Program-made: the position numbers and the translations under genes
Shown here: positions 1 to 64,000 of the stretch, in pieces
Numbering within the stretch: position 1 is the stretch's first letter
Layout: every line of letters starts with the position of its first letter
Notes under the pieces: model-generated
Told to the model about the DNA's origin: nothing
Database searches by the model: none
Seen by the model: the letters and a program-made list of their open reading frames with translations, nothing else
Source of the DNA: Rhizopus arrhizus
Lineage: Eukaryota > Mucoromycota > Mucoromycetes > Mucorales > Rhizopodaceae
Assembly (NCBI GenBank): GCA_024220505.1
Contig: JAKZZE010000012.1
Location: 186,001-250,000 of the forward strand
Reading direction: 5' to 3'
Length of the DNA: 64,000 nucleotides

Positions 1-443
1 AAGGAGCGACCCAACCGCAGACCCAGAGCATACTTGGTATGAACCGGGAACTGTACCACAGCCATCGGACACCGAGGAGACACCAGAGCAGAGACACCTT
101 GAGAGCCACGATAGCTGTTGATCACAGGAGAGCCATACAGATTGAACTGGGTCCAAGAGGTACGGATCCTGTGAGGCGGAAGCAACCAGGTTTCAGTGAT
201 GAAGACCAAAGAGAACGACTGGCAGTGACGGAGGAGATCCTCGGCTGTGGATTCTTGAAGCCCATTGGCATTCCACAAGCCGATTGTGAGCGGAATAGAA
301 GATGATGAAGAGGATGATGATGGACCATGGGAGCCATGAGAACCAGAGGAAACCAAAGGAGAGGAAGGAGTTGACTGATCTGGGACCATACCAGATGTAG
401 AGACCAAGGATGCATTATAATGACAAGTATTACTACTCATCAT
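1..443 (-). CDS. LINE A ORF2, N-terminal part (endonuclease start)
   Basis: Partial reading frame, open to the left edge, starting ATGATGAGTAGT at 443. Its first A is also the last base of the ORF1 stop (TAATG overlap). I translated the first ~60 codons: a Ser/Pro-rich leader, then LWNANGLQE, the first motif of the AP-like endonuclease domain. No disruption is visible. In complete copies B and C this protein is 1,185-1,188 aa with endonuclease, reverse transcriptase and a C-terminal CxC..HxxxC zinc-knuckle-like motif; only about 147 codons are in view. It would nick target DNA and prime reverse transcription. Near identity to B implies recent amplification. Confidence 0.85.
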   Translation of the reverse strand, partial: MMSSNTCHYNASLVSTSGMVPDQSTPSSPLVSSGSHGSHGPSSSSSSSSIPLTIGLWNANGLQESTAEDLLRHCQSFSLVFITETWLLPPHRIRTSWTQFNLYGSPVINSYRGSQGVSALVSPRCPMAVVQFPVHTKYALGLRLGRS

Positions 444-1450
444 TATAATGATCCAAAGCTAGAGCGAGAGGCAGGACGGTGATGCTCATAGTCATCAAGA
501 GCCATGTCTTCAGCCATATCATCGTAATGGCGGGCAGTCTTGGGTCGATCTTCCTTAGCAGACAGAACTTCAGATACTGTCTCATCAGAGACAAGGGCTT
601 GCGCCAACAAGTAACGAGAGACAGAGACAGCAACAGGATAGCGCAAGCGCTCTAAAGCCTTGCGAGAACGATCATCATTAATCAGTGAGATAGCATGGCT
701 ACGCTCCTCGACAGAAACAGAGTCAAACTTGGGATCGGCCAGGTTGGCAGGGTCAAGTGGATCGAAAGTATCCAAGGTGGGGATCTTGGCCTTTTCGAGC
801 AAGGACAGAAGAGCAGGCTTGTACTGCAGATGTACGAGCAGACCGACAACAGAGTGAGCAGGGTAGCACACATCCAAGATGCGCCAGCTATCCACACCAA
901 GACGAGAGAGACGACGACGAGCTTCGGTGTAGGTCATCCTACGAGAGCGAGGTATATAAACATACTCGAAGCCTTGTTCACCAGACACAGGCTGGAAACC
1001 ACGAGCAGCAGCGGCACGACGACGGAGTTTGTTCTTTGCAGAACGAGAGACAACAGTAGCCCAAGACGAGGCAGCAGTACCCAAGGAGGGCGAAGGAACG
1101 GACTCTTTAGCACCGTTAGGAGCGGCAGCAGAAGAAACAGCGGTACTTGAATTAGGGGTGCTTGTAGGGACCCCGGTAGTTTGTGCGGCCAATTGGGCAC
1201 GCAGGGAAGCAATCTCATTGGCTTGAGATTGGGTTGTTTCGGCAAGGCGAGCATTCTCACCTCGCAAAGTTTCAAGCTCTAGCTTGAGCTGTTCAAGAGC
1301 AGAGAGACGAGCAGTGACAGCTTGAAGTGCGTGACTTAGACTCTGAACAGTGACTTCGTGGTCGGACGAATTGTGTCCGGCGGCGGCATTCAGGATTTTG
1401 GATCCTCTTGTATTTCTTGTTGTTGACATTTGGATGCAAACTTTCAGCAA
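443..1450 (-). CDS. LINE A ORF1 protein (335 aa)
   Basis: ORF1 of LINE A. The start at 1,450 is the first ATG after the 5' UTR. A second in-frame ATG (MSTTRNTRG) lies seven codons in and could be used instead. Visible parts: a Leu/Glu-rich coiled coil at about residues 45-90 (LEQLKLELETLRGENARL), a Ser/Thr/Ala/Pro linker, a basic patch (KNKLRRRAAAARG), then a conserved region with FEYVYIPRSR and VVGLLVHLQYKPAL, possibly an RRM-like fold (inference). ORF1 proteins of LINEs bind element RNA as oligomers. The stop TAA overlaps the ORF2 start ATG by one base. The mid and C-terminal portion differs clearly from B and C, so A carries its own ORF1 allele. Confidence 0.85.
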   Translation of the reverse strand: MLKVCIQMSTTRNTRGSKILNAAAGHNSSDHEVTVQSLSHALQAVTARLSALEQLKLELETLRGENARLAETTQSQANEIASLRAQLAAQTTGVPTSTPNSSTAVSSAAAPNGAKESVPSPSLGTAASSWATVVSRSAKNKLRRRAAAARGFQPVSGEQGFEYVYIPRSRRMTYTEARRRLSRLGVDSWRILDVCYPAHSVVGLLVHLQYKPALLSLLEKAKIPTLDTFDPLDPANLADPKFDSVSVEERSHAISLINDDRSRKALERLRYPVAVSVSRYLLAQALVSDETVSEVLSAKEDRPKTARHYDDMAEDMALDDYEHHRPASRSSFGSL

Positions 1451-1625
1451 TGATTAAGCAACAAGTAGTGAAGATATCAGAATAAGAGTTGAACCAAATA
1501 AAAGTATAGATCAAAAGGCGTCGATTGATGTAAAAATTGTTGATGGATGGATAGATTTGACAGAGATATCGGCTTTCCAAAAAAGAGTCAAGTTTACCTT
1601 TTTAACCAAAAGCGAAAGAAAAGTC

Positions 1626-1640
1626 GGCTTCTTGGTTTAG
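1626..1640 (+). repeat. 15-bp tRNA-Pro 5'-end fragment at LINE A 5' junction
   Basis: GGCTTCTTGGTTTAG is identical to the first 15 bases of the tRNA-Pro gene at 28,941-28,955. It lies just upstream of the LINE A 5' UTR, in divergent orientation to the LINE. The match ends where the tRNA continues with TGGTATAA. The same 15-mer sits at the equivalent position of copies B and C. Confidence 0.7.
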
Positions 1641-1902
1641 ACGAAGATTTTTATTAATATATATTAGGAGTATATTGACAAGCGATAAATATCATGATAG
1701 TCATACTCAAGTACAAAAAGAAAAGACAAGAAACAAAAAACACTCGCAGAGCACACAAGAGTGAAAAAAAGGAAGGAGCAAAGGCCAATGGAGGCGCTAA
1801 CTACTGAGCAACTCGTCAACACCATGGTCTCCTCCGCATCGTGCACTAAAATGGTTTGGCAGTGGGAGGTAGAAGCCAGAGGGTGGATCAGAGTGCTTGT
1901 CA

Positions 1903-4900
1903 TTATGGAACAGCAGCAGCAGAGGACTTGTCAATCCAGACTTGACCTGGCAGAGAAGACGAGTTGTACTCGATGTCAGGATGACAGATCTTGTCAAAGT
2001 GACAGAGGATCTGACAAAGAGCGGACCAAAATGGCGGACACCGAGCAGAAGCAGAGACAGGCAGCAAGTTCAAGACATAGTCTATGTGGTGGCCCACATA
2101 ACCAGTCGGCGGAACAGGCAAGCAGCACCAGAGAGCAGAAGGAACCAAGGTACAGACCATAAGATGCGAGCGAGAAGTATCGCCAAGACCACAGGAACAG
2201 GGAGCAGGCTTGCCTGGGATCCAACCCATGCGCCATCTGATGAGACGAGACCGGTCAGCACGGGAGGCAGGCAAGTACAGGATGGGATCCACCCGAAGAA
2301 CAGGACGACAAGCGCGGATAAGAACCTGAGGGGTGGACTGTAGGAAGCTTTGAAATTGATCTTGACGATACTTTCGCAACCAAGAAGCAAGATGGGAAGA
2401 TGAAGAGACATCCGAAGGGCAATCGAGGACGATACGCCGCTTACGGAGTCGAGACAGAAGAGACACTGGCACAGACTGAGACAGCAAAGACAAGAGACAA
2501 TCATCGGGTAGACCCTCAGAGCGACGACAGAACTTTAGCACCAGGGTGTCAGCACGAAAAGACATTGACGGTAGATTGGCAATGTGCCGAAGTACTACAG
2601 TTGAGGCCGTTCGATGACCACCGACAAGCATTCGTAAGCATCGGTCTTGCGCACGATTGAGTTCGTCATAGTCCTTTTTTGTAAGCTGAGCAATGGCTAG
2701 GCCATACTCAAGCTTAGGACGTATGAACGCAGCGAACAGACGAGAAGAGAGCAGCAGAGTAAAGCCTTGACGGTTAAGACCCATAGAGTGAAGCTGAGCC
2801 ATAGCCGCCAAGGTACTTGAAGAGCGATGTTTTATCATGGCAGAGACAGAGATACCCTTACCATCAAAGGGCACACCAAGATAAGTAAACTCCTCAACAG
2901 AGGGAAGGTCTTGATCGTATAGAGACATTCGAATATACCGACTTGATGTAGAGGCAGGTGCATTCAGAACAGCACACTTTGGTGGACTCCACTTGTAACC
3001 AAGAGTCAGAGAATGGATCTGCGCTAGGTCCAGCATATGCCGAACTTCGCTAGCAGACCCAACCAGCGCCACATCATCCGCATACAACAGACTGTTGATG
3101 GGTGTGGGCGTAGGAGACGAGGAAGACAAAGCAGCAGTACCAACCAAAGGACCAAAGGGAAGACCATCGGAGACCAGAGCACCAGGACCAGGAGGACCAG
3201 AAGGAGACACCAATAACACCGAGGTTGTTGTTGCAGAAGCAGCAGAACGAAGCAAAGCTGGTAATGTGTTGACATAGATAGAGTACAGGTGAGGACTCAA
3301 GACAGAGCCCTGAAGGACACCTGTACTCGGCACAAACGGATCAGAGACATTGTTCTGCAACAACACAGACACCGAGACATCATCAAACATGTTGGCCAAC
3401 AAGGACACCAAGGACAGAGGAGCAGAAGAGGCGAGCATCGATTGCCATATGATACGACGATCGACTGTATCATAGGCTGACTTGATGTCCAGGAAAGCGA
3501 CCACAGGATAATGATTGTGTCGGCGTCGGTAAGAGTGCATCAGATCATGGAGACAGAGAGCTTGATCCAATGCACTACGCTGGTGACGGAAACCACCTTG
3601 AACTACATCGAGCGGAGGAGAGACATCTTCAACAAAGGGAAAGAGACACATCTCAAAGAGCTTGCGGACGATGGAGGTCAAGGAGATTGGACGATAGTTC
3701 CCTGGCGAGGTAGGATCACCCTTTTTGTGGATGGGGACCACCTGAGCTTGACGCCAGAGAGAAGGGGTATATGACCACTGGTAGCAGATACTGAAAAGCA
3801 AAGAGAGCAGTGGGGCCAGAACAGACTTGATGGGGAGAAGCATCTCCGTACGCAAGTGGTCAGGACCAGGAGCCTTACGCAGAGGGAGACGTCGCATCAG
3901 TGAACCCACACTGTCAGCAGAGAATGAGGGCATACCAGGGTCTTGACTATCGAGGTCAAAAGGCACCATACCAGAGACAGAGGGCAGAGGGTCAGGACGC
4001 CTTGACGGAAGACCGTCACCAGAGTAGACCGAGGCAAGGTGTTGACGCATCGCGTTCGCACCTGCAGCAGGGCCGTCAGGATGAGTAAACCCAACCTGTT
4101 GACGTCGTCGGTTCCGAATCACCTTCACCTTCGACATCGCACGAGCAAGTTCGCCACGGGCCAGAGAGTCACAGAAAGCACGCCAAGAGAGACGTTTAGC
4201 AGACTTGAGAGCAGAGCGGAACCGGGCTTGAGCAACCTGATGTCGATCCCACCACAAGGCCTTGTCGATGCCAATGGCACGACGCCACTTGCGGTAATGG
4301 TGTTCACGAACATCGGCGAGTTCTTGCAAGTGCGCATTCCAGAATGGCTTCCATTGGGAAGGTCGAGAAGAGCGAGAGCCAACCGACTTGTCGAGTGCAC
4401 TATAGATCGCCTCATTCAAAGTGTCATTGAGAGCGTCTATAGGCGGAGCAGCAGAAGGAGGACTTGACTTCAGAGCTGTGAGCTGATCGACCAATGGAGA
4501 GACCAAGGACTGGAATGTGGCCACGTACAGACTACAGACATCGGGTTCCTTCAACCGAGAGAGGTTCCATAGCCGACGGGCAGAAGAAGAAGAAGAAGAG
4601 AGAACGGGCTGCGATGGATAACCATCAGGGACTGCATAGTCAAAGGACAAGGACAACAGTTTGTGGTCAGAGCCAAGAGAGAGATCACTGTAGACTTGCA
4701 TCCGAGGGGACCGAAGGACAGAGGTCATGTTGGTCAAGAAGTAGTCGATCATACTTTGCTTGACTTGACCACCACGAAAGGACAAGAATGTAGGCACCCC
4801 AGGAGCGAGAGTCGAGTTCAGAACAGAGAGACCATGTTCTTCACACCAGCGAAGCAGCACCGAACCTCGAGCATTGGCAGCGGAATCACCCGTTAGTGCA

Positions 4901-5469
4901 CCAAGACGCGCGTTCAGATCACCACAGATGATCGTGTCGTCTGTCAAGGGCAACGAAACCAACACAGAAGAGACCTCGTCGTTGGACAAGGAAGGGGGCA
5001 AATACAGGCAGATGAGACGCAAGGAGCGACCCAACCGCAGACCCAGAGCATACTTGGTATGAACCGGGAACTGTACCACAGCCATCGGACACCGAGGAGA
5101 CACCAGAGCAGAGACACCTTGAGAGCCACGATAGCTGTTGATCACAGGAGAGCCATACAGGTTGAACTGGGTCCAAGAGGTACGGATCCTGTGAGGCGGA
5201 AGCAACCAGGTTTCGGTGATGAAGACCAAGGAAAACGACTGGCAGTGACGAAGAAGATCTTCGGCTGTGGATTCTTGAAGCCCATTGGCATTCCACAAGC
5301 CGATTGTAAGCGGTATAGATGATGATGACGATGAAGAAGAAGAGGATGGACCATGGGAGCCATGAGAACCAGAGGAAACCAAAGGAGAGGAAGGGGTTGA
5401 TTGATCGGGGACTATACCAGATGTAGAGACCGAGGATGCATTATAACGACAAGTATTACTACTCATCAT
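1903..5469 (-). CDS. LINE B ORF2: endonuclease-reverse transcriptase (1188 aa)
   Basis: Intact polyprotein. N-terminal AP-type endonuclease motifs in order: LWNANG (about residue 60), ITETWLL, VCLYLPPSL-like core, IICGDLNARLG, IDYFLTN and LGSDHKLLSLSF. Reverse transcriptase: KAPGPDHLRTEMLL, NYRPISLTSI, FLDIKSAYDTVDR (motif A), GVLQGSVLSPHL (motif B), LLYADDVALVG (catalytic YADD) and FTYLGVPF. The C-terminus has CSCGLGDTSRSHLMVC, a CxC..HxxxC zinc-knuckle-like motif. No RNase H domain is recognised. The enzyme nicks DNA and copies element RNA at the target. It starts inside the ORF1 stop (TAATG), so it is probably translated by termination-reinitiation, as reported for SART1 (UAAUG). No frameshift or stop is seen. 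Confidence 0.93.
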   Translation of the reverse strand: MMSSNTCRYNASSVSTSGIVPDQSTPSSPLVSSGSHGSHGPSSSSSSSSSSIPLTIGLWNANGLQESTAEDLLRHCQSFSLVFITETWLLPPHRIRTSWTQFNLYGSPVINSYRGSQGVSALVSPRCPMAVVQFPVHTKYALGLRLGRSLRLICLYLPPSLSNDEVSSVLVSLPLTDDTIICGDLNARLGALTGDSAANARGSVLLRWCEEHGLSVLNSTLAPGVPTFLSFRGGQVKQSMIDYFLTNMTSVLRSPRMQVYSDLSLGSDHKLLSLSFDYAVPDGYPSQPVLSSSSSSARRLWNLSRLKEPDVCSLYVATFQSLVSPLVDQLTALKSSPPSAAPPIDALNDTLNEAIYSALDKSVGSRSSRPSQWKPFWNAHLQELADVREHHYRKWRRAIGIDKALWWDRHQVAQARFRSALKSAKRLSWRAFCDSLARGELARAMSKVKVIRNRRRQQVGFTHPDGPAAGANAMRQHLASVYSGDGLPSRRPDPLPSVSGMVPFDLDSQDPGMPSFSADSVGSLMRRLPLRKAPGPDHLRTEMLLPIKSVLAPLLSLLFSICYQWSYTPSLWRQAQVVPIHKKGDPTSPGNYRPISLTSIVRKLFEMCLFPFVEDVSPPLDVVQGGFRHQRSALDQALCLHDLMHSYRRRHNHYPVVAFLDIKSAYDTVDRRIIWQSMLASSAPLSLVSLLANMFDDVSVSVLLQNNVSDPFVPSTGVLQGSVLSPHLYSIYVNTLPALLRSAASATTTSVLLVSPSGPPGPGALVSDGLPFGPLVGTAALSSSSPTPTPINSLLYADDVALVGSASEVRHMLDLAQIHSLTLGYKWSPPKCAVLNAPASTSSRYIRMSLYDQDLPSVEEFTYLGVPFDGKGISVSAMIKHRSSSTLAAMAQLHSMGLNRQGFTLLLSSRLFAAFIRPKLEYGLAIAQLTKKDYDELNRAQDRCLRMLVGGHRTASTVVLRHIANLPSMSFRADTLVLKFCRRSEGLPDDCLLSLLSQSVPVSLLSRLRKRRIVLDCPSDVSSSSHLASWLRKYRQDQFQSFLQSTPQVLIRACRPVLRVDPILYLPASRADRSRLIRWRMGWIPGKPAPCSCGLGDTSRSHLMVCTLVPSALWCCLPVPPTGYVGHHIDYVLNLLPVSASARCPPFWSALCQILCHFDKICHPDIEYNSSSLPGQVWIDKSSAAAVP

Positions 5470-6440
5470 TATAATGATCCAAAGCTGGAACGAGAGGCAG
5501 GACGGTCTTGGTCATACTGATCCAGAAGCATTTCATCATCGGGCTGATCGCGGTGACGAGGGAAGGAGGGACGATCTTGCTTGGAGGCCAAGACATCAGA
5601 GACAGCCTCGTCTGATACCATGGCATTAGCCAAAAAGAAGCGCGAGACAGCAACAGCAACAGGATAGCGCAAGCGCTCAAGGGTACGAAGACAGCGTTCA
5701 TTGGAGATATAGGCCATCTTTTCTTGACGTACCTCAAGAGAAGCAGAAGCAAAAGCAGGGTCAGCAACGTTGGCAGGGTCCAAGGGATCGAACTGATCGA
5801 GGATCTTGATCTTTGCTTTCTCCAGCAAAGAGACGAGAGCAGGCTTGTACTGAAGGTGTACAAGTAGGCCAACAACGGAGTGCGCTGGGAACGAAACATC
5901 TAACACCCGCCAGGTATCAACACCCAAGCGACCAAGACGACGACGAGCTTCAGTGTATGTCATCTTACGGGATCGAGGTATGTAAACATAATCAAAGCCT
6001 TGCTCACCAGTAACAGGCTGAAAACCACGAGCAGCAGCGGCACGACGACGGAGTTTGTTCTTGGAACCACGTGAAGCAACAGTAGCCCAGGACGAGGCAG
6101 CAGTACCCGAGGAGGGCGAAGAAACGGTCTCTTTAGCAGCATTTTGGGCAGCAGGAGAAGAAGCAGCGGCATTTGAACTTGGGGTGTCCATAGGGGCCCC
6201 GGCAGATTGTGCGGCTAATTGAGCACGCAAAGAATCAATTTCATTGGCCTGATTCTTGGTCAGTTCCAACAAGCGAGCGTTTTCAAGCTGGAGTTGCTCT
6301 AAGGCACTCAAGCGGGCAGTGAGATCTTGGTAAGCAGCAGCCAAGGACTGGAGAGTGACGTCAGCATTTAAATTTGCTGAGTTTGTTGAGACGGCGGCGT
6401 TGGGGATCCTTGAGCCCAAGTTTTTTCTTAAGGATCCCAT
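5469..6440 (-). CDS. LINE B ORF1 protein (323 aa)
   Basis: ORF1 of LINE B. The N-terminus (MGSLRKNLGSRIPNAAVST) and about 130 bp of upstream leader differ from A and C, while the outer 5' region (about 6,530-6,680) is again shared. It has a coiled coil (LEQLQLENARLLELTKNQ), a Ser/Ala-rich linker, the basic KNKLRRRAAAARG and the conserved FDYVYIPRSRK ... VVGLLVHLQYKPAL region. It is 8-12 aa shorter than A and C because of a deletion in the coiled-coil segment. The stop TAA overlaps ORF2 ATG at 5,469. Role: putative RNA-binding chaperone of the retroelement particle (family knowledge). Confidence 0.85.
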   Translation of the reverse strand: MGSLRKNLGSRIPNAAVSTNSANLNADVTLQSLAAAYQDLTARLSALEQLQLENARLLELTKNQANEIDSLRAQLAAQSAGAPMDTPSSNAAASSPAAQNAAKETVSSPSSGTAASSWATVASRGSKNKLRRRAAAARGFQPVTGEQGFDYVYIPRSRKMTYTEARRRLGRLGVDTWRVLDVSFPAHSVVGLLVHLQYKPALVSLLEKAKIKILDQFDPLDPANVADPAFASASLEVRQEKMAYISNERCLRTLERLRYPVAVAVSRFFLANAMVSDEAVSDVLASKQDRPSFPRHRDQPDDEMLLDQYDQDRPASRSSFGSL

Positions 6441-6644
6441 CTTTTTTGATAAACTTGAAACTGGTAAAAAACGATATAGACTTGACGTATTCGAAAAAAT
6501 AAAATGACCAAAAGATGCGTTTTTGAAAGATGAATCGAATGGTGTAAAAATTGGAGATGGATGGCTTGATTTGGTGGAGTTATCGGCTTTTTTGAAAAAT
6601 AAACAAGTTTACCTTTTTAACCAAAAGCGAAAGAAAGAAAAGTC

Positions 6645-6659
6645 GGCTTCTTGGTTTAG
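6645..6659 (+). repeat. 15-bp tRNA-Pro 5'-end fragment at LINE B 5' junction
   Basis: GGCTTCTTGGTTTAG, identical to tRNA-Pro positions 1-15, followed by ACGAAAATTTTTATTAATATA and then the junction with the next LINE, here opened by a Tc1-like insertion. Confidence 0.7.
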
Positions 6660-6682
6660 ACGAAAATTTTTATTAATATATA

Positions 6683-8311
6683 CAGTAGCGGACAAAACTG
6701 GTGCACAAAACTTTTTTTCAGCTTTTAACTACCATTACCTGCTCATGGTAATTGCAATAGTCATGAAACTGTACTAGAAGGAGGATATACTAGTCATTGT
6801 AATTTATGTATGTTCTAAGCATGACATTGTTAAAACTGAGCGATAAGCGTGTTTTAAATTTATAAAATTTTATATTTTCTAAAAACCGCAAAAGTGGCTA
6901 AGACCTTAGAATTTATATAATCATCTCATCTCTTGATATCGTCGGATGTTCTTCTTTGCATATGCTAATAATATGCGTGTATATCATTTTCAGTAAAAGA
7001 ACCCGGCTCTTTAACTATTCTTTTCCAAAGATCATCGACCCTTTTTGATCTAGTGTCGTATCATCATACCTTTGCCATCAATTGCCACCTGGTATGCTTA
7101 AGCGGACTTAGGCCGGGATTAGTGGCGGCTAAACTTGTAGCACAGAAGCGCTGTTATCAAATATTGAGTTTGTGACATGCGTTGACTTGTGCCTTGTGTC
7201 ATTGTCATACTGAAACGAGAGATTACGAGGTTTTAGACTACTATACGCTAGGCTTTTGTGGTATGAAGTAAGCGAAATATATGTGTATATTTATGAGTTC
7301 ATTATACCATCGTATACCTGACACACATATTCTGGTCCTCAATATCTAATACAGCCTTAAAACATAACAGAGCAGCCAGCATGCTTCATTGTTTGATCAC
7401 CGTGAAAAAATCGCTAAGGTTGCTCGACTTGCTTTCAATATTAGTGTATACTGTCTGCATCCATAATGTTCATATTTGTTTCATTGCTAAAGATAGCAGA
7501 CTTCCAGCCCTCTATTGTATACAATGGCTTGTCGTGATACCACATTCATCGCTTTTTCCGACTTATACAGCTGATGAAATTCTTCGATTCCTTACTTCCA
7601 GACTCAAAATCTAGCTTCCTACTGTGCCTTTAGACTGACAGTCTGCTAACACTGTATCTTAAGGTCCTCAAAATGTGCTGAGCATCAGGAACTGTGTGTA
7701 GCGGACCTTGTCCAAGCTCTAGGTTGATGACTGAACTAATAACTTTTCAGGCTAATAGCGGAATACCTTCATGATCACAAGACATTAAGTTTCTTTCTTC
7801 CCTCTTTCTCCTGTTGATTGTCCATTTAGAGATTCTTGTTACTCTAGGAATATCTGTTGTCGTACGAACTAAGTGTATTCGAGATCTCAGAGTTTCATTT
7901 TTACAGTTGCTTATTTTCTTAAACATATAAGGCTAGTACTTTGTTATAGTGAATAGGGTAAAAACAAAAGGGGGGGCTCAATGGGAAATACAAAATAAGT
8001 ACAGTTTTATATATTTTTTAAGAGCTACTAGAATTTACTAATCTGCTGTGAAATCTGAAAGCAAACGGGAGAGATATGGGGAAAATTGAAAGAAGGCTAG
8101 ACAAGCACTACATTTTTGGCGAAAATTGAAATATGCAAAAAATCACTAAAATGACCTTATGCCTGAGGGATGTCCGGCACAGTTCCGGTTTACATAACGT
8201 AATGTATATTTTAGACTGTCTTTCAGATGGTATATACCACAAAAGTCGCAGACATATGGCGGAGATACAATGTTAATTTTAAGTTTTGTGCACCAGTTTT
8301 GTCCGCTACTG
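6683..8311. mobile_element. Tc1/mariner-like relic in the LINE B/C junction
   Basis: 1,629-bp element bounded by ~30-bp terminal inverted repeats starting CAGTAGCGGACAAAACTGGT, flanked by TA duplications (6,681-6,682 and 8,312-8,313). A second copy of the same element in the opposite orientation lies at 39,605-41,234. Removing it restores the same LINE-LINE junction as between A and B, so it inserted after the tandem array formed. Confidence 0.92.
6900..7900 (-). pseudogene. Decayed Tc1-like transposase
   Basis: The minus strand of the relic holds recognisable but broken Tc1 transposase pieces. A helix-turn-helix-like segment (IPRVTRISKWTINRRKR) lies near 7,830-7,895. Near 7,440-7,520 is GWKSAIFSNETNMNI, where the family expects IFSDET, so the first catalytic Asp is Asn. 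Further along is DLWKRIVKEPG, like the C-terminal region. Stops and frameshifts separate the pieces. An 80-codon plus-strand reading frame at 7,381-7,614 is antisense noise. Movement would need a transposase supplied in trans. Boundaries are approximate. Confidence 0.7.
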
Positions 8312-8554
8312 TATAAGGAGTATATTGACAAGCGATAAATATCATGATAGTCATACTCAAGAAACAAAGGAGAAGAGACAAGAAACAAAAAACACTCGCA
8401 GAGCACACAAGAGCGAAAAAAAGGAAAGAGAAAAGGCCAATGGAAGCGCTAACTACTGAGCAACTCGTCAACACCATGGTCTCCTCCGCATCGTGCACTA
8501 AAATGGTTTGGCAGTGGGAGGTAGAAGCCAGAGGGTGGATCAGAGCGCTTGTCA

Positions 8555-11500
8555 TTAGGGAGTAGTAGCAGCAGAGGACTTGTCAATCCAGACTTGACCT
8601 GGAGCAGATGATGAGTTGTACTCGATGTCAGGATGACAGATCTTGTCAAAGTGACAGAGGATCTGGCAAAGAGCGGACCAGAAAGGCGGACACCGAGCAG
8701 AAGCAGAGACAGGAAGCAAGTTCAAGACATAGTCTATGTGGTGACCCACATAGTCAGGCGGTGGAACAGGCAGACAGCACCAGAGAGCAGAAGGAACCAA
8801 GGTACAGACCATGAGATGCGAGCGAGAAGTATCGCCAAGACCACAGGAACAGGGAGCAGGCTTGCCTGGGATCCAACCCATGCGCCATCTGATGAGACGA
8901 GACCGGTCAGCACGGGAGGCAGGCAAGTACAGGATGGGATCCACCCGAAGAACAGGACGACAAGCGCGAATCAGAACCTGGGGGGTGGACTGTAAGAAGC
9001 TATGAAACTGGTCTTGACGATACCTTCGCAACCAAGAAGCAAGACGAGAAGATGAAGAGACATCCGAAGGGCAATCAAGGACGATACGCCGCTTACGGAG
9101 TCGAGATAAAAGAGACACTGGCACAGACTGAGACAGCAAAGACAAGAGACAATCATCAGGTAGACCCTCAGAACGACGACAGAATTTTAGTACCAGAGTG
9201 TCAGCACGGAAAGACATTGACGGTAGATTGGTAATATGTCGAAGTACTACTGTTGAGGCGGTCCTATGACCACCGACAAGCATCCGTAGGCAGCGGTCTT
9301 GCGCACGATTGAGTTCGTCATAGTCCTCTTTTGTAAGTTGAGCAATGGCTAGGCCATACTCAAGCTTAGGACGTATGAACGCAGCGAACAGACGAGAAGA
9401 GAGCAGCAGAGTAAATCCTTGACGGTTGAGCCCCATCGAATGGAGCTGAGCCATGGCAGCAAGAGTACCAGACGCGCGATGCTTGATCATGGCAGGGACA
9501 GAAATACCCTTACCATCAAAGGGCACACCAAGATAAGTAAACTCCTCAACAGAGGGAAGGTCTTGATCATATAGCGACATTCGAATATACCGACTTGATG
9601 TAGAGGCAGGTGCATTGAGGACGGCACACTTTGGTGGACTCCACTTGTAACCAAGAGTCAGAGAATGGATCTGCGCTAGGTCCAGCATATGCCGAACTTC
9701 GCTAGCAGACCCAACCAGCGCCACATCATCCGCATACAACAGACTGTTGATGGGTGTGGGCGTAGGAGACGAGGAAGACAAAGCAGCAGCACCAACCAAA
9801 GGACCAAAGGGAAGACCATCGGAGACCAGAGCACCAGGACCAGGAGAACCAGAAGGAGACACCGATAACACCGAGGTGGTTGTTGCAGAAGCAGCAGAAC
9901 GAAGCAGAGCTGGCAAAGTGTTGACATAGATAGAGTACAGATGAGGACTCAAGACAGAGCCCTGAAGGACACCTGTACTCGGCACAAACGGATCAGAGAC
10001 ATTGTTCTGCAACAACACAGACACCGAGACATCATCAAACATGTTGGCCAACAAGGACACCAAGGACAGAGGAGCAGAAGAAGCGAGCATCGATTGCCAT
10101 ATGATACGACGATCGACTGTATCATAGGCTGACTTGATGTCCAGGAAAGCGACCACAGGATAATGATTGTGTCGGCGTCGGTAAGAGTGCATCAGATCAT
10201 GGAGACAGAGAGCTTGATCCAATGCACTACGCTGGTGACGGAAACCACCTTGAACTACATCGAGCGGAGGAGAGACATCTTCAACAGAGGGAAAGAGACA
10301 CATCTCAAAGAGCTTGCGGACGATGGAGGTCAGGGAGATTGGACGATAGTTCCCTGGCGAGGTAGGATCACCCTTTTTGTGGATGGGGACCACCTGTGCT
10401 TGACGCCAGAGAGAAGGGGTATACGACCACTGGTAGCAGATACTGAAGAGCAAAGAGAGCAGTGGGGCCAGAACAGACTTGATGGGGAGGAGCATCTCCG
10501 TACGCAAGTGGTCAGGACCAGGAGCCTTACGCAGAGGGAGACGTCGCATCAGTGAACCCACACTGTCAGCAGAGAACGAGGGCATACCAGGGTCTTGACT
10601 ATCGAGGTCAAAAGGCACCATACCAGAGACAGAGGGCAGAGGGTCAGGACGCCTTGACGGAAGACCGTCACCAGAGTAGACCGAGGCAAGGTGTTGACGC
10701 ATCGCGTTCGCACCTGCAGCAGGGCCGTCAGGATGAGTAAACCCAACCTGTTGACGTCGTCGGTTCCGAATCACCTTCACCTTCGACATCGCACGAGCAA
10801 GTTCGCCACGGGCCAGAGAGTCACAGAAAGCACGCCAAGAGAGACGTTTAGCAGACTTGAGAGCAGAGCGGAACCGGGCTTGAGCAACCTGATGTCGATC
10901 CCACCACAAGGCCTTGTCGATGCCAATGGCTCGACGCCACTTGCGATAGTGGTGTTCACGAACATCGGCGAGTTCTTGCAAGTGCGCATTCCAGAATGGC
11001 TTCCATTGGGAAGGTCGAGAAGAGCGAGAGCCAACCGACTTGTCGAGTGCACTATAGATCGCCTCATTCAGAGTGTCATTGAGAGCGTCTATAGGCGGAG
11101 CAGCAGAAGGAGGACTTGACTTCAAAGCTTTGAGCTGATCAACCAATGGAGAGACCAAGGACTGGAATGTGGCCACGTACAGACTACAGACATCAGGTTC
11201 CTTCAACCGAGAGAGGTTCCATAGCCGACGGGCAGAAGAAGAAGAAGAAGAGAGAACGGGCTGCGATGGATAACCATCAGGGACTGCATAGTCAAAGGAC
11301 AAGGACAACAGTTTGTGGTCAGAGCCAAGAGAGAGATCACTGTAGACTTGCATCCGAGGGGACCTAAGGACAGAGGTCGTGTTGGTCAAGAAGTAGTCGA
11401 TCATACTTTGCTTGACTTGACCACCACGAAAGGACAAGAAAGTAGGCACCCCAGGAGCGAGAGTCGAGTTCAGAACAGAGAGACCATGTTCTTCACACCA

Positions 11501-12112
11501 GCGAAGCAGCACCGAACCTCGAGCATTGGCAACGGAATCACCCGTTAGTGCACCAAGACGCGCATTCAGATCATCACAGATGATCGTGTCGTCTGTCAAG
11601 GGCAACGAAACCAACACAGAAGAGACCTCGTCGTTGGACAAGGAAGGGGGCAAATACAGGCAGATGAGACGCAAGGAGCGACCCAACCGCAGACCCAGAG
11701 CATACTTGGTATGAACCGGGAACTGTACCACAGCCATTGGACACCGAGGAGACACCAGAGCAGAGACACCTTGAGAGCCACGATAGCTGTTGATCACAGG
11801 AGAGCCATACAGATTGAACTGGGTCCAAGAGGTACGGATCCTGTGAGGCGGAAGCAACCAGGTTTCAGTGATGAACACCAGAGAGAACGACTGGCAGTGA
11901 CGGAGGAGATCCTCGGCTGTGGATTCTTGAAGCCCATTGGCATTCCACAAGCCGATTGTGAGCGGTATAGATGAACTTGATGAGGATGAAGGAGTGAATG
12001 AACCATGGGAGCCATGAGAACCAGAGGGAACCAAAGGAGAGGAAGGAGCTGGGACCATACCAGTAGCAGAGACCGAGGATACATTATAATGACAAGTATT
12101 ACTACTCATCAT
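8555..12112 (-). CDS. LINE C ORF2: endonuclease-reverse transcriptase (1185 aa)
   Basis: Full-length frame nearly identical to copy B with the same motif order: endonuclease LWNANG, ETW, IDYFLTN and SDH; RT motifs FLDIKSAYDTVDR, GVLQGSVLSPHL and YADD; C-terminal CSCG..H..C. One notable change lies in the endonuclease GDxN-type motif. B reads IICGDLNARLG and C reads IICDDLNARLG (GGT-type codon to GAT), next to a catalytic Asp/Asn pair, which may weaken nicking. Otherwise there is no stop or frameshift. Start ATG overlaps the ORF1 stop (TAATG). Serine-rich leader residues differ slightly in number from B. Confidence 0.92.
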   Translation of the reverse strand: MMSSNTCHYNVSSVSATGMVPAPSSPLVPSGSHGSHGSFTPSSSSSSSIPLTIGLWNANGLQESTAEDLLRHCQSFSLVFITETWLLPPHRIRTSWTQFNLYGSPVINSYRGSQGVSALVSPRCPMAVVQFPVHTKYALGLRLGRSLRLICLYLPPSLSNDEVSSVLVSLPLTDDTIICDDLNARLGALTGDSVANARGSVLLRWCEEHGLSVLNSTLAPGVPTFLSFRGGQVKQSMIDYFLTNTTSVLRSPRMQVYSDLSLGSDHKLLSLSFDYAVPDGYPSQPVLSSSSSSARRLWNLSRLKEPDVCSLYVATFQSLVSPLVDQLKALKSSPPSAAPPIDALNDTLNEAIYSALDKSVGSRSSRPSQWKPFWNAHLQELADVREHHYRKWRRAIGIDKALWWDRHQVAQARFRSALKSAKRLSWRAFCDSLARGELARAMSKVKVIRNRRRQQVGFTHPDGPAAGANAMRQHLASVYSGDGLPSRRPDPLPSVSGMVPFDLDSQDPGMPSFSADSVGSLMRRLPLRKAPGPDHLRTEMLLPIKSVLAPLLSLLFSICYQWSYTPSLWRQAQVVPIHKKGDPTSPGNYRPISLTSIVRKLFEMCLFPSVEDVSPPLDVVQGGFRHQRSALDQALCLHDLMHSYRRRHNHYPVVAFLDIKSAYDTVDRRIIWQSMLASSAPLSLVSLLANMFDDVSVSVLLQNNVSDPFVPSTGVLQGSVLSPHLYSIYVNTLPALLRSAASATTTSVLSVSPSGSPGPGALVSDGLPFGPLVGAAALSSSSPTPTPINSLLYADDVALVGSASEVRHMLDLAQIHSLTLGYKWSPPKCAVLNAPASTSSRYIRMSLYDQDLPSVEEFTYLGVPFDGKGISVPAMIKHRASGTLAAMAQLHSMGLNRQGFTLLLSSRLFAAFIRPKLEYGLAIAQLTKEDYDELNRAQDRCLRMLVGGHRTASTVVLRHITNLPSMSFRADTLVLKFCRRSEGLPDDCLLSLLSQSVPVSLLSRLRKRRIVLDCPSDVSSSSRLASWLRRYRQDQFHSFLQSTPQVLIRACRPVLRVDPILYLPASRADRSRLIRWRMGWIPGKPAPCSCGLGDTSRSHLMVCTLVPSALWCCLPVPPPDYVGHHIDYVLNLLPVSASARCPPFWSALCQILCHFDKICHPDIEYNSSSAPGQVWIDKSSAATTP

Positions 12113-13107
12113 TATAATGATCCAAAGCTGGAACGAGAGGCAGGACGGTGATGTTCATAGTCATCAAGAACCATGTCGTCGTCGGGTTGATCGCGGTGAC
12201 GAGGGAAGGCAGGACGATCTTGCTTGGCAGCCAAGACATCAGAGACGGCCTCATCAGATACCATGGCATTGGCCAAAAAGAAACGAGAGACAGCAACAGC
12301 AACAGGATAGCGCAAGCGCTCAAGGGTACGAAGACAGCGCTCGTTGGAGATATAGGCCATCTTTTCTTGACGTACCTCAAGAGACGCGGAAGAGAAAGCA
12401 GGGTCAGCAACATTGTCAGGATCCAAAGGATCGAACTGATCAAGAACCTTAATCTTTGCTTTTTCAAGCAAGGAGACGAGAGCAGGCTTGTACTGGAGGT
12501 GTACAAGTAGACCAACAACGGAGTGGGCGGGGAACGAAACATCTAACACCCGCCAGGTGTCAACACCCAAACGACCAAGACGACGACGAGCTTCGGTATA
12601 GGACATCTTACGCGATCGAGGTATGTAAACATAGTCAAAACCTTGTTCACCAGTTACAGGCTGGAAACCACGAGCAGCAGCAGCACGACGACGGAGTTTG
12701 TTCTTTGTAGAACGAGAAACCACTGTAGCCCAAGACGAGGCAGCAGTACCCAAGGAGGGCGAAGAAACGGACGCGTTAGCAGCAGGAGGAGAAACAGCGG
12801 CATTTGAACTTGGGGTGCTTGTAGGGACCCCGGGAGTGTGTGCGGCTAACTGAGCACGCAGAGAAGCAATCTCATTGGCTTGAGATTCAGTAACTTGTAC
12901 GAGGCGAGCATTCTCACCTCTCAAAGTCTCCAATTCCAGCTTGAACTGTTCTAAGGCTGAGAGTCTAGTCGTTACCTCTTGAAGTGCGTGACTTAGGTTC
13001 TGAACTGTGACTTCGTGGTCGGACGAATTGGGTCCGGCGGCGGCATTCAGGATTTTTGATCCTCTAGTATTTCTTGTTGTTGACATTTGGATGCAAACTT
13101 TCAGCAA
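12112..13107 (-). CDS. LINE C ORF1 protein (331 aa), mosaic of A-type and B-type
   Basis: ORF1 of LINE C. The N-terminus (MLKVCIQMSTTRNTRGSKIL), coiled coil and linker match copy A. From about residue 150 the sequence matches B (LGVDTWRVLDVSFPAHSVVG; SLEVRQEKMAYISNERC; FPRHRDQPDD). The last ~17 residues (DDYEHHRPASRSSFGSL) are A-type again. It looks recombinant between subfamilies. Domain order is the same as the other copies: coiled coil, Ser/Ala linker, KNKLRRR basic patch, conserved FDYVYIPRSRK domain. The stop TAA shares its last A with the ORF2 ATG. Confidence 0.87.
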   Translation of the reverse strand: MLKVCIQMSTTRNTRGSKILNAAAGPNSSDHEVTVQNLSHALQEVTTRLSALEQFKLELETLRGENARLVQVTESQANEIASLRAQLAAHTPGVPTSTPSSNAAVSPPAANASVSSPSLGTAASSWATVVSRSTKNKLRRRAAAARGFQPVTGEQGFDYVYIPRSRKMSYTEARRRLGRLGVDTWRVLDVSFPAHSVVGLLVHLQYKPALVSLLEKAKIKVLDQFDPLDPDNVADPAFSSASLEVRQEKMAYISNERCLRTLERLRYPVAVAVSRFFLANAMVSDEAVSDVLAAKQDRPAFPRHRDQPDDDMVLDDYEHHRPASRSSFGSL

Positions 13108-13479
13108 CGATTAAGCAACAAGTATGAGAGATATCGAGATATGAGTTGAACCAAATAAAAGTATAGATCAAAAGGAGTCGATTGATGTAAAAATTGTTGA
13201 TGGATGGATAGATTTGGTGTAGATATCGGCACTGCAAATAATTGGAGATATTAAACGTAGTTTTTTAGCATAAATGAGCGCAACAACGCGAAGTTTAACG
13301 CAACTCCACGGAATTTTATTGCTCTTTTAAACGATTTTCGAGGCAGAGCAGTAATCGTTAAATAACTTTTACGCAAGCAAGAGGAGGTCGTTTAGTGTTC
13401 TTTTACCAAACCATTTTTTACGTTTCAATTAATACTAGTCAACGTTTGGGCAACGAATGATACGTTTTAAAACATTACT

Positions 13480-13760
13480 TTATATGTCTTTTTGTTCTTT
13501 TATCGACCGCTCATATTGCCTTATATACTTCTTCATCGAACACTCCTATTGCCTTATATACTTCTTTATTGACCACTCCTATTGCCTTATATACTTCTTT
13601 ATTGACCACTCATATTGCCTTATATACTTCTTTATGAACCACTCATATTGCTTTATATACTTCTTTATGAACCACTTATATTGCTTTATATACTTCTTTA
13701 TTGACCATTCATATTGCAATAAATATTGCTTTATATATACAAAAAATAGGGATTTTGTTT
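13480..13760. repeat. Subterminal tandem repeats of CACTA-1 (~30 bp x 8)
   Basis: About eight consecutive units built on ATTGCCTTATATACTTCTTT followed by ATTGACCACTCAT-like sequence. Clustered repeats near termini are the usual transposase binding sites in EnSpm elements (family knowledge). Related ACTTCTTTATTGGCTTATTG units occur near the left end of CACTA-2. The array reads as a repetitive 104-codon open frame that I do not call a gene. Confidence 0.8.
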
Positions 13761-14099
13761 ATAAAAAATAGCTTTTTTTTTTATTTAAATAAAATAATAA
13801 TAACAATACATAGTATTTCTTTGCTTGTAGCGTTTTAAAAGTGTACTTGACTTACCTAATGTCACCAGAATAGCAGCATCTAATCTAAAAATACATCAAC
13901 TAGTCTCGTGGAACTCAAAAAGTTCTCAAAAAAAAAAAAAAAAAAAAAAAAAAAAGCCAAGCTCAAGGATTCAGAGACACAAGGATTCAAGAATTCAAGG
14001 ACTTGGGCACTCAAAGCAAAAGAAAAGACATCAGTACTTAAGAACCAAAGCGAAAATTAGGAAAGAAACAGAAAGAGGCCAAAGCAGAGCAGCATTCAT

Positions 14100-14470
14100 C
14101 TATAACAATTATTAGCTATCGTGTATATGTAGTAAAAGTAATAGTACCTTTCTTTAGATAGACCATGGGAAGAAAACTAGCTAAGCGTATACTCACAAGT
14201 AAAAAAAGCAGCAGACATCTATAATAATTATTAGCTATTGAGTATATATAATAAAAGTGATAGTACCTTTCTTTAGATGGGCTAAGAGAAAAACCTTGCT
14301 AAGCTTTACCAACAAGTAAAAAAAAAAAAAAAAAAAAGGAAGCAGTACTCCTCTATAATAATTATTAGTTATCAAGTATATAGTAAAAGTAATAGAACCT
14401 TGCTTTAGGTGGACCATGAGAAAAAAAAAGAAAAAGAAAAAAAGACAGCAGCCAAGCTTATACTAACAAG
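14100..14470. repeat. Three ~120-bp tandem repeats inside CACTA-1
   Basis: Three consecutive units each begin TATAAYAATTATTAGYTATC and continue with TAGTAAAAGTAATAGTACCT, a CTTTAGRT block and an ACAAGTAAAA block. Units start near 14,101, 14,220 and 14,354. They lie between the subterminal repeats and the accessory gene, so they may be promoter or binding-site DNA. Confidence 0.7.
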
Positions 14471-14979
14471 CAAAAGAAGAAGCAACTATAATCCTGGGAA
14501 AAAGACTTTATAAAGACCATTTGAAACATCAAGAAAGCAACTAATACGATTTTACTAAAGTTCAAGTACCATCAGAACAATAATAGAGTACATATAATAT
14601 TAAGAACTTACCTTTTAGAAAGAATGTTTTGTTTAAAAAAAAAAGAAAAAAAAAAAAAAGGAAAAAAAAAGTACTTTTTTTATAGCCTCATTTTACCAGT
14701 GTTACAGTTACCCACTATCGATTAAAAATAAGTCTTCTTTAATACTGTTTAACTATTGAAACATTCAGAGAGGCTATTCATAAACAGTTTAAACTTTCTC
14801 TTCTTCTTCTTTTTTTTTTTTTTTATTTAAATGTAATATCTTTAACTCCAAAGGCTTTTTTTTCTTCGCTTTTTTTGTAGAACAAACAAAAGTATCAGGT
14901 TGTTTTGTGCTCATCTTTAGTTTATTTTGTACTCTTGTTTTTTTTTTTTCTTCCTTTTTATATAATTTATCTTGAAAAA

Positions 14980-16206
14980 ATGTCTCGTCGTCTCGCTACC
15001 CCAATCAATGTTCCCAGTAATGCCCCTAAAAGGGCAAGAATATCTTCAAGCATTACTGGATCATCATCCACCGTTCTCCCGTCCTCTTCTCCTGCCCCCA
15101 CTGCTGTTGCGTCTTTTGACAGCTTTGAGCCTTCTCGCCTTCAAGGCCCAACCCTTGAGGCCATCTTTGCTCAGATGCAGCAGCAGGAGCAGATTCAACG
15201 CCGACAGGAGGAGAATCAACGTCGGCAGGAGCTGAAGATTGAGCAGCTAACTCAATTGCTGCAACAACAACAACAAGGGCAGCAACAGCAGCAGCAGCAG
15301 CCTCCACAGCAGCCTCCACAGCAGCAACCTTCTGAGGTCAAAGAGAATAGGGCCTTGACCAGTGTAATTTGAATTTAAAAGCTAAATTAGCATGTGCAAA
15401 ATAATAACTAAATTTTTGTTTTACCCTTTTTGAAATATAGGCTTTCATATTGAAGTACTACAGAGAGCATCTGGTCCCTCGGGGTATCACCTTTGACCTG
15501 AAGGAGGTCTTGCGCTACAAGCAAAACGCAAAGGTCAGAGATTTGCTTGTAGCAGCTGCCAAGAAGGAGCCATTTTCTGCTGGCATTACTGTTTCTGACA
15601 TGCGCAGCATGGTCAGAAACAAATTCAACTACATGGTGAGAGAAAGTAAGGGGCTGACGGCTACGTCAGAAGAATCAACGCGTCGTAGTCGTGTGCATGC
15701 AGTAAGTAATTAATATTGGAAAATTGAAATATATAGTGTTTGAAGTACTTACATTACTTCTTTACATTAGAAGCTCGCCATGAGGCGAAATGCTTACAAT
15801 GCAGCCCCAGAGGAATTTGAAGCTCGTTTTCCTTTTGGAAAAAAGCTTCTGATAGCCGATTGGACCTCAGAGGAAGAAGATGGCCCTGAGGATGAACATG
15901 GTCCTGTGTTTGTGGTAAAAAGACCACTCTTTCGAAGTAAAGCAGTAAGTAGTATTTTTGTTATAGTATTTATTTTCTAATATACCTTTAATTAATCTAC
16001 AGGTGGACGAATTCCATGCTTCTCTTCAAAAAGCATGGAGAGACTCCTTGTCGAAAAAAGGCACCATCAATAGAACAAGAAGGGTGGTGGACTACTTCGA
16101 CAAGGAGTTCCCCACAAACCTTGACCATGAGGATTATCCCTCTTGGGCCTTTTCTTCTCCTGGCCTTGGCTTTTCCTCTTCTGCTGCTGCTAATCCTATG
16201 CAGTAA
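14980..16206 (+). CDS. CACTA-1 accessory protein (coiled coil, Q-rich; 340 aa)
   Basis: Four exons, all joined in phase 0: 14,980-15,363, 15,441-15,701, 15,771-15,944 and 16,003-16,206, with introns of 58-77 bp using GT..AG. The start MSRRLATPINVP is the first ATG of a frame that continues through all exons. Exon 1 is Ser/Pro-rich, then a Gln/Glu/Arg-rich coil (QMQQQEQIQRRQEENQRRQE), then polyglutamine/proline. Exons 2-4 are charged and globular-looking (YYREHLVPRGITFDLKEVL; MRRNAYNAAPEEFEARFPFG; RTRRVVDYFDKEFP). It ends 194 bp from the convergent transposase. The homologous gene of CACTA-2 has the same exon plan. By position it could be the TnpA-like DNA-binding partner of the transposase (inference). 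No known domain is recognised. Confidence 0.82.
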
Positions 16207-16399
16207 GCGTTTACTTTCTCTTTTCTCTCTCTCCCTCCTTTTTTTTTTTTTTTTTTTTTTTGCTGCCTTTTTGTTGTCTCTGCAAATTGAATAAAAATTT
16301 CAAAAAAAAAATAACAATAATAGTCTATTGAATGATTCTTTAGTAAAATAAATAATAATAATAATAATAAAAGAATGTTTGAATAATTTAGCATAGTTG

Positions 16400-19229
16400 T
16401 TACATATAAATTCTTCTTGGCAGAGCGAGAGTAAGAAGATGGTTATCAACATATGGACATATAGCAACAGGGTTGAAAATCCTGTAAATTGGAAGTATAT
16501 TGCTGCTTGTAACTGGATCAAATTGATTCTTCCACACTTGGATGCCAGTACCATCAAAGGTGGGAAAATGTTGGGTCGCATGGCTGTACCAATTGACGAA
16601 TGCAAAATAATGAGTGGTATTGTTGAAGGAATGTGAAAAAAAATATAATATTTGACCAATTCGTAGTTGGTTATTTACAACGGCTTGAATGTATGATGAT
16701 GATGAATGACTGTCTGATTGTTGGTAACGTTGTCCAAGCAAGTTAATTTTCTTAAATGATTGTATCATTGTACTAATTGTATTCATAATAGGTGTTTCAT
16801 AGGTATCCATATAATAATTTTGTAAGACTTCATAGTGTTCAGGGCATAAGATTTGTTGTTTGTTGTTGGTTTTTGAAGGAAGGGATTTTGGTGGCAGAGG
16901 CTCACTACCAGTAATTGTCAGGTTAAATAGACTTGGTCCGTCTATGAACTGAGCGTAATCAAATGGCGTTAGACCACTCTCGTCATTCGTAACTTCGCCT
17001 ATTTCCCTTATAAAGTTGAGTAGTAGGAGCATGTCTTCGTTGTTGGTATTAATAAGTGTTGATAATGAATGTATAAGATCTTGTGTATGTATTGTTTGTG
17101 TAAGCATAGTGACATAAGTAGTTTCGAAGCCTGTCTTGTAATTGATATTTATCTTTTTGACATCACCATTCAAGCGTTCAAAACCATAGAGCCAAAAGGC
17201 ATAAGAGGGACCAAAGTCCAAAAAGCATTCTTTCAAATGCATGTGCATATGCATATTTGGTGTTATACTTGTTTTTCCATAAAGTTGAGCACAAGTCTTG
17301 CCAAAGGTCTTAAATAATGAATGTGCTGTGTGTATTTCTTCAATTGTGATCAAAGGACCAGTCACCAATCTTACTGCTTCTACATATCGTATCCAATTGA
17401 TGAAATGTTCACCGATTAGTCTTTGTTTTAACAGAAAAGGCGAAAGCACAACACACCACGTTCTCCATTCATCGGATTTCATATTGCTAAAAGTACTTTC
17501 AATCTTGCCTTTTTTTCGTTTTTGTTTTTTTTTTTTTTATACAAAAAATTAGTGTTCAGACTTATCACAGAATTAATTCTTTTATATTTGTTGCATACCT
17601 TTGGAGATTCTGCAGTACTGTGATGGAATAGCAATTGAAGCTGATTCATCAGCCATGGCTTTGAAATCAGCCGTAGAAAGAAGCCCGTGATCTACCCAAA
17701 CTTCAACCATTCGTTTTGGCGTACCTAGAAATAAATTGTGCATAGGATCAACTGTTGTTAACCTTACAACATCAAAGTATTCTAGTCGGTGAAGTTCACT
17801 CCATTTACTTCCTGTGTCCGTCTGCAGGGTTCTTTGTTGTGTAATGTGAGTGGCATTGAGCCAAGCATATGCTTCTTGGCGCTGCTGGGTATTGTTTCGC
17901 AGAATCCAATGCTCATCGTCAAAGTCTGAAAAATCTGGCTTCGTTGAATTTGCACCAGTACTGATTCGCGAAAACACAGTGGAACACTTGTTGCAGGCTT
18001 TGTGCGCGGATTGACCCATGAATCCAGCTACCTTACGAGCTGCTGGTATATCACAGTTAACGGACATCAAAGCAACACGTACCATCTCACCGTTTCTGTT
18101 CTGGTACGTTGGCATCATCATACCTCCGTACAAGGTATTCAGCTCTGCAATCATTGGTCGCAAGAAATTTTGGAGCTGGTCATCCGTGGGCTCGCCAGGC
18201 CCAGGAATCATACCAACCAGGATGATGTTGGAAACCTTCATCCTGGAACCCCTTGGAAGGTTGTTGATAGTGAGATATACACCACCGCAAGAGTAATGCA
18301 TACCATCACTAGGTTGAAACCAATCAACGTTCAATGACACCATTAATGATCGTCTTTTATTCACAAATGGCTCCCCAGCTGAGTCGACCATCTCATTCCA
18401 GACTCTACCATCATAAATGTCATACAACACACCTTCCTCCACATATCGACCTCTCCACTGTTCAATTTCTGTTTCAAAGTTCGGACGGACAAAGAACTTC
18501 TTCAACGTTTCGACAATTGAGTTGTACGGGAACTCAAGGACGGGCTTCAGGCTGCTGCCAACAAAAGTGAATTACCACATGGGCGCTCTTGTCTGTGGGG
18601 GTTGTTTGCAAACCTGACAAAAGGGCATAGTCGGGTATGCAAACTTCCCGTGTCATAAACACTTCTACAAAGAGAACAGACAAGGAAACGGGAGACACCA
18701 CTACTGGCAGAGGAATAATTGACCATGGCACGAGCAGTGGAGATCTTTGTAGGAATCTCCATGCCATGGCCAAGGGCACGAACAAAGAAAGAAAGAAAGG
18801 CCAACAGTTCTTCACCGGCTTCAACAGAAAGGTGCTTTGCTTGAAAAAGCACAAGGTAAAGGACCAGGAGATACTCCAATTGTTGGTCGTTGGTCATTTC
18901 TTCTTCCATGTCGACATCCATGTCAGCATCAAGGTCGAATTCTAAATTTGTTTAATAAAAAAAAAGGGTGTGTTTATGAATATACCTTCAAACGTGCTTC
19001 TTTCGGTAGAACTGGAGGGTTGCTCGAAGATATTTTCTAATCTTCTTTGTCTCAAAACTATTTTAATTGCACTTTAGTCTTTCTGCATTTCTTTAAAAAA
19101 AGTACCTTCTCCAACTTTGTCAATACGCTTATGAGTATTAGCGGTTTTCTTGGCAATCATTCTGAATCCTTCAGGACATTTGCTGCATTTGGTGCATTGG
19201 CATTTAACTTTGTTGTTAGTGGCGTTCAT
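16400..19229 (-). CDS. CACTA-1 transposase, tnp2 type (855 aa)
   Basis: Five exons: 19,229-19,106, 19,036-18,986, 18,941-18,614, 18,554-17,599 and 17,508-16,400. All phases agree and total 2,568 nt. The N-terminus has a Cys/His cluster (KCQCTKCSKC, later NTHKR), probably a zinc-binding DNA-recognition module. An acidic stretch (DLDADMDVDMEEEM) and a second Cys pair (VCSLCRSVYDTGSLH) follow. The tnp2 core includes LNVDWFQPSDG, IILVGMIPGPGEPTDDQ, CDIPAARKVAGF, HKACNKCSTVF, VDPMHNLFLGTPKRM and SFLDFGPSYAFWLYGFERLNGD-like sequence. It should cut and join element ends. It aligns along its length with the CACTA-2 transposase. No internal stop was found. Some acceptors are A-rich (..AAAAAAAG), so exact joins are moderately certain. 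Confidence 0.88.
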
Positions 19230-20010
19230 TTCAAAAAAAAAAAATAATATTCAGGATTTAGTAGAGGAATAAGATAGAAAAAAATGCGTGATCAAAAAAA
19301 ACTAAAGCAAATATACTAAATTTGGATGTCGTTTCCTAAACAGTAACAGTTTTACGTGTACTAAAGAAATGTTTTTTTTCCTTGTTTTGTTTCAGAGAAC
19401 ATATTTAACATTGAGGATACAAAAGATATAAAAGAAAACTCAACAATGGTTAAAATGTAAGTTTGTAACAACAAAAATAATACCAGGTCTAACGTCGTTT
19501 TTCTTTTTTTTTTTTTCTTTTTATATTAAGGATTTCTAATGGGACACAAATGGATGACGAACATGAACCTCATGAGTAAAGTTATTCTTTCCAACAGATA
19601 AAACTATAAGAATATCAAACTTATATTACTGCTTGTTGCTGCAAAGTGTTTTTTGATAAAGAAAGTTGGCAATGTTAACATCTCTAATGGCTAATGGCAA
19701 ATTACACCCATGTGTAAACATAAAGTAAGTAATGAACTAATATAAGCTTAAAAACATATATTCTTTTTATTGTATGTCATGAAAAATAATAAAGCAATCT
19801 ATTTACTTGAAAAACAAAAAAATTGTGCTTGTATCTATTGATTATAATTGCCTTGTAACAAGATGTTAACAAAGCTTCTTTTTTTTTTTATTCTTTTTAG
19901 AATATACACGTATTCTTGTTATAATGTACAAGCATTTGTATTTTTATAAAACATGTTTACTGTTAGGTTATTGTTTTCATTTGAATAAGTAACATTTTAT
20001 TGCTATGCTC

Positions 20011-20043
<33 letters not shown>

Positions 20044-20581
20044 ATTCTTCAGCTTCTTTTTTTTTTTTCCCAAACGCAACTATTTTGTTACGTTCTGTTA
20101 CACGCTTCAAATGAACTAAGCTAAAGATCACAGACTGCCTTCCTAATATGTATTCTTTTGATCAAAATAATCACAATGTGTTTTTGTTTTCCGCATTTTG
20201 CCCTCAAAAATAAAAAAAAGAAAATGTCGGTCTTTCAACGATAGAGGAGAACAGGCTTTCCAAAAAGAGACTATTTGAAAAAAAAAAGACACTTTTTTAA
20301 AACATGAATAACTCTATGAATACTTACACCACAAAAAAAATAATAAAATTATTAAATTTCTTTATTTTTTTCGCACCTAAATCTTTTTTCAAAATTCAAA
20401 AAGGTGCAATACAGAGCATTTTAATTTTTTTCGTTTAATCAAAGTTATTTAAATCGTTGAAATTTTGATGTTAGAAATGACTGCCAATGACTGATAACGC
20501 TGAAAATCACCAACTATTTGCAGTGCGGCTTTCCAAAAAAGAGTCAAGTTTACCTTTTTAACCAAAAGCGAAAGAAAAGTG

Positions 20582-20596
20582 GGCTTCTTGGTTTAG
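20582..20596 (+). repeat. 15-bp tRNA-Pro 5'-end fragment at LINE C 5' junction
   Basis: Third copy of GGCTTCTTGGTTTAG, followed by ACGAAAGTTTTTATT. It belongs to LINE C, whose 5' region resumes to the right of CACTA-1. Confidence 0.7.
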
Positions 20597-20612
20597 ACGA
20601 AAGTTTTTATTT

Positions 20613-21060
20613 TATTTTTATTGGTCAAATATGCAGGCGACATTTGTGTTATTAATTGCTTGACCACAGAACGAACTGGGAAAGCATACAAACTGTTAAG
20701 GGGGAAGGGAAGGGAGGGTAAGCAAGGCAATTATTTTGGCTGAAGCGACAGACGAAGACTTGGGACAGAGAGAGAGAGACATGCTTCATTAAGCCCGAGG
20801 TGGGCATCCTTGCAACGCTGATAATGCTGCTCACCAAACAGCACACAACGCAGACCGACCAGAACAGCAGCGGCGTCAAAACCCAGGGAGGAAAGAGAGA
20901 ACAGAAAGGGATGCCAACGGGGACACCGAAAGGGAGGGAAGGTGGACCAGATACCCAGCTGGCACGCAACGCAACACACAGGCGGGACACACCGAAAGCC
21001 AGAGACGACGCACGTTAAGGAAGTCATGTGACCGTGCGTGGAAGAGACGGTGCGAGGAAG
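20613..21060 (-). mobile_element. GC-rich element fragment, possibly 3' part of another retroelement
   Basis: A GC-rich block in AT-rich surroundings, with overlapping minus-strand frames of 70-120 codons and a minus-strand end AATAAAAATAAAATAAAAAC. It lies where the next LINE of the tandem array would be: its minus-strand 3' end meets the 5' end of LINE C, and its other end abuts a tRNA T-arm. I see no RT motif, so assignment as a 5'-truncated LINE rests on position and composition only. Confidence 0.4.
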
Positions 21061-21085
21061 GCAGGATTCGAACCTGCATGTCCAA
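21061..21085 (-). other. 3' half of a split tRNA-like sequence (B box)
   Basis: On the minus strand GCAGGTTCGAATCCTGC forms a perfect T-arm: 5-bp stem, TTCGAAT loop and a B-box match. The matching 5' half with an A box is at 28,883-28,940, on the other side of CACTA-2. Rejoined across one CAA, the two give a tRNA-like sequence. I cannot fold a normal anticodon arm or acceptor stem, so it may be a decayed tRNA or a tRNA-derived SINE. Confidence 0.6.
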
Positions 21086-21299
21086 CACTGCACATAATTG
21101 CTATATATATAGCATTATATTTGACAGAATATAATGAGATATTTCGGGTTTACGTCAATATATTTACAGATTCCATAAAATATGTACTTCGCATATTTTG
21201 CTCGAAATGTTAAGATATGTATATAAAATACCGTGTTACTTTTGGTGACGCGCCGCTTCATTGTTCTTTCTACGATGATACACAAACATAACGCTTTTC

Positions 21300-21470
21300 C
21301 ATTGGACCTTACATGCTTGCGTTTCTCTTTGATGCTACTTCTTTATTGGCTTATTGCCTTTTAACAAAGCTTCCTTATAGGTCTATTTCTCTTTAAAATT
21401 ACTTCTTTATTGGCTTATTGCCTTTTACAATACTTTCTTATTGGTTTATTATGATTATATATAGCTCTGG
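21300..21470. repeat. Subterminal repeats of CACTA-2
   Basis: At least three near copies of ACTTCTTTATTGGCTTATTG followed by CCTTTTA, spaced 30-60 bp, close to the left terminus. They resemble the unit in CACTA-1 and are probable transposase binding sites. The right subterminal part has different short repeats (AATTCCAACATTGC type, 27,880-27,960). Confidence 0.65.
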
Positions 21471-22325
21471 ATGATTTGTATTAGGAAAAAAATAGGCTTA
21501 AAATACAGTATTATTGGTCAAAAATGTGGTTTTATTCATTTATTTTTGGGCTCTTTTGCCATATTGATTATATATTATTAGTTCATTTGATTATTAAATA
21601 TGATTTAAAAAAAAAGAGGGGGGGGAGGAGCAGGGAATTTATGGGAATAATGAAACATCACCTTTAAACGGTAGATACAAAAAAAAATTTTTTTTTTTCA
21701 AAATTGCGCTTACCTTGACCTCAGAAGCATCAAACAATAGAATATAGCAGACAAATCAGACAAAGCAAACAAATACAATGAAGCAGCCTCAAAAGAGATC
21801 AAAAGCAATATAAAGATGAAGACAGTAGACTAAGCAGGAGGAAAGTAGAATCAAAGCTAGATAAAATGAAAGATTAATTACAGTGAAACATGATGTACCC
21901 GACTTTCTTACATTAAACCTCTTTAAAAACCAGAAGACGATGCCAAACTATTCAAACAGCTTCAGAATCAAGCCTAGAAAACTAAATTTGATTGTTAATA
22001 AAGATAATGAAGGTTTAAAAGCATACTTACCACATAAACAGATACAGAAAAGACTCAAGAACTTATGACAGCCATGAGTATATCTATAAATCTTTAATAA
22101 AGAACATTAGAAAAAAAAATTTTAAAAAAAAGAGAGACTTACTTGGGATAACAAATCAAAAAAAAGAAAGAAAGAAAAGAAAAGATTCATCTGAGACATC
22201 AATCCTTTTATAGATTTTTTGACTTGAATAGAACTGAGTTTACAGTTGAACGCAATAGTATTTAAGATGTATCTAGCTTCAATGTTATGTTTCTTTACTT
22301 TTCCTTCAAAGTACCTTCTATCATT

Positions 22326-23671
22326 ATGTCTGACCGTATTATCGAATTCAACCCTGCACCTGCCAATGCTCGTGGTCCTAGCTCTACTGGGCAGCCAATT
22401 GCTGTTCCTTCCCGTGTTGCTTTTCCTGAGGTTGTCTCAAGCGATGCTGTTTTTGATAGCTTTGCCTATCCTAGACCTGGCTTCCCTCCTATTACCAATG
22501 TCCAGAAGCGAATGCGTGAGGCTGAGGACATTGGAAGTGATGAATCTTCTTTTTCCTTCTCCATTTATATGGATATGAAAAAGGAAATTGACTCTCTGAA
22601 GGAGATGTTAAGGAAAGAACAGGAAGAAAAGCGTGCCTTGCAAGTGGCATTTAGCAAGCTGAAAGAAGAATATAGAGAGCTTGAGGAAGCCTCAAGCAAA
22701 AGTGCAAAGCCAATTGCAACAGCTATCAAAGTAAGATTATTAATAATTTAATTTCAAACAAGTGTACTAATTACTTTTTTTTTTTCTTAAAATATAGGAT
22801 GCTGTGAGGAATCATTACAATGATTTACCTCCATCATCTAAGTACGATCTCAGCAAGCCTTTAAAGTCTGCTGAGAATCAGAGAGTACTTAAGCTGTTGC
22901 AAGAGTATGTCAATAGCCATTATGCTTACAAGAGTACTAATGGCCGAGACTTACGAAGATACCTTGAACGACAGTACTATACCAAGAAAGCTGGTATGGC
23001 TGGAGAAGAGGTTGGTTTTGTCGACGAGTTTATGAAAAAAAGAAAGGCTGCCAAAACAACTCGCAAAAATACGGTAAGTAAAATAAAAGTCATAATTATC
23101 ATATATTTGACTTTTTTTTTTTTAGAAAATCAAGGCACGTAAGGCTATATATGAGCAGTACAAGGATCAAGGTGTTTACGAAAGCTATCCCAACTGTGAG
23201 TACTTGCTTCAACAGCAATATATGTCTGAAGAAGAAGACATGTATAACGACGAAACAATGGACAAGGTGGAGGAAATTCTTCTTGAACAAAATCCAGATA
23301 GAATAACTCCTTTTACTGAAAAGGAACGTATGTCTGTCTTGTGTACGAAAACCATTGATTATTTTGAAGTTCGTGTACCAAAGTATAGATCCCCTGCAGT
23401 GAGTTTAATTAATATCTTTTTAAGCGCAATTAACTAATTATCCGACATTTAGTGTACCGAATTTTTCAACCTGTTGGATAATCAAATAGAAAATGACAGG
23501 GCCAAAAGACAAAGGACTGGAACCAGCAACATTCAGTCTCTTCCTCGCATTCGAAGAAAATATTCGTTGCCTGTTCCCAGCTTGATAAAAAAAGAAAATA
23601 TAACTGAACAAAGCATCGCCTGGGCTTTTGGTGATGAGTTAGTATCGAATGAAGATAACTTGCAGTTGTAA
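22326..23671 (+). CDS. CACTA-2 accessory protein (coiled coil; 390 aa)
   Basis: Four exons in phase 0: 22,326-22,730, 22,798-23,073, 23,126-23,398 and 23,453-23,671, with introns of 52-67 bp. I start at MSDRIIEFNPAPANARG because it parallels the CACTA-1 protein start. An in-frame upstream ATG at 22,287 would add 13 residues. Exon 1 has a disordered Pro/Ser-rich leader, then a long coiled coil (DMKKEIDSLKEMLRKEQEEK, KLKEEYRELEEAS). Exon 2 is basic (RDLRRYLERQYYTKK; KKRKAAKTTRK). Exon 3 is acidic and the tail basic. It shares exon number, phase, order and position with the CACTA-1 accessory gene, and stops 114 bp before the end of the convergent transposase. Function unknown; a DNA-binding or assembly partner is plausible. 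Confidence 0.82.
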
Positions 23672-23785
23672 AAATAATCATTTGCGAAATAAAAAAAAAA
23701 TTAAAAAGGAATACGGAATTTGAATTTTTGGTTTTATTTTTTATTTTATCTTTTTATTCTTCACTCTTTTTTTTTTTTTTTTTTT

Positions 23786-26757
23786 TTACAAGTCAATGGT
23801 TTTTCTTGGAAGAGGTAAAAAAACAACATGATTATCAGGATAACCTTTTTTCATTGCAACGCAAGTAAAAATACGTGATACTGGAAGAATGCAGTCTGAA
23901 TCAGCAGGTCGAAATGAGTTATGATAGTACGCGGCACCAAGACATTCAAACCCTTGAAAGGGATGAAGTGGAGGATTGTACCAACGTACAAAAGCAAAGG
24001 TATGCTCATCAAAGGCTTCTGGTACAAAGACTTGACCATTTGGAAGGACAGATTTTTTCATTTGAAGCTGATGGCTAAAATAATATTGAACTTCGCCAAT
24101 TCGCATTTCAGGCTCTTGTCCAAGAACAGCAGAATTACAAGCAACTTCAATATAGCAACCACGAGTAGCACGCGATGCCTTTGACCGATATCTTTGTCCA
24201 AGAATTTGAATTTCAGAAAAAAGAGAAATATCGGGAAGCACCATTGTAGACAACTTGTCAAATTCTTCTGGAGTGAATGCACTTGCAAACGTTCGATCAG
24301 CATATACTAGTTTGTAAAAAGAGAAAAGATAACCATAGTGGTCTCGATTCAATCTATCTACATTAACTTTGTGTCTAACGAAAGCTTGCGTATCAGGAGG
24401 TAGAATTTCAGCACCAGTGAAGATATCATTCAAACGTAGAGGAGCACTGACAAATAAACTGAAATCAAAGCAGGTCGAAGTAGATGAAGAAGCAACTAGG
24501 GAATCAGAAGGCGTTGGTGACAAGTAACCAAAGGAAGACATCATCACAGGATTCTGTTTAATTCCTTGTGGTAAGTTACGGATGTAGTCACCATAGTGCA
24601 CAACGGAAAGAAACTTCTTCATATATGTAACTTCGAACGCTGTTTTGTAGTTTACTGTCATCTTCTTAATGTCGCCATTAAGCCTCTCAAAGCCATACAA
24701 CCAAAATGCGTATATTGGGCCAAAGTCTTGGATAGAGTCCTTTAGATGCAGATGAAGATGCATATTTGGAGTGACCATCTCTGGACCATACAATTCAACA
24801 ACACCTATGACAAACTCATGGAATAGCTTGTGGGCCATCATGGCTTCATTCTGAGTAATGCATGGACGACATACGATGTGACAGGCCTGTACAAACTTTG
24901 CCCAATTTTCTTTGTGACGGACTGGAAGATGAGACTTCAGTAAAAGGGGCGAAAGAGCAAGACACCAGGTTCTCCATTCATCAGCCTTTAAGTCAGAAAA
25001 ATTGCTGGCAATTTTCTGATTGATTGGCGTGTATTGTGCTGGCAGTATGATATCGTTTGCTTCCTTTTGCATTTCTTTCAAGTCAGCATCGGTCAAATAT
25101 AATTCATGGGTAAGGTCACAAATAGTAGTACGCCATATTTTAACCATTTTCTTTGCTGTTCCTAGGAAAAGGCCATGCATAGGATCAATGGCAGTACAAC
25201 GAACAAGATCAAGGTATTCCAAGTCATGTAGGGCAGAAAATCGAGTACCAAATTTCTGTTCCAAGTCAACTCTTTGTTTCTTTGTAGATGCTTCTTTCCA
25301 ATTTCTTGCATGATGACGATTTTCAATATTGGTACGAAGTGACCAAGCACCAAGATCTTCAAGACCAAAAGAAAAATCACGTTGAAGATTTGTATTGTAA
25401 CGAGCAGGAAATGCTGTTGAGCATTTATTACAAGGTACAGTTGCATTGAATGAAGTAAACCCACTAACCTTTCGGCTAGCAGGAATATCACAAGCAATCA
25501 AAAACAGAGCAGCACGAACTTTGACAGGAGCATTGGGAGAATCAGCTGTACATGTGAAGAAGTCACCATAATAGAGATCCTTTAGCTCCTTCACCAAAAC
25601 TTGCAAATAGTTGTTGATTTGCATGTCTTTAGGTTCTTTGGGTCCAGGAATAACACAAACCAAGATGATATTTTCTTTTTTGTATCTGATGGATCTTGGA
25701 AGATTGTTTATCGTCAAGTAAACAGCACCAACAGAGTACACGGTTCTTTTTGAAGATTGAAACCAATCGACATTCAAAGTGAACAGAAGAGATCTAGCTT
25801 GACTGGTAAATATATTACCATCTCTATCTTTGAATTCATTCCAAAATTGACCATCATAGATATCGTACATAGTGTTGTTATGACGAGTACGATAGCGCCA
25901 TGCTTCAATTGCTGATTCAAAGCCTGGTCGTGAGAACATCACTGTCAAAGCGTACTTGATCGAATTGAATGCCGAGACCTTGTTAGCGTACATCTTGCTT
26001 GCACCAATATTCACAGATTGAAAGAGCTGTGCATTGCAAATGCCTTGGAATTCGGAAAAAGTACACCTTGAGTCACAATGAATTGCTTCAGGTTCATATA
26101 GTGTGTGGCATTCAGGGCAGACAACAAGGCGAAACATACCTTTATAGGTATAATCGATTCCAACAGCATTTCGAAGAGTATCCAACTTGGCAGGAAAGAT
26201 TGGTTCGTAATTCAAGAGGATAACAAGATCGTTAGCAAATTTCATTACTGTTTCCGCAGCATATTCAGAAATGAAAAACAGCTGGAAATAGGTCAAGAAA
26301 ATTGCTATAAAAGCAACAACATCATTTTGAAATCCTTCAAGTTTAACTAAAAGTTGACAAAGTAAGTATTTTATCTTTTACTAACACAATTTTAGAAGAC
26401 GTTTACCTTTGGGCACATTAAATTCAACAACATCCATACAACTGGAGGCATCATCTTCACCATCGTCAGTGATTTGCCAATTAGAAAAGTCTTCATCACC
26501 ATCATTCTCAGAATCATTTTCACTTGACGGAATCACTTCATTATTGGCATTAACTTCTGGAGTTGCCTCTGATTCACCTGTTTATATATGATGCGTTAGC
26601 AAAAGAATTATTTTAATGTAAGTAACAAACCTTTAACAGCTTCTTTTTTTCTATGGCGAGCAAGAGTCCATTGCGTAACAACTTGGTACTTGCCTACTTC
26701 TCCTCCAGAGCATTGGGTACAGTAACAATGGAATTTGTATGGGCTTGAAGAGTACAT
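23786..26757 (-). CDS. CACTA-2 transposase, tnp2 type (952 aa)
   Basis: Three exons: 26,757-26,631, 26,577-26,407 and 26,346-23,786; phases agree and total 2,859 nt. The N-terminus has a Cys/His motif (FHCYCTQCSGGEVG ... LARHRKK), then an acidic exon. A second Cys cluster (VVCPECHTLYEPEAIHC) follows. The tnp2 core includes LNVDWFQSSKR, IILVCVIPGPKEPKD, CDIPASRKVSGF, VPCNKCSTAFPARY, AIDPMHGLFLGTAKKM, LKADEWRTWCLALSPLLLK, NMHLHLHLKDSIQDFGP and FWLYGFERLNGDIKKM. It is homologous to the CACTA-1 transposase but ~100 aa longer. It is open throughout, so the element may be autonomous. Expected role: cleavage and strand transfer at element ends in the nucleus. Confidence 0.92.
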
Positions 26758-28882
26758 TATAAATACAATAAAGAATGTGTGTTACTAGATATATACTGTT
26801 TGATTAATAGCAACAATTGATGTTATTTATACTTTTTGAATATACAAATTTTTACCGTTATTTCAATTCATCGGCTAAAAATAATAATACAAGGAGGATG
26901 GGAAGATGCAGGAAAGATAATGGATAAATATGACATGTTGTCTTCTTGACGAATCAATCAAGAATGGTGTGAATTGTTCATTGATTTAACAATATTTATC
27001 AAATAGGATTACATTGATCTGCTATCCTTAAAAACAGGTTCCGATATGGTTCTTTAAATACCGATATGAACAATACATCAAAGACGATCATTGCAGAAGT
27101 CTCATATTTATTTATAGAGATATGGTTTTACTATGATTCAGTAGTATTAAATTTATCTATGAGTATTTGCTTTTTGTATAAATACAACAAAAACTTTTAT
27201 ACAATTGATATGTCGCTTTATGAACTCCTTATATACAGCTTCAAAATCAAACAATAAGAACCTTTAATACTCAGTTTGAAGTTCCAGAGGAAGAACAAGT
27301 TTCAATTGATGTTGTTATGTTACCGACATTATACAAGTGCCGCTAAACAAGAATAAATTTTTCATCAAGTAAAATCAATTCAACTTTTGTGTTAAGATAT
27401 TTGAATCTTTTCCCATCATATTCAGTATTATATTGATTGACTTACATAAGTGCACTACTTTACAAAAAAAAATGATGGAGTTTAGTTAAGTGTACTGCGG
27501 TAATCCAAAAAAAAAAAGAAAAAAAAAAAGGCAAAGTAATGATATTCTTAATCAAAGATAGGACAAAAAACTCATTAATAAAGGCATATATATTGAATAA
27601 TAAATTGTAATTAGCACACAAAGGCAAATGAATTAAAACATCTGCAGTTGACGTCTCAGCTAGATTTTTTTTTTTTCAAAGTACTTAATCAAAAAAAAAA
27701 TTTCCAATTTCAGTGCAATTTCTAAAACCGCTTTTTATAACCCAAAGTAAATCTCTGTATGCCCTATAAATAAAACGAAGGTCCTGTAAGTAGGTTTGTT
27801 CAACTTAAGACAATTTGTAAAAGTAAGTATTCTTTTGCAATGTCACTTTAACATTCTTTTTTTTTTAACATGCACGTAATTCCAACATTGCTTTTTTCAC
27901 ATGCAAGTAATTCCGACATTGCAATTGTCTAATTTCAACATTACTTTTTCTTTTTTTCTAAATCTATCAAATGTTCTATTTTATTTCATTAACAATAACT
28001 CTTTCTTATAGTCTCTGTTATAAGGAATCTCAAGACATGTAAATTCACTTGATGTTAATATTGTTGTTTCTTTTTGCAATTAAAAATAAAAATGATTACC
28101 AAACCCATACCCTTCTATTTTCTGCTTAGCTTTAGTCCTTTAAACATTGCACTATCATCTTTGATAGATGCTATTTTCCTTACGGTCAAAAAAAGAAATA
28201 CCATTTTCTTTTTTCTTTTTTCTTTTTTTTTTTCCTTTTTCCTTGTTCATTTTTGTTTCTAGCTTTTATCTTTTATTTAACGTTTATATTTATTACTTCC
28301 CTATAGACCATTCTTTTATTTCAATTGTAAATAATTAATTTTACACTTCGTTGGATAAAAGCATTGAACTCATGTTCCCTTTCACAATTTAAGCAATATT
28401 GCTCTCTATCTTCTCATTATAAACGTACAATTTTTTTTTGGGTAGATATACTAAGTACTCTCTTTTTTTTTTGCAGTATAGCAAATCGAGTATGCTTTGC
28501 AAGAGGACGTCGCAACTCAAGCAGTTAAATTTCCGAGCTTACAGTCCAATGGATTTACGTTATTGACCTTTGTTGAAATTAAAAAATCATACACTGAATT
28601 TGAAAACTTTTCATTTTCCCAATTTATAAGTTTGCATGGATTCATGTAGTACAAAAGAGACAAAAATTTTTTTACAAGAAATACAATTTCTTTTTATTCA
28701 ATATACAGATTATAAACATATATATATCGTTATAGATATAACATATGTTTTTTTCTAGGTTTTTTTTGATACAAATATTATATATCTATCCTGCAAATTC
28801 AAATTTGTATTATTTTATTCGAAGTTCAACTGTTAAAACACCCGAAGTATAATAATTTAGAATATAGGGATTGGGTGCAGTG
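26758..28882. other. Right subterminal region of CACTA-2, no gene seen
   Basis: AT-rich, with poly(T)/poly(A) runs and short AATTCCAACATTGC-type repeats near 27,880-27,960. Open frames here are 60 codons or shorter and have no recognisable content. The first ~100 bp next to 26,757 should contain the transposase promoter. Confidence 0.6.
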
Positions 28883-28940
28883 CAATGGACACTCAACCCA
28901 TACGGTAGCGCCTTAACCACTACGACAAACACCCACACCT
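28883..28940 (-). other. 5' half of the split tRNA-like sequence (A box)
   Basis: On the minus strand TGTCGTAGTGGTTAAGGCG matches a D-arm/A-box (28,909-28,927). It continues into CAA at the CACTA-2 boundary, and the T-arm half is at 21,061-21,085. It lies back-to-back with tRNA-Pro, which starts at 28,941 on the other strand. Confidence 0.6.
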
Positions 28941-29012
28941 GGCTTCTTGGTTTAGTGGTATAATTCTCGCTTAGGGTGCGAGAGGTCCCGGGTTCGATTC
29001 CCGGAGAAGCCC
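28941..29012 (+). tRNA. tRNA-Pro (anticodon AGG)
   Basis: 72-nt canonical cloverleaf: acceptor GGCTTCT/AGAAGCC with discriminator C, D-arm TTGGTTTAGTGGTATAA, anticodon stem CTCGC/GCGAG with loop TTAGGGT (AGG), T-arm CCGGG TTCGATT CCCGG. There is no intron. A and B boxes are intact. A T9 run about 55 bp downstream could terminate Pol III. It is flanked on the left by the LINE/CACTA block and on the right (92 bp from its 3' end) by LTR-like sequence. Its first 15 bases recur at three LINE junctions. Confidence 0.96.
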
Positions 29013-29103
29013 TGCATATTTCCAAAGCAACTTTGGTAGTGCTTATTTAGTTGATGGTGAATTGTTTTTTTTTTACTGTTCTTGTACTTTACTTTTAAGA
29101 TAT

Positions 29104-29555
29104 TGTGACGAAAACGGCAATCGGGTCGTACTGTGACGCAGTTGGTGTAACTTTTGCGGAAGAAGGGACTCAGTCCTAAGAGGGACTTAGTCGTAGGAGG
29201 GACCTCAGTCCTAGGAGGGACATCAGTCCCTGAAGATAAACAAAAAAAAGTTCAAAAAATAGAAAAACACAAAAAAATGACAATTGTATAAATATCCCCT
29301 TATCCTTTGACTTTTTGATATATACTTACTTTTGATATAACTTACTTTTTACTTTTGACATATTTTACTTTAACATAAAATAAAAAGAATATCTTCAAGG
29401 ATCTACATTTAAAATCTTTCTGATCCCTTACATATACATCAAATCAAGTCCTTTGAAGTCAAATTATCTTCATCGTATCAATTTTATATTCTCTTATCAA
29501 GAAAACTCTTTATTACTTTTTACTGTTTGATCTACAATACAAGATCTGGTGGTCA
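29104..29555 (+). mobile_element. LTR-like block 1 downstream of tRNA-Pro
   Basis: Starts TGTGACG and ends GATCTGGTGGTCA, with a TATAAATATCC promoter-like box near 29,287. The ending recurs in seven other places, and a complementary start (CGTCACA) closes the minus-strand block at 35,032. TG..CA ends suggest a solo LTR. No gag or pol was found and I could not see a clear 5-bp duplication, so the LTR assignment is inference from structure. Confidence 0.55.
29158..29231 (+). repeat. Four ~17-bp tandem repeats, AGGGACTCAGTCCTAAG type
   Basis: Four head-to-tail units AGGGACYTMAGTCSTAGG in block 1. Each is partly self-complementary (GGGACT..AGTCC), so the array can form small hairpins. It lies upstream of the TATA-like box, where enhancer repeats often sit in LTRs. 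Confidence 0.75.
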
Positions 29556-29799
29556 CTTACTACAAGCAAACCAAATTTATCAACATAAACACAAGCTTTT
29601 GATCTCAAATTCTTTTACACTTCAAAGAAAAGTCAAATTATTTCTAAACTCTTAAGGCCATTTAAACGAAACAATACCTATCACAAGAAAAATTACAGTA
29701 CAAATCCTTTCCGATGCAAGTCGTTTTGGCGACTTGAGTCAACAAAATGACTTGAGTCGCTAGACCGAAAACTTTTGGTTGAAGGAAAAATTAATCTAA

Positions 29800-30075
29800 T
29801 GTAACAAAGAAGCTAAAAAATGAAAAAAGTCAAAAAAATGAAAAAAGTCAAAAAAATGAAAAAAGTCAAAAAGAAAAAAAAAAAAAAATTACAGCATATA
29901 AATATCCCAACCATTTAGTCAAAGAAAAAGGACAGTACAGTTCTACTCATATATTTTATTATATATTTTATTCAATAAACAGGCAACCTTCTCATAAAAA
30001 GTTCCTGATCCCTTTATTTTTATCTTTACATTTTATTTACTTATATTTGATCTTACATAAAAGATCTGGTGGTCA
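29800..30075 (+). mobile_element. LTR-like block 2
   Basis: TGTAACAAAG start, GATCTGGTGGTCA end, TATAAATATCCC box near 29,901 and (A)n-GAAAAAAGTC repeats at 29,815-29,880. A minus-strand relative of its start closes at 58,938. The stretch 29,640-29,790 before it and 30,160-30,250 after it share ACAGTACAAATCC and GATGCAAGTCG sequences, so this is a repeated unit. Confidence 0.5.
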
Positions 30076-30155
30076 CTACAGTACCTTACTTTGAAATTTC
30101 AAGAAAACCTTCTATATAAAACACTCAACCAATCCACAAGCTTACAAAAATAACA
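29885..30155. repeat. Left arm of a ~265-bp inverted repeat
   Basis: Nearly identical (a handful of differences by eye) to the reverse complement of 36,176-36,436. Both arms contain the TATA-like box and the GATCTGGTGGTCA core. About 6 kb of mostly Tc1 DNA separates them. Confidence 0.85.
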
Positions 30156-31501
30156 GTACAAATCCCTTTTGATGCAAGTCGTTAGACCGAAAACTTTCGG
30201 TTAAAGGAAAAATTAATCTAACAAGCAGAATCAAGGCAACAAATTTTATATAAATATCCAGTTGTAAACATAGTTATTTTCTATATGATATCGGTGTTAT
30301 AGGTAGACATAATAAAATAATAAATTATGCTATAAACCAAACATCTCCAACACTAGCATAGTTAAATCATAAAGATCTGGCGATGAATTATATCATAAAG
30401 AGTAATAAATGTCTTGCACATACAGTAGGTGAAAAAATATGAGCAACCCCTTTTCGATTTGTCTTCATATCTTTTTATTTTTGTGTGTATATTTGCCAGA
30501 GCTTTGGTATCACACAAACGAATTAGGGCAACAAAGATACATATAATACACTAAGGAGATTGACTGTACTTGAAGTACAAGCTTTTTAAAAGGGGAAAGA
30601 CAGTCATAAAAAAGCCAATGATGATTTTTCAATATTCGCTATGTTTATTTAATATTTTCTATGCCTTCCCTTTGCTTTAAATAGTGCTTCTACTTTGGCT
30701 GGCATACTATTGATGTACCTCTTGCAAGCATTTGCATTGAGTTTATTTCGCTCTACATCCACAAATTGCTAAAGCTTTCTGACACCTCTTTCTCCGACTT
30801 CATGTGATGTCAGATTAAGTTTGAGCTGATGCCAAACATGCTTTATATGATTTAAATCCAGACTTTGAGCATACCAATAATTATATACCTTACACTGATA
30901 CCGCGTACCTATACAGTTATGATTTTTAATTTATGTTTTACGCCGTTATCACTCTGAAGGTATACATCACACGTCTTCAAATAATGGTACTTGTTAAGGA
31001 TACATAAGATTATAATCACTTTATTTTAGTAAAAGGAATCGGATATGATCCTGAATAATATGTTGACATAACTTGGAATCATTTATAACATTATTCCCAA
31101 CACAGATCAATAAAATACTTTAATTAGATTTTTATATTAAGCTTTATTCATATTAACTTCACATAGTCAAATAAGATGACATGGTTGTAATATAGTTTAT
31201 TGATAATATGAGCATGTTGAATATGGAATGGCGATTACTTACCGGATCATCATTAGTCATGAAAACATTTATCCTGACTGAGATATTATTGTTAGCAATG
31301 ATATCCAATCACGGAATTAAAGATCTTTATATTCATCCGTACCGTCTCCTTAAATAGTTATATCTGAAACCATCCCAATAGCATAATTGACAATACAAGC
31401 TAGGAACAGGCTAAACTAATAATTAGAAATAGTAATCATCTATTCTGTCAAGTTGATTATAAATCTGTCCTAATTCTTTATCCGTATCATGTCTATAAAT
31501 A

Positions 31502-33099
31502 CAGTGCCCCACAAAACCCTTCAAGTGTTTTGCTTTTTTTCGTTTTTTGCTTGTCACGAAGCATTGAGTACTACAATTAGTAGCATGCTATACCTCATTT
31601 CAAAGCTACGGTGGCAGGGTATTTGGACAATGCTTAAACTCCGATATACATGCAATGACCGCGGAGTAATGACATTTTAAAAACAGACACACACTTGAAG
31701 GGTTTTGTGGAATTTTTATTTAACAACAATTAATATTTAGTATGTCCTCCTTTTGCATTGTAAACTGCTTTAATGCGTTTAGGCATACTTTCTATGAGTT
31801 TTTGACACTCATTCTGAGTAATTGACTCCCAAACGTTCTCTACTCTTGACCATAATTCGAGCATTCCGTCAGGCTACTTTTCATATTGTAATAAACGACG
31901 TTTTACGATTGACCATAGGTTCTCAATAGGATTTAAGTCAGGAGAGTGAGGAGGCCATCTTAATACAGTAATATTATTGTTTTCCAGCCATTCAGAGACT
32001 TTTTTGGCAGTATGGATACTAGCATTGTCTTGCTGAAATATAATATCTTCTTTTTGAAGGTCATACCAATCAATTGTTTTCATTAATTCATCCTCCAAAA
32101 TACCAATATAAAAGTCAGAATTAATGCTTCCCTTGATATTCGATAGGTATCCAACGCCATACCATGTTAAACAGCCCCACAGCATCAATGAACCTCCTCC
32201 ATGCTTGATCATATGCTGAACCTGAAAGTCTTTTAACTTGTCACCATTTGTCCAAGTCCATTGTAAACCATCTGAACCAATTCTATTCACTTTAGTTTCG
32301 TCGCTGAAAATGACCTTTTTCCAGTCCTCGATGGTCCATGATAGATGCGCACGTGCAAATTCATATCTTTCCTTCATACGGTGCTTAGTTAAAGGAAGGA
32401 CTTTAGGCTTATAAATTGCTGCATAACCTGATTCTTTTAAAAAACGTCTTATAGTCTCAGCACTAATATTTTCACCATCTTCTAACAACTTTCTAGCAGC
32501 GTCTGAAGCATTTTTGTAATTGCCAGAGTTGAAATTTCGCAAGATTCGACGACCTAGTAATGTCGAGATTACGAATGGCCTGCCTCCATTAGTTTTCAAA
32601 TCTCCCAAATCATGGTTTTTTCGAATTTTTGAAATAGTTCCAGCACTGACACCAGTCTTCCTCGATATTTCTTCTCCAGAAACTCCCTCTTTAAGAAGTT
32701 GAACGATCCTGTTCTGCATGTCATTGCTAATTGGTCGCATGTCACTTAATTAGATTATGTTATAAAAAAAAAGGCAAAAAAAGTATAGAAAGTTGTACAT
32801 AATAAAAAATTTTACACAAAAAATTAATGAGTCACACTTTTGTGACGTTTAGAATGATTTTTACGACATTAACTTGAGATTTTTTAAATTCCACAAAACC
32901 CTTCAAGTGTGTGTCTGTTTTTAAAATGTTATTACTCCGCGGTCATTGCATGTATATCGGAGTTTAAGCATTGTCCAAATACCCTGCCACCGTAGCTTTG
33001 AAATGAGGTATAGCATGCTACTAATTGTAGTACTCAATGCTTCGTGACAAGCAAAAAACGAAAAAAAGCAAAACACTTGAAGGGTTTTGTGGGGCACTG
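31502..33099. mobile_element. Tc1 element with ~212-bp terminal inverted repeats
   Basis: 1,598 bp, TA-flanked, starting CAGTGCCCCACAAAACCC. The terminal repeats (31,502-31,713 and 32,888-33,099) are almost identical. Each contains CACAAAACCCTTCAAGTGT at its outer end and the reverse complement at its inner end, giving two likely transposase sites per arm. Inserted into an older Tc1. Confidence 0.93.
31730..32740 (-). pseudogene. Tc1 transposase, one in-frame stop (DD34E)
   Basis: Starts MRPISNDMQNRIVQLL at 32,740. It has two helix-turn-helix parts (SRKTGVSAGTISKIRKN; AARKLLEDGENISAETIRRF) and the DDE core: VIFSDET, IFQQDNASIHT and SPDLNPIENLW, with 34 residues between the second Asp and the Glu. 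After LLQYEK a TAG at about 31,871-31,873 interrupts. The frame then continues (ELWSRVENVWESI ... MPKRIKAVYNAKGGHTKY) to TAA at 31,730. The stop falls after all catalytic residues, so a 288-aa product lacking the C-terminal ~47 residues could be made. Recently inactivated, or a read-through candidate. Confidence 0.9.
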
Positions 33100-34319
33100 T
33101 ACTCTCACTCTTTACATGTAGAATTTATTTTTTTAATCTAATCATAGTTATCTTAACTTAATAAAGAGATATCAAGTTCTAACAGTATTTCTTTATCTTT
33201 GATTGCTATATTATATTTACCTAAAACTCCCCCTTCCTAAACAGTACTCTAACGTATTAATGTAAATAATGCTAAGCATATGCAGACAAGTCGTTGGGTT
33301 TATATTACCACCATAAAGCTGACATGTCTAAAATGGTCCCTGAGTAGCTATGTGACAGCACATGTTCATCCTACGGCTGCTGTGCTTTACTGTAATGTCG
33401 ATGTGATGAGGGAGCAAAATGTCATTTTATACTACTCTATACTACTTTACTCCATCTGATCACTAGATGCTAATCTTTGCTTCAGCTGAGAATGTTACTG
33501 GTCATCACTCTTGACTTGACCAGTTGCGATGCCTTTTTGCTCAGGCCATCTGCTTTTTTCAATGATCCTTTTTTAAAAATGCCTTCTTTTTTTAGCTCTC
33601 GGTCGCAGTTTATGGATCTCAGCGCGTTTACTCCTGAACGGTACATCAACAAGTAACCAAACTTACCCAACTCCCTAAATAGCTCTTTCGCTATTGTTCG
33701 ATGATCAGTAATAATGCACAGCTCTATATAGTGCTTCACGGCGTAAGCGACAATAGCATGTCTTCCAGCAGACAGGTGTGAATTTCATGGAAAAAGCTTC
33801 CTAGTATACCTTTTAACCGTGCGAGAATGAACGTAATATTTATCTGTGATATCCTCTGGCTTCATGCTATTCGGTGATATATTTTTTATTTCTGGATTGC
33901 TTTTCCATTGATATAGATTTAGGTATGATGATGAGAAGTAGTGAGAGAAACTGAGTAAAAAAAAAAGAAACCAAGGGTTTTTGAAGTTGCACTTGCTTTT
34001 ATGTGAATACAATAAGGAACGCTCAGATTCTCAGATAAGTACGCTATATAGTCTTCCGATATGTTCTTTTGTTGATTTAAATGTAAACATATGATTACCA
34101 TACATAATTTAAACTGGCTGGAAGTCAAATTTTTAAATTCGCATTCTCATCTCTCTCTCAATTTCCAGTATTACTACATCAGACCTTTACTGTTTCAAGA
34201 CACATGACCCCGAAAATATACCATAGGAGCCTCAAGCCGGTAGTTGACATGCACCTTTTGATAAAGCGAAAAAAGTCGATTTTGCTAAAAGGTTGCTCAT
34301 ATTTTTTCACCTACTGTAA

Positions 34320-34540
34320 GTAAGTCAAAAGTATAAGAAATATTGAAGTTACTTATATGTTTTTGGCTTTTCTGATTATATGCTGTTTTTGATGATTTTG
34401 TGAATATTCTATATTTTGTATTTTTCTGGATTTATCTGTATTCATCTGTATTCATACGTATTTGTTTGTATTTTTCTGGATTTGAATTAGTTGGAGAGAG
34501 AAAAGTCAAATGCTGCCAAATTTTGCTGCATTGTGTTACA
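34320..34540 (-). mobile_element. LTR-like block (partial), minus strand
   Basis: Ends (sense start) at TGTAACACAATGCAGC, 34,540. It shares about 200 bp with 35,440-35,658 (GTATTTGTTTGTATTTTYCT; TTTGGCTTTTCTGATTATAT). Truncated at 34,317 by the Tc1 insertion. Confidence 0.5.
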
Positions 34541-34611
34541 ATGTTAATTTTTCTTTTTATACTAGCTTGTTTGCGGGTTTAGATTTTTAAGTAAATAAGT
34601 ATTGTCGGTAA

Positions 34612-35032
34612 TGACCACCAGATCTTGTTAAATAGATCAGTCTGAATTTAATAAAAGTAAAATAAAAAGATGAAAGATAAAAGATAAAATAAAAAAGAGA
34701 TTACAATGAAGTATATGATTCAAGGGATTATTGATTCTTCCTATTTATAAAATAAAAGAAGTATTTTGTTTCAAAGGAGATTTATTTGGATAAGGTAAGA
34801 TAATCATAATAATAATAATTCTTGATAAATTGTTGATATTTATATGTTTTTGGTTTTTTTTGATTTTGTGATGTTTTTAGATTTTTGTGTTTTCCTTTGA
34901 ATTGTGAATTTAGTTGAGTTATTCAATTTCATTGAGTTTATCAAAAATATTGAGGACATGAACTTAGTTCAGGTCCGAACTTTCTTCGTCAAGTGGTACA
35001 GTTTGATTAAAAGAATTTCTATTTTCGTCACA
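34612..35032 (-). mobile_element. LTR-like block, minus strand
   Basis: 421 bp from TGACCACCAGATC (complement of the core end) to CGTCACA, the complement of the block 1 start. The adjacent segment 34,545-34,611 (AGCTTGTTTGCGGGTTTA .. AAGTAAATAAGTATTGTCGG) is shared with 59,680-59,732, so it is element-internal or target-shared. Confidence 0.5.
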
Positions 35033-35209
35033 ACACAACCGCAGCATATAGAAATAATATAAATATTCCTCTGTGAGATTGGAGTTTGTAAGGTTTTTAT
35101 AGTGTTAAATAGGTTTGATTTAAGAGAGTCTTGATGTGAGACCAAAGTTTCGAATAGAGTTTGGATTCCAAAGTAGTAATAATTTGAATATAAATTCGCT
35201 TGTAATAAG

Positions 35210-35658
35210 TGACCACCAGATCTTGTTAAGTAGATCAAACTGTTGTGAATAAAATAAAGTAAAAAGATAAAAAAAAAAGGGATTACAATGAAGTGTATTT
35301 GCTTAAAGGGACTTCTTGTTCTGGATATTAGATAAAATAAAAGAAAAACAAAAGAGATTTACTTTGTATGATATTTACTAAAATAATCAAAAAGTAAAGT
35401 AAATAAGTGAAGTAAAACAAAAGTTAAAAGTGAAGTAAGTAAGTCAAGAGTAAGTATAAGAAATATTGAAGTTATTTATATGTTTTTGGCTTTTCTGATT
35501 ATATGCTGTTTTTGATGATTTTGTAGATATTCTGTATTTTTTTTTGTATTTATCTGTATTCATACGTATTCATACGTATTTGTTTGTATTTTCCTGGATT
35601 TGAATTAGTTGGAGAGAGAAAAGTCAAATGCTGCAAAAGTTTGTTGCATTGTGTTACA
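35210..35658 (-). mobile_element. LTR-like block, minus strand
   Basis: 449 bp from TGACCACCAGATC to TGTTACA. Its right part repeats 34,320-34,540. It contains the conserved TTACAATGAAG..AAGGGACTT segment seen in all blocks. Confidence 0.5.
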
Positions 35659-35839
35659 CCTCTATTTTAATTAAATAAAGACTCATTCACTATTTTAATT
35701 AGCTGTACTTTTGTTAATTAATATTGTAATTTTGTTTGGGTTTATTGGGTTAAGGTTTAAATAAGCAGAGATTTGAGTTGTAATTAATATAAGAATTGAC
35801 TTTTTGTGAGTTAGATTTGGCTTGATTCGCTTGATATAG

Positions 35840-36175
35840 TGACCACCAGATCTTGTAAAGTAGATCAATCTTGTTTTGATTCGTAAAAAGGTTTGTTTAA
35901 AGTAAAAATAAAATAAAAAGGGATACAATGAAGATAGTTAGCTTCAAGGGACTTGGCTTTGTAATTATAATAGAATATCAAAAGAGCTTTTTTAAAAGGA
36001 TAATTGATAAATTTATTCAAAGAAAAACAAAGTAAATAAAGTGGTAGATTTTGTAAGTAAAAGTTTTAAAGTGCAAAGATCGAAGTGAATTTTTATATCT
36101 TGAGGAATAAATCCTCAGTATTTATACTGTTTGGTGGGTTAATGTTTGGTTAGATTTGATTGGCAATGTTATTTT
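35840..36175 (-). mobile_element. LTR-like block (partial), minus strand
   Basis: Begins TGACCACCAGATCTTGTAAA and has the ATACAATGAAG..AAGGGACTT segment. The far end is not clear; it runs toward the inverted-repeat arm. Confidence 0.4.
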
Positions 36176-36436
36176 TGTAACCTTGTGGGTTTATTGAGTG
36201 CTTTATATAGAAGTTTTTCTTGAAATTTCAAAGTAAGGTATTGTAGTGACCACCAGATCTTTTATGTAAGATCAACTATAAGTAAATAAAATGTAAAGAT
36301 AAAAAAAAATAAAGGGATCAGGAACTTTTTATGAGAAGGTTGCCTGTTTATTGAATAAAATATATAATAAAATATATGAGTAGAACTGTACTGTCCTTTT
36401 TCTTTGACTAAATGGTTGGGATATTTATATGCTGTA
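36176..36436. repeat. Right arm of the ~265-bp inverted repeat
   Basis: Reverse complement of 29,885-30,155, including the core at 36,247-36,259. Homology stops abruptly near 36,436 after GATATTTATATGCTGTAA. Confidence 0.85.
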
Positions 36437-37381
36437 AACATATTGTTAGTTATTTTTCAAAACAAGCCAAAAAAATCGCCTTTTTTAGATTTTTTAGTAA
36501 CAATCACCTACCATATTCGTAAAAATTCTCGAAAAAATAATATTTTTATTCAAATTTCAGAGGTATTTTTTACATATTTTTTTATCATGGCATTCTTACA
36601 GTTCAAAATACGTGTCGTTGGATATCAGTATAGAAAATATGTCAAATATTATAACTACATAGAAAAATAGCTATGTTTCCTTCGCATATTTTTTTTAACG
36701 TATTTTACAAAAGTGATTACCAGATTTGGACTTTGGCTCCATATAAAGTAATCACAGCCAAAAAATAGTAAAAAAAATCGCTATTGGCCAATATCCTGCT
36801 TACTAATAGGTCGGTGTTGCTTACCTGTCATATGAATCTAAGAAAGTACATAAATGTAATAAGATCTTACTTTTGTCAAGTCAGGTCTGCCTGTACTAAT
36901 TCTTAAATATAAATACGCTCTTTTCCCACTTACCTCGTTATTTCAATATTTATATTACGACTGCAATTCCTTATTTCGTAACTAAGGACAATGATAAAGC
37001 GTTTATTTCTTCAGTATCCTCAAAATTTCAAGAAATTGGACAATACGTCTCTTTTAGTGGAGCTCTCTTGATTTTCCTTTACCATTAGGTATTTTTTAAG
37101 CTTTTTTTCGTATTTTTAAAGTTGTTATACTGAGATGTCCATTTTTATTGAAAAGCAAAAAAAAAAAGTGGAAATCATATATAATAATAAAAAAAAAAAA
37201 ATGCCGATAATGCTTACTTTTACTAACATTTGACAGTTGATTAACATTTTATTGTAGAAGAATTTCAATGGCACATATTAAAATATTTGAAACAATACTA
37301 TTTTCACATATCATTTTATTTTGTAATATTTTCTCAAAAAAAAAGCAACTTATTGCCTATAGCTATATATAGATACATATA
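36437..37381. other. AT-rich spacer, nothing recognised
   Basis: No convincing gene, repeat arm or RNA gene seen between the inverted repeat and the next Tc1. The 88-codon frame at 36,404-36,670 is hydrophobic/AT-biased and overlaps the repeat arm. Confidence 0.6.
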
Positions 37382-39018
37382 CAGTGGGTCAAAAAACTGC
37401 ACCAACCTAACCTAATTTTTCGGAAATAAGAGCATAGGTCTGTCAGTTTCATAGCAAACATTATGAAACTTGAACCAAACAAATTTAATACTATTATGAT
37501 TTATTGACAAAACTTTCAAAGTCAGAAGCTGAGTATACACTTAAAGCGCGCCCAGAAAAAAGCGGAGGTCGGTTGGTGCAGTTTTTTGACTTTCTTAAAA
37601 TCGAGTGGATCCACCCTTTTCTGCTAATACTGCTTGTATTCTGTCGGGCAAATTGTCTATATATTTGATGCGTTGTTTCTTAGTAAACGAATTCCATTCA
37701 TTTTCGACTCTTTCCCACAGTTCATGGATGTTGGTCGCCGTATTATCATAGATGCTCAGCTTTAACTTCAAATGATGCCATACATGTTCAACAGGATTAA
37801 GATCTGGACTTTGTGATGGTCAATCGTCAATGTAAACCATGCCCCTATCTTTCATTCATTGCGTTGTGAACTTTGATCGATGTTTACGATCATTGTCGTG
37901 CTGAAATACCGATGGTTTCCAATTCAGACCATAGTACTTCATGGTATCCTTCAGACTTGTAGCAAGAATTTCTTGGTATAACTCTGAATTCATGGTACCA
38001 TCATAGACCTGATATGCGTATCCAGGTCCTGCGCTGGTTATACAACCCCATAACATGAGACCGCCGCCTCCATGCTTCACAGTAACGTCGATATGGTGGG
38101 GCTGTAAACGATCGCATTTTTTCTTCCAATAATATTTGCAACCATCCGAGCCCCAAATGTTAATTTTGGTCTCACCAGAAAATATCACACGTCGCCAATC
38201 ATGTACTGTCCAGTATTGATGCTTTTTTGCCCATGTCAATCGAGCCTTCTTATGCTTTTCAGTCAATAATGGCTTCTTCTTTTTGATCTCAGCATAAATT
38301 TCAACTGAATGTAAAACATTAATGGCCGATTGATACGACATAGGGTGTCCAAGCTCCTCCAACTTCATTTGAACATCCTTGGCAGTCTTCCAATAACCCG
38401 TGAGTACTTGTCTCTTCATGTATCGACGCGTTGATTTTGCCACAATGCTCGATTTATCTCCGCTTTTACGTATTCTATTATGCTTCCAGTTATTTGCATA
38501 CCTATTAACGGTATTTCTATGCACTCAAACTCGTTTCCCAATGACTGTGGGGTCAACGCTATCTTCCAATAGTGGTTTGATACTGTTTTGAACATCGAAT
38601 GGAACCGTTTTGGGCATTTCTAATGATGGATAGACACTGGCGATGTATGATACGTTTGGGTAAAGTAGGAAAGAAAAAAAAAGGAAAATAATTGCAAAAA
38701 AGTTTATTTTAAGATCCCCAGTGTGACTACATACTCCACAGACTAATTTATATCTGCCGGAATGGCCTCAGTCCGGGCATATAGTGTCAAACCCACTTTT
38801 ATTTTAAAAGTCAAAAAACTGCACCAACCGACCTCCGCTTTTTTCTGGGCGCGCTTTAAGTGTATACTCAGCTTCTGACTTTGAAAGTTTTGTCAATAAA
38901 TCATAATAGTATTAAATTTGTTTGGTTCAAGTTTCATAATGTTTGCTATAAAACTGACAGACCTATGCTCTTATTTCCGAAAAATTAGGTTAGGTTGGTG
39001 CAGTTTTTTGACCCACTG
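37382..39018. mobile_element. Tc1 element with ~210-bp terminal inverted repeats
   Basis: 1,637 bp, TA-flanked, starting CAGTGGGTCAAAAAACTGCA. The arms (37,382-37,591 and 38,809-39,018) are nearly identical. Each carries GTCAAAAAACTGCACCAACC at the outer end and its complement at the inner end. The layout matches the Tc1 at 31,502-33,099 although the sequences differ. Confidence 0.93.
37595..38617 (-). pseudogene. Tc1 transposase with three stops and a lost catalytic Asp
   Basis: A 341-codon frame from MPKTVPFDVQNSIK to GGSTRF. It has TGA after VIGKRV in the helix-turn-helix, TGA after SKFTTQ, and TGA before PSQSPDLNPVEHVW, where related Tc1 proteins have Trp. The first catalytic motif reads IFSGET rather than IFSDET. 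The second (FQHDNDRKH) and third (SPDLNPVEH) are kept, spaced as DD35E. All three stops are TGA. Inactive. Its intact terminal repeats could still be mobilised in trans. Confidence 0.9.
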
Positions 39019-39265
39019 TATATATACTGTATATTAAATGTTTATTTTTTTGCAAAATATCGTCATGTATCCATGTGTTATTTATGGTATTGATACGAAA
39101 TAACGAAGTGAATCGCTTATCGGGACGCTTCAATTTATTAAATGTTTTTTTTATAGTTGAGTCAGCAATCGTAAAGAACAAAAATATTATATAAAAGAAT
39201 TAAAAGCAGTTACAGCATATTTTTTATAATTAATGTTGATTTTTGATACAAGTTTAATAACTCTA

Positions 39266-42200
39266 CTAGCTGTCTTTCTTTGTAAGGTTAATTATAAAAC
39301 TGTCCATGGCTCCCTTTCCTTTACGTACGGGCTCTGTTGCTTTACGTGGTCGGCCTCGAGGGTTTTTTTGTCGGCCATTTTCCTCTCGGATTCTTTTTTC
39401 TTTTTCTTTTGCACTTAGCTTAGGTCTCCCTCTTCCTCTTACCTCTTGTGCAGAATTTGTATAGTCACTATCACTACCGCTATTGTTATTTCTGGAATTT
39501 TCTTCATTATTTCCTTCTGCGTCAGTATTTCTCTCTTTTCCCTGAAAATTTTATAACGTTTAGTAAGATTTGTTTAAAAAACAGTTTTCATCAATATATA
39601 TATACAGTAGCGGACAAAACTGGTGCACAAAAATTAAAATCAACATTGTATCTCCGCCATATGTCTGCGACTTTTGTGGCATATACCATCTGAAAGACAG
39701 TCCAAAATATACATTATGTTATGTAAACCGGAACTGTGCCGGACATCCTTCAGGCATAAGGTCATTTTTAGTGATTTTTTGCATATTTCAATTTTCGCCA
39801 AAAATGTAGTGCTTGTCTAGCCTTCTTTCAATTTTCCCCATATCTCTCCCGTTTGCTTTCAGATTTCACCGCATATTAGTGAATTATAGTAGCTCTTAAA
39901 AAATATATAAAACTGTACTTATTTTGTATTTCCCATTGAATCCCCCCTTTTGTTTTTACCCTATTCACTATAACAAAGTACTAGCCTTATATGTTTAAGA
40001 AAATAAGCAACTGTAAAAACGAAACTCTGAGATCTCGAATACACTTAGTTCGTACGACAGCAGATATTTCTAGAGTAACGAGGATCTCTAAATGGACAAT
40101 CAACAGGAGAAAGAGGGAAGAAAGAAACTTAATGTCTTGTGATCATGAAGGTCTCCCGCTTTTAGTCTGAAAAGTTACTAGCTCAATCACCAACCTAAAG
40201 CTTGGACAAGGTCCGTTACACACAGTTTCTGATGCTCAGCACATTTCGAGGACCTTAAGATACAGTATTAGCAGACTGTTAGTCTGAAGGCACTGTAGGA
40301 AGCTAGATTTTGAGTCCGGAAGTAAGGAATCGAAGAATTTCATCAGCTGTATAAGTCGGAAAAAGCGATGAATGTGGTATCACAACAAGCCATTGTATAC
40401 TATAGAGGGCTGGAAGTCTGCTATCTTTAGCAATGAAACAAATATGAACATTATGGATGCAGACAGTATACACTAATATTGAAAGCAAGTCGAGCAACCT
40501 GAGCGATTTTTTCACGGTGATCAAACAATGAAGCATGCTGGCTGCTCTGTTATGTTTTAAGGCTGTATTAGATATTGAGGACCAGAATATGTGTGTCAGG
40601 TATACGATGGTATAATGAACTCATAAATATATGTGTATATTTCGCTTACTTCATACCACAAAAGCCTAGCGTATAGTAGTCTAAAACGTCGTAATCTCTC
40701 GTTTCAGTATGACAATGACACAAGGCACAAGTCAACGCATGTCACAAACTCAATATTTGATAACAGCGCTTCTGTGCTACGAGTTTAGCCGCCACTAATC
40801 CCGGCCTAAGTCCGCTTAAGCATGCCAGGTGGCAATTGATGGCAAAGGTATGATGATACGACACTAGATCAAAAAGGGTCGATGATCTTTGGAAAAGAGT
40901 AGTTAAAGAGCCGGGTTCTTTTATTGAAAATGATATACACGCATATTATTAGCATATGCAAAGAAGAATATCCGATAATGTCAAGAGATGAGATGATTAT
41001 ATAAAGTCTAAGATTTTAGCCACTTTTGCGGTTTCTAGAAAATATAAGATTTTATAAATTCAAAGCACGCTTATCGCTCAGTTTTAACAATGTCATGCTT
41101 AGAACATACATAGATTACAATGACTAGTATATCCTCCTTCTAGTACAGTTTCATGACTATTGCAATTACCATGAGCAGGTAATGGTAGTTAAAAGCTAAA
41201 AAAAAGTTTTGTGCACCAGTTTTGTCCGCTACTGTATATATGTACCTTCAAAGCATTTCTCTTACGTTTCAAAAGAGGTCCACTCTCATTGCGTTTGGGC
41301 TGGCTCACTTTTTCAAAAGTTCTTTCATCTATGAATATACGACAATAGCTTAAAACTACATAAAGAAGCAAGGGTTCATTTAAAAGTAAACACTCACGAT
41401 TAAAATTGTTTGCAAATGAAAAGTTAAACAAGTTTCCAAAATCTTTTGTCAACGATGCTTCCGAGTCAGCAAGAGACGCATCAGATGTAAATGAATGACT
41501 TCTATTGCCTTGAAAAGACAACACTGTACTTCTACTGCCTTCTTCCATAGGATCGTCTTCATTGAAGCGGCTGTTTTGACCATTTCGTACTATTTTCTGA
41601 AGAAAATCTTTTTTTTTTTGTTGTGAGATATACGAAAAATTTGCTTTGAATGCGCTCGCAATTATGTTTCTTACCATTGTAATTGCTTGAGTTATGTCTA
41701 GTTTGTTCCGAATTTGTACTATTTGAAGGATTTGATGCCCTTTTGGATGATGGGATGGTCATTCCCTGCCCCTTTGATTCTTTAACAGTATCTTCTGATC
41801 CACTTCTACTAGCTTCTAAAGAGATAACAAAATAATCAATTCATGTTTGGAGATTTTATTGTCTGGTTTGGCTATTTATGCATATTGTAAAGGCTTTTTA
41901 GAAACATACCATCAAACTCTGATAAATTATTATGAGTAAAAACTTCACTATCTCTTGTCTGTTTTGCTCCCCATTGATCTTCTAACTGACTCAGATCCTC
42001 ATGGTTGCTTCTCAAAATGTCTTCAGGAAAATTGTTTCTCTGATGGGTATGTCTTTCATTTATATGCGAGTTTTCACTTGAATGTCTATCATTTCTTTGC
42101 GAGTTTTCACTTGAATCAGACATACGCCTAACATACAATAGGTTTTCTGGAGGCACATAGGGCTCATCTTCATCAGTAAAATACTGATTATATTGTCGTT

Positions 42201-42969
42201 CTTCGTTGTTGCCAGTGAAATTTGGAATTTCGACATCGTCACCACGAGCTTCCTGATTTCTTCTTCGGCCTTCTTCTAAAATTTCTCTTTCATAATCATC
42301 TAGTAGATAGTAGTAATATATTTAAAAATGCGGATATAGCACTTTTTTCAATAAATAAATTTGATCTTACCAAGCTCTTCCCTATTTGTGGTGTTTTCGT
42401 AAAATTCAGGTCCATTTGAGAATTCTTGATTCATCGATAGGTTTACATAAAAATATCCCTCTTTAACACCCTCATTTAGTTGAAGAGGGGCAACTTGAGG
42501 ATGGACCAAATCTTTTAATCTTTCTGGAACAAGTGAGATACCTGGTATGATTGTCAAAGCAAGTGCCTGCATGTGGAATTTTTCTTCCACAACCCTACCC
42601 AAAAACGCTCTTACGGTTGGCTGCTGCTTCATTACGCCTGTTGCAAATAGTATTAAGGGATCTTTTCTTTCACTTGTTCTAGAGATATCCCATTCGCTAT
42701 CATATCCACAAATCATCTCTTGAACTAAATTCACATTAGCAATGACTTTTACACTATAGTTGCTATAAAGAAATCTTTTGTGAGCTTCTTGGAAACAACT
42801 GAGATTTATTGATTCAATCTGAATTAATTTATCCCATAAACAATTTTCATTTAACCTACGCCTTATAAGGTTCGTAAAGTAAGAAATATCCTTTATCATT
42901 ATTTCGATCAAACTCAATTGAATGAGGGAAAAATACACCGACAAATGTAGAAGTTATAACAGATTGCAT
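39266..42969 (-). CDS. Unrecognised AT-hook protein, 7 exons (545 aa), Tc1 relic in last intron
   Basis: Exons: 42,969-42,860, 42,798-42,371, 42,299-41,910, 41,815-41,675, 41,607-41,398, 41,328-41,246 and 39,541-39,266. Phases agree and the sum is 1,638 nt. The start MQSVITSTFVGVFF is my choice; reading straight through from 42,896 is the alternative. The N-terminal ~180 residues look folded (VKVIANVNLVQEMICGYDSEW; PTVRAFLGRVVEEKF; EGYFYVNLSMNQEFSNG). The middle is Ser/Asn/Glu-rich and disordered. The C-terminus has two AT-hooks (RGRGRPK and NPRGRPRK) and KGAMDSFIINLTKKDS. AT-hooks imply AT-rich DNA binding in the nucleus. No family recognised. The last intron is 1,704 bp and would be about 72 bp without the relic. 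Transcribed away from the downstream Helitron genes. Confidence 0.7.
39605..41234. mobile_element. Tc1/mariner-like relic, second copy (opposite orientation)
   Basis: 1,630 bp, same termini as 6,683-8,311, TA-flanked, nearly identical sequence but inverted. It lies wholly inside the last intron of the AT-hook gene, so it need not disrupt the protein. Confidence 0.93.
40020..41000 (+). pseudogene. Decayed Tc1-like transposase (second copy)
   Basis: The plus strand carries the same broken transposase as the relic at 6,683-8,311, including IFSNET in place of IFSDET and the VDDLWKRIVKEPG piece. Both copies share the D-to-N change, so it predates their duplication. They were probably moved by another copy's enzyme. 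Confidence 0.68.
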
Positions 42970-44566
42970 TTTTTTGTGTTTCTTTAAATGTTAATTGTAA
43001 TGGTGTCTTTAACTTTTTCAATATAGGATTTATATTCTAAATGCGCTAAAAAAAAAGAAATAATATATGTTGAATGAACAAGCTTATGATGGACTATATT
43101 TTTTCTTGTCCTACTCTCTTAGTAAGAACGTAAGCATTTTTTTATTTGCGTAAACTGATCAATATAAATAAACATTTTTTTTTGTGGCGCAAATGTACTA
43201 CAATCTATGAGGTAGTTTGAGAGCTTTACTCTTGAAACAGTACCACAAAAAGGCTGATATAATTAATTAAGTATGATATTTAATATTTCTAACTAATATA
43301 TTTTATACGAGAATTTGTGTTAAGACAATGACAAAAGTGGCGAAACCTTTTTTTTGCTATTTACAAAGCTGACTGACTAAAAGGTTTGTAATTTTATAAT
43401 ATGCGAAGAAAAAATGGGGTTTCTTACATAAATAGATACTTTTTCATTTCATATTCAATGCTAAAAAGAATTCAATCAAAAAATATGTAGGGCAGACCTG
43501 TTAATATCAAGACTTTTGTTTTCGAAGGGTGGTGGGGAGAGAGGCTTTGAACTTAAATATGGTGGTACCTTTATAGTGCTACTATGTCATCTTTCCTTTT
43601 CTTAACCGTGAATTATTGAAATAAATTGGGAATCAATAAACGTAAATACATCATAATCAACCATGTTTGTTCATCCCATCCCTATCAATTACTTTGAATT
43701 CACCTATAGCCAAACACCGAGGGACCTATTTTATAAGTGATACACTCAAAAGGAAAATAGGTGAAATGATTGAAAATTGAAATATTATTTTTCGCTACGG
43801 CTGCTCGAGTTTTTGTCAGACTGATTGCTTTCTGATATAAAACAATGAGTTTGATAGTTTTTGCATTCCATAAGTCAATTAATAGTATTAATTTGAGGCT
43901 TTTGTTGTTGTTTATCTAAAAAATTATTGACATTATCTTGCACATTTCTTTCGTATTTAAAAATCATTACTTATAAACTGGATCACAGACCTCTATTTCT
44001 GCCTAAATAGTAGCTCAAATGTAACCAGAAAAATTTGTATTGTTGTTATGTATAAAAACTGGTTTTTTCTTTTAGATGTTCTTTGTTACATGCATATCGT
44101 TTTAAGCTGGTCTTTATGTAACAACTAGACTAAGTTTGTAAAACCCAACACAGCCATAAACAATGGCTTATTTTTCCCTTTTTCGTTCAAACTGTTAAGG
44201 ATAGGATTGTATTGTGTTCTAACTAGTCAAACTTATACCGCTAGAAAACAATATCAGAAACTTTTCTCATCATGGTTAAAAAAAGCTTTACTGATTTATT
44301 TGATCAGAAACCATTTTAAAACATAAAAGTAATCATAATAAAAAACAGCAAATTGATATATAAAAGATATTGTTTATTTGGGTGTTCAAACATCCCCGTT
44401 CTCCAATTCCTTTTTCAATCCTTATCGAAATCGACTCTTAATCACTGATCACAAATACTTGATCAACGACGCGGCTTGAAACATAAACTTTTTGTTGTTA
44501 TTAGTATAAATATAGCAAGAAATATTGACTTTGGCGCTATTTTGTATTTAGTATTGAAAAAAAAAA
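42970..44566. other. Intergenic, nothing recognised
   Basis: AT-rich, without open frames of note. It lies between two divergently transcribed genes, so it should hold both promoters. Confidence 0.55.
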
Positions 44567-44703
44567 ATGATTCTGGGTGAAGTAACCGATGCGATATTAC
44601 TAGTTCACCTCTGTTCCGCATCAATTCCAGATCCGTATCTCTTGAATCTAAGTGTATTGATTCTGGCTCAAGAGTAAAACTCTATACTTCCCATCCTGCC
44701 CTG

Positions 44704-45474
44704 ATGTATTACTTTATAAGATTTGCTGACACAGGCACTCGCCACAGCTTTGCTGGTAAAAAACCTTTGTCTTGTACATCAATTTGCATGGCTAATCAGT
44801 TTTCTATTGTAGGCTCGTTAAATGTTTCAGCATATACTTTCGATGACAGCACTAAAGCTTTTGCCAACATAAGATTAAGTGTAACTGATGTACGTCCAAT
44901 TCTTCAAGTTGACGATGATGGATTGGTTATCACTACTCAAGCCAAAAAAATCAGATCTCGAGATTTCCCAAAAACCCTTAATTTTTTAAAGATGAAATTT
45001 ATTGTCTACAAGTATGTATGGGAGAACATACATGATAGCGATATAGTATTTAATAGGGGCTTAAACGTGGAGGCTTTTGCGCTTCATCTAAGTGATATGT
45101 ATGAAGATTTAGGTACTTAAACTGTTATGCAATATCTTTTATACAACTGCATATTTTTACTGACTGTTTTGGATATTTTGATAGTTGGAAGACAGTTGAT
45201 TGATTCAGGGCTAAATCCTGTTTTTGTAGAAGAACGAATCACTCGACCTCAAAATGATCCAAACACAAACAGACCAGTACCTCGGGTTATGAAAACTATT
45301 TACAGCTTCAACACTGCTGTAAATAAAATGGACCGTTTATGGGATCATCCATCTTTTAGATACAATGCTCTCATCAACGATTCGTCCTCTTTTGATTCGG
45401 CTGTATTTCAAAATGATTCACATGGTGACAATAATGATACGGGCAGCCCTCATTCTTCAACAATGGACGATTAG
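44704..45474 (+). CDS. Unrecognised protein, two or more exons (232 aa from this start)
   Basis: Exons 44,704-45,112 and 45,185-45,474 joined across a 72-bp GT-AG intron in phase. The frame is open back to about 44,579 without an ATG (TSSPLFRINSRSVSLESK...), so an upstream exon or an earlier start is likely and the N-terminus is uncertain. One stretch (NQFSIVGSLNVSAYTFDD ... KAFANIRLSVTDVRPI) has the alternating pattern of a beta-barrel such as an OB fold. The C-terminus is acidic and Ser/Asn-rich. It ends 257 bp before the Helitron gene on the same strand. RPA-like OB proteins are known passengers of some Helitrons, but I cannot establish homology. Confidence 0.6.
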
Positions 45475-45730
45475 TTTTTTTTTTTTTTTCACAAATAAAG
45501 GGTGGTACAATGATTGTTTAAGTTTTGAATGTTATTTATATATTTTACTTTAATAAGTAATGAACGAGACTTCGATTAAAAAAACAAATAATGTTATTAC
45601 CATGTGGCTCATAGTATTAATCAAGCAAAACAATAACATGATCCTTTAAGTAAATTATTTTATGAATATAAAAGAGCTTCAATTTTAGTTTTTGGAAGGT
45701 TCAAATTTTTTTTTATAATTTTTTTTTTCA

Positions 45731-48700
45731 ATGTTCTTCGCTTTTCGCTTAACCGATAATAACCTTTCTTCTTTTACCCGGGCTCAGAAAAAGCAAGTCC
45801 TTGCTTTTAAAGACTTTGTTATGCAAAAACCTGATGGTTTTTGTTGTGTTTGTCTTAAGGTGCTTTATCCTGAAGATCAATTTTTTAGAAGCATTAGTAA
45901 TGTTGCTGGTTTGCCTTGTACCGAGTGGAAATTGCAGCCTATATGTAAAGCTGACGATGAAACTATGAAAATGGTTTGTAAAGCTCATCTCGTTACTGCA
46001 GAAAGTGGATTTTCCAATTTATCCATGGTTTATCCAGGTACTAAAACCTATATTTGCGACCATCATATTATGCATTACTAAATGTAAATTTCATAAATAG
46101 GTGACCTTATACCTGAAACTAAGGACTTGAACTACAGAGAAAGGTCGGTTCTGTCTCCCATAAAGCTTATGTCTCAGATAACAAGAAAGTCGACATTGTC
46201 TCACGGAAGAATTGGGCATTTTGAACTCAAAGGTCCTATGTACACGACGCACAACTATGAGTTTGCCGAGATGGCCTATGGAGGTACTCTGAGCCTTTTC
46301 TTTGTTCGAGGTGACCCTGCCATGATCAGAAAACAAAAAGTGGAGGAAGCTTATAGAGCTTTACAAAGAATGCATCCTTTGCTATCTCGCTACGACATGC
46401 CCGAGCTAACATTTTCCTTGGTAAATTACCACGTTTCCGAAAACAAAAAGCATGTCAGTATTGATAAAGGCTGGTTGAACAATGCTCTTTTTGCTAATGA
46501 GGATGTAAACCCTCAGGCAGCTGACGTCGAGTTCAAGGATCTAATAATTGGAAAAGACAACGTTGGAAAAATGATTAGATACTCTCACCCTAGCCTTCTG
46601 GCTTTAGTCTTTCCTTACATATTTACTACTTGTACTGGCCATTATTCACTGGTTCCCCAAAACACCGAGGATTTTCAAACTCGCTCTGGGATTTATGGCA
46701 TTCCCGAAAATCAAGATGGCGTTTCCCGGGCAACAATGAATTCGGAAAGCCTTTCAGGCTATGTAAAAAGACGCTTGCTCATCCAAGATAGAAGGTTTGC
46801 CAGAGATCCTTCTTTTCTTTTTTTCATGTTAGACTTAATTGAAAAACGAAACATTGCTTCGGCTAACAGATTTGTGGTTTCAACCAAAGGAAGGAACAAC
46901 TTGAGACAAAGCGATGTAGTCAATCCTACAACTGGAAAGATGAACAAGAATATTGTATCAACTGTACCATCTCAAATAAGATCGTCATATGCTTACAAGA
47001 GAAAAAACTTCTTGGACCTTCAATGCATTTTTGATAACTTGGGCGCCCCTCAACTGTTTTTAACATTTACCTGTGATGATAAAAGCGAGGATTTTAAAGG
47101 CATTCTTAGTGATGGCATTCGCTTTCCGTGGGAAGACCCAGTTCTTTTTAGCCAGCACTTCAAGAGGAAATGGTTAAAGTTTTTTACTGATTACGTTTGC
47201 AAGCATTTTGCTCGACAAATTGGCGGAATTAAAGAACATAGCTGGGTAATGGAAATTCAGGATCGTGGCAGTCCACATATTCATATGGTACTATGGACAA
47301 ATAAAAATGTGCAGGAATTAATCGAAATGAACGTGGTTCATACTTGGTTTCCAGAAGGCTCTTCGTCCAATGATCCAATGATGCATGATCTGGTCAATCG
47401 ATTACAGCTACATAAGTGCAATGACAAGTAAGTTTAACCACAAATATTTGTTGAGTATTCACTAATCTTCATTTTTTCAACATAGCTACTGCAAGAGAGG
47501 TGACTACACCAAGAAGTGCCGTTTTGGATACCCAAAACCATATTCTCCAGTAACAGTACTTGACTCCGAACATCGCTGTACGTATAAAAGGGACGTTGGT
47601 GATGCGTATGTTAACAACTACAACCCTTACCTGCTGGCTGTCTTTCGCACTTCAATGGATATCCAATACAATGATGGTCCCCAGGCTGTAAGATACCTTG
47701 CCAAGTACCTTGCCAAAGATGACTACGAGGCCAAAATTCTACTGAAAAACATTCAAGCTCAAAATCAAGGGTACTACAAACGAACCACATATGTGTCAGA
47801 GAGAGAGCACTATTCAACGAGAATTGTCGGAGCAGTTGAAGCTACATACGATATCATGGGATGGAGAAAACACAGTAATTCGAGAAACGTAATCTTCTTA
47901 AGTACTAGCCTTCTTGGTCAAGACACTAGACGTCTAAGAGACGATACAGTCCTACTGTCAACTGCCTAACAAAACCATAAAATCGCCTGCACAGTGCTAT
48001 AATTACGTCAGAACTACGAAATAAAAACCATTAGATAGCCCATACGTCATAGTATAAGAAGAAAAGAATGATGTAATTCTAGCTTGTTACACAAACATCT
48101 AAATCAAGAAAAATTGATTTTGGGTTAAATGGAAAATGATGTAAGTATGATTAAATGTACTTTAAACCCTATTTTGGCGTACATGATGCAATGATAACGT
48201 ACCTAACATATCATCATGACGTAAAGAAGCTAAAAATGTATAAAAAAGCGACACTTTTCTCTTCATTTCCCCCATCACATCTCTACTTCTACACTTGACA
48301 ACTACTTCTTTGTAATGCCTTATAAACTCAGCAACGACACACGCAATAACGTCATTTCATTAATTAAGTCCGGAAAGGGTACTAAAGATATTGTACAAGC
48401 CACTGGAGTGTCTAGAGCCCTAGTTATTCTCATGAAAAAGCAAGTTGATCCTGATCGCGTCAAACCCCGTGGTGGTAGAGTCAGCACCGTTCCCGATTTT
48501 ACAAAGCAAGTCATAGCTTTTAAAGTCCGAAAAGGCTTCTTATTATCAGCAAAGGATGTTCAAAGATATCTGTGGTCTCTTGGTTACAAATTGCAGTACT
48601 CATCTACGACACAACTAATGAGATCCCTCGGCCTTAAAACTCTGTATAAGAAAAAGAAGCCTTTAATCAAGAGAACTAACCAGAAAAAGTGATTGGAATG

Positions 48701-51477
48701 GGCCAAAAAACGCCGTGACTGGACTGTAGAGGACTGGAACAAGGTCATATTCTCCGACGAAACCAAAATCAACGGATGGGGATCAGATGGAGCTCAAGTT
48801 ACATGGAAACATAAGGATGACCCACTTCGACCACATAATTATCAGACTCAATTAAAAGGTGGCGGAGGCTCAATGATGGTTTGGGGATGCATGACATCAT
48901 CAGGAGTAGGTTACGCATGCCGTATTATTGAGTATCCTATGAAATCAGAGCTGTACACCCATATCTTGGATACTTCCTATAAGGATACACTCGAGGACTT
49001 CAGTCTCAGCAATGAGGAAGTCATCTTTCAACAGGACGGAGATACAAAACACACATCGAAACTCACTGAAAAATGGCTTGCAGATAACGGAATTAACTAT
49101 ACTCAAGACTGGCCAGCAAATAGTCCCGACCTAAACCCAATTGAACACCTCTGGCATCATGTTAAGTTGAGATTAGATGCATATGACACCATGCCCAAAA
49201 ATATGGATGAATTGTGGGATAGATTTGATGCAGAGTGGAACAAATTCACTAAAGAGGACATGAAGAAGTATTACGAGAGTATGCCAAAAAGAATTGAAGA
49301 GGTTATCAAGGCTAAAGGTGGATATACAAAGCGTTAAAGATTTGCTGTCAGATTGATTTTATAGTCATTTTTCATTTTTTTCAAATTCCGCCACATTTTA
49401 CTAATTAGTGTGCTATAAAAATTTGTTCAATAAAAATATGTTGTTTTAGCACTGTTCCATTAAAATTTAAAAAGTTTAGCTTTATTTTTGCGGGAATTAT
49501 CTTAAATTTTATTTTTGTTAGGCAGTTAACAGCAGGACTGTATCAAAGACTTGGCTGAAGATGATGATCAGATTTTTTCTTTGACTCCAGTTGGTAATTT
49601 TTTGAATCATCTGTATTTCATGCATTCTTTTTCTTATTTTTAATTTTTACTAATAGAAATATACGAAAAAAGGAACGGTGCTCCAGAGTTGACTATGCCA
49701 CAGTTCTTTTGTTTTTATAAAAGGGTCTACCAAAATACAGGAGCAATCACTAACGTCAGAGAAGTTACACGCCCCTTCTATTCACATCCTTTGCCTGAAT
49801 ATGTCAAGTGTTTTAGGTGTCTAACCTACAAGCTTATAAAAGACAAACCAGTTTTTTGGAGAACCTATAACCAGAGCGAAACAAACGGCGAAAGTTTCTA
49901 CTATCAGCAAATAGTTTTAAATTTGCCTATCTTTGGCACAACATACAAAAATGAAATGGAGCGTTTTGGTTCATATAAAGGTACTTCTTTTTTCCTCTAT
50001 TTTTTTCAGAAAAAGAAAGAAGCTAAACAAGCCTATTTTTCTAAAATTGTAGATTATTACGAACATTTACTTAATGAAGGCTCTATTGAATCGCACCGAA
50101 GGGTTAACATTGAATCTTTAGATGATATTGTAGATGTTGAAAGAGGCCGCGAAATATATCGCGATGAGCTTGCTATAATGCTAAATATGGCCAACCAAAA
50201 CCAAAAAAGCATTTTTTCCCAAATTGTAACTGAACTTGAGCTAAATTCGACTGTAATTGTCTCTGGTGCAGCTGGAACAGGAAAGTCATACCTCTTGAGG
50301 ATGTTGGAAAGACATTATCGACTTCAAAATTGCAAGGTAAAAATAAATGCTACGCCATCTATAAAATGTATTGTTATTCAATATATCCTAACTGTTCTGT
50401 CAAAAAAAGGTTTTCAAATTGGCACCAACAGGTGTTGCTGCTCATAATATTTCGGGCCAAACTATTCATAGGTTTTTCGGCTTAACCAATATATCTTCGG
50501 TTCCCAATTTTGTGATGCTAGACGAATATGTCAAATTATATTCCCAAATAGTTCTATTGGTCGACGAATATTCAATGATAAGTACAAAACTTTTGGAATC
50601 TATCAACGATGCATTGGTAAAAACGACGCAAAGAGCTACAATAATGGGTGGTATAAAAACAATTTTTTTTGGCGACGTTGCTCAGTTACTTCCTATTCAG
50701 CAAAAAGAGGGCAATATTTGGGAGTCTGAAATATTTAATGCAGTCCCTCGATATAGTCTTCACAAACCAGTTCGCCAACAAGACGAAAATTTTATTGAAA
50801 TTCTTAACAAAGTACGCAACTATCAGTTTGATGAATCAGTGATTGCATTTATAAACACAAGAACTGTCCACAAATCAGAACTCCCCCTTTCCTGTTTGCG
50901 GCTCTATACAACAAGACAAAGAGTGGCAATAGCTAACGAAAAAGACTTTGCTGAATTTCCTGGTGATGGCTTAGAATTCCTAGCTCATGACTCTTATGTT
51001 GGAAACGAACGTACCGCCAAGATCTCATTGAGAGAAACTAGACTTCTAGAAAACTTGTTCATCAAGCCAAACATGCCAGTAATGCTGATACACAACCTTC
51101 ATGTCCCCACTGGTTGGGTAAACGGAACTATTGCTCTCGTAGAGTATATGGAGGAAGAGAACATTTGCTTAAAAAAACGATTGCCAAATGGAAATGATGC
51201 CATATATTGGATCCAACGTATCAGCCGACAAGTTCCCGACACAAGTTATACTAGAACCCAATTTCCAATAGTTCCAGCCTTTGCGACAACAATTCATAAA
51301 GCTCAAAGCGCAACAATAGATTGTGTAGGTATCCATTTAGACAATATGCTTTCGCACGGTCAGCTATATGTTGCCATGTCACGCGTAAGAAAGTTGGAAG
51401 ACCTGTATTTCTTTGGTGCTGATGTAGACGCTATTGAAATAATAAGAAAAAAAAAGCAATTGAACATCAGAACTTAA
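45731..51477 (+). CDS. Helitron Rep-helicase (1297 aa), broken only by a Tc1 insertion
   Basis: Exons: 45,731-46,037, 46,101-47,427, 47,486-47,946 continued at 49,543-49,593 after the Tc1, 49,657-50,336 and 50,410-51,477. Without the Tc1 and one TA, phases agree (3,894 nt). The N-terminus is Cys/His-rich (CCVCLKVL ... CDHH at the exon edge). The Rep nuclease has QDRGSPHIHMVLW (HUH) near residue 495 and AVRYLAKYLAKD (two tyrosines) near 614. The PIF1-like helicase has GAAGTGKS (Walker A, ~919), LVDEYSMIS (Walker B), FGDVAQLLPIQ, TIHKAQSATID and LYVAMSRVRKLEDLYFFG. It should nick and unwind DNA for rolling-circle transposition. All catalytic motifs are kept. Element ends were not found. Confidence 0.9.
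47947..49540. mobile_element. Tc1 element inside the Helitron Rep gene
   Basis: 1,594 bp, TA-flanked (47,945-47,946 and 49,541-49,542). Termini CAGTCCTACTGTCAACTGCC and, complemented, CAGTCCTGCTGTTAACTGCC, then TAACAAAA. Removing it restores ..RRLRDD-IKDLAEDDD.. in frame. Confidence 0.94.
48315..49337 (+). pseudogene. Tc1 transposase, single in-frame TGA (DD35E)
   Basis: A 341-codon frame from MPYKLSNDTRNNVISLIK to KAKGGYTKR, interrupted once by TGA at 48,690-48,692 after RTNQKK, before LEWAKKRRDWT. CGA to TGA (Arg) is a simple explanation. Everything else is intact: helix-turn-helix (DIVQATGVSRALVILMKK; SAKDVQRYLWSLG), VIFSDET, VIFQQDGDTKHTSK and NSPDLNPIEHLW, with 35 residues between the second Asp and Glu. 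One revertible stop suggests very recent activity or read-through. Upstream at 48,240 is TATAAAAAAGCG, a promoter-like box. Confidence 0.92.
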
Positions 51478-53419
51478 CAAATATATGATATTTGCAGTAT
51501 TTCTTCTAGTGTATATTTAACAGAAACATTTTAATAAAAAAGCAGCCTTGTTACCCAGGTAAAGCATCCCCGAAAAAAACTATTGTTCAAAAATTTGGGT
51601 CATTAAATATACAGTTGCAAAAAGCCAATCATTGAACTCACTACGGCGCAAAAAATCTCCGCATAACACTCATTGCAGGCGCGGATTAATAAAATAAAGA
51701 TGCTAAAAATGTCGAATTTAGCATAATTTGGAATAACATTGGAATAACATTGGAGTAAAACATGATGCTACATGAACTCTCATACGCTTTCACATAACAA
51801 TTTAATTGGATGAGGCAAAATTGGAGTAAAATGGAGTAAAATTGGTCTAAAATATAACAATTTAATTGGACGAGGCAGACATTAGCTGTTCTGTATATAA
51901 GCAGAGTATGGCTATGTTTAATCAATTATGTCCAGTAAAATGGGTAGGTTTATTATTGTATAGGGCAGTATAAATGGATAAATTTAAATGATTTAATAAT
52001 ACGATGCTTTATTTATTTTATTATATTATTCATTTAATATACATTTGAATAAAAAAAAAAAGTAATAACAAAAAAAAAATAATAATAACAAATGAAAAGG
52101 AATAATAAAAGAAAAGGAATAATAAAAAAAAAAAGGAATGCAGAATGAACAGATCCAATATAATCGTACGTCATTACTTACCTGTCCTCGACAATATTCA
52201 ATGCAACCCATTTAGCAGATTTAATTACTTTCAACAATCTACATTGCAATCTATATTCAACAGAATAATTAATATTTAAACATATGCAATTTTATTTCTA
52301 TTTACCAAAATTGTTTTCCTTTTTTTTATCACATGATAGATAATTGTCTTATACAACCATTGTTACTTTTCCTCAAGTCCGTGCGCCTATGCTTTATTGG
52401 GTTTAATAATACTCTATCATCATTGCTGTTATCGTTAATATCATCACAGTTGCTTCATACAAAATCCACATTGCAAAATAAAACAAAGTATTAAAATCTA
52501 ATAAAAAACATCAGTTAAGAAAAAAGTAACAAGCAAACAAATTATACCTTTTGTCTTGTTCAAACATACTATCTATACAATATGTTGTTGGTTAAGGTTC
52601 AATCTATCTGAAGCAGCATAGAGTATAATTTTACCTAATATCAACAGCATACGCAATATGAAACAACACACCAAGCATAGTATACAAAAGCAGAGGATGA
52701 ATAGTTGCGACAAACTGGTCTACAGCATGATAGAGTATTGATTATACAGCTAGGTTGCACACTACAGATAGAGTCAGTAAGGTGTCAAGGTAAGTAGCGG
52801 AAAGGAATACAAATAATGATATAAAGAAGAGCAAGGATTGTTGCATGTTGTAATGTAGCCATAACTAACTTTTCTTTAATTAGTGAACCATTGGTTAAAA
52901 AAATCTTGTTTGACTAAAGCTCTCGCAATATTTGAAGTAAAAGAATACTAGAGCTTACTATAAGCAAAGATAAAAAGAAATAGTTAAAAGGAATACAACA
53001 TTCAACAACTTTATACCCATGCAACATAACTTTTTTTTTTTCATTTGTAATGCGTTGACTGTTTGAGCTGATTTAGTTTTAGCTATTTTGTTTTCAAAAC
53101 ATGGTGCATATCAGCAATAGCTAAAAGTATCAAAAACTGTTAACAAAGTAGAGTAATAATGAATATACGAAAAAAAAAAAAAAAAAAAAGAAGAGCCATA
53201 AAAAATAAAACAATGCTTTAAAATCCATGCAAGTTTATTTCGTATAATTAACGTCATAGGACCAATGGCATTGAAGAATAACAACTAAGTTATGTAAAAA
53301 AGTACTAACATTACCATCATGAAGATCTTGTCATGTCAAGACAATTCTAAACGACATTTAACAAATAATAGCAGAATTTATTTAACAAAAGATAAAGCAA
53401 TAAAAAGAAAAAGAAACAA
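51478..53419. other. Helitron 3' flank, no gene seen
   Basis: AT-rich. It holds a small perfect hairpin (TGCTAAA..TTTAGCA, 51,701-51,723), a CCGC..GCGG pairing near 51,660-51,685, and a direct repeat ACAATTTAATTGGAYGAGGC (about 51,797 and 51,857). One of the hairpins could mark the Helitron 3' end, but I see no convincing hairpin plus CTRR arrangement. Confidence 0.45.
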
Positions 53420-54527
53420 TTATATTCTTCTCTTTTTATTTTGACGACGAGAAGTAGGACGAGTGCCAGAACGGGTACGACCAGAAGGAGAAGGAGGGAG
53501 AGGAGAAGCAGCAGAGGACGAGAAGGTAGTTGCGGAAGTTGTACTAAAGTTAATAAAATTTAATCGTTACAATGATAGAGTATATTTGTTTTTAAAATTA
53601 AACATACATGCTAATTTCATTGCTATTTCCTTGTTCTAATTCGTTGGAGGCATCAAGATCAGGAAGTAGTTCAAGATCAAGATTTTCCTCAGGATGTGTA
53701 TCTGTTACGTAGGTGTTCGGCTCTACTACGTTATTTACAATGTCTGGTTGTTGGTTTTTTAACTAATATAAACATAATGATTAATCAAATGAACGGTTTT
53801 TTATAAAAAGAATACCTTTTTGTTGTGATAATTGTTGTATGACTTTGCTAGCAAAACTTGAGCTCCCCAGCTGTTATTGCATCTATTTAAAGGAATATAT
53901 GCTCGTAAAGCAAGTTCTTCAAGCTCTGTGTATGCTGCATTTTTATAAACAGCAGGAATATCCTTCCATGATAGCTTGTTTTTATCGATATGAGCATCGG
54001 CAAGAAGCTTATTGCTTAAGCTCGTACAAACAACTTGTGTGAACCTATTTAGTTGAGAGTGGTATCTTTTGGTTAATAGTGCTTTCTGATCCAATGTTTC
54101 ATCAGAATCCTCTGGTTTATCTACAAGGTCCAGTGTTTCTCTTAAGAACGCGTCTATGCAGGCTGCATTACCATGTCGCCCATCACCCAAGCTTGTTGGG
54201 AACCTTGGAACATCTCTACGAACGATGTCAAAAGCTAGTTGATTAAATTGAGGAGGTGCTGGTTGGTAAATAGCTGCTGTAATGTATTTTAAGTAAAAAA
54301 CATCCCAATTAACCCACTTCCTTTTTTTTTTCTTTTTTTTTTTTACCTTGTGAAGCAGGATAGCTTGTACGAGCGTTTCGCTCAATCATCAGCTTCAAGT
54401 CGGCCATTTGTTGCCGAACCTCATCTTTCCAGGCTTCGAATTCGCTTCTGAATTCGCTTCTGAAAGCGTCGACTGCTCTTTGATAATTTCGGATTTCGTA
54501 AACAATTTGATCAACGTTGTAAGGCAT
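53420..54527 (-). CDS. Unrecognised 4-exon protein, coiled coil and basic tail (306 aa)
   Basis: Exons: 54,527-54,347, 54,276-53,816, 53,762-53,608 and 53,543-53,420; phases agree and the total is 921 nt. The start MPYNVDQIVYEIRNYQ is the first ATG. The N-terminus is helical (RSEFRSEFEAWKDEVRQQMA), the middle exon folded-looking (DACIDAFLRETLDL-like; FTQVVCTSLSNKLLADAHID; WGAQVLLAKSYNNY), followed by an acidic exon (ENLDLELLPDLDASNELE). The tail is Ser/Pro/Arg-rich ending RRQNKKRRI, a likely nuclear signal. Size, exon number and the coiled-coil start recall the accessory genes of the two CACTA elements, but no transposase or CACTG ends are seen beside it. It may be a host gene or a solitary remnant. 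Function unknown. Confidence 0.72.
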
Positions 54528-56066
54528 AGCAAAAAGATGTAAAGTTTAAAAAGTATTAGTTTGATAGAATCAAAATAAACAATGATTATATAACTGCCTA
54601 GAGTTTATATACTTTTCATTGCCTATGCATTAACGAATGTACCACGGAATTCCGACTAAATGTTACGCGGTATTTTGTTTTTGCCCTTTAATCATTTGTT
54701 CAACTAGCCAAGTGGTATCCACATCTCTACTGATAAAATTGTTTAATGTAAACAATGTGTTTAGTTACTCTTTGATTACATTTGCAGTACGACACAGGGT
54801 AAGAAGGAGAAATATGCTACTGCTATACTTCAAAAATAAAAGATGTAGACTGATATTAACAAAAACAGAAAAAATATGCTTTAATAATTAGCGAGCTTGT
54901 TTTATCTATATTACTTCTATAAACCCTATTATTAATTGAAGAAAAGTATATCCTGTAAATATAATCAATTACTGTATTAAGGAGAAGTTACTTTTTTAGT
55001 TTGTAGTATGCTTGATAAAAAATATCACCATTCCGTGTAAGATATTCATAAGAAATATCGCTTACAGATATTTTATACTATAATAGAAATTTGAAAAGAA
55101 AATTCAAAAACCATTTACATGATAATTTTAAAAGAAACATAATAATATGACATGTTCTTCTTAAAGTTGTAATCATTACATTGTGCATAAGCGGTCAATA
55201 GTCAAAGAGAAGTTTTGAGCAGCCCGTGGGAAAAGTGAAGAAACTACAGTGTGTAATTTTCTCAAAAGATAAGATTTAATGTTCTAAACTCATTTGTTTT
55301 ATTGTTTTTATACCGACTTTAAACGACATACTATAAACAACTCCAATCATTTCTAAGCTACAAGATGTCTAGGCCAACTTTGTTATTAATCTTAGATCAT
55401 AGTGTTCATTTACATTGTAATATTTATTATCGGTACTCATGTTAAGAATTTAAGGAGTTGATATTTGTATATATTACTACATCAGACTATACACAGCAGT
55501 TTTAGGTGACAAATACTAACAGATTTATTATTGTTTTTTATTTTTTTTTAAAAAAATATAGCGAAATAAAAGAAAAATGAGCTTTTTACTTAACTCTAGT
55601 CTAGATAGCAATTGTCTCTGATACCAACAATTCTATATTAACCTCTGCTTTTTCTATAAGTACTTGTATTCTAGTATTATATTTTCTATACTGAAGGCTA
55701 TCTGCTATTTACATTTATAAATTGTAAGATATCAACCAACGTTTGTTTACGCCCTATATTAATTTCCACGTTTTGTTTTTAGTTATTTTTTTTTTGGTTT
55801 TTACCTACTATGTTCCAAAAATAGCAATGCACATGTATTAGATATACGGATCATCTCTAATAATCAGCAATACCCCATACAGAACCATTGACTAATTAGG
55901 TAGATTTAGTCAACTAAAGCCAGATAGGCATCCTCAGGAACCATAATCTTCATCTGATTTCTACAATAAATACTTCGTACTCTTATTAATTTCGATTTAA
56001 ACAATAGTACACTGAGAAGTATAGATACCTTTAATTATTATCATCTGCTCTTCATCTCTCTCTCTC

Positions 56067-56098
<32 letters not shown>

Positions 56099-58170
56099 TT
56101 ACCATCAAAACTCCATCCAAAATATATATCTAATCTTCTCTTATGTATTGCTGTATTCACGTAAATCACTCTTCGACTATAGCCCAAATAAATTCTATGC
56201 ATATGTTTCTATGCTTAAAACCTTTTACAAGAAACTGTTTTTATACCTTTTGTAGCTGTAATAAAAAAGAATCGGTTTAAGAGTTTTTTGAACAAAGAGT
56301 CAGGTTTTGTATCTGTTAACAAGTTGCACTGCAAAATGATATATTATCTGACACCTTCCATTATCTCTACAGTATTACGTTGTTGTTAAAGGAATTTATA
56401 GCCTTATATCCAATATGCTAATCAAAATAAGATTTTTTCATTATGAGTACTGAACTTGTATGCTTTTTTTTTTCCTACCAAATAAAGACTTTTTTCTACT
56501 AAATGTTTCATAAAGCATAGGACTAAACAGAATGTAGTTCATATTCTGTGAACATACATTAGACACAATGTATATCAACAAACGATCACTATTTACCTTA
56601 AAAAAAAGCTAATTCTTGTTAAATAATTGTAAAAGTATGTTGTTCAAGTTTCTTCTATAAATCATTAGAATCAAAGGTAAACGGGTTTTTCTTTATCATA
56701 ACTATTTACTTTTACACTTTCACGGAGCCATGTATTAATCGACCATGGTATAATTATAATTCAGGATAAAAGAACAATTTTGATGCAAAGGGGCCAATAA
56801 CAAGATTAAGGTACAAGATAAATAATAACAGTTTAATTGTTAGAAAGTGTTTAGAATAGTAAAAGTAATTATGAGCCGTAAGAATTTCGTAGCAGGATTA
56901 CATGAAGAAAGAAAAGAAGTACAATTGGAAGTTTCTTGTACTTTTTGAAACACTTGTAAGTTCTAACGACGTCATCCCAGAGCATTTGCAAACTCGTTTT
57001 TTTTTTTTTTTCTTTTATTATTATTATTTTTGAAATTCAGTTTATTTAATTCATGATTACAACAATTGTTAGTAGTCAAACAGATTGAATTCCTTTGGCT
57101 TCAATTAAACTGACTATAACAGAGAAAAAGTATAATAACAAAGGTCAACCTACTCAAATCAATATTTTTACCCAATGAAGAAGTAATTTATAAACAAATT
57201 ACTTTATTGTATATGGTCTGAATTTGATAATAGTTTATACAACTCTTTTTTATATCTATTACGCATTTATATTCTTCAGTTTATTCCTCCATATTTAATA
57301 CAAAAAAATAAAGATTCACAACTATGACAAATTACTCTCAGTTCAATTAACATAAAAAGTTTGTAATGTAACTCGACTAGTAAAAGTATAATGAAGCAGT
57401 ACTACAATTGGATACAAAGAAAAGTTACAGCAATTAAAGCATATCTTGTTTAAATTTGCTAAAATAAATAGAACTAACGGTACAGGCGCATTACTGACTT
57501 TTTGCCATAATGTTTACATGTCTTCTTTTTTACATTTTAAGTTTTCATTAAAAACATATCAGCTAGAGCACAAGATGTGGAAGTGGTCTAAGATACGACA
57601 ATTGACAGAGGCATAAAAAAACGTAAGCTTTGTTCTTTTTTTTTATATTTTTGGCAGTAATGGAGTTATAAGTTATCTCTTTCTTTGTTGTTGCAAATTA
57701 TCTATTTTAAAAACAACCACAAAATATAGTTCAAGAAAGAAACAAAAAAGAGAGTCGCAGAACATTTTTTTTTTAAAAAAATAAAAAATTGTACACAATC
57801 TACTTTCTTTGTAATTGCTTAAAAAACTAATGAAAAGGAATCTTTTTTTACGACCATTACAATCATAATGCAGAAAAATGCAAGTTGTGTAATATCGGTT
57901 CGTTACGTCTTTTAACAGCAAAACTCAGGTTTTATATAGTTTAAAAAGTGATTTTGCCAAGTAGATCCAGCCCATTTCAATATTTACCTGCAAAAAAAAA
58001 AAAAAAAGTGGAGCAATAAAAATGAATGGAGCATTTAAAAAAAAAATGCGGAGAACAACCAAAAAATAAACTCAAAAATACACCAGAAGCGCTGTAAAAA
58101 AATGCTGCAACGAGTATTCGTATCCTTCAAGCAGGATTCTTTGCGCCGTAGTGACTGTTGGAGGATTATA
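54528..58170. other. Long AT-rich stretch without recognisable genes
   Basis: About 3.6 kb with only short frames. Contents are poly(A)/poly(T) runs, a (CT)n/(T)n microsatellite at 56,057-56,096, and no tRNA, transposon terminus or splice-linked coding signal that I can see. A Lys-rich frame near 58,035-58,358 is the translation of a simple repeat. Confidence 0.55.
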
Positions 58171-58179
58171 AAGGAGGGA

Positions 58180-58312
58180 CGATTTTTTTTTTTTTTTTTT
58201 GACTTTTTTCGTTTTTTTTTTGACTTTTTTCGTTTTTTTTTTTTGACTTTTTTCGTTTTTTTTTTTTGACTTTTTTCGTTTTTTTTTTTTGACTTTTTTC
58301 GTTTTTTTTTGA
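58180..58312. repeat. Tandem GACTTTTTTCG(T)n repeats, six units
   Basis: Six 23-25 bp units of TGACTTTTTTCG followed by 8-11 T. The complement GAAAAAAGTCAAAAAAA matches the shorter array inside LTR-like block 2 (29,815-29,880), so this is an expansion of an LTR-internal repeat. Confidence 0.8.
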
Positions 58313-58379
58313 CCTTGTTGTATAATGGTAAAAGTAGTTGAGGAAAAGGTAGAAACAAAGATCAAGAAACAGTGTAAGT

Positions 58380-60160
58380 ACTTTTTGAGACTGATCTTTA
58401 TTTCAGTTTAAGTTAAAGTAAAAATTATTCTAATTGAAGGCAGGTATTTATATCTTATTGAGTGAGTGGCTTGATATCTTCTATTGTAAGCGTTCTTCTA
58501 ATATTCAGGTACTTTAGCAAGTGTCATCTATAATTATGATTATGAAAACTTTTCATTTGTTCTTTTGTATGTCTGTCATAGATTATCTTTTATTCTGGGA
58601 ATTCCTCACTGATTTGAATAAGGTTATTTTACGCGTTATTTCAATTATGTGAAAGATTAGCAATATTCCTGATATTGGATTGGATCTTGTTATTTTAGTT
58701 GATACTTCTTCTTATCAAAGAACTCTCATTAACACTAAACATATTCTAAAAGAACATGTTTAATTGGAATTGATTGTATGATCTTATTTAAATAAACTTA
58801 TATTTTTATTTTATTTAATTATGATCTTGTATTAGGACTTATATTTATCAATGTCTACTACGATCAGTTACTGTTCTACAACAGACCTTTCTCATTTTTT
58901 TGATTTTTTTTTTTTTCATTTTTAGCTTCTTTGTTACAGCAATATTAACTTTTGGATCGTTTGAAAAGATCGTACTGTAATTTTTGTTTTGCTTCAATGG
59001 CTTGTAAGAGTTAACGGTTTTGAAATAGAGTAAAGTTGATGAAAATAGATAAAAAAATAAGAGTTGGGTAGAGTATTGATATTAGGTTCGCTTGTAAGTG
59101 ACCACCAGATCTTGTTAAGTAGATCAAACTTGTTTGTAATAAAATAACTTGATAAGAGTATTAAAAGGTTTTACAATGAAGATAATTGACTTCAAGGGAC
59201 TTGTCTTCCTTGTGTTTTAAGAGTGTTATACCAAAAGATTCAGGGATAAAGATACTTGGTTTATTGATAAAATATATTTATATTGTTAAGAGAAGTAAAG
59301 TCAAGAAAAAGCGAAGTGAAATCAAAAGAATAAAAAGCTAGGCTTTTTATAGGCAAAAATATAAAGTTCAATTTTTACAAAATGTAAAAATATCAAAAGG
59401 TAAAAAAAAAAATATCAAAAGGTTAAAAATATCAAAAGGTTAAAAAAATATCAAAAGGTTAAAAAAATATCAAAAAGTAAAAAATATATCAAATGGTTAA
59501 AAATTTGTCAAATAGGTAAAATAATGACAATTTGTAAAGTGATTTACAAAACGTCAAAAATTAAAGCTTGAAAGAAGTTTCGGAGTTCAAATCTTCATAA
59601 TCATAGCTACAGTACCAAAAGATCGTTCCTTTTGTTCGTTCAAAAGTTGGTTCTTGTTGTAAATTTTTCTTTTTTTATGTATATAGCTTGTTTGCGGGTT
59701 TACTTTTGTAAGTAAATAAGTATTGTCGGTAGTGACCACCAGATCTTGTTAAGTAGATCAAACTTGTTAAAATAGGCTAAACTCTTGAGGTTTAGGAATA
59801 GGTTTACAATGAAGTTGATTTAGCTTCAAGGGACTTCAGTATTTTGAATAGAACACAGACCAAAGGGTTTCTTTTGAACGCTTGATGGTTTTATTGGTTT
59901 ATAAAATAAAGAAAAGATAAAAAGAATATAATATTCTGTAATAAAGAAAAGTAAAGTGAAGTGAAGTGAAGTGTAGTGAAAATAGGGATAAGATATGAGG
60001 GTATTTATATGTTTTTGGATTTTATAATTTTATGTTGTTTTTGGTTTTCAAGCAAGAGTTGATACTCCGTTTTCAAATAGATTGTTACGCAGAAGTTCAT
60101 TTTCTAACTGGAGTGGTACAAAAAAAATATTTACTGTTTGTCTTCTTTCATTGTGTTACA
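58380..60160 (-). mobile_element. Cluster of LTR-like blocks downstream of tRNA-Thr
   Basis: Minus-strand blocks related to those at 29-36 kb. One closes at 58,938 (TGTAACAAAG sense start). Cores TGACCACCAGATC are at 59,099 and 59,733. The block 59,733-60,160 (428 bp) has the TGTAACAC sense start 79 bp from the tRNA-Thr 3' end. Conserved TTACAATGAAG..AAGGGACTT segments are at 59,170 and 59,810. An ATCAAAAGGTTAAAAAAAT repeat array lies at 59,390-59,480. No gag or pol found. Confidence 0.5.
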
Positions 60161-60238
60161 ATATAAAAAGACCATTGGTGATCAACCACGACAATCAAAC
60201 GAAAAAAAAAAGTTCGGATTTTTCTTTCCTTTTTTTTT

Positions 60239-60310
60239 TGCCCGTTGGCTGGATTGAACAACCGACCTTCAGTTTACAAGACTGACGCACTACCACTGTG
60301 CTAAACGGGC
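60239..60310 (-). tRNA. tRNA-Thr (anticodon TGT)
   Basis: 72-nt cloverleaf on the minus strand: acceptor GCCCGTT/AACGGGC with discriminator A, D-arm TTAGCACAGTGGTAGTGCG, anticodon stem TCAGT/ACTGA with loop CTTGTAA (TGT), T-arm GGTTG TTCAATC CAGCC. No intron. A T10 run about 30 bp downstream on the minus strand fits Pol III termination. LINE D begins 2-3 bp from its 5' end, pointing away. LTR-like DNA begins 79 bp from its 3' end. Confidence 0.95.
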
Positions 60311-60539
60311 GGGCCTTTCTTTCGTGTTCTTAACCGTTACACCAATTTGCACCTGGTTAAACGTTTATCCGCACAAATATCTTTTACATCCATCTGTTAA
60401 ATCGCATCCATCCATCATTAGCAAGATAGATACAACATCCAAAACAACTTTATTACAAACTACAACTCAAACAGAAGCGTATTCGTCAAGCTATATCCAA
60501 AATACGAATCGTTTGAATATTGACATTTCGAGATCTCTG

Positions 60540-61961
60540 ATGGAAAAAAATTGTCAAGATCAGAGCGCCAATGACACGTCCGTGTCGGCACAATTCGTCC
60601 AACCCGCACCACATGTCCAGACCGGACCACTTGTTCAACCCGGACCAGCTGTTCAGTCCGCACACCCTAAGGGCACACCAGTTGTCCAACCCGCACCAAC
60701 TGTTCAGTCCGCACACCCTATGGGCACACCCATTGAAATTCCAAGCAAGCGCACAATTGCTGATAGAACTCCACCTTACGTTCCTACGAATGTTAAAAAG
60801 ACTATTACCAAGCCTACTACCCGTAGTCAGATTCTCAAGAACAAGAACAAGAACTTGAATCCTAGCACCTCTTCTTTCAAGCTCAGTTTAGACAAGCCTG
60901 TAGACTTTTCATTTAGTCAGAATGACTCCGCAATTAAACCATTATTTACCAGGGAAGTAAACCCTTTAGCTCTATGCGATACTCAAATACTTGATCTTAG
61001 CTCTCAATCTGGTATTCCAGATTGGTTTATAGTATATCAAAAGCAGCAACAAGATCAAACACGCTTTTTAAACCAACGTTTGAATGCTCTTGAAGAAGTC
61101 ATGGCAGAAAACAAACGTTTGCGCACCGACTTGGACCTGGCACAACAGCGCATTGCAGAACTTGAAGCCCAAATCTGTACTGATGCTATCCCAGCATTTA
61201 CTCTTGATACAAAGGAGCCCCAAGGCACAGAAGCATCCAAGTACGCTATCCCAAGTGCCTCGTTGACTTCATCGACTGAACCACTTTCTTTTGCTGCTGT
61301 GGCTACAAAAGGTAAGGACGCACCTGCACCAAAGAGCAAAGCACCTACACGCCGTCGCAAGACTACTGCTCGTCAAATGGAAGCCATACAACGCCGCTTT
61401 GTCCCTGTCGCTGCTCATCATGACTATGAGTATGTGTACTTGCCAAGTCGTTACCGTGAACCCATATCCAGTCTGCGCAGCAAGCTCCACAAGCTCAAAA
61501 TCAACAACGCTCGTGTGCTGGATGTTCATTATCCTGACCGTCAAGTGGTTGCTCTTTTGGTGCATACAGAATACACTGCTGATCTGCTCGCTGCCTTTGC
61601 TAAAGCCAAGGTCGAACCAATTCAAGGATTCAATCCTTTGAACCCTGATCTCTTGCGTGATCCCAAGTTTGCTGATTTATCTGGATCTGACCGTGCTATC
61701 AAATGCACCGAAGTTCATCAAGCTCGCCTTGTCCGTGCTTTACAGCACATCCGTGAGTCTGTTCGCCCTGCTGTTGCTCGTTCCTTCTTTGTAAAGAATT
61801 GGATCACCCTTGATCAATACAAAGAAGTTGTGCCTACTGCTACCCGTGCTGCTAAAACCACTGGATCGACCCAAGATGCCACCATGGAAGAAATCCATAG
61901 CACATTCAGCACTACAGAACTTGATCCTCTCGATGTCGGTGAATCGACCTCATCCCAATGA
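60540..61961 (+). CDS. LINE D ORF1 protein (473 aa)
   Basis: Start at the ATG of MEKNCQDQSANDTS. The frame is open further upstream to about 60,324 but without an ATG. The N-terminus contains tandem degenerate units (VQPAPHVQTGPLVQPGPAVQ; SAHPKGTPVVQPAPTVQSAH), roughly 10-20 residues each. Then come a coiled coil (LNQRLNALEEVMAENKRLR; LAQQRIAELEAQI), a basic patch (TRRRKTTARQ) and the conserved domain (YEYVYLPSRYREP; ARVLDVHYPDRQVVALLVHT; AKAKVEPIQGFNPLNPDLL) shared with A-C. It is longer than the A-C ORF1 because of the N-terminal extension. The stop TGA overlaps the ORF2 start. Confidence 0.88.
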   Translation: MEKNCQDQSANDTSVSAQFVQPAPHVQTGPLVQPGPAVQSAHPKGTPVVQPAPTVQSAHPMGTPIEIPSKRTIADRTPPYVPTNVKKTITKPTTRSQILKNKNKNLNPSTSSFKLSLDKPVDFSFSQNDSAIKPLFTREVNPLALCDTQILDLSSQSGIPDWFIVYQKQQQDQTRFLNQRLNALEEVMAENKRLRTDLDLAQQRIAELEAQICTDAIPAFTLDTKEPQGTEASKYAIPSASLTSSTEPLSFAAVATKGKDAPAPKSKAPTRRRKTTARQMEAIQRRFVPVAAHHDYEYVYLPSRYREPISSLRSKLHKLKINNARVLDVHYPDRQVVALLVHTEYTADLLAAFAKAKVEPIQGFNPLNPDLLRDPKFADLSGSDRAIKCTEVHQARLVRALQHIRESVRPAVARSFFVKNWITLDQYKEVVPTATRAAKTTGSTQDATMEEIHSTFSTTELDPLDVGESTSSQ

Positions 61962-64000
61962 TGAGTGCCTCACCTATTGAAGATTTAAATATACCTATGC
62001 CCGACCAAGATACCCGTACTTGTACAAAAAACAACAATATGCTTACTATGACCCTGTGGAATGCCAATGGCTGTAATCGCTACACTGTTGATCAAACCAC
62101 CAATTCGCTCCTTACATCGTCACTCATTTTCATTACTGAAACTTGGTTATTGTCTCCACTTCGGCTTATGACTTTATGGCAACAATACCATACCTATGGC
62201 GTACCGCTTGAGGGTCAAAGTCGAGGACAGATGGGCATCAGTCTGCTTGTCAATCCTGATTGTCCCTATCCAGTTACTCACTTTCCCTCTGACAATTCTT
62301 ATGTGCTCAGCTGTCAAGTCTCTACCTTGCTTGTCCACTGTGTCTATCTGCCGCCATCGCTCTCTGACCTCGAAGCAATGGATATACTCGATGGACTTCC
62401 TCACCAAACACATCCATCACAGACCAACATGATTGTGTGCGGTGACTTTAACGCTCGACACCAACATCTTCTTGGTGATTCAAGAACTACGACTCGTGGC
62501 ATCAAGTTGTTCAGCTGGATCCTGGAGAATGGAATGACATGTTGGAATACTCAACTAGCCTATGGTATCCCAACCTATTGTGCTCAAGGCCGTGTCAATG
62601 CTACCACCGGTGAACACTTCAACAGTGTCATCGACTTGTTTCTCAGTTCACAACAACTGGTGAATCCAAAGATGCTTGTACATGAAGACCTCTCTCTTGG
62701 TTCAGACCATCATCCTGTATCATTGTCCTGTGTCCTGCCTCCACCACCGCCACCACCTGCTCATCCTCGTCGTTTGTGGAATCTGAGTAGACTGACCGAG
62801 CCTGACTGCCTCTATGTTGACCTCTTCCGGGACCGTATCCAACCGTTTCGTGAATGCTTGACAACATATGCATCATCTACCAATAACACAGCACCCGATA
62901 TGGATCTCCTTGCCAACGAGTTGACCTCCATCATTCATTCTTGTCTGGATGACTCTGTCGGTCAAAAGAAGCCTCGTGGTTCTGGCAATGCCTGGTTCTG
63001 GACTGATGATCTTCAAGCTCTGTTTGACCGTCGTGAACAAGCCCGTCGCAAGTGGAAAAGAACTGTTGGTATCAACAAAGTACTTCGATGGCAAGAATAT
63101 GAAGTTGCTGCCCAGCGGTTCAAAAGTGCCCTGTACTGTCGTCGTCGTGCTACTTGGAAGCAATTCTGCGAAACTTTGTCTTCTGGTCCGCTGTCTGACA
63201 CCACTGCTACTATCAAGAGAATTAGACGCAATCGCACACTGGCTCCTTCTTATTCCCATCCGGAAGGTCCCACTGTTGCGGCTACAACCATGGCTAATCA
63301 CTTGAAGCAAGTATTCTCTGGCTCGTCCTTACCATCGACTAGGTACAATGCACCACCGATCCCCTCCGGTCCTCATTGTCTTGAAGATGATCCGTGTCCA
63401 GTGGATATAGAAACGGTGCGCACTGCACTTCTCAAACGTCTCTCACGTCGCAAGGCTCCAGGCTGTGATCACTTACGAACAGAGATGCTATTGCCAATTG
63501 CTGATGATCTGGTTCCTGTCCTGACCTTGCTCTTTCGTCTGTGCTGGATATGGTCTGCTGTCCCTGCTGCATGGTGCACTGCTCAAGTGGTCCCAATCTA
63601 CAAGAAGGGTGATCCACTGCAACCAGCAAACTATCGACCGATCAGCCTGACATCGATATTACGAAAGCTCTTTGAACTGTGCTTGCAGACAACTCTTGAA
63701 GACACCGCTCCACCACTCGACCCAGTCCAAGGCGGCTTCCGTCATAGTCGTAGTGCTCTGGATCAAGCGCTCTGTCTGAATGAGCTCTGTCGACAGCATG
63801 CTATTGATCATCATGGTGAACCTCCTGTCTTGGCCTTCTTGGATATCAAGTCTGCTTATGACACCGTTGATCGAGCAATCATATGGCGTGCTCTAGAGAC
63901 CTACATCTCTCCTGCTCTACTTGGTCTACTCCAATGTCTGTTTGACAAAGTAAGTATAGAAGTCTTGGTCTCTGGTTTTACCTCTCCTGCATTCTGGCCA
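61958..64000 (+). CDS. LINE D ORF2: endonuclease-reverse transcriptase, N-terminal 681 codons
   Basis: Open from ATGATGAGTGCC to the right edge with no stop, so it is partial at the 3' side. The start is at 61,958 (ATGA overlap with the ORF1 stop) or 61,961 (TGATG). Endonuclease motifs: TLWNANGCN, FITETWLL, MGISLLVNPDC, VYLPPSLSD, IVCGDFNARH, SVIDLFLSS and LGSDHHPVSLSC. A connector has RRLWNLSRLTEPDC, shared with A-C. RT: RRKAPGCDHLRTEMLLPI, NYRPISLTSILRKLFELC, VQGGFRHSRSALDQAL and FLDIKSAYDTVDRAIIW (motif A). The YADD motif would lie beyond the window. No lesion seen. Unlike LINE C, the GDFN motif is intact. Confidence 0.9.
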   Translation, partial: MMSASPIEDLNIPMPDQDTRTCTKNNNMLTMTLWNANGCNRYTVDQTTNSLLTSSLIFITETWLLSPLRLMTLWQQYHTYGVPLEGQSRGQMGISLLVNPDCPYPVTHFPSDNSYVLSCQVSTLLVHCVYLPPSLSDLEAMDILDGLPHQTHPSQTNMIVCGDFNARHQHLLGDSRTTTRGIKLFSWILENGMTCWNTQLAYGIPTYCAQGRVNATTGEHFNSVIDLFLSSQQLVNPKMLVHEDLSLGSDHHPVSLSCVLPPPPPPPAHPRRLWNLSRLTEPDCLYVDLFRDRIQPFRECLTTYASSTNNTAPDMDLLANELTSIIHSCLDDSVGQKKPRGSGNAWFWTDDLQALFDRREQARRKWKRTVGINKVLRWQEYEVAAQRFKSALYCRRRATWKQFCETLSSGPLSDTTATIKRIRRNRTLAPSYSHPEGPTVAATTMANHLKQVFSGSSLPSTRYNAPPIPSGPHCLEDDPCPVDIETVRTALLKRLSRRKAPGCDHLRTEMLLPIADDLVPVLTLLFRLCWIWSAVPAAWCTAQVVPIYKKGDPLQPANYRPISLTSILRKLFELCLQTTLEDTAPPLDPVQGGFRHSRSALDQALCLNELCRQHAIDHHGEPPVLAFLDIKSAYDTVDRAIIWRALETYISPALLGLLQCLFDKVSIEVLVSGFTSPAFWP

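Follow-up and report, generated by a model that had tools for sequence, protein, structure and literature searches.

Four groups of mobile elements lie beside the tRNA genes of this Rhizopus genome, each at its own typical position, and many of these genes are flanked by a layered record of insertions. The arrangement is genome-wide and far above chance. The tRNA genes very probably act as shared landing sites, with LINEs and SINEs at +1, one Ty3/gypsy group at about -10, CACTA transposons at -57 and another Ty3/gypsy group downstream; positions, target duplications, scars and stacking order can be read from the DNA itself. tRNA genes are known as safe landing sites from yeasts and dictyostelids. 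To these the present genome adds a fungus where one kind of gene is divided among a DNA transposon, two Ty3/gypsy groups and a LINE/SINE system, two of the four groups being positioned at near base-pair resolution.

The analysis covers one Rhizopus genome and 65 tRNA loci: 63 that were scored and listed by an Rfam search, being the scored part of 2878 first-look candidates, and two from the window (the whole stretch of DNA analysed, 64,000 nucleotides). Signature words for calling elements were picked after inspecting sequences. Duplicated loci were found by gapped comparison of both flanks, and 61 of the 65 loci are independent. The 5' side has no element matching the signature words at 18 of the 65. 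The window holds two arrays. The left one, around tRNA-Pro, consists of the following.

1..1625, minus strand: 5' part of LINE A, which extends beyond the window
1626..1640, plus strand: tRNA-Pro scar, 15 nt
1641..6644, minus strand: LINE B (ORF1 frame 5469-6605, ORF2 1903-5508)
6645..6659, plus strand: tRNA-Pro scar, 15 nt
6676..8315, unstranded: 1.64-kb DNA transposon with 35-bp inverted ends, within the 3' end of LINE C
8312..13229, minus strand: remainder of LINE C (ORF2 8555-12151, endonuclease and reverse transcriptase (RT))
13230..20525, unstranded: CACTA transposon 1, 7.3 kb (target duplication of 3 bp, CGG; lies 56 bp from the scar that marks the tRNA-Pro 5' end of that time)
17582-18568, minus strand: tnp2 frame of CACTA 1
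20526..20581, minus strand: first 56 nt of LINE C, severed by CACTA 1
20582..20596, plus strand: copy of the tRNA-Pro 5' end, 15 nt, a target duplication scar
20597..21085, minus strand: rest of the SINE that CACTA 2 splits; contains box-B-like GGTTCGAATC; approximate inner limits
21086..28882, unstranded: CACTA (EnSpm) transposon 2, 7.8 kb (CACTGCA ends; target duplication of 3 bp, CAA; 58 bp upstream of tRNA-Pro)
23786..26374, minus strand: tnp2 (Transposase_21) frame of CACTA 2 (Pfam 3.5e-15)
28883..28940, minus strand: 58-nt 5' portion of a tRNA-derived SINE, adjoining tRNA-Pro (leader shared with tRNA-Gly L024 and the L042 array)
28941..29012, plus strand: intact tRNA-Pro (AGG), anchor of the array (ARAGORN)
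29104..30260, plus strand: nested LTR pieces of the downstream Ty3/gypsy group, with an approximate outer limit (motif at 29543 and 30063)

The right array is built around tRNA-Thr.

59000..60160, minus strand: LTR blocks of the downstream Ty3/gypsy group, with an approximate outer limit (motif at 59733 and 59099)
60239..60310, minus strand: intact tRNA-Thr (TGT), anchor of the array (ARAGORN)
60311..64000, plus strand: LINE adjoining tRNA-Thr (ORF1 60540-61958, ORF2 from 61943; runs on to 65668 in window numbering, L039)

A sequence-only reading of the window had placed LINEs on the 5' side of tRNA-Pro. The large ORF nearest that side (23786-26374) encodes the tnp2 transposase and does not belong to a LINE, and a SINE (28883-28940 plus about 20597-21085) split by the 7.8-kb CACTA element comes first, the first LINE beginning 8.4 kb away. 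Further out, three 15-nt copies of the tRNA-Pro 5' end lie at element junctions. The LINE proposed on the 5' side of tRNA-Thr, pointing away, does start at the base adjoining the tRNA. Its far end meets a copy of the 5' end of tRNA-Thr, beyond which lies a second LINE with 95.9% identity to the first over the part compared. The LTR TG ends put at 92 bp (Pro) and 79 bp (Thr) from the tRNA are also correct; the nearest TG comes after 91 and 78 bp, and the larger figures include the T itself. The first LTR past tRNA-Pro is apparently cut after 28 nt by the next insertion, as judged by eye.

LINE and SINE 5' ends sit at the first base of the tRNA gene. In the LINE family tested, which has 77 copies in the genome, all 60 fetched 5' ends adjoin tRNA sequence, 16 of them a whole gene and 44 a scar. 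Scars are copies of the first ~15 nt of the tRNA gene, with match lengths of 15 nt in 33, 14 in 5, 16 in 4, 12 in one and 8 in one, and element stacks with such scars are found at tRNA-Thr, tRNA-Pro and tRNA-Gly. The LINE has the hallmarks of an APE-type non-LTR retrotransposon, namely an ORF2 with endonuclease and RT and a target duplication; the match of ORF2 to solved R2-type and human L1 RTs covers part of the RT only. Named relatives of ORF2 are mostly from Mucorales, with no dictyostelids among them, and a plasmid search with the LINE gave no match. An AlphaFold2 model of ORF1 (mean pLDDT 55), on which no claim rests, contains a long, coiled-coil-like helix predicted with confidence and an alpha/beta part of moderate confidence.

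The junctions of the LINEs imply that a nick is made within box A and that a target duplication would rebuild the tRNA gene. We infer target-primed reverse transcription and the order of the nicks. The APE-type LINE and the tRNA-derived SINE would first nick the tRNA-sense strand in box A, between R15 and Y16 (TAG^TGG), and make the second cut at tRNA nucleotide 1. Reverse transcription would then place the element at +1, pointing away from the tRNA, and the ~15 bp duplication would restore a complete gene. Because the duplication rebuilds the whole gene, the tRNA gene would survive and could be used again as a target. Every new insertion falls between the tRNA and older elements, so that stacks grow outward and arrays run from newest to oldest in that direction. 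The pattern suggests a simple, testable route by which a target gene stays unbroken, through a box A cut and rebuilding by duplication.

On the 3' side, the LTR word GATCTGGTGGTCA is present 8 times in the window and 1150 times genome-wide (reversed control, 0). It lies within 900 bp downstream, in the orientation of the tRNA, at 55 of the 65 loci (51 of 61 without duplicates) and is missing from that interval at 10 of the 65 tRNAs; within 600 bp upstream it was found at 0 of 65. Three downstream copies are in the opposite orientation. GATCTGGTGGTCA was considered as the primer site itself and rejected, since it is part of the LTR, beyond whose end the primer site lies. That site matches tRNA-Ile plus CCA at 18 of 18 nt. 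With LTRs TG..CA, a tRNA primer site, and protease-RT-RNaseH followed by integrase, the element belongs to Ty3/gypsy. This tRNA-Ile-primed element inserts mostly 20-200 bp downstream, in tRNA orientation. A U6 snRNA gene, also transcribed by Pol III, heads one LTR cluster, and no Pol III gene was found at the head of 15 of the 32 LTR clusters examined.

These genome-wide samples are not those expected of random side and distance. The central proposal of the sequence-only reading, that LINEs and LTR elements split tRNA genes by side and point away from them, is supported by the LINE starts and the downstream LTR word, but is incomplete, the 5' side being used by a further LTR group and by a DNA transposon as well. 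The LTR distances are broadly spread (18-200 bp in 58 of 62 loci, median 81), with no sharp peak at 75-95 bp.

The second Ty3/gypsy element lies upstream of tRNA genes at about -10. TGAYR occurs 24 times at 8-12 bp upstream, against 1.25 per 5-bp bin elsewhere upstream, and the element ends TGAYR..YRTCA with 4-bp target duplications. L182, one copy of one family in this group, has gag, protease-RT-RNaseH and then integrase, the Ty3/gypsy order. No tRNA trace is visible at 2 of 12 candidate 5' starts. The element inserts ~7-12 bp upstream, at the probable start of Pol III transcription. A general LTR search (inverted ends plus 4-bp duplication) returned 14 upstream matches against 4.0 in block shuffles and 20 downstream against 10.6; this search being weak overall, the LTR evidence is limited to members with family-specific ends.

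CACTA ends occur 50-59 bp upstream at 23 of the 65 loci (mean 56.7, sd 1.9 bp), and among the same 65 there was no inward-facing CACTA within 600 bp and none within 900 bp downstream. One outlier, 543 bp upstream (L019), sits behind a 482-bp solo LTR and a 4-bp duplication at -10, subtraction of which returns it to 57. In a reverse sample of 20 of the 111 CACTA ends, 7 lie next to a complete tRNA (gap 55-58) and 7 abut another CACTA end; of the others, 4 follow an LTR-type end (gap 49-51) and 2, as judged by eye, a tRNA scar with a leader. Assignment to CACTA/EnSpm follows from the tnp2 transposases (PF02992) of both window copies, the CACTGCA ends and the 3-bp duplications. CACTGCA as a LINE 5' end was rejected, tnp2 being found behind it in L041 and in the window. 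Relatives of tnp2 are widespread (532 at E <= 0.001, with the best 120 listed) and uninformative on tRNA targeting elsewhere. The 23 sites have no clear sequence consensus (information <=0.31 bits per position). Insertion of these transposons is at -57 +/- 2 bp, makes 3-bp duplications and is apparently irrespective of local sequence, so that a factor occupying the tRNA gene would set the distance, with the Pol III complex (TFIIIB/TFIIIC) as the candidate ruler. For targeted DNA insertion, interest would attach to a transposase that measures a constant distance from a Pol III gene and has no sequence preference.

It is very improbable that selection rather than targeting underlies these positions, with insertion anywhere and survival only near tRNA genes since other insertions are harmful. 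Purging must contribute in a gene-rich fungal genome, as general knowledge has it, but by itself would not yield a 2-bp spread at -57 or scars that end at one point in box A. Six arbitrary 3-kb stretches, read on both strands, held no LTR words and three CACTGCA words, counts that do not separate selection from targeting. Seven of the 65 loci fall into three groups similar on both sides by gapped comparison (L028 and L037; L048 and L049; L055, L058 and L061), as would be seen had the pattern spread by segmental duplication of a small number of tRNA loci, flanks included. That origin is extremely unlikely, given that CACTA is still at the same place in 22 of 61 loci once duplicates are removed, that one LINE leader stands against nine tRNA kinds and that CACTA ends occur behind differing leaders and tRNA kinds.

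It is rather unlikely that each element instead reads a DNA motif in or near the tRNA gene and not the Pol III complex. Motif reading is plausible for the LINE, whose nick would lie within conserved box A; the absence of a clear consensus at the CACTA sites, and the way in which the -10 LTR and CACTA elements cut into whatever leader is present, speak against it for those two groups.

As shared landing sites with a position for each group, Rhizopus tRNA genes resemble those of dictyostelids, where TRE5, TRE3, NLTR-A, NLTR-B, DGLT-A and Skipper-2 place non-LTR and Ty3/gypsy elements in fixed windows on both sides; the passages available give NLTR-A 2-6 bp upstream, DGLT-A ~15 bp upstream and Skipper-2 up to ~100 bp or more downstream (PMC5006619, PMC5911963). 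Rhizopus differs in being a fungus, in giving a DNA transposon its own lane and in its long serial arrays. Its LINE junction at +1 falls outside the dictyostelid TRE positions (~50 bp upstream or 40-150 bp downstream), and its scar, attributable to a box A cut that would rebuild the tRNA, has no counterpart in what the passages say of NLTR-A. The -10 element is like yeast Ty3, which is reported to insert close to where Pol III starts, ~15 bp ahead of the mature tRNA (PMC5006619), a likeness of superfamily and position only. Dada DNA transposons, in the passages available, target tRNA genes, in some cases with box A duplications, and sit at a specific site inside the small-RNA gene (PMC3706591), unlike the Rhizopus tnp2/CACTA elements 57 bp upstream of it without clear sequence preference. 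The arrangement had been thought possibly undescribed, but its LTR side was already known for Rhizopus: Ma et al. 2009 reported frequent co-localisation of Ty3/gypsy LTR elements and tRNA genes in Rhizopus oryzae (delemar 99-880) (PMC2699053). The passages available from that text name LTR elements only, without side, distance or orientation; its Figure S1 title refers to 'some transposable elements' with tRNA genes, and the figure could include others (PMC2699053). For LINE or CACTA lanes at fungal tRNA genes we met no report among the titles and abstracts listed, or in the passages available, from open-licence PMC literature.

From nested arrays the relative order of insertion at a tRNA gene can be read, and donor tags may reveal parentage. 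The chances are about even that the tRNA gene is also the region where LINE transcription starts, that tagged copies record their parent's site and that, with a CACTA transposon using the Pol III complex as a 57-bp ruler, tRNA arrays constitute relative-age records and partial family trees of insertions. Foreign tags would be expected if LINE RNA began on the antisense strand of the donor tRNA gene, a few nucleotides into the gene. In some copies 5-8 nt of another tRNA's 5' end do lie between the target tRNA and the LINE: tRNA-Gly at tRNA-Pro (L091), tRNA-Pro at tRNA-Ala (L101) and tRNA-Asp (L130) and, probably, tRNA-Pro at tRNA-Gly (L022).

The sequence-only reading had placed LINEs 5′ and LTR blocks 3′ of both tRNA genes in the window, tRNA-Pro (28941–29012, +) and tRNA-Thr (60239–60310, −), pointing away from them. 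We surveyed the assembly that holds the window at C4:186001–250000 (50.26 Mb in 41 contigs). An Rfam search gave 2,878 first-look tRNA candidates, of which 63 were scored and listed; with the two window genes these make 65 loci, all of which were analysed. Of the 63 listed tRNAs, 30 were analysed with 1.5-kb flanks and 33 with about 600 bp of upstream and 900 bp of downstream sequence, one upstream flank (L071) being cut to 87 bp by a contig end. Three groups of loci (L028/L037, L048/L049 and L055/L058/L061) have duplicated flanks on either side, which leaves 61 of the 65 independent. Signature words were picked post hoc, from data already inspected.

LINEs and SINEs occupy position +1. A genome search for the 5′-end pattern of one LINE family gave 77 copies, and none for the reversed control. 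Many copies form same-strand series spaced about 5 kb apart, and junctions were inspected for 60 plus 7 of the 77. A tRNA 5′ end adjoins all 60 retrieved copies, as a whole gene in 16 and as the first bases alone, a scar left as target duplication, in 44; in the seven others (from the window and loci L022, L025, L042 and L071) a tRNA or scar lies within 7 bp. Nine kinds of tRNA adjoin this single family. The LINE ORF2 at 1903–5508 shares 88% identity, across 88% of its length, with a protein of Rhizopus delemar 99-880; for ORF1 of the tRNA-Thr LINE, identity to a protein of Rhizopus arrhizus reaches 92%. The host is therefore most likely a Rhizopus related closely to these species.

The scars match the tRNA for 15 nt (33 cases), 14 (5), 16 (4), 12 (1) or 8 (1). 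In 42 of 44 the match stops at one point of box A, R15/Y16 (TAG^TGG), tRNA-Gly stopping one base earlier; the 16-nt scars are those of tRNA-Ala, whose 5′ end as written carries one additional base. Two scars depart from this, L130 at 12 nt and L141 with a mismatch past 8 nt. Beyond the scars we saw by eye the 3′ end of a further LINE or SINE, of several sequence types. At tRNA-Thr two LINEs lie in succession with a tRNA-Thr scar between them (95.9% identity over the part compared), and the tRNA-Gly array (L022/L042) runs LINE, scar, SINE, scar, LINE. From these junctions we infer a scheme in which the sense strand would be nicked within box A, the nicked site would prime, and a second cut would fall at +1. 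Such a sequence of events would yield the observed order of elements and restore the tRNA gene.

The tRNA-Pro array, read outward, runs from newest to oldest:

28941–29012 (+), tRNA-Pro gene
SINE, interrupted at 58 bp by CACTA 2 (21086–28882, duplication CAA)
20582, tRNA-Pro scar
LINE C, interrupted at 56 bp by CACTA 1 (13230–20525, duplication CGG) and, close to its 3′ terminus, by a DNA transposon of 1.64 kb
6645, scar, then LINE B
1626, scar, then LINE A

No additional base separates target and LINE at 46 of the 60 junctions. At three, the intervening bases match the 5′ end of a different kind of tRNA:

AAGAACGC (Gly), at tRNA-Pro
GAAGCC (Pro), at tRNA-Ala and at tRNA-Asp

A Pro tag is probably present at tRNA-Gly in L022, and two more tRNA-Ala junctions hold 9–10 nt resembling tRNA-Ala itself. 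Such tags fit transcription on the antisense strand of the donor tRNA gene, beginning a few bases within it. Template switching at insertion is an alternative source, and the tags are few.

CACTA elements enter further upstream. The 600-bp upstream flanks contain 24 outward-facing copies of CACTGCA, of which 23 lie at 50–59 bp (mean 56.7, s.d. 1.9) and one at 543 bp; across the 65 loci the word was found neither inward in these flanks nor within 900 bp downstream. With duplicate loci excluded, 22 of 61 carry a CACTA at −57. The 543-bp case (L019) lies beyond a 482-bp solo LTR at −10 with a 4-bp duplication (CTTT), and subtracting these returns it to position 57. In the reverse direction, one end sequence has 111 copies, and the first 20 on the list were sampled. 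Seven have a whole tRNA 55–58 bp away, two are preceded by a tRNA scar with its leader (by eye), and four lie 49–51 bp beyond an LTR-type end, 51 bp being expected where a −57 site later received a −10 insertion with its 4-bp duplication. The remaining seven adjoin a second CACTA end, with a spacer of 3 bp in four and 1, 2 or 5 bp in the rest. TGTRACR is also found upstream at 21 of 65 loci, mostly at 450–500 bp, where it points outward in about two dozen cases and possibly belongs to the CACTA elements.

The −10 position is taken by a second Ty3/gypsy element. TGAYR lies 8–12 bp upstream 24 times across the 65 loci; the rest of the upstream sequence holds 1.25 per 5-bp bin, and one occurrence lies 8–12 bp downstream. 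At L018, CATT precedes the first LTR and recurs after the first and second (by eye). From the 70 genome-wide starts of one family we sampled 15: six have a whole tRNA 7–9 bp away, two follow a scar and a leader of about 10 nt (by eye), two follow degenerate tRNA-like sequence (by eye; ARAGORN made no call) and three are 3′ LTRs with the same internal sequence in front. At the other two (L192 and L197) no tRNA was found, the former being preceded by an apparent other LTR end. The internal part of one copy, L182, codes for gag, weakly matching the Ty3 capsid, as well as for protease-RT-RNase H and integrase. The 14 positions preceding the 23 CACTA insertions hold at most 0.31 bits each. A fixed distance with varying local sequence, for CACTA and the −10 element alike, points to a bound complex as the positioning cue, which would most simply be TFIIIB/TFIIIC.

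Downstream, GATCTGGTGGTCA occurs in tRNA orientation within 900 bp at 55 of 65 loci (51 of 61 without duplicates; first copy at a median of 521 bp), with three occurrences in the opposite orientation and none within 600 bp upstream of the 65 tRNAs. The LTRs containing it begin with TGTRACR, which starts within 600 bp downstream at 62 of 65 loci (median 81 bp; 58 within 200 bp). Some are solo LTRs with 4-bp duplications, such as those of 557 bp at L028 and of 562 bp at L010, and the L037/L040 copy encodes protease, RT, RNase H and then integrase in its own frame, the Ty3/gypsy order. The primer site TGGTGGTCACTACGAGGG is identical at 18 of 18 positions to the tRNA-Ile (AAT) 3′ end plus CCA, and is unchanged in 12 of 13 loci inspected. 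The LTRs of this element, those at 29543 and 30063 in the window among them, hold a copy of at least the first nine primer-site bases (GATC TGGTGGTCA), as if the LTR had extended beyond a former primer site. Very short LTR 5′ pieces (TGTGACG.., TGTAACA..) form runs in the first ~150 bp 3′ of many tRNAs (L020, L025 and others), apparently stubs from later LTRs inserting just inside earlier ones.

The first 100 of 1,150 GATCTGGTGGTCA places form 32 same-strand clusters. A tRNA lies upstream of the leading copy in 16 (8 already known, 8 newly found) and a U6 snRNA gene in one (L165, 488–611), which may mean that Pol III genes besides those for tRNAs also carry the downstream lane. No Pol III gene was found upstream of the leading copy in 15, some of which may be outer sections of longer arrays. 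In the window, four LTR motifs stand in series at 34612–36259 (−), where ARAGORN called no tRNA gene nearby.

Several types of dictyostelid retrotransposon target tRNAs convergently, one LINE sitting 2–6 bp upstream (PMC5006619, PMC5911963), and Dada transposons insert site-specifically into small-RNA genes (PMC3706591). According to Ma et al. 2009, R. oryzae Ty3/gypsy LTR elements often co-localise with tRNA genes, and the title of their Figure S1 mentions 'some transposable elements' (PMC2699053). We found no report of a tRNA lane for a fungal LINE or a CACTA transposon in searches of open-licence PMC papers. The CACTA lane and the box A scar are the most unusual features.

The window also holds a Tc1/mariner-type transposon (31500–33101; DDE_3, HTH_Tnp_Tc3_2) with 216-bp inverted ends that are 99.5% alike. 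Copies of the 1.64-kb DNA transposon, with 35-bp inverted ends, lie in opposite orientations at 6676–8315 and 39601–41241 (96% alike). Between the two tRNA arrays are Helitron pieces (Helitron_like_N, PIF1-like helicase) on the + strand, at 46100–47431 and 50395–51477.
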